Source of the DNA: Pegea sp. RAD2-039
Lineage: Eukaryota; Chordata; Thaliacea; Salpida; Salpidae
Reading direction: 5' to 3'
Length of the DNA: 64,000 bases
NCBI GenBank assembly: GCA_034620365.1
Contig: JAQGEQ010000159.1
Span: 27,653 to 91,652, forward strand
The stretch's first letter is position 1, and every line of letters starts with the position of its first letter. The translations under genes and the position numbers were made by a program. Positions 1-64,000 of the stretch are shown piece after piece. A model generated the notes under the pieces. The model searched no databases. It saw only the letters and a list, made by a program, of their open reading frames with translations, and had not been told where the DNA came from.

Positions 1-285
1 GCGAAAACGTATTTTTAGTTTTTAAACAGCCAAAAATACTCAATTAAGAAAATAAGGAAAAATGAACCCAAAAATATTTAAAGGAAATTAGAAAGAAAAC
101 TACTAATAGAATACAGATTTTAACGATTTTAAGCAATTTATAGAAAACGTTCAATCTTGATATTCTTATTAAAAATAATCTTCGTTTGTGGTAACGATAG
201 ATTTTATGCAGAAAAACTGTTGCTCTTAAAAAATGTTGATTTAAATGAATAAATCAATGAATAAAAAGTAAAAGAAAAATGTAAC

Positions 286-409
286 ACAAAAAATTTTGAT
301 AATCAGATGCAAGAGTGCATCTTCCAAATTAGTATCTTTAATCTAGAACAAAAAATTTTGATAATCAGATGCAAGAGTGCATCTTCCAAATTAGTATCTT
401 TAATCTAGA
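286..409 (+). repeat. Perfect 62-bp tandem duplication
   Basis: Two head-to-tail copies (286-347 and 348-409) appear identical base for base. Each holds the hairpin GATGCAAGAGTGCATC and the trailing TTCCAAATTAGTATC. Other members of the family (2,872; 12,370; 24,986; 27,659) have a single hairpin, so this is a local duplication in one member. Confidence 0.95.
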
Positions 410-490
410 TGAGTAATAAAATGATTTCACTTCTACGTAAGCTTTACGGTTATATATTATCTTCATTCAATCTTACGCTTGTGGTGTCGG
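306..490 (+). repeat. Hairpin-core module (doubled hairpin)
   Basis: Two hairpins GATGCA-AGAG-TGCATC (306-321 and 368-383) precede the core CAATCTTACGCTTGTGG at 468. The gap from the second hairpin to the core is 84 nt, the spacing seen in the other members. The core continues into TGTCGGTAAATTTTTCG. Function unknown. Confidence 0.7.
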
Positions 491-660
491 TAAATTTTTC
501 GATTGCTTTAATCAATCAATAATGTTATAGAAAATTTCATTTTTAACTGAACTTCTATCTTAACGATTATTTTATTTATTTATTCTTCTCAATAGATTAT
601 TTTTTTGTTTTTCTTTATTGTTATATAATATTAAGTTGTAATTAAATCTGAAAATTAAAC

Positions 661-1789
661 AACTTTATAGTGTAAATAGTATTTCATAAAATAGAAATTA
701 AGGGTACATTGGTCAGTGTGATTCTTTAAAAAACTTTATTCTTTTAACTTTTTAGCTGCCAAGTAGCAGTTGAATGTTTTAAAAACAAATTAATTATTAT
801 TATTATACTATTATAAATTATTATGATAAATTACTATTATAAATTATTAAAATATATAAATGATTTGTTGAACAATTGTCGCTAATCGAATCAAAATTTT
901 CATTTGTAAAATCTTATTTAAAAATAATATACAAACAGTTTACTAATAACTAGAGAAAAGTTTTAATAGCGTCAAACTGTTTGAACTAATCCTAAAATGA
1001 AATTAAAGAACTGAAATTAGTTAGAATTTAACTCAAAAAGAGTCTAACAAAACTAATTGCGCCTAATTGTTGAGTCTAACCATCAATTTGGTAATCAACT
1101 GCTTATTGACATCAGCAATTATTAGCAGTCTACAAATGGTAACCTCAACAAAACCCTCGATTAAAAATTTCAAAAAGTTGCTAAATACAATTAAGAATTT
1201 AAAAAAAAGTTTTTAATTTCTGATTTTAGTATTTTTTAAAATAAACCTCTTTTGCGCTAAGTAGCGTAAAATAACAATTTTGAATAACTATTTTTTTAAT
1301 TCATTTCTGCTAAAATATTAAGAATAGAAAGTTTTATAATTATCCAGACTGAAAAATGTGTTTAAAATGTCTGTTTTAAAATTACTAATTTTGCTAAAAC
1401 ATTTTGTTTCATAAAAATTTGTAAACATTCGTTCATTTTATCAGTTACATGTTTTTACGTCAAAAAGTAAATGTTAAACATAAATTACTTTTATGTTGCT
1501 AAATGTAGCAAATTAAAACTCAAAGTAGTCTTAGTACATATTAATCAATTTTCGTTAAAAGTCATTCAAATTCAAACAAATAATAACAGGTTTCTTACAC
1601 TACAATGGATCTTACAACCTTTTTATTTATTATTAATTGATTACAGTTTAGAGTTTTTGGGATCAATTTTAAACTAATAAATTTTGGTAAATTTTATATT
1701 GTTACAATTTTATACTAATTTTGGTTTTACCAATAATTAAGTTACAATAAAAATTGCTTTTCACCTTTAAGTCAAATTTTCTGTGCAAG
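661..1789. other. No gene seen; AT-rich non-coding DNA
   Basis: Nothing coding is supported. The open frame at 1,471-1,677 has AT-driven composition and no recognisable domain. A word GCGCTAAGTAGCGT near 1,254 is a decayed relative of the CCGCTACTTGGCGC word seen elsewhere. Confidence 0.6.
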
Positions 1790-2925
1790 CAGTATATGTC
1801 AACAAATAGTTTATTATTAAAATTATAAAAATATCGTACTCTAACTTTATGCCACAAACTCTAGATTGCAATAACGTTTATAAGTAATGAAAAGTATATC
1901 TTTCAAGCATTTTTTCCTGATAACAAATCGTTTACATAATTTTGAGTTGAAATACTTTTCAACGAAACTTCATTTAAGTGAATCGGTGGAAAATTATAAG
2001 TTAGTACTTTCTAAAAAAATGACAAAACACTTGATTAGTTTATAGTTATTTCCTTTTTATATCGTTTAATCAAAATCATTATATTTCTTCGTCAAGCTCC
2101 ATTTATCAAAAAGTTTAATATCTTCAGTATTCATTCTTTGCAATAAGATTTGACTTATAAGATGGTATGGTGAGATAACACTTATATTGATTTAAAAACA
2201 TCTTCTGATCAAAAGATTAAGGAAATTAAAAGTCATTAAGGAACTAATTTTATATTTTTGAATTAATTGGAAGAATATTTTGATTATTTTTGACCGACAC
2301 GCAGTAGTTTTGAAGTAGTTCACAGATTTTAGATCTATTTATTATTATAGAGAGATTTAAGAGTTGTTGAAATTATAACTCGCATTTTCAATTATTCATT
2401 TTTGATTCAAAGAAAAGATTTATGATGAAACAGTCTTTAAAAACGTCAAATTAAGATTTTAGTTGTTTCTTACTGATCATGAAAAATTTAAAACATATTG
2501 TTTGTATGAAAATTGTTTAGATAGCATAAAATATTCAATGAAGAAAGTAAGGAATTTAATATGTGATGAATCTTAAAATATTTAAAACAAATTAAAAAGA
2601 AAATTACTAACAGCAAACAGAATTTAAAAACCTTCGAGCAATTTAGAGAAAACGCTCAATCCTGATGTTCTTACAAAAAACAATATTAGTTTGTTCGATA
2701 GATATTGGGCAAAAAAACGGTTGTTTGTTAAAAATATTGACTTAAATGCATAACAAAAGATTAAAAGAAAATTTAAGTTATACTTTTTAACAAGGAATTT
2801 GTAAACATCAAACAATCTCAAATAAACGCAAAATCTTATTTTTACCTTGGAAAAAACATACTTGACAACCAGATGCAAAAGTGCATTTTCCAAATTATTA
2901 TCTTAACTTCAAATTACGAGATAAA
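1790..2925 (+). repeat. Segmental duplication, block A1 (pair of 46,860-47,990)
   Basis: The sequence runs colinear with 46,860-47,990: the module on the minus strand, TTATCAAAAAGTTTAATATC, the GATGGTAT..GTGAGATAACAC segment, GACCGACACGCA, and the final hairpin block. Roughly nine of ten bases agree by eye. Part of it also matches 54,805-55,380 in reverse complement. Short open frames inside it are shared with the other copies but decay between them, so they are not genes. Confidence 0.85.
1851..1963 (-). repeat. Hairpin-core module
   Basis: On the minus strand the hairpin GTTGAAAAGTATTTCAAC (1,946-1,963; 7-bp perfect stem, 4-nt loop) is followed after about 75 nt by the core TGCAATCTAGAGTTTGTGGC (1,851-1,870). 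Confidence 0.75.
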
Positions 2926-2995
2926 ACGATTTCATTTCTCCCTAAGCTTTACGGTTATATATAATTTTCATTCAATCTTAGGTTTGTGGTATCGG
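2872..2995 (+). repeat. Hairpin-core module
   Basis: GATGCA-AAAG-TGCATT (2,872-2,887, one terminal mismatch) is followed 85 nt later by CAATCTTAGGTTTGTGG (2,973), then TATCGGTAAATC. Confidence 0.7.
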
Positions 2996-3909
2996 TAAAT
3001 CTTTCGATGGCTTTAAATAATCGATAAAGTTATTGTTGATAATATTTTTATAATGATACATTAGTTCAAATTAAATTTAAGTATCATTAAACTGAGCTTC
3101 TATCAAAAACTGTTATTTTATTTCTTGGTTTAACTCAAATATTAAGTATTTTATAAATTAAAAATTAATAGTACATTGATTAATAGAACTTTTTAAAATC
3201 TTTATTGTTTTAGATAATGTAAACAAATCAGGAAAATAAGATAAACCTGCAAAAAACAAGTCGACTGTTTCCTTTTCCGCTACTTGGCGCTAGACGGTTT
3301 GTTATTAAAAAAACACTTACAAAAATACATTATTTTGTAAAATTTTAATATGGTATTACTTTCAGTTTATAGAAGATATTAAATAATACATTTAAAATAT
3401 TTGTTTTTGTAGGAATCTAGAAAAGGTTAGTAATTCATAAAATTTCCATTCATAAAAGTAAATTTTACTTTTTGTAAAATGATATATCGAAGGCAACAGT
3501 TTACAACTTTTAAAATTTTAGAAACAGATTTATACTATTTGATATTTTATCTCATGATAGATAAAAACAGAATTGCCGAGCTGATACTTAATGATTTCGA
3601 ATAGATGATAATAAAAAGAAAAATAATAGTTTTGTTGAATGAAAAGTTTTCAATTAGTAAAAAATCTGTCATATTACCTATTATTTATTATTTAAAGTTT
3701 CGTTGTAAAGTACGAAAAAAAATTCTTTACGAAAGATTGAGTTTTATTTAACTTTTCATTTATTATAAACGTTGTTGCAATCTGAAGTGTATGGGATCAA
3801 AATTAAATGAAAATAATTTTATAATTTTATCGATAAGCATTTTGTTGACAAATATTTTTCAAATAGAAAATTTGATTTTAAAGTTGATAAGAAAATTTTT
3901 TACAAGTTT
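2926..3909 (+). repeat. Repeat stretch replaced in the sister copy
   Basis: This ~1 kb interrupts the A/B colinearity; block B has a LINE there instead. It holds pieces shared with 12.4-13.6, 20.3-21.4 and 25.1-26.2 kb, including CCGCTACTTGGCGC (3,277-3,290), GAATTGCCGAGCTGATA and CAATCTGAAGTGTATGGG (3,778). No coding capacity. Confidence 0.65.
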
Positions 3910-4617
3910 AATATTATACAAACCAAATTAGTTTAATTTTTCTTATGAAGTTTTATTTGATTTAGATTTAAAGTTATTTCTACTTCAATGATTAATTTTA
4001 AATATTATCCGTCGTTTTGACAAATTTAAATTATGTCAAAAGCCATGTGACTTTTTGTTTTTATAATAGTAAATTGAGAGTACTATAAGACTCAGAATTT
4101 TTTCGTTTGATCTTTAAAAGAATTTTCAAAAAGGTTTAACAACAATTTAATCTATATTCTATGAGCTAAATCCTAATTTTTTGTCAAAATAAATATTTCT
4201 TGAAAATTCTTTTTTTATTAAAGGATAACAAATATTATGAACCAGGTTACTTTAAGATTAATAGTTCCTGCTATATGTTGGGTAAAAATTATTAGTAAGT
4301 CATTTATTTCACATCTTTTCATTGTTAATTATAATCATTTGATAAATTTATTTATGGATTTGTAGAAACGTTTATACAATTTGCAATAAAAAACATTGTG
4401 GTCTTTATTAAATAAAAAAGAACTGCTTTCTTGATTTTCATTTCTCTAACAAAACAAATTGAAAAAACAAATCTAATCAAAATAAAAGATATACAAAACA
4501 AAATTTAATCCAAAAATTAATTTGAAAATTTTATTAGTATTAAGCGTGTATTTAATATAAGGAAATTAAAATGAATTTTACAATTTTTGTCTTGCATAAT
4601 CACGACGAATTATAAAA

Positions 4618-5045
4618 TAAAAATGTTATATTAATAACTAATATTATAATAAGTATAATAGTATATATATAATAATTGAATCAAAGTTGACCTTTAGATT
4701 TCGTAAAGGAACAAAATATTTAAAATTAAGATACGTAGAATGCTATGACAAGCAATTTTCAAAATGCTTATGGTCAGTGAAAGTGCTTGAAGTCCACATG
4801 TACAGGGCGAAACGCCTTTCATAATTTACAAATAATAACTTCCAAATTGAAGGTATTAAACTTTTAAATGTATTAATGAATTAATTTTTCAAGTAAGTTG
4901 GTAAATATTTAAATTTTTATTTCTTACGAGCATTCTATTACAAGCTGTGTGTTTCAGATTAATTAATTAAAAATATAATTATTATAATTATTATTAGCAA
5001 AAACCTTAAACTAATTATTTTCGTTATTTTCAAAAAAATAAAATT
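4618..5045. mobile_element. ~430-bp segment absent from the paralogous copy
   Basis: Block A2 carries this segment between AATCACGACGAAT and AATTTTCATATTTACAAGG; block B2 joins the equivalent flanks directly near 49,800-49,820. Either it inserted in A or was deleted from B. A,T-rich words like AAAATAAAA occur at both edges and might be a target duplication, but low complexity makes this weak. A GC-rich hammerhead-like island lies inside (4,783-4,820). Confidence 0.45.
4783..4820 (+). ncRNA. Degenerate hammerhead-ribozyme-like motif
   Basis: The island reads as a possible stem II (GTCC 4,792-4,795 with GGGC 4,805-4,808, one G:T pair, 9-nt loop) followed directly by GAAA (4,809-4,812) and CGCCTTTC, the order found after stem II in hammerhead ribozymes. 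The required CUGAUGA box is not intact: the place holds CTTGAA. No GGCG partner for CGCC follows, so stem III is missing. If real it is a dead or truncated remnant; chance resemblance is possible. Confidence 0.25.
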
Positions 5046-6179
5046 TAATAATTTTCATATTTACAAGGTTAAATATGCAATTAAATTTGTATTACTAATA
5101 CAAAAGGAAAATTTTTCAAAACCAAAATAAAAAAATTGATTATTTTTAAAGTGTATTTCCGAAATTAAAGAATTACAAAACAAAGGATACAAAATTTTTA
5201 AAAATTATTCATTTTGTCTGTTTTCTATATATAACAAAACTTATTTGAATAAGTGAATATAAAAAAGCATCTTTCAAATTATTGATTATAACTTGAAGAA
5301 ATGTTTCCAAAATTATAAATATCTGTGGATATAAAAAAGCTGTAAGAAATTGTATATTGTGATTTGATCAAATTATCATGCGTGCTTCAATCAATTAATA
5401 TTGTTACTGGAACTTTTATTATAAAATGCTTTACTTGGTGTGATTTTAATTTGGATTATTAGTATTATAATTATTTTCAATTTTTGTTTTAAAAAGAAAC
5501 TTAACCTTTTAATTGGATTTAAAAAACAGACATTGAATTATTTTATTTGAATTATAAGAAAGTGTTTCATTCCTAAAGAAAAGTATAAAATTTTTAAACT
5601 TTTACATTTAACTGTATAAATGATACTCGAGATGATATTTACTCCTATAAAGGTTAACTATTACCGCATTTATTTTTTGATATTCAAAAGTAAAAGTTAT
5701 TTTAGAATTTAAATAGTGTATAAGGCTTACAGGAAATTAAATTTGAATAAATTGTTTAAAAAGTTCAAATTTATGACCTTTCTTACTGTTTGCGTCACTA
5801 AACGGATAAAATAATTCGGCTACAAAAACAAATAAATAAACTTTCAACATTCATGGGATAGATTAGTTTAATAATTTATATATTTGTAGAATAATATTTA
5901 ATTTTTTTTAACGTTAATTTTCTTGAATTAATTTTTTACCATAATTGATTAACTTATGTATTTGGTGAGGTGAAACATCTGTGTTGAAATCATAAAGAAA
6001 AATATATTGTATACAGTGTGTTTATTTATTAATTATGTAAATATTAAACAATATTGTTTAAATTTTGAAAAAACAAGAAATTTTTATTTATAAATATAAA
6101 TAAGCTTTCCAGTCTGTTAGTACTCACAATTTAAAAACAAAACATTCAAATAGCTTTTGACTTAATTTCTAAAAGTCTT

Positions 6180-6830
6180 CATTTATCAGCGCCACCAAAT
6201 TGTGTATGGGATCAAACTCAAATGAAATTAATGTTATAATTTTCTTGATAAGCAATTTGTTGACAAATATTGTTCAAATTGAAAATTTGATTTTAAAGTT
6301 GATAAGAAATTTTTTATAAGTTTACTATTATACAAATAAAATTAGTTTAATTTTTTTGATCAATTTTTATTTAATTCAGATTAAAATTTATTCTACTTCG
6401 ATGATTAAAATTAAAAATGATCAATTGTACTGATGATCAAAAATCAAATCAAACCAAGTGACTTTTTGTTTTAATAAATGAGACTTTTAGAAGACTCACT
6501 GATTATTTTCGATTGATCTTCAAAATAATTTATAAATCATACAAACCATTAAAGCAATTTAATCAGCGGCTACTAAAGTATTAGATATTTGTTGTTAGGC
6601 AAGATATTCTATTTGCTAGAGAATGCAAACGATAAAAGCAAAAAGTTATATAAGAAATTAATGGGTTTTTAATTAATCTATTAGATTTAATTTAACCTGC
6701 GTACACTATTCATATTAACAAAATTACATTTGGTTTTAATTATTAAAAAATATATTCTTTAACAGTTAAAATTTATTTTATTAAACATTTGCTCGAATAT
6801 TATATATACAATTTATATTTGTTAAATTTG
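6180..6830 (+). repeat. Dispersed repeat with GCGCCACC word
   Basis: Starts near CAGCGCCACCAAATTGTGTATGGG (split here as CAGCGCCACC and AAATTGTGTATGGG) and runs through GATCAATTGTACTGATGATC, the CTCACTGATTATTTTCG segment and TTGCTAGAGAATGCAAACG. The same order occurs at 13.4-14.8, 18.7-19.2, 26.0-27.5 and 50.9-51.6 kb and, inverted, at 17.14-17.88 kb. Non-coding. Confidence 0.7.
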
Positions 6831-8028
6831 TGTTTATATTTGCCTTATAACGATTTATTTAATTACGATTAATCGTTTACACTGAACTAGGAACTTTTGT
6901 ATTCCTCAGAGTTAATTTACAACTTTAACAAACTTCATGATATTTAATGGTGAAATTAAATGTAGATTTTTTGATCATGAGATTTAACTAAATTTTTTTT
7001 CTACAAAAAAATACAGAAAACTCTATTATAGATAGATGTTAAAAAACAGCTTTATCAAATAAAAACAATTTAAGAATAATATTTTTAAAATAAATTAATT
7101 TTAGACTTTGTCAGATTTAAAATTTCTTTCTAAGCTGTTTAAAGAATGTTAATCATAAAAGAAAGCTAAGTAACCTCAAGTTTTCTGATTTGCTTCACTG
7201 ATCACCGTCACGCGCTGCTAGTTTTGTTGAAGATTACCAATATAGAAAAAAATATTTTCAATTCTTTAATTCTTCAGTAAAATATTCTAGAATTTATCTA
7301 AAGTTTGATAAAAATTTAATTTAACATCAATAGTTAGATTATTTTAATCGAAATAAAAATAGAAAAACATTTCAATTTTGTTAATATTCTTTTTCATAAA
7401 CTTAATCATATAAATTTTTTTTTCAGAAACTAAAAATAAAGTTTTGAGGAAACTAACATTCATATATTGATGACGTCATCATATTCTCATATCATATTTT
7501 ATATGTACTGTTACTGACATCGTTAAATGTTACACATTTTATAAATACATTTATAATGTTATTGAAGATATTATTGTTCTAATGATATTCTTGGTTTACT
7601 TAAAATCATTTATCAATAAAATAAATACTTTGTTTTTTTTAGTTAATAAAAGCTAATTTAAAATTCTTTAAGATGTACACTAATAGTGATAAGCTTGTAA
7701 ATTCAGATTTTTTACTAAGCTGAAATTAAATACATTTGATTTAAAAAAATTGTTTCTAATAGAACAAAAAATGTTGAAAAATTTGAAAATTTTAAATTTT
7801 TGTTGTTGCAATACAAATTTCAACATTATGTTAAAATAACAAACTTAAAATAATAAAAATTTAATAATATAACAAAGGTTTGAATATAACAATAATATAA
7901 AAGTTATATTTTGTCATAATACAAGTTACGCGTTTAAAATAGAAATAAAATTATAACTTAAAATTTTTATGTCATTTCTCGTGAAAAATGAAAACAGTTT
8001 ATTTAACTGATTTACTAAACTAAATTTC

Positions 8029-8146
8029 GTTGAAAAATATTTCAACTCAAAAATTGGATCAAATAACTATAAACAATAATTCCTAAATAATCCATTGTTA
8101 GTTTTCATGATATATTACTTTGTCGCAATCTAGAGTTTGTGGTATC
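8029..8146 (+). repeat. Hairpin-core module
   Basis: Hairpin GTTGAAAAATATTTCAAC (8,029-8,046, 7-bp perfect stem) then 79 nt, then CAATCTAGAGTTTGTGG (from 8,126) and TATCAACTTCAAACGAATT. This is close to the consensus of the best-preserved subfamily. Confidence 0.75.
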
Positions 8147-9335
8147 AACTTCAAACGAATTCTTTTTTAAAGTTGTTATAAAATCTTTAGAAATTATCTA
8201 CGATTAAATAATTTCTTTTTCTTTAAAAATATTTAATACTTACATATTAAACTTACAATAAGATAAAACTTGTAACAATGTTTATGTAATTCAAATAAAT
8301 GTATAGTATGCGCAAAAACAGTCACAAAAGTAATTCTAAAATTATATATTTTAAAACAAGATAAAAATGTTCTTTGAAAATTTATGGTTTTTTTTCTTTC
8401 ACTAATACAAAAACACTTATTGATTGATAAGATAAATAAATACATCTTTCAAATTTTGGATCTAAAATCGGTAAAATTTACAAAATCATAATTATCTTTG
8501 GTTGTAAATCAGCCTTGAGAAAAAAAAAATCAATTTTTTTATTTGAAAGAAGATTGCGGTTTTAGCAAATAATATGCATCCTTCTATCAATTGAAATGTT
8601 CAAGAAAATTTTATTATTAGAATTTTAGTCTTATTTTAACTTTTAAATTTGTGTGAAATGACTATTTTCATTAATTTAATTTACGAAATTTTACTTTTTG
8701 TAACCGAGATATTCTTTACGCTAGATGACGCAAAATAAAAACAAAAAAAATATATATCTTGGTTTTTGAACTTGTAATAGAAAGCTAATTTTTTATAAAC
8801 TTTAAAAGATATTCAAATTCTTAAAATTACTTTTGCGTTTACATACTCATCAAATAAATTTTTAGATTATCAAATACTATGAAGTTAATCACTTTTTATA
8901 ATAATAACTAATTTCAGTTGTTTAATCTATTTTCAAGATAAACATTATAATGCTTCGAAATCATATTAAGATTGAAATATTTTTTATGTTTGATAGCGCA
9001 CTATAGTGGAAATGAAAACTTCAAATAGAATTACAGTTTTTAACAAAAGTTTATCAAATTTTTTTGAAAATGTTTACAGCTGATCTCTAGCAATAATTTT
9101 ATGTATACTGTAAATTATATTTACAGTTTTAGAAATTTAAAAGTTTCTTTATCTATTTTATTGCAGGTACAAAACTTTTTTCACTTTTTAGTGACATGTT
9201 TGAATTCATATTCACAAAATCAAACTTGCTTCTAAATAAGTAACTTTTTTATTATGAATAGCTTAGATAGAAAGCAAAAAATCTTTATTTTTAAATACTT
9301 AATCAAAAAATAATATTATTTTCTTTTTACTCTGT

Positions 9336-9349
9336 GCGCCACCTATCGG
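9336..9349 (-). promoter_or_regulatory. CTCF-core-like word
   Basis: GCGCCACCTATCGG; the reverse complement CCGATAGGTGGCGC agrees with the known CTCF core CCASYAGRKGGCRS at 12 of 14 positions. It sits in a repeat with TTAGTGTATTTAGGTTACAAC beside it. Binding is not shown by sequence alone. Confidence 0.35.
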
Positions 9350-9640
9350 TTAGTGTATTTAGGTTACAACAACAAATATTCAGAAACATAATTAGTATTT
9401 TATTGAACTACTTTAATGAATTGTACAATTTGTAGATTGGTGGATGTTTTGTACAACAAAGCAAAATAAATTTTTCTTTGTGTTTCTCATTATCAAAAAA
9501 TAATTATTAGGCTTTTTTTGTAAATATTTTTAATACAGAATTAAATCGTTAAAAATCAAATTTTAGATTAACTAAATTTTCCAAATGCCAAATAAAACCT
9601 TATATAAAAAATAGTTTCCACAGTGAACAAAATTTCTGAT

Positions 9641-10939
9641 GTTAACTGGAAAAATAATTTTGGTTAAATAACATAATTCTAATTATAGATTACAACATTG
9701 CTTTAAATTTATTCTAATCAATAATCACAGAATCACTTTATCTGGCATTTTAAACGTGTAATTATTAATTTATTAATTATGAATATTAATTTTGCCGCTT
9801 AGTTTTCTATTTGAACTAGAATTCTGAGTAGAAATACTTAGTTTGCTCAAAAAAAAGTTGTTATTCGTAATTATTAAATGCAATTATATTAAAGGTGTAC
9901 ATCAATGAAATAAACCTCTAAGTATAAATTTTTTGTATATCAACTTTTGTACAGAATAAAAACTCAAGATATTCAACTTATTTAATAAATGAAGTTTTGT
10001 TGAAAAGTATTTTAACTCTAAATTGTTAAGCAGCTAAAAACCAAAATACTGATTGAAATAGTTTTCACCTTTTGCTCATGTGGCAAGCCAACAAATAATT
10101 AAGATGATTTTATTGAGTTTTTTGTTGAATATTTTCCCTTGAGTTAGTATCTGTAATTACGCATAAAATTTTCAGTTTCAATAGAATTGTTAGAATTTTG
10201 AAGAATGAATGAAACAACAACTAAAGCTAATTACATCATTAATTTGATTGAGTAACTGAAATACAAACTTTTGTTATTTGTAGAAATAATTTAACTTAAT
10301 TTTTATTTGTATAAAAAATTGTATTGAATTGCCGAAAATAAAAAATGAATATGAAGAAGTTTAAAAGAGAATTTCTCCTAGCAAACGGAATTGTAAAATA
10401 TCGAGTAATCTTAAGAAAGATGAAATTCGTATCAATTCTTCCGATGAATAAACCTTGTTTGATAAACAGATGCAAATATGTATCTTCCAAATATATTATA
10501 TTTCAATTTTGCTTGTTGCTTCACTCTTCATTTATACACTTATATAATATCGACATAAAATCTGATGTTTGTGGCGTCGTTAAATGTTGCTCATTTTATA
10601 AATACATTTTTAATTTTATTGAAAATATTATTGTGATCAGGATATTATTGGTTTGCTTTAAAATTAGATATCAGTAAAATAATTAATTTACTTTTTTTAG
10701 TTCATAAAAGCTAATTTAAAATTATTCAAACTCTAAACTATTTGTAGTAAGCTTGTAAATGGAGATTTTATTAAGCTAAAATAAAAAAAGTGTAATTAAA
10801 AAAATTGTTGCTAAAAAAGATAGAAAAACATAACATAATTTTATTCACTATATGTATATAAACGAAATATTTTGACTATTGTTTGGAAAAAATTGCTTAA
10901 AAAGCTAAACGGTTAATTATGATAAAGAACAAACAACTT
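9641..10939. other. No gene seen; diverged repeat DNA
   Basis: The stretch contains a weakened hairpin-core module near 10,458-10,580 (GATGCA-AATA-TGTATC, then ATCTGATGTTTGTGG) and resembles 7.5-7.8 kb beyond it. Two overlapping open frames on opposite strands (10,296-10,490 and 10,345-10,677) have no domain or coding composition. Confidence 0.55.
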
Positions 10940-12369
10940 GTAATGATTAATTTTCATGTTTACTTTTCAAAAAAACTTTTCTGAAACTATTTCCAGAAAT
11001 ATTTTGAAGATTAAACCAACAGTATTTCTAAGACTTATAATACTCACAATTTAAAAACAAAAAAAAGATCACATGACTGTTGACTTAGTTTTTTAAAAAC
11101 CTCAACCTGTTAGAATCGCAACAAATAAATTTCTGTTGAAACATCAAAGTAACTTTAAATTAAATAAAACTTCGTAACAAACTTACTTTTAATCTATTTT
11201 TAATCTTAACCTACTTTTGTTTACTACGAAAATAGATTTATAGTCAAGTTTTCTTATCAACTTAAAATCGATTTTTATATTTCAGCATTATCTGTCAACA
11301 AGAAGTTTATTATTGAAACTAGAAAATTTTAATCGTTTGAACTTGATCCCACAAACACTAGATTTCAGAAAAGTTTATAAATAATAAAAAGTACATTAAA
11401 ACTTGAAACTATAAGCTTGATAAAACTGTTTCGAAATTTGGAGTTGAATTAGTTTTCAGCGAAATTAAAATTAAGTAGAATAACTTGAGTTTCTATTCTC
11501 TACAACAAATAACAAAAAAGTAATTTAGTTCAAAGCTTGTAAACATATAGTTACTGACAACGTGATAGAATTTTTAGGAATAAAAAACTTATATTTCAAC
11601 AAAATTAGTATACTACTTATATTCTAGATAAAAAAAAGTAAAATTAATCAGCAAAATATATATTTTTTTGTTTTATATTATTTAACGGAAATCAATCAGT
11701 ATCAGTTCAACAAATCTCTTTTTAATAATCATAAAAGTTCAAATCAATCGACAAATATCAAGAAATTTGAACATTTTTGTTTGTAAGATGAGGAATCATA
11801 TATTATTTTTTCGTTTACAGAATTGTAAACGTTTTAATTATTTAAGGTTAATAATCTAATTTAAAAATAGTAAATTTTTTACTAATATCAACTATCAATT
11901 TATTTTGAATTATTAACATTGACAGTTATATTATAGTTAATAATTTAATGAAAAATATTTTTATTTCGAAATAAGAACTTTGAGGAAAAACTAAAACTTT
12001 AAATTAGATTATCATTTTCAATTGCTGATCTTACAAGAAACCAACTACTAAAGACCTGTAGTCCTTATTCTAATGCTTTGAAGATTTTAGATAAAAGCAT
12101 TTAAAGTTTTTGGTAAAAAGTAACCTGAAAAAGTAAACATGAACCAATCTACAAATTATAAAAATCTGTAAAATATTTTAACAGAAGACTATTGAAGGTT
12201 TAAATATTTGTTGTTGTGCGAACCTTACAAAATAAATTATGAACCATTTTTATTTCATATCTGAAAAACTAAAAATATTTGAAAATTTAAATTACACTTC
12301 TACAAAGAAGATGTAAACATCAAGCAATCAAAAAATTAAGTAAAAGAAAATTAAAATATTTGATAATCA

Positions 12370-12492
12370 GATGCAAAAGTGCATCTTCCAAATAAATAGG
12401 TCGATGGAGAATTAGTAACTAAACGTCTTCACTTACTCGTTAGCTTTACGGTCTTATATTATCTTCATTCAATCTTATGCTTGTGGTATCGG
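12370..12492 (+). repeat. Hairpin-core module
   Basis: Perfect hairpin GATGCA-AAAG-TGCATC (12,370-12,385), 84-nt gap, core CAATCTTATGCTTGTGG (12,470) and TATCGG. Confidence 0.75.
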
Positions 12493-13282
12493 TAAATTTT
12501 TCGATTGCTGTATTCAATCGATAATGTTATTGATAATATCATTTTTAGCTGAACTTCTATTTAAACGGTTTTTTGTATTTCTTTATTCTTCTCAATGAAT
12601 AATTTTGTTATTTATAATTATGGTTATATAATATTGAATTCTAATTTAAACTGAATGTTGTATAGTGTAACTAGTATTTTAAAAATTTAAAATAAATAGT
12701 ACATTGGTAAGTGTGGTTATTTAAAAACTGTATTGTTTTAGAAAATGTAAACAAGTAAGATCTACGAGATAAATCTACAAAAAACAAATCAACTGTTTCT
12801 TTTTCCGCTACTTGGCGCTAGACGGTATCTTATGAAAAAAATCTTTAAAAATATATTATTTTTTTATAATTTTAATATTTTTTTGGTATTACTTTCAGCT
12901 TACAGAAAATATTATCTAACATATTTCAATATTTTCATTTTTTATTAATCTAGAAAAGGTTAGTAATTCATATATTTTCCAATCATAAAAGTTATTTTTA
13001 CTCTTTGTAAATTAATATATCGAAAGAAAAAATTCACAACTTTTAAAACTTTAGAAACACAATAATATTTTTTGATATTTCATCTCATGATAGAAAAAAC
13101 AGAATTGCCGAGCTGATATTTAATGATTTCGATTAAATGATAATAAAAAGCAAAATACTAGTTTTGCTGAATGAAAAGTTTTCAATTATTAAAAAATCTG
13201 TCATATTTCCAATAACATGTTTACAAACATATTTTGTGATGAATAATAACTCAAGTTATTAAACTTATTTATTATTTACAGT

Positions 13283-13399
13283 TTCGTTGTAAAGTACTTT
13301 AACTACAAATTTTAAAACTTTGCAATCCTTTACGAAAGATTGAGTTTTATTTTACTTTTTATTTCTTATAAACGTTGTTGCAATCTGAAGTGTATGGGA
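13283..13399 (+). repeat. Hairpin-core module, third subfamily
   Basis: The hairpin position holds CGTTGTAAAGTACTTTAAC, still partly self-complementary around AAAGTACTTT. About 75 nt on comes CAATCTGAAGTGTATGGG followed by ATCAAGTTCAAATG. The same form occurs at 3.78, 17.75 (minus), 20.46 (minus) and 26.0 kb. Confidence 0.65.
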
Positions 13400-14589
13400 T
13401 CAAGTTCAAATGAAACTAATTTTATAATTTTATTGATAAGCATTTTGTTGAGAAATATTGTTCAAATAGAAAATTTGATTTAAAGTTGATAAGAAAATTT
13501 ATTTTAAGTTTACTATTATATACACAAAATTAGTTTAATTTTTCTTATGAAGTTTTATTTATTTCAGATTTAAATTTACTTCTAATTAGAAGACTAAAAT
13601 TAAAAATGATCAATCGTACTGACGATGAAAAATTAAATCAAAAGCTATGTGAATTTTTGTTTTTAAAAATGAGAGTACTGTAGGACTTAGAAATCATTTT
13701 CGTTTGATCTTCAAACTAATTTGCAATTCATACAAACTATTAAAGTAATTTATCTAGAGATTATTAATGTTCTAGATATTTCTTCTAAGCCAAGATATTC
13801 TATTTGCTAGAGAACGCAAACGATAAAAGCAAAAAGTTAAAATTAATGTTTTTATCTATTAATGTCATAATTTTATATATATAATATTTTAAGTTATTTT
13901 CTTGCTTAATGATCACACAAGAATAAGTTTTGAATTATTATTTATTTTCCCAAGATTGAAGTAAACGCTTACAACTTGTAATGTATTCTATTAAACTATT
14001 AATGATATTTTGTTTGTGTTTTCTTCACTTTTATTAGATTTTTATAATTATTACTGCAAGTTTGAATTTGCAGTAAGTTTTAATGTAAAAAGTCGCAAAA
14101 GAAACTTTCTGGAAAATCTGAAAAAAAATCTATAAAACTAAAAAGACCGTTAGTTTCTCTTTTTGTTTTTAAAATCAAATATAAAATAAACTGTTAAAAA
14201 AAGTTAAAATAAATAATTAAATTTCATAAATTATTTTTAATAGAAGATAAATTTTTTGACTTCAATGTTTTGAGATAATTTAAAAACTTTTGATAACGAT
14301 CAATCTATGAAAATACTAAAAAACTTTTTATAAAAGTTCTCATCCACTTTTTTTAAAAAGCCATTCTCTGTTGTTTTCATGATTTTTTTGATCAATTTTT
14401 ATTTAATTCAGATTTTAATTTGATCTACTTCGATGATTAAAATTAAAAATGATCAGTCGTACTGACGATCAAAAATTAAATCAAAACCATGTGACTTTTT
14501 GTTTTTAAAAATGAAACTTTTATAAGACTCACGGATTATTTTCGTTTGATCTTCAAAATAATTTACAAATCATTAAAGTAATTTGTCAA

Positions 14590-15043
14590 GCGAATAATTA
14601 ATGTGTAAGAACGTAAACGATAGAAGCAAAAAGTTAAAATTAATGGGTTTTTAACTAATTTTAAAGATTTAATTTAAACTGCATACACTATTCTTATTAT
14701 CAAAGTTACATTTGGATTTAACTATAGAAAAATATATTCTTTAACAGTTAAAATTGATTTTAGTAAACATTAGGTCAAATATTATATATACAATTTATAT
14801 TTGTTAAATTTGTGTTTACAGTTGCTGTATTACGATTTATTTAACTACGATTAATCGTTTACACTAAACTAGGAGCTTTTGTATTCCTCAGAGTTAATTT
14901 ACAACTTTAACAAAGTTCATGATATTCAGTGGCGAAATAAATGTAGATTATTTGATGATGAGATTTAACTAAATTTTATTTTAAATAAAATACAATCTGT
15001 GTATTTCTTACTTATGAAAAATACTTAGTTGATAAACAGATGC
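14590..15043 (+). repeat. Young duplication tract (pair of 18,955-19,400)
   Basis: About 450 bp nearly identical to 18,955-19,400, although the flanks on both sides belong to different repeats. The same family is colinear but less similar at 27,200-27,680 and 6,630-6,980. The tract ends at the GATAAACAGATG hairpin, where this copy joins a different repeat. Confidence 0.85.
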
Positions 15044-15064
15044 AAAAGAGAATTCAAAAGATTG

Positions 15065-15790
15065 AAACAGATATTAGTGATGCCATCAATAATTATCTTT
15101 GATTAACTGAAGGTTAACTTATTGAAAATTTTGTAACATTATCAGTTATATCTGTACAAAAAAGTAAGGAAGTTGTTTTTATGTCATTTTTTCTGCATTA
15201 TAGAAACTCAAATTAATTAACCTCTTTACTAAATGAATTTTCATTGAACAATGTTTCAACTCCAAATTAGGTTTTTAACAACCGTTGATTTTTCGAGAAA
15301 AGTTTTTATGATTTTTGATTCTTTATCACTTTGTCGTAATCTAAAGTTTGTGGGGTCAAATTTAAACAAATTTATTTTTACAATTTTAATATAAATTTGT
15401 TGTTGATAAACAATGTATTTTTGTAAAGGTTTAAATAAAACATTTTGTATCAAAAATTTGTTTACTCATTAAATAACTTACAAGTTAAAAACTTTTTAAA
15501 CAAACTTCTCTTTCATTTTAATTTAATTATTTATCTTTTAATTAGTTTAAAATTTTCTATCTCGTTTACATTTCTAGGACAACAACCAACAGACTTTATC
15601 GTTTTTGCTTAATTCTGTTTTTGTTTAAATGAAAACTAATTTACAATTAAAGGACAATCAATCCAAATTTGTAAAATATTACACTTGAAACCTTTGTTAG
15701 TTTAAACTTACTTCTTTATAAAAATTTGTAATTTTCTTTTAGTTGTAAACTTCAGTAAAACAAGTTTTAAGAAATTTTATTCTAGGGTAT
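15065..15790 (+). repeat. Young duplication tract (pair of 31,785-32,515)
   Basis: Starts at GAAACAGATATTAGTGATGC and stays nearly identical to 31,785-32,515. A much older relative is at 17,890-18,500. A minus-strand open frame (15,256-15,453) spans the module and is not supported as a gene. Confidence 0.85.
15243..15357 (+). repeat. Hairpin-core module, decayed hairpin
   Basis: ATTGAACAATGTTTCAAC (15,243-15,260) is a weakened stem; about 75 nt later comes TAATCTAAAGTTTGTGGGG. The near-identical copy is at about 31,963-32,078. Confidence 0.6.
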
Positions 15791-17139
15791 AAAAGAAATT
15801 GTTGAAAAACAACAATGCAATGAACTTCTAATGTAAATAATCTTTATTTCTTTATTTCTACAAAATAAAAACTAAATTCACTCAATTTATTTACTAATTA
15901 AACTTCTGTAGAAAAGTGTTTCAACTCAAAATTAAAAAAAAAACTAGAATTATGCTATCAAGAAAATTAGATAATTGTACTTTTCCTTTAATATATCCAA
16001 TGTAAAGTTTGTGGGATCAAGTTCAAGATAAATATATTTTTTAAATTTTAATAAAAAACTTCTTGTCGACAAATAATACTCAAATCAAATTTGACTTTAT
16101 AGTTAATACATAAATGTTATCAATATTTTTCTATTATAAAACAAAATATTGTTTAACACTGTAATCAGTTCATAAATAATTTTTTTATGGCATTCTCTTT
16201 GTGTCGAGATTAAAGTTATTCTTACTTTATGCTTAAATTGAAAACTAGTTAGTCGTGCTGAAGATGAAAAGTTAAATCAAAAGCCATGTGACCTTGTATT
16301 TTTAAATTGTGAGTACAATAAGACTAAGGGATTCTTTTTGTTTGATCTTTAAAATATTTTCGAAAACACATTAATGACATTTAAGTCTATCTTCTATGAA
16401 CCTTATGTTTTTGGTGTTTTAAAAAACAAAATATTGTGGAAGAAAGGTTTCTCTGTTTAAAAAATATAAAATAGTAAAAAAAAAGTCCTGTGTGTACAAA
16501 ATTGAAAATAGATTATTTAAAACAATTTCGTTTTTTTGTAAAATCTTTACTTAAATAAAAATCTTTTTATAACATTTCTTTTTGTTTAATAATTAAGCAG
16601 TTCCAACTAAAAGGGGCTTAATAAGAGGCAAAAGTCAAAATAGTTGGAATTTCTAATCAAATTTAAGTAAAAATTCGAAAAGATTTAAAAGATAAAATCT
16701 AAAATCTAAAGTTTAATTTAAAACTTCATTTAGAATTTAGTTTTTTTAAAAGTGCTTTGTTATAATTCAATAAATTTATTGTTGATATTTTTAACAAATC
16801 TTGACAAATTAAACTTTACTCTTTCACAAATATTTGACTTTAATAAAGTACTCAGAAAATTCAAATTAACTAATAATAGAAAACATCTTTGATGACGTCA
16901 TACATAAAACAACTACCATCATAATAATATTTAGTAGCAAATTTTTAGTCTTTTAAGTAAAGAAATATTCTATAGAACAATTTTGTGATTTACAAAATTA
17001 AAATAACTGATGAAAATAAGATATTCTTAAACAATTATACATAACTTGAAGTAGTAATAACTTTCAATAGGTTATGGTTTAGTAACTAAACGCAAAAGTA
17101 ATATTAAGATTGAAATATTTTTTTTAAGTTTGCTAGTAT
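15791..17139. other. No gene seen; older repeat fragments
   Basis: Includes a core CAATGTAAAGTTTGTGGG (15,998) with a relic hairpin upstream, and a segment GTCGTGCTGAAGATGAAAAG shared with other repeats. No protein or RNA gene recognised. Confidence 0.5.
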
Positions 17140-17880
17140 AAATAATATAAATTGTATATAATATTCGAGCTAATGTTTACTAAAATAAACATGAACTGTT
17201 AAAGAATATTTTTTTATAGTCAAAAGCAAATGTAATTTTAATAATATAAATAGCATAAACAGCTTAAATTAAATCTTTAAAATGGTTAAAAATTCATTAA
17301 CTATAAGTTTTTGCTTTTATCGTTTGCATTCTCTAGCAAATAAAATATCTTTGCTTAGAACAAATATCTAATACTTTAGTAGCTGATGGATAAATTATTT
17401 GTATGATTTGTAAATTATTTTTATGATTTGTAAATTATTTTGAAGATCAAACGAAAATCATTTCTGAGTTTAAACAAATCTCATTAAAACAAATAGTCAA
17501 ATGGCTTTTGATTTATATTTTCATCTTCAGAACGATTGATCACTTATAATTTTAGTCATCGAAGTAGAAATAAATTTAAATCTAAATCAAATAAAACTTG
17601 ATAAGAAAAATTAAACTAATTTGGTTTGTATAATAGTAAACATACAATAAATTTTCTTATCAACTTTCAAATCAAATTTTTAATTGGAAAAATATTAGTC
17701 AACAAATTGCTTATCAATAAAATAATATAATTAGTTTCATTTGAACTTGATCCCATACACTTCAGATTGCAACAACGTTTATTAGAAGTGAAAAGTAAAA
17801 TAAAACTCAATCTTTCTTACAGGATTGCAAAGTTTTTATATTTGAAGTTAAAGTACCTTACAACAAAACTAAATGAAATT
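17140..17880 (-). repeat. Inverted copy of the 6.2-6.8 kb repeat
   Basis: In reverse complement it gives the TGGGATCAAGTTCAAATG core, the GTTGATAAGAAAAT segment, the TTTGATCTTCAAAATAATTT segment, TTGCTAGAGAATGCAAACG and the AGTTTACAT-type end, in the order seen at 6.2-6.8 and 13.4-14.8 kb. A small triplication of TTTGTAAATTATTTTTATGA lies at about 17,396-17,445. Confidence 0.7.
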
Positions 17881-17889
17881 ATTTTTTTC

Positions 17890-18510
17890 GTCACTTCTTC
17901 TATACAATAGAAACTCAAGTTAATTAATCTCTTTACTAATAGAATTTCCGTTGAACAAAATTTTAACTCCAAATTATGTTTTTAATAACCATTGATATTT
18001 TGTTAAAGTTTTCGTAATTTTTTATTATTTATCACTTTGTCTAATCTAGAGTTTGTTGGGTCAAGTTTAAACGAATTTATTTTCATAATTTTAATATTAA
18101 TTTTTGTTAATAAACAATGTATTTTTGTAAACGTTTTTATAAAACATTTTATATCAAATATATGTTTACTCACTAAAAAAATTAAAAGTAAAATCTGTTT
18201 AGTAAAAACTTCTTTTTTTTAATATAAATTTAATTATTCGTTTTTTAAAAAAAATAAAATTTTCTATCTCGTTTGCATTTCTAGTACAACAACCAACAGA
18301 CTTATTCATTTTTACATATTCTATTTTTCATTAAATCAAAGCTAATTTACAATTAAAGGACAATCAATCCATATTCGTAAAATATTACACTTGAAACCCT
18401 TGTTAGTTTAAACTAACTTCTTGATAAAAATTTGTAATTTTCTTTTAATTGTAAACTTCAGTAAAACAGGTTTTATGAAATTTCATTTTAGAATATAAAA
18501 GAAATTGTTA
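17890..18510 (+). repeat. Older relative of 15.07-15.79 and 31.79-32.5 kb
   Basis: Same order of landmarks (CTCTTTACTAA, the TTGTTGGGTC core at about 18,043, the ATTTCTAGTACAACAACCAA segment, AAAGGACAATCAATCC) but clearly diverged. An open frame at 18,037-18,222 overlaps the core and has no support as a gene. Confidence 0.7.
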
Positions 18511-18954
18511 AAAAATTCTTTCTTAATGGATGTTAGTCAGCAATCAATAACTATAAAAGCTTTCTTAAAAATTTTATAAATCAATTTTTGTTTACAGATT
18601 TATTTATATTTTGACAAATAGCAATAAATTTGAAAGTTGCTTATTTTCGGTAGAGATTTGTGGAATATTATACAAATAAAATTAGTTTAATTTTTCTTAT
18701 CAAGTTTTATTTAATTAAGATTTAAAGTTATTCCTACTTTGATAATTAAAATTACAAACCATCAGTCGTGCTGATGATGAGAAATTAATTCAAAAGTCAT
18801 GTGACTTTTTTTTTAATTGAGAGTACTATAAGACTCAGAGATTATATTCGTTTGATCTTCAAAATGAATTTCAAACTTAGAAATCATACAAATCATTAAA
18901 GTAATTTATCCAGAGAATATCAAAGTATTAGATATTTATTATTAGCCAAGATAT

Positions 18955-19400
18955 TCTATTTTCTAGAGAACGTAAACGATAGAAGCAAAAAGTTAAAATT
19001 AATGGGTTTTTAACTAATTTTAAAGATTTAATTTAAACTGCATACACTATTCTTATTATCAAAGTTACATTTGGATTTAACTATAGAAAAATATATTCTT
19101 TAACAGTTAAAATTGATTTTAGTAAACATTAGGTCAAATATTATATATACAATTTATATTTGTTAAATTTGTGTTTACAGTTGCTGTATTACGATTTATT
19201 TAACTACGATTAATCGTTTACACTAAACTAGGAGCTTTTGTATTCCTCAGAGTTAATTTACAACTTTAACAAAGTTCATGATATTCAGTGGCGAAATAAA
19301 TGTAGATTATTTGATGATGAGATTTAACTAAATTTTATTTTAAATAAAATACAATCTGTGTATTTCTTACTTATGAAAAATACTTAGTTGATAAACAGAT
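18955..19400 (+). repeat. Young duplication tract (pair of 14,590-15,043)
   Basis: Nearly identical to 14,590-15,043. It ends in GATGGAAAAGAGCATC, a mutated hairpin, and continues with a GTGTGTGGTTTCATCG core near 19,500, so here the module is complete while the 14.6-kb copy is cut at the hairpin. Confidence 0.85.
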
Positions 19401-19649
19401 GGAAAAGAGCATCTTCCAAATATTGCATTTATAAATACTGGATTTGGTATTTCACTGAAAAAGGAATTTTTAAATGTTATTTATAAGCTGCATATAACCT
19501 TATGTGTGTGGTTTCATCGAAAATTATTTATACTTTAATCATTTAAAATGAAATTCAAAAAAGTATTTACAAAAATATTTTTAAAAATGTGGAAAAATAT
19601 TTATAAAAAAAAAGTGAAATAAATTCTTTTTTAACAATAAAAATGAAAA

Positions 19650-20345
19650 AATATTAATTTGCTTTGTTGCAAAAAACATCCACCAATCTACAAATTGTAC
19701 AATTCATTAAAATGGTTTAATAAAATACTAATTTAGTTTCAAATATTTGTCGTTGTAACCAAAATACGCTAACCGCTAGGTAACGCAATGAGAAAATAGA
19801 AAAAAAAATTAATTTTTTATTAGGAAATTAATAATAAAGATTTTTTGGTAACTCTCTAAGCTTATTTATTTTGAAGCAACTTTGATTTTGTTGATATGAA
19901 TTCAAAAATGTCACCAAATAGTGAAAACAGCTTTTGTACATGCAATAGAATAAATAATTATATTAAATAACATACCACATCAAATTAAGAAACAAATTAT
20001 TCATTTCAGAAAACATATCAAATCTGTTGTCTCGGAGACGTGATATGCATTAATATTTAGATATTTAAAAAATTGTAAAAGTTGTCATCGACATTTAGTC
20101 GATTCAAAATTACCTTTTTTCAAAAGTTAAAATTTTATTTTATTAATTTGTAAAAATTTGTTTAAGAAAATATTTTTTAAAACAATTTATTTTTTAAAAT
20201 ACTATAAATTTAAATTCGTAAAAAGTATGAACATAACAGTTATAGCAACATTCTTTTAAAAGTACTACCAAACTTTCTTTTAAAATATTTGATGTTATGA
20301 ATCTGTACAAACAATTATGACATCAGTTATGAAGTCTTTTTTTTT
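19650..20345 (+). repeat. Dispersed repeat (pair of 59,600-60,330)
   Basis: Colinear with 59,600-60,330 (CACCAATCTACAAATTGTAC, the CCGCTAGG word, TGTTGTCTCGG, ACAAACAATTATGACATCA). The first part also matches 9.33-9.48 and 54.08-54.22 kb in reverse complement. The CTCF-like word is CCGCTAGGTAACGC (19,773-19,786), with GG changed to AA relative to 59,718. Confidence 0.8.
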
Positions 20346-22610
20346 AATTAAATTGATTAAATGCAAAAAGATTGAGAATCTTAAGATCAAATTTTCAATT
20401 TGAACAATATTTGTCAGGAAAACGCTTATCAAGAAAATTTTTAATTTATTTTCATTTGAGCTTGATCCCATACACTTCAGATGGCAACAACGTTTATAAG
20501 AAATGAAAAGTAAAATAAAACTCAATCTTTCGTAAAGGATTGCAAAGCTGTTTAATTTGTAGTTAAAGTACTTTACAATGAAACTTTAAATAATAAATAA
20601 GTTTAATAACTTTTGTTTTTATTTAATACAAAATATTTTTGTAAAAATGTTATTGGTAATATGACAGATTTTTTACTAATTGAAAACTTTTCATTCAACA
20701 AAATTAGTATATTTCTTTTTTTTATCATTTAATCGAAATCATTAAATATCAGCTCGGCAATTCTTTTTTTATTTCTATCTTGAGATGAAATATCAATTAT
20801 TATTATTTTGTTTCTTAAGTTTAAAAAGTTGTAACTTTTTGCTCTTGATATATCAATTTACAAAAAGTAAAAATGACTTTTATGAATGGAAACTACCAAT
20901 TACCAACCTTTTCTTGATTCTTAAAAAGACGTAAATATTTAAAATTGTCAGAATATATTTTCTGTAAACTTAAAGTAATACCACAAAAATTTTTTAAATA
21001 ATAAAAAATTATTAAAAATTTTTTTTAAAGTGCTTTTTGACAAAAAAAAACCGTCTTGCGCCAAGTAGCGGAAAAAGAAACAGTTGATTTGTTTTTTGTA
21101 GATTTATCTTGTAGTTCTTACTTGTTTACATTTTCTAAAACAATACAGTTTTTAAATAACCACACTGACCAATGTACTACTTATTTTAAATTTTTTAAAT
21201 ACTATTTACACAATAACACATTCAGTTTAAATTAAAATTCAATATTATTTAACGATAATTATAACTAACAAAATTATTCATTGAGAGGAATAAAGAAATA
21301 ACAAAAAACCGTTTAGATAGAAGTTAAGCTAAAAATGATATTATCAATAACATTATCGACTGAATAAAGTGATCAAAAATTTACTGATACCACAAATATA
21401 AGATTGAATGAAGATAATATAATACTGTAAAGCTCACGGGGAAGTTGAGACGTTTATTCACTTGTTCTCCGTCTACCAATTTATTTGGAAGATGCACGTT
21501 TGCATCTGATTATCAAATATTGTAATTTTCTTTTAATTATTTTTTTGATTGCTTGATGTTTACATCTTCTTTGTAGAAGTGTAATTTAAATATTCAAATA
21601 TTTTTAGTTTTTCAGATATGAAATAAAAATGGTTCATAACTTATTTTGTAAGGTTCGCACAACAACAAATATTTAATCCTTCAATAGTCTTCTGTTAAAA
21701 TATTTTACAGATTGTTATAATTTGTAGAATGGTTCATGTTTACTTTTTCAGGTTACTTTTCACCAAAAACTTGAAATACTTTTATCTAAATTCTTCAAAG
21801 CATTAGAATAAGGGCTATAGAACGCTAAATGATTCCTTGTAAGATCAGCAATTAAAAATGATAATCTAATTTAAAGTTTTAGTTTTTCCTCAAAGTTCTT
21901 ATTTCGAAATAAAAATATTTTTCATTAAATTATGAACTATAAGATAACTGTCAATATTTATAATTTAAAAGAAATTGATAGTTGATATTAGTACAAAATT
22001 TACTATTTTAAATTAGTTGGTTAAAATTAAATAATTAAAAAGTTTACAATTTTATAAACGGATAATACTATTTGATATTTCATCTAATGAACAAAAATTT
22101 TCAAATTTCTTGATATTTGTCGATTGATTTGAACTTTTCAAAAAATTGAAAAAGGATTTGTCGAACTGATACTGATTGATTTCCGTTAAATAATATAAAA
22201 CAAAAAATATATATATTTTGCTGAATAATTTTATTTTTTAATCTAAAGTAGAAGTAGAAATACTAATTTTGTTGAAAAAAAAGTTTTGTATTTCTAAACA
22301 TTCTAGCACGTTGTCAGTAACCATGTTTACAAGAGCTTTGAAATATTTTTGTTCTTTGTTGTAGAGCTCAAGTTATTCTACTTAATTATAATTTCATTGA
22401 AAAGTAATTCAACTCCAAATACCAAAATTTTATTAACACGTTTATAGTGTCTAGTTTTAGTGTACTTTTCATTATTTATAAATTTTCTGAAAGCTAGTAT
22501 TTGTGGGATCAAGTTCAAACGATTAAATTTTTCTAGTTTCAATAATAAACTTCTTGTTGACTAATAATGCTGAAATATAAAAAATCGATTTTTAAGTTGA
22601 TAAGGAAAAT
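20300..22610 (-). repeat. Right arm of inverted repeat with 11.3-13.6 kb
   Basis: Reverse complement of 11,300-13,640 with scattered changes. Contains the GCGCCAAGTAGCGG word (21,058-21,071), a module on the minus strand and a core at 20,461 on the minus strand. The open frame 20,295-20,525 spans that core and is a repeat shadow. Confidence 0.75.
21385..21506 (-). repeat. Hairpin-core module
   Basis: On the minus strand GATGCA-AACG-TGCATC (21,491-21,506) is a perfect stem with a changed loop; the core CAATCTTATATTTGTGG lies about 85 nt beyond. Confidence 0.7.
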
Positions 22611-23330
22611 TATAAAAATATAAACACAAACAAAAAAAGAAAATAATAAACAAAATTATTTCAAAGATAATAAAAAAAAATAATAATAATAAGAAGAAGT
22701 TGATAAATTTTTAAAGATTAATTTTAATAATATATATTTTAAAATCTCAAAGATCCAAGTATTTTTAGGAAATCTGAAAATTTTTGTCTTTTTGTAATAT
22801 AAAAACTTGATATAAATTATATATAAAAGTACATCTTTCATATTATGAACCAGAAATTGGTGAAATATTTTCCAGGTCATAACTATCTATGGTTATAAAA
22901 AAGCAATAAATTACCTAAAGTCGCAATTTCTTCAAATAATAACTATACTTCACTTTATTGTTATTGTTGTTGAAAATACTATTTTTCTAATGTTATTATT
23001 GGTTCAATTTACTTCACAGTATAAGTTAATTGGAAATTCTGGTTTTTTCATTTCAACAAAAATTGAAATTTTTCAATGGAATTAAAAAAGAAGTAATATA
23101 AAAAACTATTACATTGTAATTATAAAAACCACAATTTATATTTGTATTTATATTTTTATGTTTAATTTAAATGTTTATTACGATGGAATAAGTTTCTCTC
23201 AAATTATCAAAACTTCTCAATAACATAAAATCTAAAATTTATAAATAATATTTTTGCTTGATTTTGTTATTTGATTTAAATCAACTGAATATTTATTTAA
23301 TTAATATTTATTAATTAAAATTATAAAAAA
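22420..23330 (+). repeat. Left arm of inverted repeat with 30.84-31.77 kb
   Basis: The reverse complement of about 30,840-31,770 follows it closely (AAATATTTTCCAGGTCATAAC, the AATAATAATAAGAAGAAG stretch, CGATGGAATAAG). The arms span ~0.9 kb and enclose ~7.5 kb. The minus-strand open frame 22,656-22,880 recurs broken in the other arm. Confidence 0.8.
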
Positions 23331-23556
23331 ATGATTAAAAAAATTTTTTAAAGTGCTTTTTGACAAAAAAAAAAACGTCTAGCGCCAAGTAGCGGAAAAA
23401 GAAACAGTTGATTTGTTTTTTGTAGATTTATCTTGTAGTTCTTACTTGTTTTCATTTTCTAAAACAATACAGTTTTTAAATAACCACACTGACCAATGTA
23501 CTACTTATTTTAAATTTTTAAAATACTATTTACACAATAACACATTCAGTTTAAAT
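23331..23556 (+). repeat. Short duplicate of 21.01-21.24 kb
   Basis: A ~225-bp copy of 21,015-21,235 including GCGCCAAGTAGCGG (23,382-23,395) ends abruptly at about 23,556, where the young 10.94-kb duplication begins. The breakpoint is visible because both parents are in the window. Confidence 0.85.
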
Positions 23557-26500
23557 TAATGATTAATTTTCATGTTTACTTTTCAAAAAAACTTTTCTGA
23601 AACTATTTCCAGAAATATTTTGAAGATTAAACCAACAGTATTTCTAAGACTTATAATACTCACAATTTAAAAACAAAAAAAAGATCACATGACTGTTGAC
23701 TTAGTTTTTTAAAAACCTCAACCTGTTAGAATCGCAACAAATAAATTTCTGTTGAAACATCAAAGTAACTTTAAATTAAATAAAACTTCGTAACAAACTT
23801 ACTTTTAATCTATTTTTAATCTTAACCTACTTTTGTTTACTACGAAAATAGATTTATAGTCAAGTTTTCTTATCAACTTAAAATCGATTTTTATATTTCA
23901 GCATTATCTGTCAACAAGAAGTTTATTATTGAAACTAGAAAATTTTAATCGTTTGAACTTGATCCCACAAACACTAGATTTCAGAAAAGTTTATAAATAA
24001 TAAAAAGTACATTAAAACTTGAAACTATAAGCTTGATAAAACTGTTTCGAAATTTGGAGTTGAATTAGTTTTCAGCGAAATTAAAATTAAGTAGAATAAC
24101 TTGAGTTTCTATTCTCTACAACAAATAACAAAAAAGTAATTTAGTTCAAAGCTTGTAAACATATAGTTACTGACAACGTGATAGAATTTTTAGGAATAAA
24201 AAGCTTATATTTCAACAAAATTTGTATACTACTTATATTCTAGATAAAAAAAAGTAAAATTAATCAGCAAAATATATATTTTTTTGTTTTATATTATTTA
24301 ACGGAAATCAATCAGTATCAGTTCAACAAATCTCTTTTTAATAATCATAAAAGTTCAAATCAATCGACAAATATCAAGAAATTTGAACATTTTTGTTTGT
24401 AAGATGAGGAATCATATATTATTTTTTCGTTTACAGAATTGTAAACGTTTTAATTATTTAAGGTTAATAATCTAATTTAAAAATAGTAAATTTTTTACTA
24501 ATATCAACTATCAATTTATTTTGAATTATTAACATTGACAGTTATATTATAGTTAATAATTTAATGAAAAATATTTTTATTTCGAAATAAGAACTTTGAG
24601 GAAAAACTAAAACTTTAAATTAGATTATCATTTTCAATTGCTGATCTTACAAGAAACCAACTACTAAAGACCTATAGTCCTTATTCTAATGCTTTGAAGA
24701 TTTTAGATAAAAGCATTTAAAGTTTTTGGTAAAAAGTAACCTGAAAAAGTAAACATGAACCAATCTACAAATTATAAAAATCTGTAAAATATTTTAACAG
24801 AAGACTATTGAAGGTTTAAATATTTGTTGTTGTGCGAACCTTACAAAATAAATTATGAACCATTTTTATTTCATATCTGAAAAACTAAAAATATTTGAAA
24901 ATTTAAATTACACTTCTACAAAGAAGATGTAAACATCAAGCAATCAAAAAATTAAGTAAAAGAAAATTACAATATTTGATAATCAGATGCAAAAGTGCAT
25001 CTTCCAAATAAATAGGTCGATGGAGAATTAGTAACTAAACGTCTTCACTTACTCGTTAGCTTTACGGTCTTATATTATCTTCATTCAATCTTATGCTTGT
25101 GGTATCGGTAAATTTTTCGATTGCTGTATTCAATCGATAATGTTATTGATAATATCATTTTTAGCTGAACTTCTATTTAAACGGTTTTTTTTTATTTCTT
25201 TATTCTTCTCAATGAATAATTTTGTTATTTATAATTATGGTTATATAATATTGAATTCTAATTTAAACTGAATGTTGTATAGTGTAACTAGTATTTAAAA
25301 AATTTAAAATAAATAGTACATTGGTAAGTGTGGTTATTTAAAAACTGTATTGTTTTAGAAAATGTAAACAAGTAAGAACTACGAGATAAATCTACAAAAA
25401 ACAAATCAACTGTTTCTTTTTCCGCTACTTGGCGCTAGACAGTATCTTATGAAAAAAATCTTTAAAAATATATTATTTTTTTATAATTTTAATATTTTTT
25501 TGGTATTAATTTCAGCTTACAGAAAATATTATCTAACATATTTTAATATTTTCATTTTTTATTAATCTAGAAAAGGTTAGTAATTTATATATTTTCCAAT
25601 CATAAAAGTTATTTTTACTCTTTGTAAATTAATATATCGAAAGAAAAAATTCACAACTTTTAAAACTTTAGAAACACAATAATATTTTTTGATATTTCAT
25701 CTCATGATAGAAAAAACAGAATTGCCGAGCTGATATTTAATGATTTCGATTAAATGATAATAAAAAGCAAAATACTAGTTTTGCTGAATGAAAAGTTTTC
25801 ATTTATTAAAAAATCTGTCATATTTCCAATAACATGTTTACAAAAATATTTTGTGATGAATAATAACTCAAGTTATTAAACTTATTTATTATTTACAGTT
25901 TCGTTGTAAAGTACTTTAACTAAAAATTTTAAAACTTTGCAATCCTTTACGAAAGATTGAGTTTTATTTTACTTTTTATTTCTTATAAACGTTGTTGCAA
26001 TCTGAAGTGTATGGGATCAAGTTCAAATGAAACTAATTTTATAATTTTATTGATAAGCATTTTGTTGAGAAATATTGTTCAAATAGAAAATTTGATTTAA
26101 AGTTGATAAGAAAATTTATTTTAAGTTTACTATTATATACACAAAATTAGTTTAATTTTTCTTATGAAGTTTTATTTATTTCAGATTTAAATTTACTTCT
26201 AATTAGAAGACTAAAATTAAAAATGATCAATCGTACTGACGATGAAAAATTAAATCAAAAGCTATGTGAATTTTTGTTTTTAAAAATGAGAGTACTGTAG
26301 GACTTAGAAATCATTTTCGTTTGATCTTCAAACTAATTTGCAATTCATACAAACTATTAAAGTAATTTATCTAGAGATTATTAATGTTCTAGATATTTCT
26401 TCTAAGCCAAGATATTCTATTTGCTAGAGAACGCAAACGATAAAAGCAAAAAGTTAAAATTAATGTTTTTATCTATTAATGTCATAATTTTATATATATA

Positions 26501-27095
26501 ATATTTTAAGTTATTTTCTTGCTTAATGATCACACAAGAATAAGTTTTGAATTATTATTTATTTTCCCAAGATTGAAGTAAACGCTTACAACTTGTAATG
26601 TATTCTATTAAACTATTAATGATATTTTGTTTTTGTTTTCTTCACTTTTATTAGATTTTTATAATTATTACTGCAAGTTTGAATTTGCAGTAAGTTTTAA
26701 TGTAAAAAGTCGCAAAAGAAACTTTCTGGAAAATCTGAAAAAAAATCTATAAAACTAAAAAGACCGTTAGTTTCTCTTTTTGTTTTTAAAATCAAATATA
26801 AAATAAACTGTTAAAAAAAGTTAAAATAAATAATTAAATTTCATAAATTATTTTTAATAGAAGATAAATTTTTTGACTTCAATGTTTTGAGATAATTTAA
26901 AAACTTTTGATAACGATCAATCTATGAAAATACTAAAAAACTTTTTATAAAAGTTCTCATCCTCTTTTTTTAAAAAGCCATTCTCTGTTGTTTTCATGAT
27001 TTTTTTGATCAATTTTTATTTAATTCAGATTTTAATTTATTCTACTTCGATGATTAAAATTAAAAATGATCAGTCGTACTGACGATCAAAAATTA
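23556..27095 (+). repeat. Young 3.5-kb duplication, copy 2 (pair of 10,940-14,480)
   Basis: Nearly identical to copy 1 over its length, so the event is far more recent than the A/B blocks. The left end abuts a fragment of the 21-kb repeat. Carries the same modules (24,986 is a perfect hairpin) and CCGCTACTTGGCGC (25,422-25,435). Confidence 0.9.
24986..25108 (+). repeat. Hairpin-core module
   Basis: GATGCA-AAAG-TGCATC (24,986-25,001), 84-nt gap, then CAATCTTATGCTTGTGG (25,086). Copy of the module at 12,370. Confidence 0.75.
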
Positions 27096-27658
27096 AATCA
27101 AAAGCCATGTGACTTTTTGTTTTTAGAAATGAGAGTATTATAAGACTCAGAAATTATTTCCGTTTGATCTTCAAAATAATTTACAAATCATTAAAGTAAT
27201 TTGTCAAGCGAATAATTAATGTGTAAGAACGCAAACGATAGAAGCAAAAAGCTATAGTTAAGGGGTTTTTAACTAATTTTAAAGATTTAATTTAGCCTGT
27301 CTACGCTATTCATATTATCAAAGTTACATTTGGTTTCAACTATTAAAATTTATATTCTGTAATATTTACAATTTATTTTAGCAAACATTAGCTCGAATTT
27401 TACATATACAATTTAAATTTGTTAAATTTGTGTTTATAGTTGCTTTATTACGATTTATTTAACTACGATTAATCGTTTACACTGAACTAACAACTTTTGT
27501 ATTCCTCAGAATTAATTTACAACTTTAACAAACTTCATGATATTTAATGGTGAAATAAAATGTAGATTATTTGATGATGAGATTTAATTAAATTTTCTTT
27601 TAAAGAAATTACTATCTCTGTATTTCTTACTTATGAAAAATACTTAGTTGATAAACAG

Positions 27659-27776
27659 ATGCAAAAGTGCATCTTCCAAATATTGCATTTATAAATACTG
27701 AAGTTGGTATTTCAGTGAAAAAAGGACTTGTAAATGTTATATATAATCTGCATAAGAACCTACGTTTGTGGTTTCA
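27659..27776 (+). repeat. Hairpin-core module, fourth subfamily
   Basis: Perfect hairpin GATGCA-AAAG-TGCATC (27,659-27,674); about 82 nt later the core is AACCTACGTTTGTGG followed by TTTCATCG. A relative at 19.40-19.51 kb has a broken stem. Confidence 0.65.
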
Positions 27777-27799
27777 TCGAAAATTAGTTATACTTTAAT

Positions 27800-30700
27800 C
27801 ATTTAAAATCATATTCAAAAGGCTATTATATTTTTACTAACGTTATTTTGTTTAATTTACTAAATTAATTATATAATGCTTTTTTAAGTTTTTTTGAAGA
27901 TTACATTATACATAAAAATTATAAATCGTTGAAAGATGCAACAAATATTAAAAATTTTTTTGAAATTTTAGGATACTTTATTAGAGAGTAAAAGGAATAG
28001 AATTATTATCTAATGAAAAAAATTTTGAAAATGGTTTCTTATTTTTCTATTTTTATTAAATAGATTATTGTCTAGCTTGGTGACTATGCCAGAAAAATTT
28101 AAACTTTGTTTTAACTAAATATAAATACTTAAGTCTCAGAAAGTTTTTATACGAAAATTATATATATAGAAGCATATATAAATCAGTATATTTCTCTTAT
28201 TAATAGAATTGTATAAAAAACTATTATGACTAAGTACTTTGCAAGATGCCCTCTTTCATCTATATATTAAACACTTATTCATAATAGTAAGAAATATAAA
28301 ATTTCTACAGTTCTTTTAATTTTTAGCTCGAATTTTAAACTTCTGTTTTTTCAAAAAACTTATTTTGGTTCAATTTATTTTGTTTATGTTTTACAAATAA
28401 TCTAAGAAAAGTCAATATATTTGAAAAACAATTATAAACAGTTTATTTACATTAGTCTTAAAAAGTAATTTTTTTACTCATTACACCAATATAATAATAT
28501 TTAAAATTACTTTTTTGTTTCTATTTGTAGAGAACTGAAACTCAGGTTGCTAATTGAATTTTCGTTGGAAATTATTTCAACTCTAAAGTTAACCCTTTAA
28601 TTATTTTCTAACGCTTTGTTATTGTCTAGAGCATAAAAGATCAAGTTCTAACGAAATAATTTTCGTAGTTTTTATATTGAGCTCTATGTCAACAAAAAAT
28701 AAATAAAAGATAATATTTATTACTTTTATTGCTTATTAGCATATTTACTTTTAACTATCAATGTTGAAATTGTGTTGACTATAAACCTATTGCTTTATAA
28801 CCATGATTTAGTATAATCAACATTATTATTTTATTAATTAAATAGACGAAATTTTATAATTTATTTTCAGAACTGAGAAAACCAAAGTAATTATTTTAAT
28901 GTTACTTGATATTCAGTTGAACCGATAATATTATTATAACAATAATATTTTCAATAACATTATTAGTCGATAAAGGCGCATGAAAAATTTAACGATACCA
29001 CAAACGTAAGATTGAATATAGTTAATATATAACCGTAAAGATTTCGAATAAACAAGATCCGTACGTTCTGGTACGCACTTATTCTAATAATTTTAGAAGA
29101 TGTACCTTTGCATCTAATTAAAAAAGGTTTATATTATAGTAAACATAACAAGTTTCTTCGTTTTGGCGAGATTGCTTGATATTTACAAATTTCTTCTACA
29201 AATTCAAAATTAAATTTTCTTTTAAATGTTGACTAACGTTTTCAGTAATTTAATAAAAAAATTTTGGAGCATATAGCAGTTTTTCATAATTATTAATGAT
29301 TTTTAAGAAACAAAGAGACTCAATACTTTTTTTTAATTTGATTGGAAATTCAAAGTAATTTGACTTGTGCTTCTTATAAAGTTCATTTTAGTTAAGAATG
29401 CATAATTGTTTATGTTTTAAAATATTTTCAAAATGTATAAACTACTTATCTATTATTTTGTCTTTTTTTCTATGAAAATTTAAAACATTACTTAAATCCC
29501 AACAATTTACATTTAAATTTCCACACATAAAAATTTAAACTAACTAATATTAAATCAAATAAGTATGCAAAGTACTTTATATCCGATGGTTGAATGAAAT
29601 CAAGGTAATAATCGTAGTTTAATAACTTAGTGGTTCTTTTTCATTTGCTCAAAAAAATTAATTTCCTGGAATAAATAGAGAATTGCGAAGTACCAACTAA
29701 AAAAAGCTAAAAGAAGATTGGATAAAATAAGACGTAAACATTCCAAATGATGACTACTGACATAAATTTTCAACAAAAGATTTGTTATTAAAAATACATA
29801 AATTGATTTATTTAAATTTGGTCCCACAAACGCTAAACTGCAACAAAATTATAAACGATGAAACTTTGAACAACGAAATTCGAGTTTGAAATCTGGTTCC
29901 ATCTGTTGAATTACAAAATTGAAGTTGAATAACTTTTCAACAAATTTCAATTTTTAAATAACAAGAATTGCTTGAATTTCCTATATATGCAAATGATGAG
30001 ATACAAATAAATAGTGAAGTAAAAATAATAAAATAAAATTCTATTAATTGGTCAAAAGTTCATTTCATTATTGTAAATATGTTTCTGATAATATGACAGA
30101 ATGTCTACAAAAAAACACTTTTCTTTCAAAAACATTTTTACTTTTAATTCAGTTTAAAAGAAATTAAGCAACAAAATTCGTACTTTATAAACTTTTTTTG
30201 ATATTTTTTAGTCACATGCATTTAATATTATTTGGATAATTATATTTTAGTCTTCTAACTAGTTTAGTGCAGTTAAAAGCTTTTTAGAGATTTAAGAAAT
30301 AGTCTTTTATTAGAAAATAATTTGATTTAAATTGATTGAAAATTAGGTAGTTTGGCGGATGTATGAATATTTTGCTGATGATGAAGAAATTATATCAAGG
30401 CTTTAAACTTCAAATTTTTTATTAATAATTAATTAACGATTATTTTTTAAATTTAATTTTAAACTTGAAATAAAGAATAAAATTCTTTTTAAATTCATCA
30501 ATAATTAGCAACTAATGTTTTAAAAAATAATAGAAAATTAAAAATTAACTTTTCTTATTTTGATGAAAACTTTCGAACCTTGATGAAAGTGTGCTTTTGA
30601 TTGACAAGAAAATTTATCGTTGAATATATATTATAAAATTGCAAATTTTTCACACCAAAAATTTTTAATGATAAACTATTGTCTGTTTGAATCTGAATAT

Positions 30701-30830
30701 GACATTCATAAGTGCAAATAGTTATAACAAGCTATCACCAAAAAATTAAATCATTTGCTTTTTATAACAAAAAAGACTTTCAAACATCTTATCAAAGAAA
30801 TCCCTAGTATAATCTGGTAAATATAAAGTT
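27800..30830. other. No gene seen; old repeat relics
   Basis: Contains decayed modules: minus-strand cores at about 28,993 (CTTACGTTTGTGG) and 29,820 (TAGCGTTTGTGGG), and a plus-strand relic hairpin near 28,563. Open frames, including 29,627-29,827 on the minus strand, lie across these relics and have no domain. Confidence 0.5.
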
Positions 30831-30839
30831 TATAAATAA

Positions 30840-31770
30840 AATTATATTTAAGCTTTTACAGAAGTAAGATAGATTAATTAAAGAAATATTCAGTTGATAT
30901 AAATCAAATAACAAAATCAAGCAAAAATATTATTTATAAATTTTAGATTCTATGTTATTGAGAAGTTTTGATAATTTGAGAGAAACTTATTCCATCGTAA
31001 AAACATTTAAATTAAACATAAAAATATAAATATAAATCATTGTTTTTATAATTACAATGTAATGGTTTTTTATATTACTTCTTTTTTAATTCCATTGAAA
31101 AATTTCAATTTTTGTTGAAATGAAAAAAACAGAATTTCCAAATAACTTATACTGTGAAGTAAATTGAACCAATAATAATATTAGAAAAATAGTATTTTCA
31201 ACAACAATAACAATAAAGTAAAGTATAGTTAATTTTTGAAGAATTTGCTACTTTAGGTGATTTTATTGCTTTTTTATAACCATAGATAGTTATGATCTGG
31301 AAAATATTTCACCAATTTCTGGTCCATAATATGAAAGATGTACTTTTATATCTAATTAATTTCAAGTTTTTTATATTACAAAGAGACAAAAATTTTCAGA
31401 TTTCCACAAAATAGGTGGATCTTTTAGATTTTAAAATATACATTATTAAAATTAATTATTAAAAATTTATCAACTTCTTGTTATTATAATCTATTATTAT
31501 TTTTTTTTTATTATCTTTGAAATAATTTTGTTTATTATTTTCTTTTCTTGTTTATGTTTATATTTTATAATTTTTCTTATCAACTTAAAAATCGATTTTT
31601 TATATTTCAGCATTATCTGTCAACAAGAAGTTTATTATTGAAACTAGAAAAATTTAATCGTTTGAACTTGATCCCACAAACACTAGATTTCAGAAAAGTT
31701 TAAAAATAATAAAAAGTACACTAGAACTAGAAGCTTAAACGTGTTAATATAATTTTGAAATTTTTATTAC
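30840..31770 (-). repeat. Right arm of inverted repeat with 22.42-23.33 kb
   Basis: Reverse complement of the left arm, including the minus-strand core at 31,669-31,695. At about 31,780 it joins the young tract shared with 15.07 kb. Confidence 0.8.
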
Positions 31771-31784
31771 AGATAAAACTGAAT

Positions 31785-32515
31785 ATGAAACAGATATTAG
31801 TGATGCCATAAATAATTGTCTTTGATTAACTGAAGGTTAACTTATTGAAAATTTTGTAACATTATCAGTTATATCTGTACAAAAATGTAAGTAAGTTGTT
31901 TTTATGTCATTTTTTCTGCATAATAGAAACTCAAATTAATTAACCTCTTTACTAAATGAATTTTCGTTGAACAATGTTTCAACTCCAAATTAGGTTTTTA
32001 ACAACCATTGATTTTTCGAGAAAAGTTTGTGTGATTTTTCATTCTTTATCACTTTGTCGTAATCTAAAGTTTGTGGGGTCAAGTTTAAACAAATTTATTT
32101 TTACAATTTTAATATAAATTTGTTGTTGATAAACAATGTATTTTTGTAAAGGTTTAAATAAAACATTTTGTATCAAAAATTTGTTTACTCATTAAATAAC
32201 TTACAAGTTAAAAACTTTTTAAACAAACTTCTCTTTCATTTTAATTTAATTATTTATCTTTTAATTAGTTTAAAATTTTCTATCTCGTTTACATTTCTAG
32301 GACAACAACCAACAGACTTTATCGTTTTTGCTTAATTCTGTTTTTCTTTAAATGAAAACTAATTTACAATTAAAGGACAATCAATCCAAATTTGTAAAAT
32401 ATTACACTTGAAACCTTTGTTAGTTTAAACTAACTTCTTTATAAAAATTTGTAATTTTCTTTTAGTTGTAAACTTCAGTAAAACAAGTTTTAAGAAATTT
32501 TATTCTAGGGTATAA
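31785..32515 (+). repeat. Young duplication tract (pair of 15,065-15,790)
   Basis: Nearly identical to 15,065-15,790. Beyond the end it follows the older 18.5-kb relative (TTCTTTCTTAATG..TTAGTCAGCAATCAA) rather than the 15.8-kb copy. Confidence 0.85.
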
Positions 32516-32619
32516 AAGAAATTGCTGAAGAATTCTTTCTTAATGTTAGTCAGCAATCAAATACTATAAAAGCTTTCTTAAACATTTTATAAATCAATTT
32601 TTGTTTACAGACTTCTTTA

Positions 32620-34370
32620 TTTATATTAGCTTAGTTGCTTTGTGTTTTGATTCTAATGAAAATATTATATTTTCATTTAAAATAAAAAAATTAAAAATTG
32701 CTATTTCAGATTTAGAATAACATAATAACAACAATTTTTTCAATAACAATATCAGTAAAGTATACATAATGTTTGAACAAATTGCAAAAAAAAACAAGTT
32801 TTAAAAGTTTTTTTTATGGTGGAGATTTGTGAAAAAAAATTAATGGTTTGTTTAAATTTAAGTTGGTTACAATCTTAATAAAATATCAGATCTTAATTTT
32901 GGTAAAACGTTGATCTAACAACTTTTGTAAAGAGATAAAATTTAAATTTCATTTGGAATTTACTATACAAACTAATGCAGGTTCATTATTTAGTATCTTA
33001 TATTGATATTGAATCTTTATTTGAATTAAAAGTTGTAAAGTTTTTATTGACAGAAACTTTTTAAAGCAAAGTCAATTGAAATTGAATTATAATTTTAAAT
33101 GTTGCTTTTTTAAAAAGTAGTGTCCAGTACCCAAAAATACTTTTGAATAGTTGTATTTAAATTTTATATTGTAGTGTTAAACTTAATTACTTTTACCTAT
33201 ACTACCATCTCATTTTAGAGTGACAAATGTTTTTTTACGTTAAAATTAGTGAAATATAAGTAATTAAGTTATAGTAATATAATATAGAAATAATATAGTA
33301 CATTAGTAAATAAATTGAAGTTCTGGATTACTACAAACTATTTATTCAATTGTTTTATCTGCAGTTTAATTGCAGATAAATACAGAGAAAAAGCATATTT
33401 AGTAAGATAATTTAACAAAATATAATTTAAAAGTGGCTGAATCAGGCTTTTCACTATCTAAATAAGACGATTTTCTAAAAATTTTTAATATTCCAATTAA
33501 TTTTTTTTTAATTATTAAAACTAAACATCAAATTAATTTACAAACAATAAAATTAAATACTCTTTTTCATAAGCTATTACTATATTTGTATATACATTTA
33601 AATTTTCATAATAAAATTTTTTAAAATTATAAAATGTGCTTCAAATTTCTTAGAATCACTACTTATCACAGTACTACAAGATTTTAACCTGCAAAATTGT
33701 AACTTTATAAAATTATTTGAAATAAAAGGAGAAGTTCTATCATTCCTGAATACATTTGGAGCGAACGAATCAATTGTTTTTGTTTGAACATTGACATTTA
33801 AGTCATAAACATTTTATTTGCATTTATCACTTTAGTTATATAGCATTTTTCTTTATTAATCTCAATTCTATTTATATTTACATTTGAAACTAAACACAAG
33901 ATAAATTTTATTTTTGTTTAATTTGAATATTAGATATAACTTTTATTTTAAATAAAAGTCGAATGAATTTACTGAAAAATTGTAGTATCGAGTTTTTGTA
34001 AAAATAAAAAATTGTATACTTTGTTAGATGTGTTTTTGCAAAAATAAAATGATTAATCTAGAATTAAATATAAATTTTTAAACATTTATTAAATTTTAGA
34101 TATATAGCCAATTCAATCTGAAATATTCTATTTAAATATAATATATAAATATCGTATTGCAGATTCTTCAAAACTATTGAAAACAAAATACATGCAATTG
34201 AAGAGATTGTAGCAAAATTTCTAAAAATCACTAGATTAAATTGTGCGTTAATCTAAATTAATTAATCTAAATTAATGTATTTAATAAATCAGTTAAACTG
34301 TATAAAAAAAGTTATTTTTCATAATAAATAGGCTAGGTCAAAGTGCTTCGGATAGATCTATTTTTCTTAA
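32620..34370. other. No gene or clear repeat seen
   Basis: AT-rich DNA that does not obviously match other parts of the window. No open frame with coding character, no RNA gene recognised. Confidence 0.5.
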
Positions 34371-34379
34371 ATAATGAAG

Positions 34380-34790
34380 CCTCTTAAATACTTATTAACT
34401 AAAATTTTTTTGCGTCAAACCAAAATCAAAACTAATTTGTTTTGATTTATTTTCATTAATAAAAAATGCCGGGCATATTGCCATATGTTTGTAATTTAAA
34501 TTTATTCTCTACGCCACAAACTTTATACTGAAACAACTTTACAAATACTTTTTAAAGCAGTGAACAATTACTTTTTATCAGATATAATATTTCAAGGAAT
34601 AAACAACATTTTGGAGTTGAATAAATTTCAACAAATAATAAAATACTAATAATGTTGACGTGGGCAGTTTAAACTTTCAATTTTGTCGTCAGTTTAAATG
34701 TCCTATTCCGAAGCTACTTGTATTTTTTTATTGATATTAACATTTTTGTGGCTTAAATGTGGAAAGCAGCTTAGAAATTTTATTTTAAAT
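34380..34790 (+). repeat. Repeat with ATGCCGGG word; intact site of the 40.3-kb insertion
   Basis: Matches 40,125-40,285 and then 41,330-41,470, which are separated there by a ~1-kb insertion. Landmarks are CGTCAAACCAAAATCAAAAC, AATGCCGGGCAT, TTTTGGAGTTGAA and TTCCGAAGCTACTTGTATTT. It also holds a minus-strand core at about 34,511. Confidence 0.8.
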
Positions 34791-34994
34791 TATAATGTTT
34801 TCAAACCCATCAGAAATTTCTCTATCTGTTGATATCAAAGATCTAGAAAACTCAGGTTTTTAAACTGACACAACAGATTGATTTTAAATGCTTAATTTTC
34901 ATAAATATCAATTTCATTAATTTTTTTTACTAAAGTAAATTCCTATAGTTTACTGCATTTTAACAAACTAAATTAACAATTATAAATTAACTAT

Positions 34995-36595
34995 ATCAAC
35001 TTTTATGCCACACTGCAAACGTTCTTCTTTAATGAATTCATTTTTCAGAATTGTTAGAAATTTCAGTTTTGCATCTAAAGAAGAATTACTTGAAACAAAT
35101 AATTTAATTACAGAAATGTATACTTGAAGTTATTTATACCGCAGGAGTAATAGTATTTGAAAAACATGATTTATGCTTAATGTCGCTTTGTAAACATCTT
35201 TGTTTATTCATAAATCTTCAAAAAACAATTATTTCTTGTTGAGTTATAAAACTTTACATAAAATAATCAAACATAGATTTATTGGAAAATCAGAAATCTA
35301 ACGGTTAAATATGTTTGGATTTTTTTAAGTTACTTAATAGCATAAAAACAAATATAAATTTGATTATTATTAGTTAATTATTTAGTTTTATTTTACAAGA
35401 AATTTTTTATTTCTATTTGAACTTTGGATTACAAGAGAGAAAAACAATTACAAATTCATTTTTGGTTTGTTTCTGATTTCTCTTAGAATATATTTATCAC
35501 TTTTAAATAAACTAAATAAACACTTTTAATAAACTTATTTGTTTTAGCGCAAAAGTAAACTAAATTCTTATTACAACAGCTGCTTATTTATAGCTAAAAA
35601 TTGTTGATTAGTAACACAGCGTGATAACATGATACAACAAACTGATTTTTAATTGGCAACCTTAGTTGTGTTTAAGTATATGACAGGCAATTCAATTTCT
35701 TTTAAATGTTTAAATATGAAATATCAACATTACTTGAAGCTTATAACACAGACTGCAAGCAAATAAATTTACTAAAACAAACAAATAGCATTCAAAAGAT
35801 AATTTGTTGTATAAATTACAGCTTTTTAAGAGTATCTGTCAGTTAAGATTATATTGTTCTGTTCTTAGCATTAATAAATGAATAATTTTGTTTTGGAGTC
35901 TCCAAGATTAGCTTTGCTGGTGACACAGAACCACGTCAAATATGACATATAATTTCCCCGTCCATAATCTCACTACAAGTTAATTTCCTTTAGAAATTTA
36001 TTATAAACACTACCGAAAAATATTGACTTTATCAATATTCATTTGCTTTTTGAAAAGAACAATTATCAGCAAGCTGCTTAATTCAGCAGAAATTAACATC
36101 AAACTTCTGTTGTTATTATAAATTTCTGTTCCTTGTTTGTTTATGAAAGCTTTTTTTAAAAATTATGGGCAATATGTCAAACTGTTTTACAAACAGAACT
36201 TTATTATTTTTGATTCTAAAGTATTTAGAATCAAATTAATGTTTAAAAATAAAAATAAGTTTATTTTAAGGTATTTTGCTACAATATTTTTGGTATAAGC
36301 TAATTATGATATTTTTTAGATAAAATGATTTGAAAGCACAAAAAATTAGTTAGCCATTTACATGAAAATATTCACAATAGAATAAATTTCAAAAAAAAAA
36401 TGGTTTCAAATTAAATTGATTAAAATGAGAACAAACGTGAAATAGCAAGTTTTGATTAAAACGAGTTTAAAACCAAAGATTTTTTAATAAATTTTTTATT
36501 TAATACAACTATCAACTACTACAAGAGATTGTTAAAATGTTTTAAGCTTTGAATTTTTTTAGTTACAGTTTGGATTATGATGATGATGTAGACAA
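34995..36595 (+). repeat. Repeat shared with 46.0-46.6 kb
   Basis: 35,000-35,375 matches 46,005-46,390 and 36,388-36,595 matches 46,395-46,598, so the 46-kb copy lacks the ~1 kb between. Landmarks are CACTGCAAACGTTC, GCAGGAGTAATAGTATTTG, TGAGAACAAACGTGAAATAG and TTGGATTATGATGATGA. A slightly GC-richer bit near 35,890-35,985 has no convincing frame. Confidence 0.8.
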
Positions 36596-36789
36596 TTTCG
36601 ATTAGTCTTAAAAGTAAACTCATACACTATCATGAATAGTTATTAATGACGTCATTAGTGCTATCATCACTTCAAATGTTTTATGAAGATGAACTGATGA
36701 CGTCATTATTACTATCGTAATGTAGTAATGGATTTTATCATCACATTAATGATGATGGTGATGATGAAGATGATGATGATGATGATGAC

Positions 36790-36849
<60 letters not shown>

Positions 36850-36867
36850 GATGAAGATGAAGATGAA

Positions 36868-36966
<99 letters not shown>

Positions 36967-37029
36967 CATGATGATGATGATGATGATGATGATGACAAAG
37001 ATGATGAAGATGATGATGATGATGATGAA

Positions 37030-37070
<41 letters not shown>

Positions 37071-38090
37071 CGATGACGATGACGATGAAGATGATGATGA
37101 TGACGTCACTCAATTCTACCCGTTTATCAGTGTATCAGTTGTTGATTCAAAATTTAATTTTACCTCTTTTCTATCAAAGTTGATGACGTCAAATTTGTTA
37201 ACAACATAATCTTAAGATCTTTGTAAATCTTTCGCCTTCTGCATCTTGTCTAAACTTCTTCTTGATGACGTCACTAAAGGTAACCATACCACGAGATCAA
37301 ATAACTTCATCACCATATATGAGTTTCTCAGAAACAATAATTATGTGACGTCATAGTAAAAACCAAAGATTTGTGATGTCATCAACTATAGAACTGGTGA
37401 CATCATCATAGTCTTCAGACTAGTTTGAATGCTTGATGCTGATGACGTCATGATCAGTTTATGAGTTTGTCGTTAAATATTGATGATGACGTCACCAATG
37501 GTTTTGTGACATTATCAAATCATATACAACTTCATACTCAAAGATTTTGACAAAATATTAAAATGAAGTCATCATCATCAAGTGACGTCATCATCACACG
37601 TCAATGTCTCTTCTCAATGTTTGGATCATTTTCATAATCTTCTTCTTTCCTTTTCTCATAGCAACATCCAACAAATTAGTGTGTGACGTCATCACATCAA
37701 AATGCTTTCATCATTTATTTGTAAAAGTTGAGAATTGATAAAGAGTACATTATGTCTCCAATCGATTGTTCCTTATTCTTTCTACAATTAAAAAAGTGAT
37801 CTTTAGATGTAAGGTATCTTTTGTGATCAGCATCATTATTGTCATTATTCCTACATCTTTGCTTTATCTTCTTTATTTTATTTCTGCTTTATGGCGTCAC
37901 ATTAGGTTCCCCTTTTTTGTTGATGTCCCTAATAAATACTCATCATTACTAGATCTCGAAAAATATTTGATAGAAAAACGTTTAAATAACAAAGAAATGA
38001 CAAAAGAAAATTAAAAAATAAAATCAAGAAAAAGAGAATTCAAATTAATTAACCATTAATAAATAATATTAAAAATTAACAAAATAATAT
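36547..38090 (+). repeat. CRE-palindrome-rich duplicated locus, copy 1
   Basis: Colinear with 43,970-45,160. Between 36,647 and 37,691 there are ten perfect TGACGTCA palindromes (36,647; 36,698; 37,101; 37,184; 37,266; 37,346; 37,443; 37,487; 37,583; 37,684), most preceded by GA or GTG. At this base composition an 8-mer of this kind is expected about 0.005 times per kb. TGACGTCA is the known CRE/ATF full site. Near-misses TGATGTCA and TGACATCA also occur. The frame from 37,766 has no ATG start. Confidence 0.85.
36751..37103 (+). repeat. (GAT)n microsatellite, ~350 bp
   Basis: About 118 triplets of GAT, interrupted by GAA and GAC triplets including a GATGAA run near 36,842-36,875. The other copy has only a few GAT units at this point (about 44,216-44,226), so it expanded here or collapsed there. 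The poly-Met and poly-Ile open frames across it are artefacts. Confidence 0.97.
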
Positions 38091-38870
38091 AATATCTAAT
38101 AATAATTTTATATTTATCTACAAATTGTCTATTTCAAAATATCGTGCGTTTTGATCAAGTAATACGATTAATGTTCCATAATAATTCTTTGACTATCATC
38201 TCTTTCAATATAATTTTTGTCAAAACAAAAGTCAATTTTAATAATTACATTCTCCTTTATAAGGTTGGTTTGTTAAGAACTGTTAGAAAATGCTTTCCTT
38301 TGACAACAATTTAAAATTATTATTTTTTTTTGCTTTTTAGTACTTGTTTCTTTTCAGATTATAATTTTCAAAAAATTTTCAAAAGACAAGGTCGAGAGAT
38401 GCTTTGAATATATTTTTGAATTCTGAATAATTTTATTCGAAACGTAGTGAAGTATTATAAAAACAAATCATTAAATTTAGCTTCTATTCGTTTTTAAAAA
38501 TAGCTTTTAATTTAATTCAAAATAGACATTAATTTATTTTTTACAAAAAGTTTATAGAAGACTAGCAATAAAAAATTTTATAAAACAACTAATTGAAATA
38601 ATTAACTTATTACAAAATTACGAATGGTATATTTTCATTGTAAAAGTTCGACCGAAAACGGTGATATAGGATTTGCTATTAGTAATGATATTAAAGATAA
38701 AGTAAGAGAAAGTGAGACGCAAAGAAACTAATCGAGCAACACACAGTGAAATGCAAAATAAAAAAAAGTTAAAATTTCTTTCTTTTTTTGAAGCTAGTTT
38801 CTCTTCTCTTCATTTTATTTGGAAAAGAAACCACTGTAATTTCACTATTAAATACAAAAAATTGAAAATA
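38091..38870. other. No gene seen
   Basis: AT-rich, apparently low-copy within the window. The stretch 38,640-38,760 has slightly more G than its surroundings but no open frame of note. Confidence 0.5.
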
Positions 38871-39400
38871 TTTTAATTTTTGTTGTTGCAATACAAATTT
38901 CAACACTTTGGTAAAACGACAAACCTAATATAATATTATTAAAAATTACATATTTTTATTTATATGAAATAATACAAGTAACGTGCTTAAAATCGAAATA
39001 AAATTTTTATTTTAAGTCGTTATTTCATTTCTCATGAAAAATTAAAACAGCTTATTTAACTGATTTATTAATTAAAATTTCGTTGAAAAATATTTCAACT
39101 CAAAAAATTTATTATTCAAAACTTCCGAGTTAGTTTTCCTCAGTTAGTTTTTCATCATTTATTACTTCGTCACTATCTAGAGTTTGTGATATCAAGTTCA
39201 AACGAATTCTTTTTTAAAGTTGTTATAAAATCGTTAGAATATATCTACAATTAAATAATTTACTTTTTCCTTCATAATAATTAATACATACACATTCAAA
39301 CTTACAATAATTTAAAACTTGTAACAATGTTTTTGTAATTCTAATAAGTGTAAAGTATACCAAAAAAACATAAAATGAAAAACCGAAAAAAATACCTTTT
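38870..39400 (+). repeat. Third copy of the 7.8-8.3 kb repeat
   Basis: Follows 7,795-8,330 and 52,545-53,060: TTGTTGTTGCAATACAAATT, AAGTAACGTG, the module, and TTAAAACTTGTAACAATG. Diverged from both. Confidence 0.8.
39082..39195 (+). repeat. Hairpin-core module
   Basis: Perfect GTTGAAAAATATTTCAAC (39,082-39,099), about 75 nt, then CTATCTAGAGTTTGTGATATC and TTCAAACGAATT (read as two adjoining pieces). Confidence 0.7.
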
Positions 39401-40309
39401 GAGTTTAAACAAATGATGACTAAATTTGCTACATTTTTTTTAATTAGAATTTTTTTAATTTCAGCTTAATAAAATAGCTTAATAACAAAATCCTGGATTA
39501 GTGCTTTTCTCCTTATCGTGATAAATCAGTGTTTAACCCACAAACGCTAGAATCAAAATACTTTTTATTAAGTATTTTTAGGAGTATTTACCATTTGCTT
39601 GCAAAATCGGTAATGCTAGATATCAAATTTAAAGTCGACTAAATGTCGATATAACCATTACTATTGTATTTAAAAATGTTAGTCTCTAATTCATAGATTT
39701 GTATCTGATAGATTCTATTTTGTTCTATAATAATTTTTAACTTTAGTTATTTGAAAGTGTAATTTTATCAAACTAAAACTTCATTATTATTCACAGCAAC
39801 CTTATTTGATTTAACCAATTAAGTGTATCTGTGATTCACAGAAAGAAATCAAAATTAAGATTTATTAAAGAAAGAACAGAACTACTGTAAAAGGAAAAGT
39901 AAAATACAATCAATTCTAAATCAAATCAAATTTTATACAACAAACTAGAATAAGAAGATGAGCAAAGTGAATTTAGAAGTTTAATTTTCAAATTTATCAT
40001 AATTACTTTGCTAAGAATAAATACAAAATGGAAATCTTTATTTTATGATTAATAATCTTAAAATTTTCATATTAATTTGTAACAATAAAAAAAAATTTTT
40101 ATCTGGTAGATCTATTTTACATAAATAATGAAGCATCTTAAGTAATTCTTAACTAAAAATTGTTTTGCATCAAACCAAAAACAAAACTAATTTGTTTCGA
40201 TTTTTTTCAGTAATAAAAAAATGCCGGGTATTGTGGCATACGCTTGTAATTTGAGCGTATTCAGTACGCCAACTTTATAGATACTGATGAAACCAATGAA
40301 AACACACTA

Positions 40310-40471
40310 AGATGGTTTCTCACCGGTGTGAGTTCTTTCGTGTGTCTTAAGGGTAGCATTTTGAGAAAAACATTTATGACAAACATCACACTGAAATGGT
40401 TTCTCACCAGTGTGAGTTCTTTTATGACGCATTACATGTGATTTAAATTTAACTATTTTCTCACATCCAAA
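40310..40471 (-). pseudogene. C2H2 zinc-finger gene fragment
   Basis: A 54-codon open stretch bounded by stops encodes parts of three fingers joined by two perfect HTGEKP-type linkers. The middle finger is complete (C-x2-C-x12-H-x3-H, with CDVCHKCF). In the first finger the initial Cys codon position is TGA. In the third the residue before the first Cys is TAG and the second Cys is lost. Such proteins bind DNA in the nucleus, but this piece is a dead remnant, probably from an exon or retrocopy of a multi-finger gene. Confidence 0.85.
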
Positions 40472-40489
40472 TCATTCCAACATTCCCTC

Positions 40490-40980
40490 CAACATATTAT
40501 ATTTCAATAGCGTTGTTATAACAGATGATGGTAATACTTTTTCTCTTTCCTAATCCGACATTGTTACAAATGTCTCTGAGATAGTAGATCTTGTAATAAC
40601 GGTCAATATGGTATTAAAGGCTGATTCTTCTTCAAAATCCTCCAAAGTTTCCAACACCCCAGATCAGATCCCAGCTTTCTTTTTACGAAAATGTACTTCC
40701 TTTTTATCACTACATTTATCGCTACTCTTTAACATCACTCTTAGGCAAGGAAAAGTACCACAAATTTAGAAGAAAGCTATTATTACTCAAATTTACAAAT
40801 AGAGTCCCAGAAAAATTGCACTTAACTACAGACCAGTTTCACTGACTTCAGTTTTCTGCAGAACTCGAGAGCATACCATTCACAATCACATGATCAGTCA
40901 TTTGATGGAGCACCATTTAATATCTGGTGTCTAGCATGGCTTTGTGAAACGGAGATCTTCCCTGACTCAAAAAAATTGTT
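40490..40980 (+). pseudogene. LINE reverse-transcriptase fragment (N-terminal part)
   Basis: One frame, broken by several stops (TAA at 40,551-40,553 and later TAGs), gives the pre-palm and finger region of a non-LTR retrotransposon RT: TPDQIPAFFLRKC, LRQGKVPQI, KKAIIT, LNYRPVSLTSVFCR and HGFVKRRSSLTQ. These correspond to the SPDGIPA, NYRPISL and QHGF..RSC motifs of the CR1/jockey group. The catalytic YADD part is absent; the frame ends where the next zinc-finger piece begins. Not functional. Confidence 0.85.
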
Positions 40981-41079
40981 GATTGTTTACAAATTTTTTC
41001 TCGTAAGTCTCACCTAATTAGTCATGAAAGAACTCAGACTGGTGAAAAGTCATTGCAGTGTTCGTTGTTACTTCTTACG
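40981..41079 (+). pseudogene. C2H2 zinc-finger fragment
   Basis: The plus-strand frame starting near GATTGTTTA reads as the second half of a finger with Cys, x12, His, x3, then Gln where the second His is usually followed by the linker (SHLISHERTQTGEKSLQCS). The linker is thus altered from THTGEKP and the next finger has only its first Cys. It differs in sequence from the fragment at 40,310 and lies on the opposite strand, so it comes from another finger or gene. Confidence 0.75.
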
Positions 41080-41479
41080 GTTCTTGTGAAAAGAACTTAA
41101 GAACTCCTTCATCTTTAGAAAAATTATTGCCAAATTATTTTATCTTAAACAAATTTAGAAGTCTGTTATAAAATAAAATTATCTTTTAGCTCTTTAAAAA
41201 AAACACAAATTTTTGGGAAAAATTAATCACTTATCGAGAATCATAAAAATTATCATAAAATTAAATAAAATAAATAATAAATAAGATAAAATTAAAATGA
41301 ATGAAAATTCCGGAATCATCCGCAAAAAAAGATTACATTTTGGAGTTGAAAAAATTTCAAAAAAATTTAAACTAATATTAATGTTGACATCGGCAGTTTT
41401 GACTTTCAATTTTTTCGTCAATTTAAATCTCTTATTCCGAAGCTACTTGTATTTTACTGATGAAATCTAGAAATTTGTT

Positions 41480-42421
41480 GCTTAAACCTGGAATACAGTT
41501 TTCAAATTTCATTTAATTTTAATGACAGGTTATATATTCAACACAAAAGTTTTTGACATCATTAAATTTTTGAGCTTCCATATTTCGTAATATTATTACT
41601 TAAAAAATTACTTATTCAAGTTTTTTTGAACAAACAAAACAAATTGTTAAAACTTTTTTAGAGTCAGATGATTTTATATTTATTATTAATTTATATTATA
41701 GCATAAAAACATTAATTAAAGTATCGTGTTTTATGTAAGAATTCATCAGATGAATATTTGGGACCGATGTGTTCACTGATAATTTTAAACAGTGTTTGAA
41801 AACTTTGTATCTTAAAACAGTTGAGAAATTGGTTTAAAGTAAATGAATAATTCTGAACAAGCAATTTTTTTCGGTGAACTTCTTTTAAATTGTGAAAGAT
41901 AAAGATGTCTTTGATGACCGGACATCGGGAATTTCATTTGTTTAGATAAAATTCAGATAATGTTTGATTAATATTTTCAGTTTATTTATTGACAGTTGGA
42001 AATAATTTGTTGATACTAACTTCTATTTGGCGAAAAAATTAAAATAGTCGGGAACTTATAAAACATTAGAAATAATTTACTCTAAATTTTCTTAGATGAA
42101 AATCAACTTTACAGATATCAATAAACAAACTGTTTGTAAACGAGTGAAAAATTCTTATGAAGTTTTGACCATTTTAAAAGATGGAATTTGTTTAAACCCA
42201 ATAAGTTAACAAAAGTAACCAGAAAAAAAATTGAAATATTGTTCATTAATTTAGTCAATACAAATAAAAAGAAAATTTTTTCAAAGTAATTAAAGTACTA
42301 TGAAATCTCAATAAATTGGCGCTGCAGAAATTAATAATTGAGATTTTTATGAAGATATTAACTTAAATTAATTATAATTAAAAATTTAACGTTATGTCCA
42401 GCTAATATGACGCTTGCTATC
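41480..42421. other. No gene seen upstream of the tRNA genes
   Basis: AT-rich DNA with no supported frame. GCGCTGCAG at about 42,319 is an isolated GC-rich word. Confidence 0.45.
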
Positions 42422-42493
42422 AGCAGAGTGGCGCAGCGGAAGCGTGCCGGGCCCATAACCCAGAGGTCGATGGATCGAAACCATCCTCTGCTA
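42422..42493 (+). tRNA. Initiator tRNA-Met (CAT)
   Basis: A 72-nt cloverleaf with acceptor AGCAGAG/CTCTGCT, discriminator A, anticodon loop CCCATAA (CAT) and T-arm GATGG-ATCGAAA-CCATC. Initiator features are visible: A1:U72, the three G:C pairs next to the anticodon loop, and A rather than T at the start of the T loop. One oddity is C at position 28, giving a C28:A42 mismatch in the anticodon stem (CCGGG/CCCAG) where animals usually have T:A. It is probably functional but could be an early pseudogene. Internal A and B boxes are present. The tRNA-His gene follows 5 bp downstream with no T run between, which suggests joint transcription. Confidence 0.93.
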
Positions 42494-42498
42494 TATGC

Positions 42499-42570
42499 GC
42501 TGTAATCGTATTGTGGTTAGTACTTCACGTTGTGGCCGTGACAACCCAGGTTCGAATCCTGGTTACAGCA
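42499..42570 (+). tRNA. tRNA-His (GTG)
   Basis: A 72-nt cloverleaf with acceptor GCTGTAA/TTACAGC, discriminator A, anticodon stem TCACG/CGTGA, loop TTGTGGC (anticodon GTG) and T-arm CCAGG-TTCGAAT-CCTGG. All stems pair. The B box GGTTCGAATCC is canonical. It starts 5 bp after the tRNA-Met gene and is followed by an eight-T terminator. As in eukaryotes generally, G-1 is not encoded (C precedes the gene). Confidence 0.95.
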
Positions 42571-42572
42571 TA

Positions 42573-42580
42573 TTTTTTTT
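42573..42580 (+). terminator. RNA polymerase III terminator
   Basis: A run of eight T begins two bases after the tRNA-His 3' end. It would terminate a transcript from either tRNA promoter, since there is no T4 run between the two genes. Confidence 0.85.
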
Positions 42581-42687
42581 ATTTTTAGTTTATCCTTTCT
42601 CCTTACTTTTCCATTGTATCTTCTACTACAGTCTGTTTCTATCCATCAAAACTTAAATATATGTTTCATTAAAACTAAAACGATTTA

Positions 42688-42728
42688 TGCTGTAACCAGG
42701 ATTTAAACTCTTAGGTTATTTAACAACG
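42688..42728 (-). pseudogene. tRNA-His 3'-half relic, inverted
   Basis: On the minus strand CGTTGTTAA..TTTAAATCCTGGTTACAGCA (end pieces) matches the anticodon-to-acceptor half of the tRNA-His gene 118 bp away, with the 3' end CCTGGTTACAGCA perfect and the rest decayed. It cannot fold fully. Position and orientation make an inverted pair with the live gene. Confidence 0.75.
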
Positions 42729-43285
42729 TTTTTACTCCCTTCAAATATAATTAGTTTGAATTAAAATAATTAGTTGATTTTAACAGAATAAACACAAAAG
42801 AAATTACCTGAAAAAAATACCTCGCGCTACGAGAAGTTCATTTGTATTTTGTAAACTTTCGTAAGAAATTACCTTCACTATAAATTTCACACATTTTTCT
42901 ATTACAAAACGCTTATAGTAAATATTAAAAAAGTGTACTAAAAGTGAAAACATGTTTCTAATTTATTTGGAAAAAAGTTTTTCAGGAAAACCATAAACTT
43001 TGGTTAAATATTCAAAGCAAAAAACATACTTTCTCATTTGATTGATAAAATCTTATTCTATTTATATATTTCTTATTAAATAAAGTTACAAAAACTAAAA
43101 TTTGAATAAATGATTATTGATATAAAGTGACACTTTTCTGAATAAATTTTTTATTTGTTTATTTATTTTATTTTTGTTTTTAGTTTATTGTATTTAACGC
43201 ATGTCTGCAGATTGAAAATTATTCATCTCTTATTGCGAGAAAGAAGCAACATGACTCAAGAAATATAATGAAAAGATACAAAGTC
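42729..43285. other. No gene seen between tRNA genes
   Basis: AT-rich sequence without supported frames or repeats. Confidence 0.5.
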
Positions 43286-43288
43286 TCA

Positions 43289-43603
43289 CAGTTTACGAAA
43301 CGTAACGCAGACAAATAAGTACACTGCAGAAGCATAAGTGCATACAACTTTTAAATAAAAAATATTAATTTGTTGCACTGCAGCCGATGTACATCGAATA
43401 TCGGATGAAGAAGACCCCCTGGACATAAAGGAATGGATCCACACTTTTGTTGACATGGCAACTGAATGATGGATGATTACCAAATGCAATTGTTTTTCAT
43501 CGAAACCATGCTCAGCTTTGCTCCTGGTCGATTTGTCTGTGAGGAAATGGAACTTCCCCTTGTTTGAGTCGTCAGCATCCTTTCTTATTAAGATCGTTGT
43601 TCC
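43289..43603 (-). CDS. Unidentified coding-like stretch, possible exon or element remnant
   Basis: The minus strand is open for 105 codons from a TAA (43,604-43,606) down to a stop at 43,286-43,288, in DNA where stops normally occur every dozen or so codons. The first ~78 codons have normal-looking amino-acid usage (GTTILIRKDADDSNKGKFHF at the start, then a Lys/Arg-rich stretch) and are more GC-rich than their surroundings; the rest is AT-driven. There is no early ATG; an acceptor-like TTCTCCTAAG precedes it. The plus strand also has an open frame (ATG near 43,467 to TAG 43,605-43,607), so strand is uncertain. I recognise no family. It lies 84 bp from the tRNA-Leu gene. Confidence 0.35.
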
Positions 43604-43690
43604 TTAGGAGAATAAAATGCTGTTAAACAAAATTCTATTCTTAGTCTAAAAATCATTCGTTAGATAGAGCTAATTATTAAATTTCACAAC

Positions 43691-43772
43691 GGTAGCGTGG
43701 CCGAGCGGTCTAAGGCACTGGTTTAAGGCACCAGTTATTTCGATGGCGTGGGTTCGAATCCCACCGCTGCGA
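43691..43772 (+). tRNA. tRNA-Leu (AAG)
   Basis: An 82-nt class II tRNA with acceptor GGTAGCG, A box TGGCCGAGCGG, anticodon stem CTGGT/ACCAG, loop TTAAGGC (anticodon AAG), a long variable arm (TTAT-TTCG-ATGG) and T-arm GTGGG-TTCGAAT-CCCAC. The 3' acceptor strand is CGCTGCG, so the end pair is G1:G72, a mismatch where the usual sequence has C72; 3:70 is T:G. Discriminator A is correct for Leu. It may be a weakened gene. No intron. Confidence 0.92.
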
Positions 43773-43778
43773 AAATCC

Positions 43779-43782
43779 TTTT
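43779..43782 (+). terminator. Weak RNA polymerase III terminator
   Basis: A minimal TTTT seven bases after tRNA-Leu, in CCTTTTACC. Short for efficient termination; longer T runs lie further on. Confidence 0.5.
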
Positions 43783-43969
43783 ACCAATAACTAGTTAAAA
43801 CATAAAACTTTAAAAAAGAAAATTATGATATTAATATACTTAACTCAATTTCATTCATTTCCTAATTATTCTAGTTTAGTTTTATGAAATTTTTCTAATG
43901 TACTTTGTAAAAGTAATTTTCTTAAAACTTATTTGGTAATTTGATGTTATCAACTTATTGTTTCATTTG

Positions 43970-45160
43970 CATTACAGTCTTTAAATTAATCACAGATTGG
44001 ATTATGATGATGACTATGAGATTATAATAATTATGAGATTTGATAAAACTGATGACGTAGACTAATTTGATTAGTTTGCAAAGTAAACTCATACACTTAT
44101 GACTAGTTATTAATGACGTCATCAGTGCTATCATCACTTCAAATGTTATAAGAAGATAAATTCATGACGTCATTATTATTATCATAATTTCGTAATCAAT
44201 TTTATCATCACATAGATGATGATGACGTCAATCAATCCTACCCGTTTATCAGTGTATCAGTTGATGATTCAAAATTGGCTTTTACTTCTTTTCTATCAAA
44301 GCTGATGATGTCAAATTAATTCACAAAATAATTTTACGTTCTTTTTAAATCTTTCGCTTTCTGTAGCTTGTCTAAACTTCTACTTGATGACGTCACTACA
44401 AGTAACCATATCAAGAGATCAAAGGAATTCATCACTATAAACGATTTTCTCAGAAAACAAAGATCAGGTGACTTCATAATAAAAACCAAATTTAGTGACT
44501 TCATCATTACTTTCAGAGTTGGTTGAGTACATGACGCTGATGACGTCACGATCAGTTTATGAGTGTTTCGTTGAATATTGATGATGACGTTACCAGTGGA
44601 TTTGTGACGTCTCAAATCGCAAACAACTATATACTCAAAGATTTTGACAAAATATTGAAATGAAGTCATCATCAGCAAGTGACGTCATCATCACATGTCA
44701 ATGTCTCTTCTCAATATTTTGATCTTTTTATGATCTTCCTAGTTTCTTTTCTTTTTACAACATCCAACAAGTAAGTATGTGACGTCATCACATCAAAATG
44801 CTTTCATCATTTATTTGTACAAGTTGAGGATTGATGAAGAGTAGATTATGTCTCCAATCGATTGTTCCTTATTCTTTCTACAATTAGAAAAGTGATCTTT
44901 AGCTTTAAGTTATTTTTTTTGATCAGCTTCATCATTGCCACTATTCTCACATCTTTGCTTTGTCTTCTTCCTCATTTTATTTCAGCTTTATAACGTCGCA
45001 TTAGGTTCCCCTTTTTTGTTGATGTGATTATTGAATAATTATTATTACTAGCTTTCGAAAAATATTTGATCGAAAAAAGTTTAAATAACAAAGAAATGAC
45101 AAAAGAAAATAAGAGAATTCAAATAAAATCATCACTAATAACCAATATTAAAATTTAACA
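43970..45160 (+). repeat. CRE-palindrome-rich duplicated locus, copy 2
   Basis: Colinear with 36,547-38,090. Seven perfect TGACGTCA remain (44,114; 44,165; 44,223; 44,388; 44,541; 44,680; 44,780). Positions that are perfect in copy 1 read GATGTCA (44,288), GACTTCA, GACGTTA or GACGTCTC here. The minus-strand frame 44,334-44,678 and the frame 43,955-44,137 cross this locus and are not conserved as protein. Confidence 0.85.
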
Positions 45161-46000
45161 AATTAAAAATGATACTATCTTCGATGGCATTGATCAAAAA
45201 ATAAAATAAAGTTAATTATTTTATCTTTTAATTTAATTTTTTTAATCAATATATATCTACAAATTGTTTATTTCAAAATCTTGCGCGTTTTTTTTTCTTT
45301 CGATCTAGTATTTGTCAGCAGGAAAGTATTTTTTAACTTTTATTTTTCTCTATTAGTTTCATTTTCTAAAAACTGTGAGACATTTTTTATTTCTTTTACA
45401 TCAATCTTATAGAAGATTATAACTTACTTCTAGGTGCAAAATACGTTTTAAATAAAAATTTTCAAGTAATTCTTTAAAAGTAAACATAATAAAAATACTT
45501 TTTATATGAAGCTAGTTGTATGAGTTTGAATAAAAAATTATATAAATATTAAAAAACAAAGTCTTTCAGGTTCAAAGTCTATCATCTAGACTATATATTT
45601 AACAGATCTAAGAATACAAAAGTTAAAATTGTTTAAAAATGAAAATAAACTTTTATAGTGACATCCTGTGGTTGGAAAATAAATAGTTAAATGCAATTAT
45701 ATTTTACAATCACTTAAATGTATTCCTTATGAGAGCATGCAATATTGAAACAATCAAAAAAATATTTTTAAGTTCAATGATTTGAAAAATTGTTTAATTA
45801 TTTTTTAACAACAAATTTTCTTCATGTTAAGATAGGACAATAGATAAGAATGTTGTAGACTTGCTTAATACCTTTTTTAGTTTTTTCCAAACTGTAATCT
45901 TAGTTAAGAAAATAATCTGAAAACAATTTGTTTATATTTGTAAAAGTTTTATAATTCAAAAAAAGACATTATTAGCTAATTTTGGTCAGCTTAAATCGTT
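45161..46000. other. No gene seen
   Basis: AT-rich DNA. GTGACATCCTGTGGTTGG at about 45,659 is a weak CTCF-like or core-like word. Confidence 0.45.
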
Positions 46001-46004
46001 TTAA

Positions 46005-46598
46005 AATATCTCGTCAACTTTTATGCTACACTGCAAACGTTCCGCTTTAATGAATTCATTTTTTCAGACTTGTTAGAAATTTCAGTTTTGCATCTGAAGA
46101 GGAATTACTTGAAACAAATGATTTAATTACTGAAAAGTATACTTGAAGTTATTTATACTGCAGGAGTAATAGTATTTGAAAAATAGCCTTATGCTCAATG
46201 TCGCTTTGTAAATATTTTTTGTTTATTCATAAATCTTCAAAAAAACAATTATTTCTTGTTGAGTTATAAAACTTTAAATAAAATAACCAAACATAGATTT
46301 ATTAGAAATTCAGAAATCTAACGGTTAAATATGTTGGAGTTTTTCGAATTACTTAATAGCATATTAGCAAATAAAAATTTGATTATTATTCTAATTTAAA
46401 TTAAAAAAGAAATGGTTTAAAATTAAATTCATTAAAATGAGAACAAACGTGAAATAGCAAGTTTTTATTTAAACGAGTTTAAAACATATAATGTTTTTAA
46501 TAACTTTTTTCTTGAATACAACTATCAACTGCTACAAGAGATTGTTAAAATGTTTTAAACTTTGAATTTTTTCAGTTATAATTTGGATTATGATGATG
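46005..46598 (+). repeat. Shortened copy of 35.0-36.6 kb
   Basis: Matches 34,995-35,375 and 36,388-36,595 joined together. It ends at TTGGATTATGATGATGA, just where the CRE locus begins in copy 1, and is followed at ~46,630 by the left inverted arm. Confidence 0.8.
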
Positions 46599-46629
46599 AG
46601 ATTGGCACAGCCAATATGACTTTTTCGAA

Positions 46630-47420
46630 AGTTGTTGCAATGTATTCTTTTTATCTTAAAATATTTTTTATTTTATCTAAATAACATTTTTTTATTCTCT
46701 ACTTTTTTTAACTTTGGAGTTATCATGAAGATTCAACTTCTTATAAATATTAGTGAAACGCTTTTGTAGTTCTAACAGCAGTTTTTCTCTATTTAATAGA
46801 GATATGCAAGCATCTTAAAAATTGTTTTTCACATTTAATTCAAATTTTCTGTAATATTTGAAGTAGTATTAGTCAACAAATAGTTTATTATTAAAATTAT
46901 AAGAAATATCGTATTTTAGATCCCACAAACTCTAGATGGCAACAACGTTTATAAGTAATGAAAAGTAGATCTCTCGATCGTTTCTTCGAGATAACAAATT
47001 GTTTACATAATTTTGAGTTGAAATACTTTTCAACGAAACTTTATTCAGTGAATCAGTAGAAAATTTTAATTTTGTATTTTCTAAAAAAATGACAAAACAC
47101 TCGATTAGTTTAAAGTTATTTCCTTTTCATATCGTTTAATCAAAATCATTATATTTTTTCGTCAAACTTCATTTATCAAAAAGTTTAATATCTTCATTAT
47201 TCATTCCTTACAATAAGATTTGACTTATAAGATGGTATCGTGAGATAACACTTATATTGATATAAATACATCTTATGATCAAAAGATTAAGTAAATTAAA
47301 AGTCATTAAGGAACTAATTTTGTATTTTTGAATTAATTGGAAGAATATTTTGATTATTTTTGACCGACACGCAATAGTTTTAATGTAGTTCACAGATTTT
47401 AGATCTATTTATTATTATAG
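46630..47420 (+). repeat. Left arm of ~8.97-kb inverted-repeat structure
   Basis: Reverse complement of 54,805-55,595 with few differences, from TTCTTTTTATCTTAAAATAT inward to the ACAGATTTTAGATC segment. About 0.79 kb per arm, ~7.4 kb between. The inner part is also in block A1. Open frames in the two arms (47,208-47,393 minus; 54,834-55,019 plus) are the same sequence and not a gene. Confidence 0.85.
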
Positions 47421-47990
47421 AGATATTTAAGAGTTGTTGAAATTATAACTCGCATTTTCAATTTTTCATTTTGATTCAAAGAAAAGATTTATGATGAAAC
47501 AGTCTTTAAAAACGTCAAATTAAGATTTTAGTTGTTTCTTACTGATCATGAAGAATTTAAAACATATTGTTTGTATAAAAATTGTTTAGATAGCATAAAA
47601 TACTCAATGAAGAAAGTAAGGAATTTAATATATGATGAATCCTAAAATATTTAAAAGAAATTAAAAAGAAAATTACTAACAGCAAACAGAATTTAAAACC
47701 TTCGAGCAATTTAGAGAAAACGCTCAATCCTGATATTGTTATGAAAAACAATATTAGTTTGTTCGATAGATTTTGGGCATAAAAAACGGATGTTTGTTAA
47801 AAAATGTTGACTTAAATGCATAACAAAAGATTAAAAAAAAAATTAAGTTACACTTTTTTACAAGGAAATTGTAAACATCAAACAATCTCAAAAAAACGCA
47901 AAACCTTATTTTTACCTTGGAAAAGACTTACTTGACAACCAGACGCAAAAGTGCATATTCCAAATTATTAGCTTAATTTCAAAATACGTA
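46860..47990 (+). repeat. Segmental duplication, block B1 (pair of 1,790-2,925)
   Basis: Colinear with block A1; its core reads GATCCCACAAACTCTAGATGG, with a base closer to the CATCTAG form than A1. It ends where the LINE-bearing stretch begins. Confidence 0.85.
46919..47034 (-). repeat. Hairpin-core module
   Basis: Minus strand: GTTGAAAAGTATTTCAAC (47,017-47,034), about 75 nt, then GCCATCTAGAGTTTGTGG (46,920-46,940) and GATC. Confidence 0.75.
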
Positions 47991-47999
47991 CTATTTATT

Positions 48000-48030
48000 G
48001 TACTAATATCAACTATCAATTTCTTTTATC
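48000..48030 (-). repeat. Fragment of the 11.9/22.0-kb repeat at the LINE 3' edge
   Basis: TACTAATATCAACTATCAAT with TTCTTTT matches 11,880-11,910 and, inverted, 21,975-22,000. The LINE tail starts directly after it, so the LINE inserted into a copy of that repeat. Confidence 0.6.
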
Positions 48031-48050
48031 TTTATTTATTTATTTATTTT
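48031..48050 (-). repeat. LINE 3' microsatellite tail
   Basis: Five TTTA-type units on the plus strand, AAAT on the LINE sense strand, at the 3' end after GTAAAAAATAAA. Short tandem tails are known for CR1/L2-type LINEs. Confidence 0.8.
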
Positions 48051-48067
48051 TTACAATAAATGTGAAG

Positions 48068-48093
48068 GAGGGTGCCTAAAAAGAGCACCTCTC
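48068..48093 (-). other. LINE 3'-UTR stem-loop
   Basis: GAG-GGTGC (48,068-48,075) pairs with GCACC-(T)-CTC (48,085-48,093), eight pairs with one bulge and a 9-nt loop, ending 18 bp before the tail. By analogy with the known 3' stem-loops of UnaL2/L2-type LINEs it may be the RT recognition element. Confidence 0.6.
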
Positions 48094-48196
48094 GCTAACA
48101 CACATTCTCACAAATTAGATCTATTTGACGTGTAAACGAAAAAGCATATGACAATGAAGAATTGCACAGAATCATAGTATTGTAAAAGAGAAAAAT

Positions 48197-49095
48197 TCAC
48201 AGTTTAGAAATGGCAATGTTGGCGATATTATAACAATTCAGCTTTTTCTTGAACAGCATAAGTGATTTTGACATGACAATCTCTGATGGCAGATTGTTCC
48301 ATGTACTGATTGTGCGGTATGAGAAAAAACTTAATCTGGTTAACGTAGCTGGTGGAGTGGGCTTATTAAGATGTAATTTATGTCTTCTAAGTTGATATAA
48401 CTTGAGGGAGGGACTAATGGAGAAAAAGTCATCAAACTGAAGATCAATTAGGTTGTGAATAATTTTAAAAATCAGAATAAGGTCGTATTTAATTCTTCGG
48501 ATTTCCAAAGTATCTAGATTGAAGAAGCTGAGACGATGCTTATAACTCTCGTATTTGATATTAAGTTTCCTGCAAACCAATCTCGTAAATGTTGCCTGAA
48601 CAGATTCGATTTTTCTGATATCACCAACTTGATATGGCATCCATGCACTGATATTGTATTCAAGAATAGGGCGTATGTACAGTTTGAAAAGGTTGACGAA
48701 AAACCATGGATCTTTAGAATTAAAAGTCTTTATGATGAGGTGGACAAGCTTGATAGATTTTCAAAAGATTCTGGAAACATAGCTGTGCCATTTGAAGTCA
48801 GATGTCAGAGTAATGCCGAGGTCTATGACTGAGGATACTCGTTCAAGAATGGATCCATTGATGTAGTATTGGTTGCTGAAGTTGGCTGAATTTTAAGTTG
48901 CCAATTCGCAGACCAGTTTTCTACAATGTTTAGTGCAGTTTGGAGTTTTGAGTGAGAACCAGATAATAGCTTGATGTCATCTGCATACACAAACACACTG
49001 ACATTGTCTACTGTTATTAGTCTTCTGATGAGGTCTTCAATGAAAATCAAAAAGAGAAGTGGACCCAGAACGGAACCCTGGCATACACAAACTTA
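48197..49095 (-). pseudogene. LINE reverse transcriptase, C-terminal part
   Basis: From 49,095: QGSVLGPLLFLIFIEDL (RT block 4), then FVYADDIKLL with the catalytic YADD at 48,976-48,987. A frameshift near 48,890 moves to the frame with VSSVIDLGITLTSDFKWH, a TGA at 48,761-48,763, then RPILEYNISAWMPYQ and DIRKIESVQATFTRL, and the C-terminal FFSYRTISTWNNLPSEIV. These are the palm, thumb and connection motifs of CR1-group RTs, which copy LINE RNA at nicked chromosomal DNA. It is broken twice and lacks the N-terminal half, so it is inactive. Composition is much less AT-rich than the surrounding DNA. Confidence 0.92.
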
Positions 49096-52000
49096 TATCA
49101 TAATGACTTATACAAACCAAATTAGTTTAATTTTTCTTATGAAGTTTTATTTAATTCAGATTTAAAGTTATTTCTACTTCAATGATTAAGATTAAAAATT
49201 ATCCGTCGTTTTGACAAATTTAAATTAAGTCAAAAGCCATGTGACTTTTTGTTTTTAAAATAGTTAATTGAGAGTACTATAACACTCAGAATGTTTTTCG
49301 TTTGATCTTCAAAATACTTTTCAAAAAGGTTTAACAACAATTTAATCTATATTCTATGAGTTAAATCCTCATTTTTTTGTCAAAATAAATATTTCTTGAA
49401 AATCCTTTTTTTGTTAAAGGATAACAAATATTATGAACCAGGTTACTTTAAGATTAATAATTCCTGCTATATGTTGGGTAAAATTTATTAGTAAGTCATG
49501 TATTTTACATCTTTTCATTATTAATTATAATCATTTGATAAATTTATTTATGGATTTGTAGAAATGTTTATACAATTTGCAACAAAACACATTGTGGTCT
49601 TTATTAAATAAAAATGAACTGCTTTCTTGATTTTCATTTCTTAAATAAAACAAATTGAAAAAACAAATCTAATAAAAATAAAAGATTTGCAAAACAAAAA
49701 TTAATCCAAAATTTGATTTGAATATTTTATTAGTATTAAGCGTTTATTTAATATCAGAAAATTAGAATGAATTTTACAATTTTTGTGTTGCGTAATCACC
49801 AAGAAATATAAATTATAATTTTCATGTTTACAAGGTTATATATACGATTAAATTTGTATTACTAATACAAAAAGAAAATTTTTCAAAACCCCAAAAAAAA
49901 CGATTATTTTAAGGTGTATTTCCGAAATTAAACAATTACAAAACATAGGATACACAATTTTTGAAAATTATTTATTTTGTCTGTTTTCCATATATAATAA
50001 AACTTTTTTGAATACGTGAATATTAAAAATTATTGGTTATAACTTGAAGAAATATTTCCAAAATTATAAATATCTGTGGATATACAAAAGCTGTAAAAAC
50101 TTGTATATTGCGATTTGATCAAATTATCATGCGTGCTTCGATCAATAGATATTGTTACTGGAATTATTATTATAAAATGCTTTACTTGGTCTGATTTTAA
50201 ATTGGATTATTAGTATTATAATTATTTTCATTTTTTGTTTTAAAAAGAAACTTAACCTTTTTATTGGATTTGAAAAAGAAACATTGAACTATTTTATTTG
50301 AATTATAAGAAAGTGTTTCATTCTTAAAGAAAAGTATAAAATTTTTAAACCTTTACATTTAACTGTATAAATGATACTCGAGATGATATTTACTCCTATA
50401 AAGGTTAACTATTACCGCATTTATTTTGTGATATTCAAAAGTAAAAGTTATTTTAGAATTTAAATAGTGTATAGGGCATACAGGAAATTAAATTTGATAA
50501 AATTGTTTAAAAAGTTCAAATTTATGACATTTTTTACTGTTTGCGTCACCAAACGGATATAATAATTAGGCCCTAAAAACAAATAAATAAACTTTCAACA
50601 TTCATGGGATAAATTAGTTTAATAATTTGTATAATTGTAGAATAATGTTTAATTTTTTTTAAAGTTAATTTTCTTGAATTAATTTTTTACCATAATTGAT
50701 TAACTTATGTATTTGGTGAGTTAAAAGATTAGTGTTGAAATCATAAAGAAAAATATCTTATATATATTGTGTTTATTTATTAACTATGTAAATATTAAAT
50801 AATATTGTTTAAATTATAAAAAAACAAGAAATTTTTATTTATAAATATAAATAAGCTTTCCAGTCTGTTAGTATTCACAATTTAAAAACAAAACATTCAA
50901 ATGGCTTTTGACTTAATTTCTAAAAGTCTTCATTTATCAGCGCCACCAAATTGTGTATGGGATCAAACTCAAATGAAATTAATTTTATAATTTTATTGAT
51001 AAGCAATTGGTTGACAAATATTGTTCAAAGTGAAAATTTGATTTTAAAGTTGATAAGAAATTTTCTATAAGTTTACTATTATACAAATAAAATTAGTTTA
51101 ATTTTTTTGATCAAATTTTATTTAATTCAGATTAAAATTTATTCTACTTCGATGATTAAAATTATAAATGATCAATCGTACTGACGATCAAAAATTAAAT
51201 CAAAACCATGTGACTTTTTGTTTTTAAAAATGAAACTTTTATAAGACTCACGGATTATTTTCGTTTGATCTTCAAAATAATTTAAAAATCATACAAACCA
51301 TTAAAGCAATTTAATCATCGGCTACTAAAGTATTAGATATTTGTTATTAGGCAAAATATTCTATTTGCTAGAGAATGCAAACAATAAAAGCAAAAAATTA
51401 TATAAGAAATTAATGGGTTTATAATTATCTATTAGATTTAATTTAACCTGCGTACACTATTCATATTATCAAAATTACATTTGGTTTTAATTATTAAAAA
51501 ATATATTCTTTAACAGTTAAAATTTATTTTATTAAACATTTGCTCGAATATTATATATACAATTTATATTTGTTAGATTTATGTTTATAGTTGCTGTATT
51601 ACGATTTATTTAATTACGATTAATCGTTTACACTGAACTTTTGTATTCCTCAGAGTTAATTTACAATTTTAACAAACTTCATGATATTTAATGGTGAAAT
51701 TAAATGTAGATTTTTTGATCATGAGATTTAACTAAATTTTTTTTCTACAAAAAAATACAAAGAACTCTATTATAGATAGATGTTAAAAAACAGCTTTATC
51801 AAATAAAAACAATTTAAGAATAATATTTTTAAAATAAATTAATTTTAGACTTTGTCAGATTTAAAATTTCTTTCTCAGCTGTTTAAAGAATGTTAATCAT
51901 AAAAGAAAGCCATTGCTAAGTAATCTCAAGTTTTCTGATTTGCTTCACTGATCACCGTCACGCGCTGCTAGTGTTGTTGAAGTTTACCAATATAGAAAAA

Positions 52001-52779
52001 AATATTTTCAATTCTTTAATTCTTCAGTAAAATATTCTAGAATTTATCTAAAGTTTGATAAAAATTTAATTTAACATCAATAGTTAGATTATTTTAATCG
52101 AAATAAAAATAGAAAAACATTTCAATTTTGTTAATATTCTTTTTTATAAACTTAATCATATAAATTTTTTTTTTCAGAAACTAAAAATAAAGTTTTGAGG
52201 AAACTAACATTCATATATTGATGATGTCATCATATTCTCATATCATGTTTTATATGTACTGTTACTGACATCGTTAAATGTTACACATTTTATAGATACA
52301 TTTATAATGTTATTGAAGATATTATTTTTCTAATGATATTCTTGGTTTACTTAAAATCATTTATCAATAAAATAAATACTTTGTTTTTTTTAGTTAATAA
52401 AAGCTAATTTAAAATTCTTTAAGATGTACACTAATAGTGATAAGCTTGTAAATTCAGATTTTTTACTAAGCTGAAATTAAATACATTTGATTTAAAAAAA
52501 TTGTTTCTAATAGAACAAAAAATGTTGAAAAATTTGAAAATTTTAAATTTTTGTTGTTGCAATACAAATTTCAACATTATGTTAAAATAACAAACTTAAA
52601 ATAATAAAAATTTAATAATATAACAAAGGTTTGAATATAACAATAATATAAAAGTTATATTTTGTCATAATACAAGTAACGTGTTTAAAATAGAAATAAA
52701 ATTTTAACTTAAAATTTTTATGTCATTTCTCGTGAAAAATGAAAACAGTTTATTTAATTGATTTACTAAACAAAATTTC

Positions 52780-52897
52780 GTTGAAAAATATTTCAACTCA
52801 AAAATTGGATCAAACAATTATAAGCATTATTTACTAAATAATCCATTGTTAGTTTTCATCATATATTACTTTGTCGCAATCTAGAGTTTGTGGCATC
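52780..52897 (+). repeat. Hairpin-core module
   Basis: GTTGAAAAATATTTCAAC (52,780-52,797), 79 nt, CAATCTAGAGTTTGTGG (52,877), then CATCAAGTTCAAACGAATT. Same hairpin and spacing as the A2 copy at 8,029. Confidence 0.75.
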
Positions 52898-54085
52898 AAG
52901 TTCAAACGAATTCTTTTTAAAAGTTGTTATAAAATCTTTAGAAAATATCCACGATTAAATAATTTCTTTTTCTTTAAAAATATTTAATACATACACATTA
53001 AACTTACAATAAGTTAAAACTTGTAACAATGTTTATGTAATTCAAATAAGTGTATAGTATGCGCAAAAACAGTCACAAAAGTAATTCTAAAATTATATAT
53101 TTTAAAACAAGATAAAAATGTTCTTTGAAAATTTATCGGTTTTTTTCTTTCACTAATACAAAACAACTTATTGATTGATAAGATAAATAAACACATCTTT
53201 CAAATTATGGATCTAAAATCGGTACAATATACAAAATCATAATTATCTTTGCATTGTAAATAAGCCTTGAGAAATAAAAAAATCATTTTTTTTATTTGAA
53301 AGAAGATTGCTGTTTTAGCAAATAATATGCATCCTTCTATCAATTGAAATTTTCAAGAAAATTTTATTATTAGAATTTTAGTCTTATTTTAACTTTTAAA
53401 TTTATGTGAAATGACTATTTTCATTATTTTAATTTACGAAATTTTACTTTTTGTAACCGAGATAATCTATACGCTAGATGACGCAAAATAAAAACAAAAA
53501 AATATATATCTTGGTTTTATAACTTGTAATAGAAAGCTAATTTTTTATAAACTTTTAAAGATATTAAAATTCTTAAAATTACTTTTGCGTTTACATACTC
53601 ATCAAAGATATATTTTTAGATTATCAAAGACTAAAAAGCAAATCAGTTTTTATGATAATAACTAATTTCAGTTGTTTAATTTATTTTCAAGATAAATAAT
53701 ATAATGTTTCGAAATCCTATTAAGATTGAAATATTTTTTCTGCTTGATAGCGCACTATAGTGGAAATAAAAACTTAAAATAGAATTACAGTTTTTAACAA
53801 AAGTTCATCAGATTTTTTTGATAATTTTACAGCTTATCTCTAGCAATAATTTTATGTATACTTACAAGTATATTTACAGTTTTAGAAAATTATAATTTTA
53901 TTTATTTATTTATTTTATTGCATGTAAAAAAGCTGTTTTCACTTTTTGGTGACATTTTGAATTCAATTATACAAAATCAAAGTTGCTTTTAAATAAGTAA
54001 ATTTTTTATTATGACTAGCTTAGATAGAAAGCAAAAACTATTTAATATTAAATTTTTGATTAAAAACTTTTTCTTTTTACTCCTT

Positions 54086-54099
54086 GCGCCATCTAGCGG
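54086..54099 (-). promoter_or_regulatory. CTCF-core-like word
   Basis: GCGCCATCTAGCGG; its complement CCGCTAGATGGCGC agrees with CCASYAGRKGGCRS at 13 of 14 positions. It sits in the repeat paired with 9,336. Confidence 0.4.
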
Positions 54100-54804
54100 T
54101 TAGTGTATTTTGGTTGCAACAACAAAACTCTGAAAGTTAATTAGTATTTTATTATACCAGTTTAACAAAATGTACAATTTTTAGATTGGTGCATGTTTCT
54201 TGCTACAAAGCAAATTAATGGTTTTTTCATATTTATTGTTAAAGATTAGTTGATTAAACTTTTTTTAGTAAATAATTTTTAGGCAGGGTTAAATCGTTAA
54301 AAATGAAATTTCAAATTAACTAATTATTAAAAATAACATCAGAATTTATATAACATTTAGTTACCATAATAAACATACTTTCTAATCTTAGCTGCAAATT
54401 TTCTTAACTTAACTAAAATGTATATCTTTAGTAACACTTTTCAATTGGCATTGTTTGAGATTTCAAACTAACTTAAAACAAATTGCTTTATTAGAAGTTA
54501 AAGAAGCTAATATGTTTTGGTATTACATGCAGTAATTTTGTACACCGATTACATTGTACTTTCTTAAAAAATGTTAAACTCGTTTAGATTTCTAGCACCA
54601 CAAACAACAGACTTAAACCATTGTTACATAAACCGATTTTATTCTCTTAAAAAAATCCTGCAATCGAAAGGTTTAAAATACTTATAATTTAGAAACTGCT
54701 AATAGCAGTTGACAAATTTCAAAATAAACTTAATGATTATTTGAACAATTGCTGTTAATCGAATTGTTATTTCATTTAGAAAATATAATTTAAAAGTTAT
54801 ATAC

Positions 54805-55595
54805 ATCTATAATAATAAATAAATCTAAAATCTGTGAACTACATTAAAACTATTGCGTGTCGGTCAAAAATAATCAAAATATTCTTCCAATTAATTCAAA
54901 AATACAAAATTAGTTCCTTAATGACTTTTAATTTCCTTAATCTTTTGATCAGAAGATGTATTTATATCAATATAAGTGTTATCTCACGATACCATCTTAT
55001 AAGTCAAATCTTATTGTAAGGAATGAATAATGAAGATATTAAACTTTTTGATAAATGAAGTTTGACGAAAAAATATAATGATTTTGATTAAACGATATGA
55101 AAAGGAAATAACTTTAAACTAATCAAGTGTTTTGTCATTTTTTTAGAAAATACAAAATTAAAATTTTCTACTGATTCACTGAATAAAGTTTCGTTGAAAA
55201 GTATTTCAACTCAAAATTATGTAAACAATTTGTTATCTCGAAGAAACGATCGAGGGATCTACTTTTCATTACTTATAAACGTTGTTGCCATCTAGAGTTT
55301 GTGGGATCTAAAATACGATATTTCTTATAATTTTAATAATAAACTATTTGTTGACAAATACTACTTCAATTAATACAGAAAATTTGAATTAAATGTGAAA
55401 AATAATTTTTAAGATGCTTGCATATCTCTATTAAATAGAGAAAAACTGCTGTTAGAACTACAAATACGTTTCACTAATATTTATAAGAAGTTGAATCTTC
55501 ATGATAACTCCAAAGTTAAAAAAAGTAGAGAATAGAAAAATGTCAATTAGATAAAATAAAAAATATTTTAAGATAAAAAGAATAAATTGAAACAA
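54805..55595 (-). repeat. Right arm of ~8.97-kb inverted-repeat structure
   Basis: Reverse complement of 46,630-47,420, ending at AGATAAAAAGAATAAATTGA. Few differences from the left arm, so the inversion or duplication is fairly recent compared with A/B. Confidence 0.85.
55193..55308 (+). repeat. Hairpin-core module
   Basis: GTTGAAAAGTATTTCAAC (55,193-55,210), about 77 nt, then GCCATCTAGAGTTTGTGG and GATC. The copy in the right inverted arm. Confidence 0.75.
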
Positions 55596-55936
55596 ATTTT
55601 GCAAAAAGTCATAATTGGTGTGCACTCAAGTAGAACATTTCAACACGGAATTTTAAAGTTTACCCCAAGTAATAATTGTTATAAATTTATCTAAATCTAA
55701 ATCTTATATTAAGAAACTTTGTTTTTAGTGATGCTGTAAATAATTTTACTTAATTATTTGAAAGTTAGATACTTTTTCAAATAATATGTCATTTATCATT
55801 AAGGTTTTAAAAAAATAAAATAAACTTTTTACCTAAATTAGTTTTACTTCATTTTTTGTATAAAAGGTAACTCAGTGACTTAACTCAGTTACTCAACTTT
55901 TTTTTATAATAAATGACATAAGAAATTAACAGATTC

Positions 55937-56062
55937 GTTGAAAAACTATTTCAACTCCAAAATTCCAACATTAACTGTCGATTTAGCTGTAAGTAGTAAT
56001 CGAAATTATTAATTTACTTTTGACTATATATAACGTTGTAGTAATCTAGAGTTTGTGGGATC
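55937..56062 (+). repeat. Hairpin-core module
   Basis: GTTGAAA-AACTA-TTTCAAC (55,937-55,955; 5-nt loop), about 87 nt, TAATCTAGAGTTTGTGGG. A second core, CAATCTAGAGTTTGTGGG, follows at about 56,206 without a clear hairpin. Confidence 0.7.
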
Positions 56063-56641
56063 AAATTCAAATTTTAATGATAATTTTTGTTTATTAATAA
56101 TGCTCTCTTTGTCAAGTTTAAAATAAAACTATGTATATCAAATATTTGTTTATTTATTAAAATATTTATAATTTAATAAATTTTTAATTTATTATTACCT
56201 TGTTGCAATCTAGAGTTTGTGGGAACAAGTTTAAACCAATAAATTTTCGTAATTGTATATGCTAAACTTTACGTAGAGAAAAATAATAAGTGAAAGATAA
56301 AATTTATTATATTGTATTATCTATTAGTTTATTTAGTTTAAATATTTAATTTTAAAGTTATGTCGACTATAGTTATATTAAACGACTAATCAATTTCCAA
56401 TTTAATTATCAAAGTAAAAATAAATGTAAAACTGACATAAACAAAACTCCGTAAGAAATTTTTTTTTATAAACTAATTACATTGTTATGCTAATTTTGTC
56501 CTTACCAATAATTAATTTATAATAAAAATTGTTTTTCACCTTTAAGTCAAACTTTCTGTTTAAGATTTTCTGTTTATTTGAGAATTATTTGTCAACAAAT
56601 AGTTTATTACTATAATTAGAAATATTATCGTATTTTAGCAT

Positions 56642-56758
56642 GATCCCACAAACTCTAGATTGCAGCAAAGTTTATAAATAAGGAAAAGTACCTCTAGATT
56701 TTGTTATTAATAATAAGATAGTTTATAAATGAATTTTGTAGTTGAAATGCTTTTCAAC
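56642..56758 (-). repeat. Hairpin-core module
   Basis: Minus strand: GTTGAAAAGCATTTCAAC (56,741-56,758), about 75 nt, CAATCTAGAGTTTGTGGG and ATCATGC. The loop is AGCA instead of AGTA. Confidence 0.75.
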
Positions 56759-56769
56759 GAAATCTTGAT

Positions 56770-59590
56770 TTTTAAATAACTTGAATAACTCGATATTCAA
56801 TTCTCTAAAAACTATTCTGTAAACATACTTTACGTCCAAAAGTTTATTTTATTAATTTAGATATGTTACAGACACCGTAGACAATAGATAAATTTTCTAT
56901 CATCAAAATTACTACTTTTACATAGAATTCAATTAAACAAATTAAAATTATGTAGCAAAATTGTTATTTCCTAATTTCCTACTGAAATAAGTTAATCGAA
57001 ATCAATAAATATCAGCTCGACAAATTTATCTTTAATCCTCTAGTTAGTTTAAAGCAGCTGAAAAGTTTTTAGAAATTATATTTTTTTAATGCTTTGTATC
57101 AACTTGTTGAAGAAACAAATAGAATCTTTGAAATTTTTTTTCCAATTTTAAACTCAAAATTTCCATTTTTAATTAAAGTCTTCTCGGCAATCCTTTAGTT
57201 TTTGAAAACTTTTTAGATTTGAAAATGTTCTTTTCTATAATATGTAGAAAATTTAGATTCAAATTTTATTGGTTTAATTCTTTTTTGTGGAAAAATATTT
57301 TAATTTCAAATATTTATGAAGTAGTTAACAATAGTTTTTCAAAGGATTATTTAAAGATTTTTTAAATGATATGAAAATGTAACTTTCTAAAGTTTGGAGT
57401 TCTAATTAAAAGAAAACATTTATTCAAAGTTCAATTTTAAAAAGTCTTAGAATTATAGAAAATTTACAATTCAACTGACAAAAAAACGTTTCAAGAATTT
57501 CAATAAAAACATATTTTGAATGAAAAAAATTTATGATAAATATTTCAAAATAATGATTAAAAATTAAAAGAGATTTTAAATTATGGTATTGAAATCAGTA
57601 ATGTCTCACTTAATTTTATTCAATTAGTTTTAGGTTTAAAATCATTTGACATAGAATTATTAAAACTTTACAATTTATTTGAAAAGAATACAAAATATTT
57701 TCAACGCAGAAAAAACAATTTTGTTGAAAAATTTCGGTTGAATATTTGGAAAAATTGACTAAAAGTAAAAAGCAACTTTGGTAAGAAATCTCATTTTTAT
57801 ACGGAGTTTGTAAACAACAAGCAATCTGAAAAAAACACAAAACCTAATTTTCTTCCTTTGAAAAATAAACAAATAAGAAAATGAATCTTTTAAATTAAAA
57901 ATTCCATCAAAGACTGGTAAGCACAGAACTACGCGGTTATATACTATATGTATACAATCTTATTTTTGTAGTATTGTTCAACTTTGTGTATGCAAAAATC
58001 TCTTTCTTCTAATTTTTATCAATTTCTTTGTTTACCAGTATTGCCAACAGTATAGTACTTTAAAATTATTTTAACGATTAAACATCGTTTTGGTTTTTTA
58101 TTTTATTCGAGAGTGCACTCAAAAAGAAATGAAATCTTCGAAGAGAACAAGAGCATGATTTAGTATTTTCAGATTTTCTTAATATTGATCTTCAACAAAA
58201 GTTTTTAAATGTTTTGAAAAGATTGAAGTCAAAATACTTTTCCTCTATTAAAAGCAAAATATTAAATTTAATTTTTTAACTTTTTTTAACTGTTTAAAGT
58301 TTTGCGAACAAATACGAAAACTAACTGACCTTTTAGTGACAAAAAACATAGTTTTATCAAAATATTGAAGAATTTAAGAAGAGTTCAAGAACTAATTAAC
58401 TATCTTTAAAATGATTATCAGAAAATTCTGGTTTTTTATTTATGAGAAGTACTTCAGTAGTAGTTTTTGGATTTTACTGAATTTTATTTTTTTTAATTTA
58501 GAAATCTTACTTAAATCTTACCCATTAAAACTTACAGTAATATAAAATTTGCAAAAATATTTTAACAAATTGAAGTGAAGAAGACAGAAAAAATTAGAAA
58601 CTAGATAAATATATTTCTACAATTGTTTCCTTGCATAATTAATAAGAAAGAAAAGACCAAATAAAATTTTGGAAATTTACTAGCAAGATTTAATTTGTAA
58701 AAATATTATCAGAAAAACATAGTTAGAGAGTTAGTAATTTGATTTTTTAAAAATTGACAAAATTTTAAAGAGTGCTTCTTCTGTTATTAAAGATCTTTAA
58801 ACATTTTCTTATAGTTTTTTTAATATTTAAAATTTTTTTCGGAGTACAAAAAACTTGTTGAGTTGTTAAATATATAAACATAGTTTTCAAATGTATTTTT
58901 CAAAATAATTTTGTTGTCAACAAAAGTTTGTACAATAAAATTATAGGAAAACCATCTCCTAAACATGATTCGAAAACTCTAGATTGCAACAAACCGATAG
59001 GAAATGAAAAGTAAAGAATATTTCAATCAGTATTTAAGGTTTTTAGCTGATTATAAATTTGGATTTAAATTGCTTATCAACAAAACTTCATTTATTAAGT
59101 AAATTGAATATCTTAAGTTTTCATTCTACACAAAAGTTGACATACAAAAACTGTATTGTTGTAAGCCTTCTAATATTATTGTGTTTGATAATTATGAAAA
59201 CAAACTTTTCTTTTAGTAAAATAAGTATTTCTACTCAGAATTCTAGTTAAAATAAAGAATTAAGCAGCAAATTTAATATTAATAATTAATAAATTACTAA
59301 TTACACGTTTATAAAACCATATAAATTGTTTCTGTAATTATTGATCAGAATAAATTTAAAGCAATGTTGTAATCTACAAATAGAGGTATATTATTTAACC
59401 AAAATTTTTATAGCACCTAACAATAAAAATTCTGTTCATTATGGAAACTATGTTTTATATAAAATTTTAAGTTATTTGAAATAAGAAGTTAAGTTAAATT
59501 TTGATTTTTAACGATTTAATCCTTTTGAAAAATATTTACAGAAAAAAGTTTAGTCAACTATTCCTTGACAATAAAAAAGATAGTGTAAAA
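56770..59590. other. No gene seen; old repeat relics
   Basis: A decayed minus-strand core (TTGCAATCTAGAGTTTTCG, about 58,966-58,990) and a CATCAAGCAATCT-like word near 57,820 are the only recognisable pieces. Open frames 57,616-57,840 (minus) and 59,059-59,250 (plus) lack support. Confidence 0.5.
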
Positions 59591-59599
59591 TAAAGTATT

Positions 59600-60330
59600 A
59601 AATTGCTTTGCTGCATAAAGCATGCACCAATCTACAAATTGTACAATTCATTAAAGTGGTTCAATAAAATAATAATTATGTTTTATAATATTTGTTGTTG
59701 TAACCCAAATACACTAACCGCTAGGTGGCGCAATGAGTAATACTATAAAGTTATAATATTTTGATTAGAAAATAAATAATATACATGTTTTAGTGAATAT
59801 CTAAACTATTCATAATAATAAAGTTACTTATTTACAAGCAACTTCGATTTTGTAGATATGAGTTCAAAAATGTCACCAAAAAGTGAAACGATTTTGTACA
59901 TGCAATAAAATAAATAATTATATTAAACAACATACCACATCAAAGTAAGAAACAAATTATTCATTTTAGAAAACACATCAAAGCTGTTGTCTCGGTGATG
60001 TGAAATGCATTAATATTTAGATATTCAAAAAATAGTAAAAATTGTCATCAACATTTAGTCGATTCCAAATTATTTTCTTTCAAAAGTTGAAATATTAATT
60101 TATTACTTTTGTAAATTTGTTTAGTAAAATATAAATTAAAACAACTATTTTTTAAAGTAATTAAAAATTTAAATTCGTATAAAGTATGAAAATAAAATTT
60201 CTAATGATAACATTCTTTTTTAAACTACCAACTTTCCTTTAAAATATTTGATGTTATGAATTTATACAAACAATTATGACATCATTTATTAAGTCTTTTT
60301 TTCAATTATAATGTTTAAATGCAAAAAGAT
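59600..60330 (+). repeat. Dispersed repeat (pair of 19,650-20,345)
   Basis: Colinear with 19,650-20,345, diverged. Holds the best CTCF-like word of the window. Confidence 0.8.
59718..59731 (+). promoter_or_regulatory. CTCF-core-like word
   Basis: CCGCTAGGTGGCGC agrees with CCASYAGRKGGCRS at 13 of 14 positions (G for A at position 3). Preceded by AATACACTAA and followed by AATGAG, as in the other repeat copies. Confidence 0.4.
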
Positions 60331-63300
60331 TCAGAATCTTTTGTAAGAAACCTTAGTCATATTTTGCAAATAAAATTAGTATAAAATAATATAAGAATTA
60401 TATAAAAGTTTATTTTTAGTTTTCTATCAATTTTATAACTTTTTTCTTTAAGTCTTCAAACTTACACATTAAAATTTCCATATTCATTATCTCAAATGAA
60501 AAATCAAATTATATATTGATATAATCTGAAAATTAGGAAAAGAAGGATTTGATATCATATTAGTAATTTTATATCTTAAGTAAAAAATTTAGTTTTAATT
60601 ATTGGAAAAGTATGACAGAGAAAATTTGAAGGAAAAAATATATTTATTTCATATTATATATAAGGTATGAGGTTAAAAACATGTTGAAACAAAGTTCTTA
60701 CAAGGCTTTATTTATTCTTAGAATGCTTTTATACTTTCAATTTTGTTTCATTTGAAATCATTATAAAAAAATATTCCTTTAACCAATTTGTTGAGGTAAT
60801 CAATAAGTAAAATTTTACATTAAACTTTACTAGTGCTTAGCTGATTATTATATTTAATTAGTGTTTGTATTAGAAAAATTAAAATTAAAATTTGAAGAAT
60901 AAATTAATGCAGAACAGATTTGAATTATTTTATAATATCCTACAAAATTAAATAAAGTTAAAACTTTTATTGTAAACTTTTTAGAAAAATGTAGAACATC
61001 GCTTTACTGTAAACTATAAAGACTAACTTTACAAAATAAAAGATAATAAAGAAAACTTTAACAAACTGATAGAGTTGTGTTTTAACGTAAAAAAAAGTAA
61101 ACAACTTAAGTGAAATCATAAGAACATAGTGTATAAAGTTCAAAACACAGAAATATCTAATAGATTGAAAAATCTGTATGTCAAAATACTAACAGAGGTT
61201 TTCGGAATAAACAATTGAGCATTAGGTTTTATTTGTTAGTCTTTTATTTTTCATAGTTTTTGAACCAAAAACTCACATCTCTCCAATATTAAATTTATCA
61301 ACATCTTTATCATAAGCTAAAAACTCCAATTTCTTTTTAAACATCAAATTAAAAGTAATTTGAAAACTGACGTAATACTAATTTCAAACACTTTTTGTAT
61401 GAGCTAGTTACAATTATATAATATTTTTTTGAATGAAGTTAAAGTTATTTTTACAACTTCTTATGACTTTTAAAATTTTGCTTTAAATTTCTTTTTGTCA
61501 ACAATAAGCTATAGTTAAAGCTAAAATAATTTTTTTGTTTTAAACCGATGCCGCAAACTATAGATTACGACAAAGAAGTAAATAAGGATATTGGAAAAAT
61601 TCGTTGAAGTGTATTTAATTGTTGTTGTATATACCATTTTGGAGTTGAAATACTTTTCAACGAAAAAAATCAATTAGTAAATAAGTTCAGTAACTTGAGC
61701 TTCCGGTTTATGCAATAGATAAGATAAAAATAATTTAGGTGAAAATGCATTTCGATGTTATAAACATATTGTTAATATTGTTACAGAATGTTTACAAATT
61801 GAAACTTTTTTTGAAACTTGATAAAAAGTGAATTATTTGTCAACAAAATATTTATACTTAAATTAACAAAAAAAGTAATGCTTTTAAATTTATTCCTACA
61901 AACACTAGATTGCACTAAGCTTATGAGAAATGAAAAGTAGAAAAATCTCGATTATATTTAAAGATTTTAAGTTTCCTAGAAATTAAATTTTTTGTATTTC
62001 TATTTAGAATTCAGAATAAGAAAACAAAAAACATTAACAAATATCCATATTTTCTATATCATTAAATCATTAAATGTCATTTCGACAATTCTGTTTGTAA
62101 TCCTCTGGAAAGCTAAACACAGCTGACTAATATCAAGAAAGTTACAAAGATTCTTTCATCAGATAAAAAATCAAAAATATTTGTTCGTTTCTCGATTGTA
62201 AAAATTCTAAATTTCTAAAGTTAAAAATTTAATTTGCAAAAAGTTAAATTTAATGTAATATGAAGTATACTAATGAACATATGAAGTAAAATGAATTACA
62301 AATCTATATTTAGTTATCAACACAAACTAATAAAAATATTTTTAAATAATTTGATTAAAACATTATTGGCTCTCAATTAAAAGTTTTAGAAATTTCTTGC
62401 CTTGAAAAGAAAAATATTTAATAATTATTTTATTTAGGTGAATATTAACAATAAAACCGAAATATATTTAAACAAATTATTTTCAATATATAAACTAGAC
62501 TTTAAAGCTAGAATTCTTTTTGAAGTTCATACAGCACTTTGAAGTAGATATAGGAGATACATAAAAGTAAAAAAAACTTCTTAAGGAGATTTCGGTTGCA
62601 AAAGAAAAAAGATATTAATCAGATTGTGATTTTGTTATCATTATTTAAATAGTAACTAGAAAAAAAAAATTTAAAGTGATCAAATTCCCTAACCACTGAT
62701 ATCGAATAATATTTTAAAACAAAAATTTCTTGAATCAAATATAAGATATAAAAACTAAAATTTATAGAAAAATATTCATTTCAATTTACATCTATATCAA
62801 CAATAAACAATTTTGAGTATTTTTTTTTAAAGTTTCTTGTAAACGCTTAATTACTGAAAAGATACAGATAGTAATAAACTATCTTTGATTTTTATTTTGT
62901 AAAGTTTATCTTTATCAAAAGTTCTTCTTCTTTTCCAAATACAAGAATCATTTTAATCAATAAGAATACATATGTCAAATTATGTTGTTGAAGTTAGTAG
63001 TGTTTAACTTTATTTTATTCAAATAGTTTTAAGTTAAAAAAATAGTTGAAAGTTTAAAAATTTTTACATCTTTTCTATTTATGTGAGAAGAATGTGAAAT
63101 GTATTTCAACAAAAAAAATATTTTGTATGCAACAAATTTGTAATAAATATTTGAAATGATGATTAAAATTTAAAATCAAATTAAGTGGGAAGATTTACCT
63201 TTACAAGGAATTTGCAAACATCAAGCAATCTCAAGAAAACGCAAGACCTTATTTCCTCTAATGAAAAATATTTGTTAGGTAAACATTCACAAATAAGTCA

Positions 63301-63700
63301 AACAGTTTGTAGTTTTGAAATAAACATTGTTTTGTTTTTATATTTGATAGCGCACTCTAGCGGAAATAAAAGCTACAAAGATAAAATGAGATTTTAACAA
63401 AATTTCATTTAGTGTCTTCAGAGAATCTTACTATTGATGTTTAACAACAGTTGTTTAAATATTTTAAAGTCATTAGAGTGAAATTAATTATTCTCTGTTA
63501 AAAACATTTCTATGACGTTTTTTGAAATGTTTTTTTTCTATTTTATTTCTAAGAGCAGAGAGAATAACTGTTTAGACAATTTAAAGTTGTAAGAAAATAT
63601 TCTTATAGAAATAAGACAAATTTAAGAACCGCGGAATAAGTAGTTCAAATTTTTGAAATAATTATATGAAGATTTAGAAAAAATTTAACTCATGAGAAGT
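60331..63700. other. No gene seen; old repeat relics
   Basis: Contains minus-strand cores at about 61,548 and 61,898, a CATCAAGCAATCTCAAG-AAAACGCAAG segment near 63,219 shared with 2,800 and 47,870, and GCGCACTCTAGCGG (63,350-63,363). The frame 63,185-63,397 crosses these repeats and is not a gene. Confidence 0.5.
61548..61661 (-). repeat. Hairpin-core module
   Basis: Minus strand: GTTGAAAAGTATTTCAAC (61,644-61,661), about 75 nt, then TAATCTATAGTTTGCGGC. The hairpin is perfect although the core is mutated. Confidence 0.65.
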
Positions 63701-63745
63701 ACATCTGAAAAAAAAATCAGACTTTAATTTACTAAACAAAATTTC

Positions 63746-63860
63746 GTTGAAAAATATTTCAAATCAAAAATTGGATTGATAAACTACAGGCAATTCCTTA
63801 ATAATGCATTGTTAGTTTTTATGATATATTACTTTGTCGCAATCTAGAGTTTATGGTATC
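63746..63860 (+). repeat. Hairpin-core module
   Basis: GTTGAAAAATATTTCAAA (63,746-63,763, terminal pair lost), 75 nt, CAATCTAGAGTTTATGG (63,839) and TATCAAGTTCAAACGAATT. Confidence 0.7.
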
Positions 63861-64000
63861 AAGTTCAAACGAATTCTTTTGTAAAGTTGTTTTAAAATCT
63901 TTTTAACAAAGGTTTATCTAATTTTTTTGAAAAATTTTACAGCTGATCTCTAGCAATAATTTTATGTATACTGAAAAGTATATTTACAGTTTTAGAAAAT

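Follow-up and report, generated by a model that had tools for sequence, protein, structure and literature searches.

A probable clustered family of Sm-class small-RNA genes with snRNA-type promoters in a salp genome

A 64,000-nucleotide stretch of the AT-rich genome of the salp Pegea sp. RAD2-039 (contig JAQGEQ010000159.1; hereafter the window) holds many copies of a short core sequence accompanied at a nearly constant distance by a small hairpin, which raises the question of what these units encode. The initial annotation had read the hairpin as lying 5' of the core and had suggested a conserved unit with a structural or binding role, such as a small-RNA precursor, an element end or an architectural site. 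We find that hairpin and core very probably represent, in the opposite reading direction, an snRNA-type small-RNA gene, intact or decayed. Judged from their sequence motifs, the units likely belong to a large family of small-RNA genes of the Sm class that lie in clusters, have possibly guide-like 5' ends and in many cases have decayed.

A recurrent unit of core and hairpin

Searches with the core, allowing up to 3 mismatches, recovered 26 matches on both strands of the window, where 100 shuffled sequences gave 0.17 on average. With up to 4 mismatches the first form of the core alone gave 37 sites (0–2 in five shuffles) and the two forms together gave 41, while a profile built from the cores found 40 copies, bearing out the earlier count of more than thirty cores on both strands. 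Perfect stems of 6–7 bp of the (G)TTGAA(A) type accompany 13 members at a gap of 73–86 nt from the core (the initial annotation had reported at least ten members with perfect stems, at gaps mostly of 75–85 nt), and stems of the GATGCA type start about 84 nt from it. A strict pattern of Sm-like site and perfect 6-bp stem occurs 3' of 10 of the 41 core sites (in the direction used here), whereas on the opposite side none of 40 sites shows it, and 0.25% of 4000 random window positions do. A relaxed form of this test is passed 3' of 29 of the 41 sites, on the wrong side of 6 of 40, and also at 18% of random window positions; 12 of the 41 sites lack even the relaxed combination. The recurrent module is real and the hairpin does keep to one fixed side of the core, but the direction in which the two had been read is reversed, the natural one being that of the opposite strand.

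Exact cores form six inverted pairs at a spacing of about 440 bp, and this arrangement, like the large number of copies, would suit a motif at the ends of a transposon, MITE-like or other. We hold such an origin to be most improbable, as the same motif stands upstream of the U1, U2, U6 and RNase MRP-like genes (see below) and the strict Sm-like site and stem lie on one side only. Helitron- or MITE-type ends, and with them the element-end option of the earlier proposal, find little support, and its small-RNA precursor option fits best. A coding exon, with one frame of the core reading LQSRVCGIK by eye, was rejected in view of stops in other copies and of the match of the core to snRNA promoters.

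The core as a probable snRNA promoter element

Read in reverse, as CCCACAAACTCTAGATTG, the core matches the proximal sequence element (PSE) of this genome's own snRNA genes. The U1, U2 and U6 genes were located by Rfam models, without selection for the motif, and CAAACACTAA was found upstream of both U6 and U2 at all eight loci read for each, in U6 (15 matches) as AACACTAA at -57 or -58 and in U2 (19 matches) with the PSE at -52. All four U1 loci read, of 19 matches, have a close variant, in which CAAACA is followed by varied sequence and then by TATAA at -28 to -30, and an RNase MRP-like gene is also preceded by the PSE. The window units carry the variant CTCTAGATTG, as against CACTAARCTT at U2 and U6. 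Reversed-pattern controls for the PSE searches gave 0 matches. What fits these observations best is that the core is a promoter element, the PSE, lying outside the RNA, and that the hairpin would form the 3' end of the predicted RNA.

The distance from PSE to TATA box is 31–33 in U6 and 33 in the MRP-like gene, and 26–28 in U1 and 27–28 in U2. Among 34 representatives of the modules, a set that includes five chance matches, half (17) have no recognised TATA-like box; in the 17 having one it lies 25–29 from the PSE in 15 and at other distances (36, 40) in two. On contig C102 the distance is 24–25, and on C188 and C224 it is 26. The TATA-like box of the modules, where present, is at the U1/U2 (Pol II-type) and not the U6 (Pol III-type) spacing. 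Pol III is expected to stop at runs of T4–T6, such as occur within the Sm-like sites of some units.

The predicted RNA

The order of parts in the module is an upstream element (TTGTCAACAA, present in about half of the representatives), the PSE, a TATA-like box, a 5' part, an Sm-like site (RAU3-6GR) about 90 nt after the PSE, and a 3' stem-loop (Table 1). The Sm-like sites range from AAUUUGGA to AAUUUUUUGA, the U-run having 3 to 6 residues while both edges stay unchanged. An RAU3-6GR site followed by a 3' stem-loop is the arrangement by which Sm-class RNAs are recognised, and it would place the predicted RNA in that class. The stems GTTGAA/TTCAAC and GATGCA/TGCATC, earlier regarded as unrelated, are not so: both are found at one place next to a shared Sm-like site, and by eye two of their six pairs are altered on either strand of the stem. 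Further stem classes exist, the classes differing on both sides of the stem, and one large family has the imperfect stem GTTAAAG...CTTTACAAC.

From the spacing of PSE, Sm-like site and hairpin, an Sm-class RNA of about 46–64 nt with an unstructured 5' part is therefore predicted. SNAPc would bind the PSE, RNA polymerase II would start about 58 nt downstream of the PSE start and make a capped RNA of this length, and an Sm ring would load beside the 3' stem-loop and stabilise the RNA. The exposed 5' part (about 20–45 nt) might then base-pair with a target, in the manner of U7 snRNA, or alternatively be excised to act as a guide, like the products of nematode piRNA genes. Transcription, start site, polymerase, Sm binding and targeting are in each case predictions made from the DNA; that an Sm-class RNA is produced from at least a subset of the units appears probable. 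RNAalifold gave no consensus fold for the whole module on either strand.

Table 1. Units in the window, comprising 26 of the 29 sites that pass the relaxed test (1644, 19495 and 31674, whose pairing is weak, are not listed)
Feature	Position	Strand	PSE	Sm-like site	Stem	Remark
unit	367..484	-	468-484	AATTTGG	AGATGCA/TGCATCT	
unit	1852..1963	+	1852-1868 (exact)	AATTTTGA	GTTGAAA/TTTCAAC	TATA-like TTTATAAG
unit	2873..2989	-	2973-2989	AATTTGG	ATGCA/TGCAT	another scoring preferred weaker pairing
unit	8029..8142	-	8126-8142 (exact)	AATTTTTGA	GTTGAAA/TTTCAAC	
unit	10468..10574	-	10558-10574	ATTTGG	AGATACA/TGCATCT	imperfect stem
unit	11349..11460	+	11349-11365	AATTTGG	GTTGAA/TTCAGC	wobble
unit	12369..12486	-	12470-12486		AGATGCA/TGCATCT	
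unit	15243..15353	-	15337-15353	AATTTGG	GTTGAA/TTCAAT	wobble
unit	21390..21507	+	21390-21406		AGATGCA/TGCATCT	
unit	22396..22506	-	22490-22506		GTTGAA/TTCAAT	wobble
unit	23965..24076	+				copy of 11349-11460 within 98% duplicated block
unit	24985..25102	-				copy of 12369-12486
unit	28998..29115	+	28998-29014	degenerate	AGATGTA/TGCATCT	wobble
unit	29824..29941	+	29824-29840	degenerate	GTTGAA/TTCAAC	
unit	31966..32076	-	32060-32076	AATTTGG	GTTGAA/TTCAAC	
unit	34514..34632	+	34514-34530	ATTTTGG	GTTGAA/TTCAAC	
unit	39082..39189	-	39173-39189	AATTTTTTGA	GTTGAAA/TTTCAAC	
unit	39538..39650	+	39538-39554	degenerate	class GTCGAC/GTCGAT	
unit	46923..47034	+	46923-46939	AATTTTGA	GTTGAAA/TTTCAAC	
unit	52780..52893	-	52877-52893 (exact)	AATTTTTGA	GTTGAAA/TTTCAAC	
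weak unit	54598..54710	+	PSE-like (4 mismatches)	degenerate	class AACTGCT/AGCAGTT	
unit	55193..55304	-	55288-55304	AATTTTGA	GTTGAAA/TTTCAAC	
unit, family 4	55937..56058	-	56042-56058	AATTTTGG	GTTGAAA/TTTCAAC	hypervariable 5' part
unit	56646..56758	+	56646-56662 (exact)	AATTTTG (incomplete)	GTTGAAA/TTTCAAC	missed by stricter scan
unit	61551..61661	+	61551-61567	ATTTTGG	GTTGAAA/TTTCAAC	
unit	63747..63856	-	63840-63856	AATTTTTGA	TTGAAA/TTTCAA	

Recurrence outside the window

Genome-wide, one class of Sm-like site and stem gave 302 exact matches, as against 1 for the reversed control. The canonical PSE with TATA box occurs at 24 distinct genome sites, 11 of them at U2 or U6 genes, and the other 13 were all read. 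Loci on C102 picked by the PSE have an Sm-like site and a GTTGAA stem in 5 of 5 cases, and those on C188 and C224 a 3' stem of the AACCGC type in 6 of 6, preceded in five of the six by ATTTGG, without the leading purine of the full Sm site; the last two comprise one RNase MRP-like gene and one site (C26) of neither type. Conversely, six loci picked by Sm-like site and hairpin were read (four on C92, one each on C23 and C91), and five have a PSE and a TATA-like box upstream, one of these PSEs being cut by the end of the fetched DNA; the sixth, L109 on C92, has no PSE upstream. The link between the PSE and the Sm-like site with hairpin holds both ways outside the window. Confinement of the modules to a few contigs (12 or 11 in two scans) was considered and rejected, the same RNA core being found elsewhere with other PSE forms, and the same architecture recurs with different loops on several contigs. 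No Rfam family was found at cut-off within the modules; sub-threshold snoRNA matches lie over one unit (21429-21554; 28.6 bits, E 1.4) and over one C102 locus (24.9 bits, E 0.99).

Divergence between and within families

Recent segmental copying of the units is real, large blocks of the window being duplicated at 88–98%, and four families of 22–68 units are present in the fetched DNA. Both observations would agree with snRNA-type pseudogene repeats, in which an ancestral gene was carried in segmental duplications and its copies are mostly or all inert, with PSE, Sm-like site and stem as relics of an earlier period of function; so would the many units without TATA-like box or without Sm-like site and hairpin. 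We nevertheless consider this account unlikely. Between families, pairwise identity is 0.77 in the PSE and 0.86 at the start of the Sm-like site, as against 0.28–0.47 in all other stretches, the two high values being partly by construction because the rows were chosen for PSE and for Sm-like site with hairpin. For this comparison five of the 34 representatives, judged to be chance matches, were taken out manually (two from C109, one each from C287, C104 and C286), and one of the remaining 29 was skipped in one comparison for a missing flank. The persistence of PSE, Sm-like site and stems across families that otherwise hardly align, and of the same architecture with different loops on several contigs, argues against mere relics.

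The divergence scan of the clusters, whose values follow, joins sub-families and was therefore repeated with stricter rows (33 of 68, 36 of 41, 22 of 32, 22 of 22 and 9 of 10 units, identical, cut or divergent ones being removed); the values for the 5' part given further below come from this repeat. Taken together, PSE, Sm-like site and stem diverge less than the rest in three of four clusters (0.073 versus 0.215, 0.088 versus 0.141 and 0.066 versus 0.169), which also speaks against pseudogene repeats, whereas cluster 3 (22 units) shows the uniform decay that such repeats would lead one to expect (elements 0.070, rest 0.072). For the hairpin of cluster 1 the divergence (0.147) is as high as in the sequence around it, and when ranked among equal windows the Sm-like sites of clusters 1 and 2 reach no lower than the 30th and 35th percentile. 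A uniform decay from a single recent ancestor, which the initial annotation had named as the finding that would speak against it, is thus absent between families, with the reservation on row selection given above, and present within one cluster of 22. Many copies have spread by segmental duplication and are probably dead, as the preferred reading of a partly decayed family of Sm-class RNA genes includes.

The 5' part and comparison with known systems

In two of the five window-type families, family 4 (0.237 versus 0.013–0.081 elsewhere) and family 0 (0.157 versus 0.060–0.113), no stretch varies more than the 5' part, and the same holds on C102, where the identity of the 5' part is 0.44 versus 0.77–0.80 in the flanks; in families 1–3 it is not hypervariable (percentiles 0.61, 0.52 and 0.29). 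Its degree of structure does not exceed that of shuffled controls (mean z 0.16, 15 units). When 5' parts were compared with other fetched DNA, an amount too small for a target search, the first 15 of 80 matching words were inverted copies inside units. That the 5' end is guide-like has, in our estimate, slightly less than an even chance.

A guide might also be of the Piwi type, the 5' part being released as a piRNA-like guide of about 25–30 nt with the Sm-like site and hairpin as terminator or processing signals only, an independent parallel to the type I (Ruby motif/SNAPc-driven) piRNA genes of nematodes. According to excerpts of PMC6436959, the nematode genes have snRNA-derived promoters, form large clusters (two regions of about 3 Mb in C. 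elegans) and yield short Pol II transcripts with varying guides; capped precursors of 28 nt are described in PMC7917550. The units resemble them in their snRNA-type promoter, their clustering on contigs and their unstructured and partly variable 5' part, but the excerpts of PMC6436959 describe neither an Sm site nor a 3' stem-loop downstream. Moreover, the fetched DNA yielded only 99 distinct 5' parts, many in related families. Type I piRNA genes are known from nematodes, and no exact nematode SL1 exon is present in this genome, a result with which a nematode with a changed SL1 would still be compatible. We give the Piwi-type account little credence.

A role in trans-splicing, as spliced-leader or SmY-like RNAs, seems remote. 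Both classes combine an Sm site with stem-loops, Hydra spliced leaders using AAUUUUGA as Sm site (PMC7986045 and PMC11229312), and spliced-leader arrays are, like the units, multi-copy Sm-class RNA genes (110 in S. mansoni, nearly all clustered on one chromosome). Such arrays share one leader exon, followed by a GT donor, whereas no common 5' sequence was found in the units, whose 5' parts change from family to family and in some vary more than any other segment, and no constant GT donor was seen by eye; this speaks against a spliced leader. SmY RNAs are also small, with stem-loops flanking the Sm site, but according to PMC11229312 they are encoded by 12 genes in C. elegans and have a first stem-loop that is conserved, unlike the unstructured, family-specific 5' part here. 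An SmY-like 5' stem-loop finds no support in the mean z of 0.16, and no Rfam match to SmY was found in the modules. Drosophila LU snRNA is likewise an additional member of the Sm class, identified from its PSE, its Sm site and the covariation in its terminal stem-loops, but is a single gene of 116 nt with two stem-loops (PMC4053861).

U7 is absent among the Rfam matches of the window. U7 snRNA, at about 60 nt, resembles the predicted RNAs in size, Sm site and 3' stem-loop, and its 5' antisense part would correspond to their putative guide, but it is a few-copy RNA with a fixed 5' end, as against hundreds of loci with differing 5' parts here. In animal genomes the Sm-class RNA genes driven by a PSE normally number some dozens and have fixed functions, and hundreds of such genes with changing 5' ends would, if true, constitute a new small-RNA system. 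This would suggest co-option of snRNA promoters for guide repertoires outside nematodes, and would supply naturally occurring cases of the antisense design behind U7 SmOPT vectors. We offer only as a speculation, more doubtful than not, that an apparently non-nematode animal has its own genome-encoded guide repertoire, with hundreds of snRNA-promoter genes in contig clusters giving Sm RNPs of about 60 nt with variable 5' guides; the analogy by which this repertoire would amount to a naturally occurring library of U7-SmOPT antisense RNAs is equally tentative. Should most copies prove dead, they would still make it possible to read and test the snRNA promoter code of this genome. The natural U7 Sm site, AAUUUGUCUAG, differs from the canonical Sm-like sites of the units, and three of the five C102 copies read carry AATTTTTGGAG, which equals the SmOpt sequence AAUUUUUGGAG of U7 SmOPT RNAs (both U7 sequences from PMC11232981).

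The repeated core as a proximal sequence element

The window holds 26 copies of the core CAATCTAGAGTTTGTGG at up to 3 mismatches (0.17 expected), and a profile search recovered 40. The initial annotation had described a hairpin lying at a nearly fixed distance of about 80 nt from this core, and its main points proved correct: in 13 members a perfect (G)TTGAA(A)-type hairpin of 6–7 bp lies 73–86 nt away, and GATGCA-type hairpins lie at about 84 nt. Read in reverse the core becomes CCCACAAACTCTAGATTG, followed in many units by the TATA-like TTTATAAG, and we therefore examined the genome's own snRNA genes for this motif. The ordinary U1, U2 and U6 genes are present, and were located with Rfam models, independently of the core. 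All eight U6 loci read carry CAAACACTAAAC with AACACTAA at -57 or -58, and their TATA-like box lies at -30 to -32. In all eight U2 loci read, AACACTAA lies at -52 and the TATA-like box at -29. At the four U1 loci read, CAAACA is followed by CAAAACTT, TAAAACTT, CTAAAAAT or GCAAACTT, and TATAA lies at -28 to -30. Searching for the motif together with the TATA box also matched an RNase MRP-like gene, whose score of 30.9 bits (E 1.2e-6) falls short of the family cut-off of 50. Because the U6, U2, U1 and MRP-like promoters all carry the motif, the core is a variant form of this genome's proximal sequence element (PSE). The variant is distinguished by CTCTAGATT in the window units, as against CACTAARCTT at U2 and U6. 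The canonical PSE with TATA occurs at 24 distinct exact sites, and is absent from all 12 contigs on which exact copies of the window core are found.

Several sequence variants were seen among the U1 genes on contigs C40 and C39 (loci L092, L093 and L095), and three of the four U1 promoters read have GTGACGTCA directly 5' of the PSE, a possible distal element.

Architecture of the units

Measured from the PSE start, the TATA-like box lies at about 27, the inferred RNA start at about 58 and the Sm-like site mostly at about 79–105, with the hairpin adjoining it on the 3' side. The Sm-like sites take RAU3-6GR forms (AATTTGG, AATTTTGA, AATTTTTGA and AATTTTTTGA). Predicted RNAs from 15 units are 46–64 nt long with a 5' part of 20–37 nt, which is unstructured; family 4 has a longer form, in which it is predicted to reach about 44 nt. 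Pairing is kept despite the sequence differences among the stem classes, namely GTTGAAA/TTTCAAC, AGATGCA/TGCATCT, GTCGAC/GTCGAT, AACTGA/TCAGTT, AACTGCT/AGCAGTT and ATCGACA/TGTCGAT. A strict Sm site with stem was found at 10 of 41 PSE sites, many of them duplication-related and not independent, compared with 0.25% of random positions and none of 40 on the wrong side.

The PSE-to-TATA distance is 31–33 at U6 and the MRP-like gene versus 26–28 at U1 and U2, and it groups 15 of the 17 modules having a TATA-like box with U1/U2; in 17 more no such box was recognised. Counted from the PSE, an upstream element, TTGTCAACAA, lies at -56 to -66 in 13 of 28 representatives, differing there by no more than one mismatch, and no match nearly as good was seen upstream of U2 and U6 (9/16 loci tested).

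Recurrence on other contigs

The Sm-plus-stem pattern gave 302 matches genome-wide against one for the reversed control, and the full PSE–gap–stem pattern gave 42 on 11 contigs against none. Among the Sm-plus-stem matches listed (100 places, up to C109, the window's own contig), at least 50 lie on C102, on both strands, at least nine on C64, eight on C104 and four on C23, with at least one or two on each of six other contigs. All five C102 loci picked by canonical PSE and TATA run on into an Sm-like site and a GTTGAA stem, and conversely five of the six loci read that were picked by Sm site and stem alone (on C92, C23 and C91) have a PSE and a TATA-like box upstream. On C92, at least 21 units with Sm site and GTTGAA..TTCAAC stem, all those listed being on the same strand, are spread across half a megabase (122–638 kb), and the copies read have unrelated 5' parts. 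Six loci picked by canonical PSE and TATA on C188 and C224 (L101–L106) represent a second family, also PSE-driven, whose 3' stem is of another kind (AACCGC/GCGGTT) and is preceded by ATTTGG(A) in five of them. Thus, the putative small-RNA family extends beyond the window, in clusters each with its own loop sequences.

Constraint, variability and the predicted product

Cross-family identity is 0.77 at the PSE and 0.86 at the start of the Sm site against 0.28–0.47 elsewhere, values that are partly built in by the choice of rows, and a less selected comparison gives a similar picture. Within three of the four clusters, the elements taken together diverge less than the remaining sequence, although single elements do not always do so. 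Variability peaks in the 5' part in families 4 and 0, on C102 and, by eye in three copies, on C92; this is not so in families 1–3. In family 4, nearly identical flanks enclose two different 5' parts.

Most likely, SNAPc and Pol II would drive these genes, yielding an Sm RNA of about 46–64 nt with an exposed 5' end. Judged from sequence, that end may act as a U7-like antisense arm or a released, piRNA-like guide, or may have no role. It is a serious alternative that many individual copies are pseudogenes. A large family of Sm-class small RNAs whose 5' ends vary was not seen in the portions consulted of open-licence literature, including PMC1925144, PMC7986045, PMC6436959, PMC4053861, PMC11229312, PMC11232981 and PMC7917550; as the coverage is of open-licence papers only, this is weak evidence of novelty.

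Setting of the window

The genome comprises 105.7 Mb in 387 contigs. GC content is about 19–23% across most of the window and 26–29% in parts of the 36–50 kb interval. Pieces of C2H2 zinc-finger and reverse-transcriptase sequence were detected and, with the ordinary U1, U2 and U6 genes, point to an animal. Large blocks of the window are duplicated at 88–98% identity.

Features of the window other than the units
Feature	Position	Remarks
Duplication pair	10941-15064 and 23557-27685	98% identity
Inverted copy of part of this duplication	20380-22611	88% identity
Long ATG trinucleotide tract	36749-37103	118 copies; poly-Asp coding possible in one frame
tRNA-Met and tRNA-His, five bases apart, plus tRNA-Leu	42422-42570 and 43691-43772	in GC-richer, module-free part
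Reverse transcriptase fragments	48197-49092	inside duplicated block; one piece matches RVT_1

Elsewhere in this AT-rich genome, a locus on C200 (L072, positions 3001-5000) has a tandem GACGTCATCATTACGCGATGG-type repeat in a long open frame, with a GC content of 42.6%.
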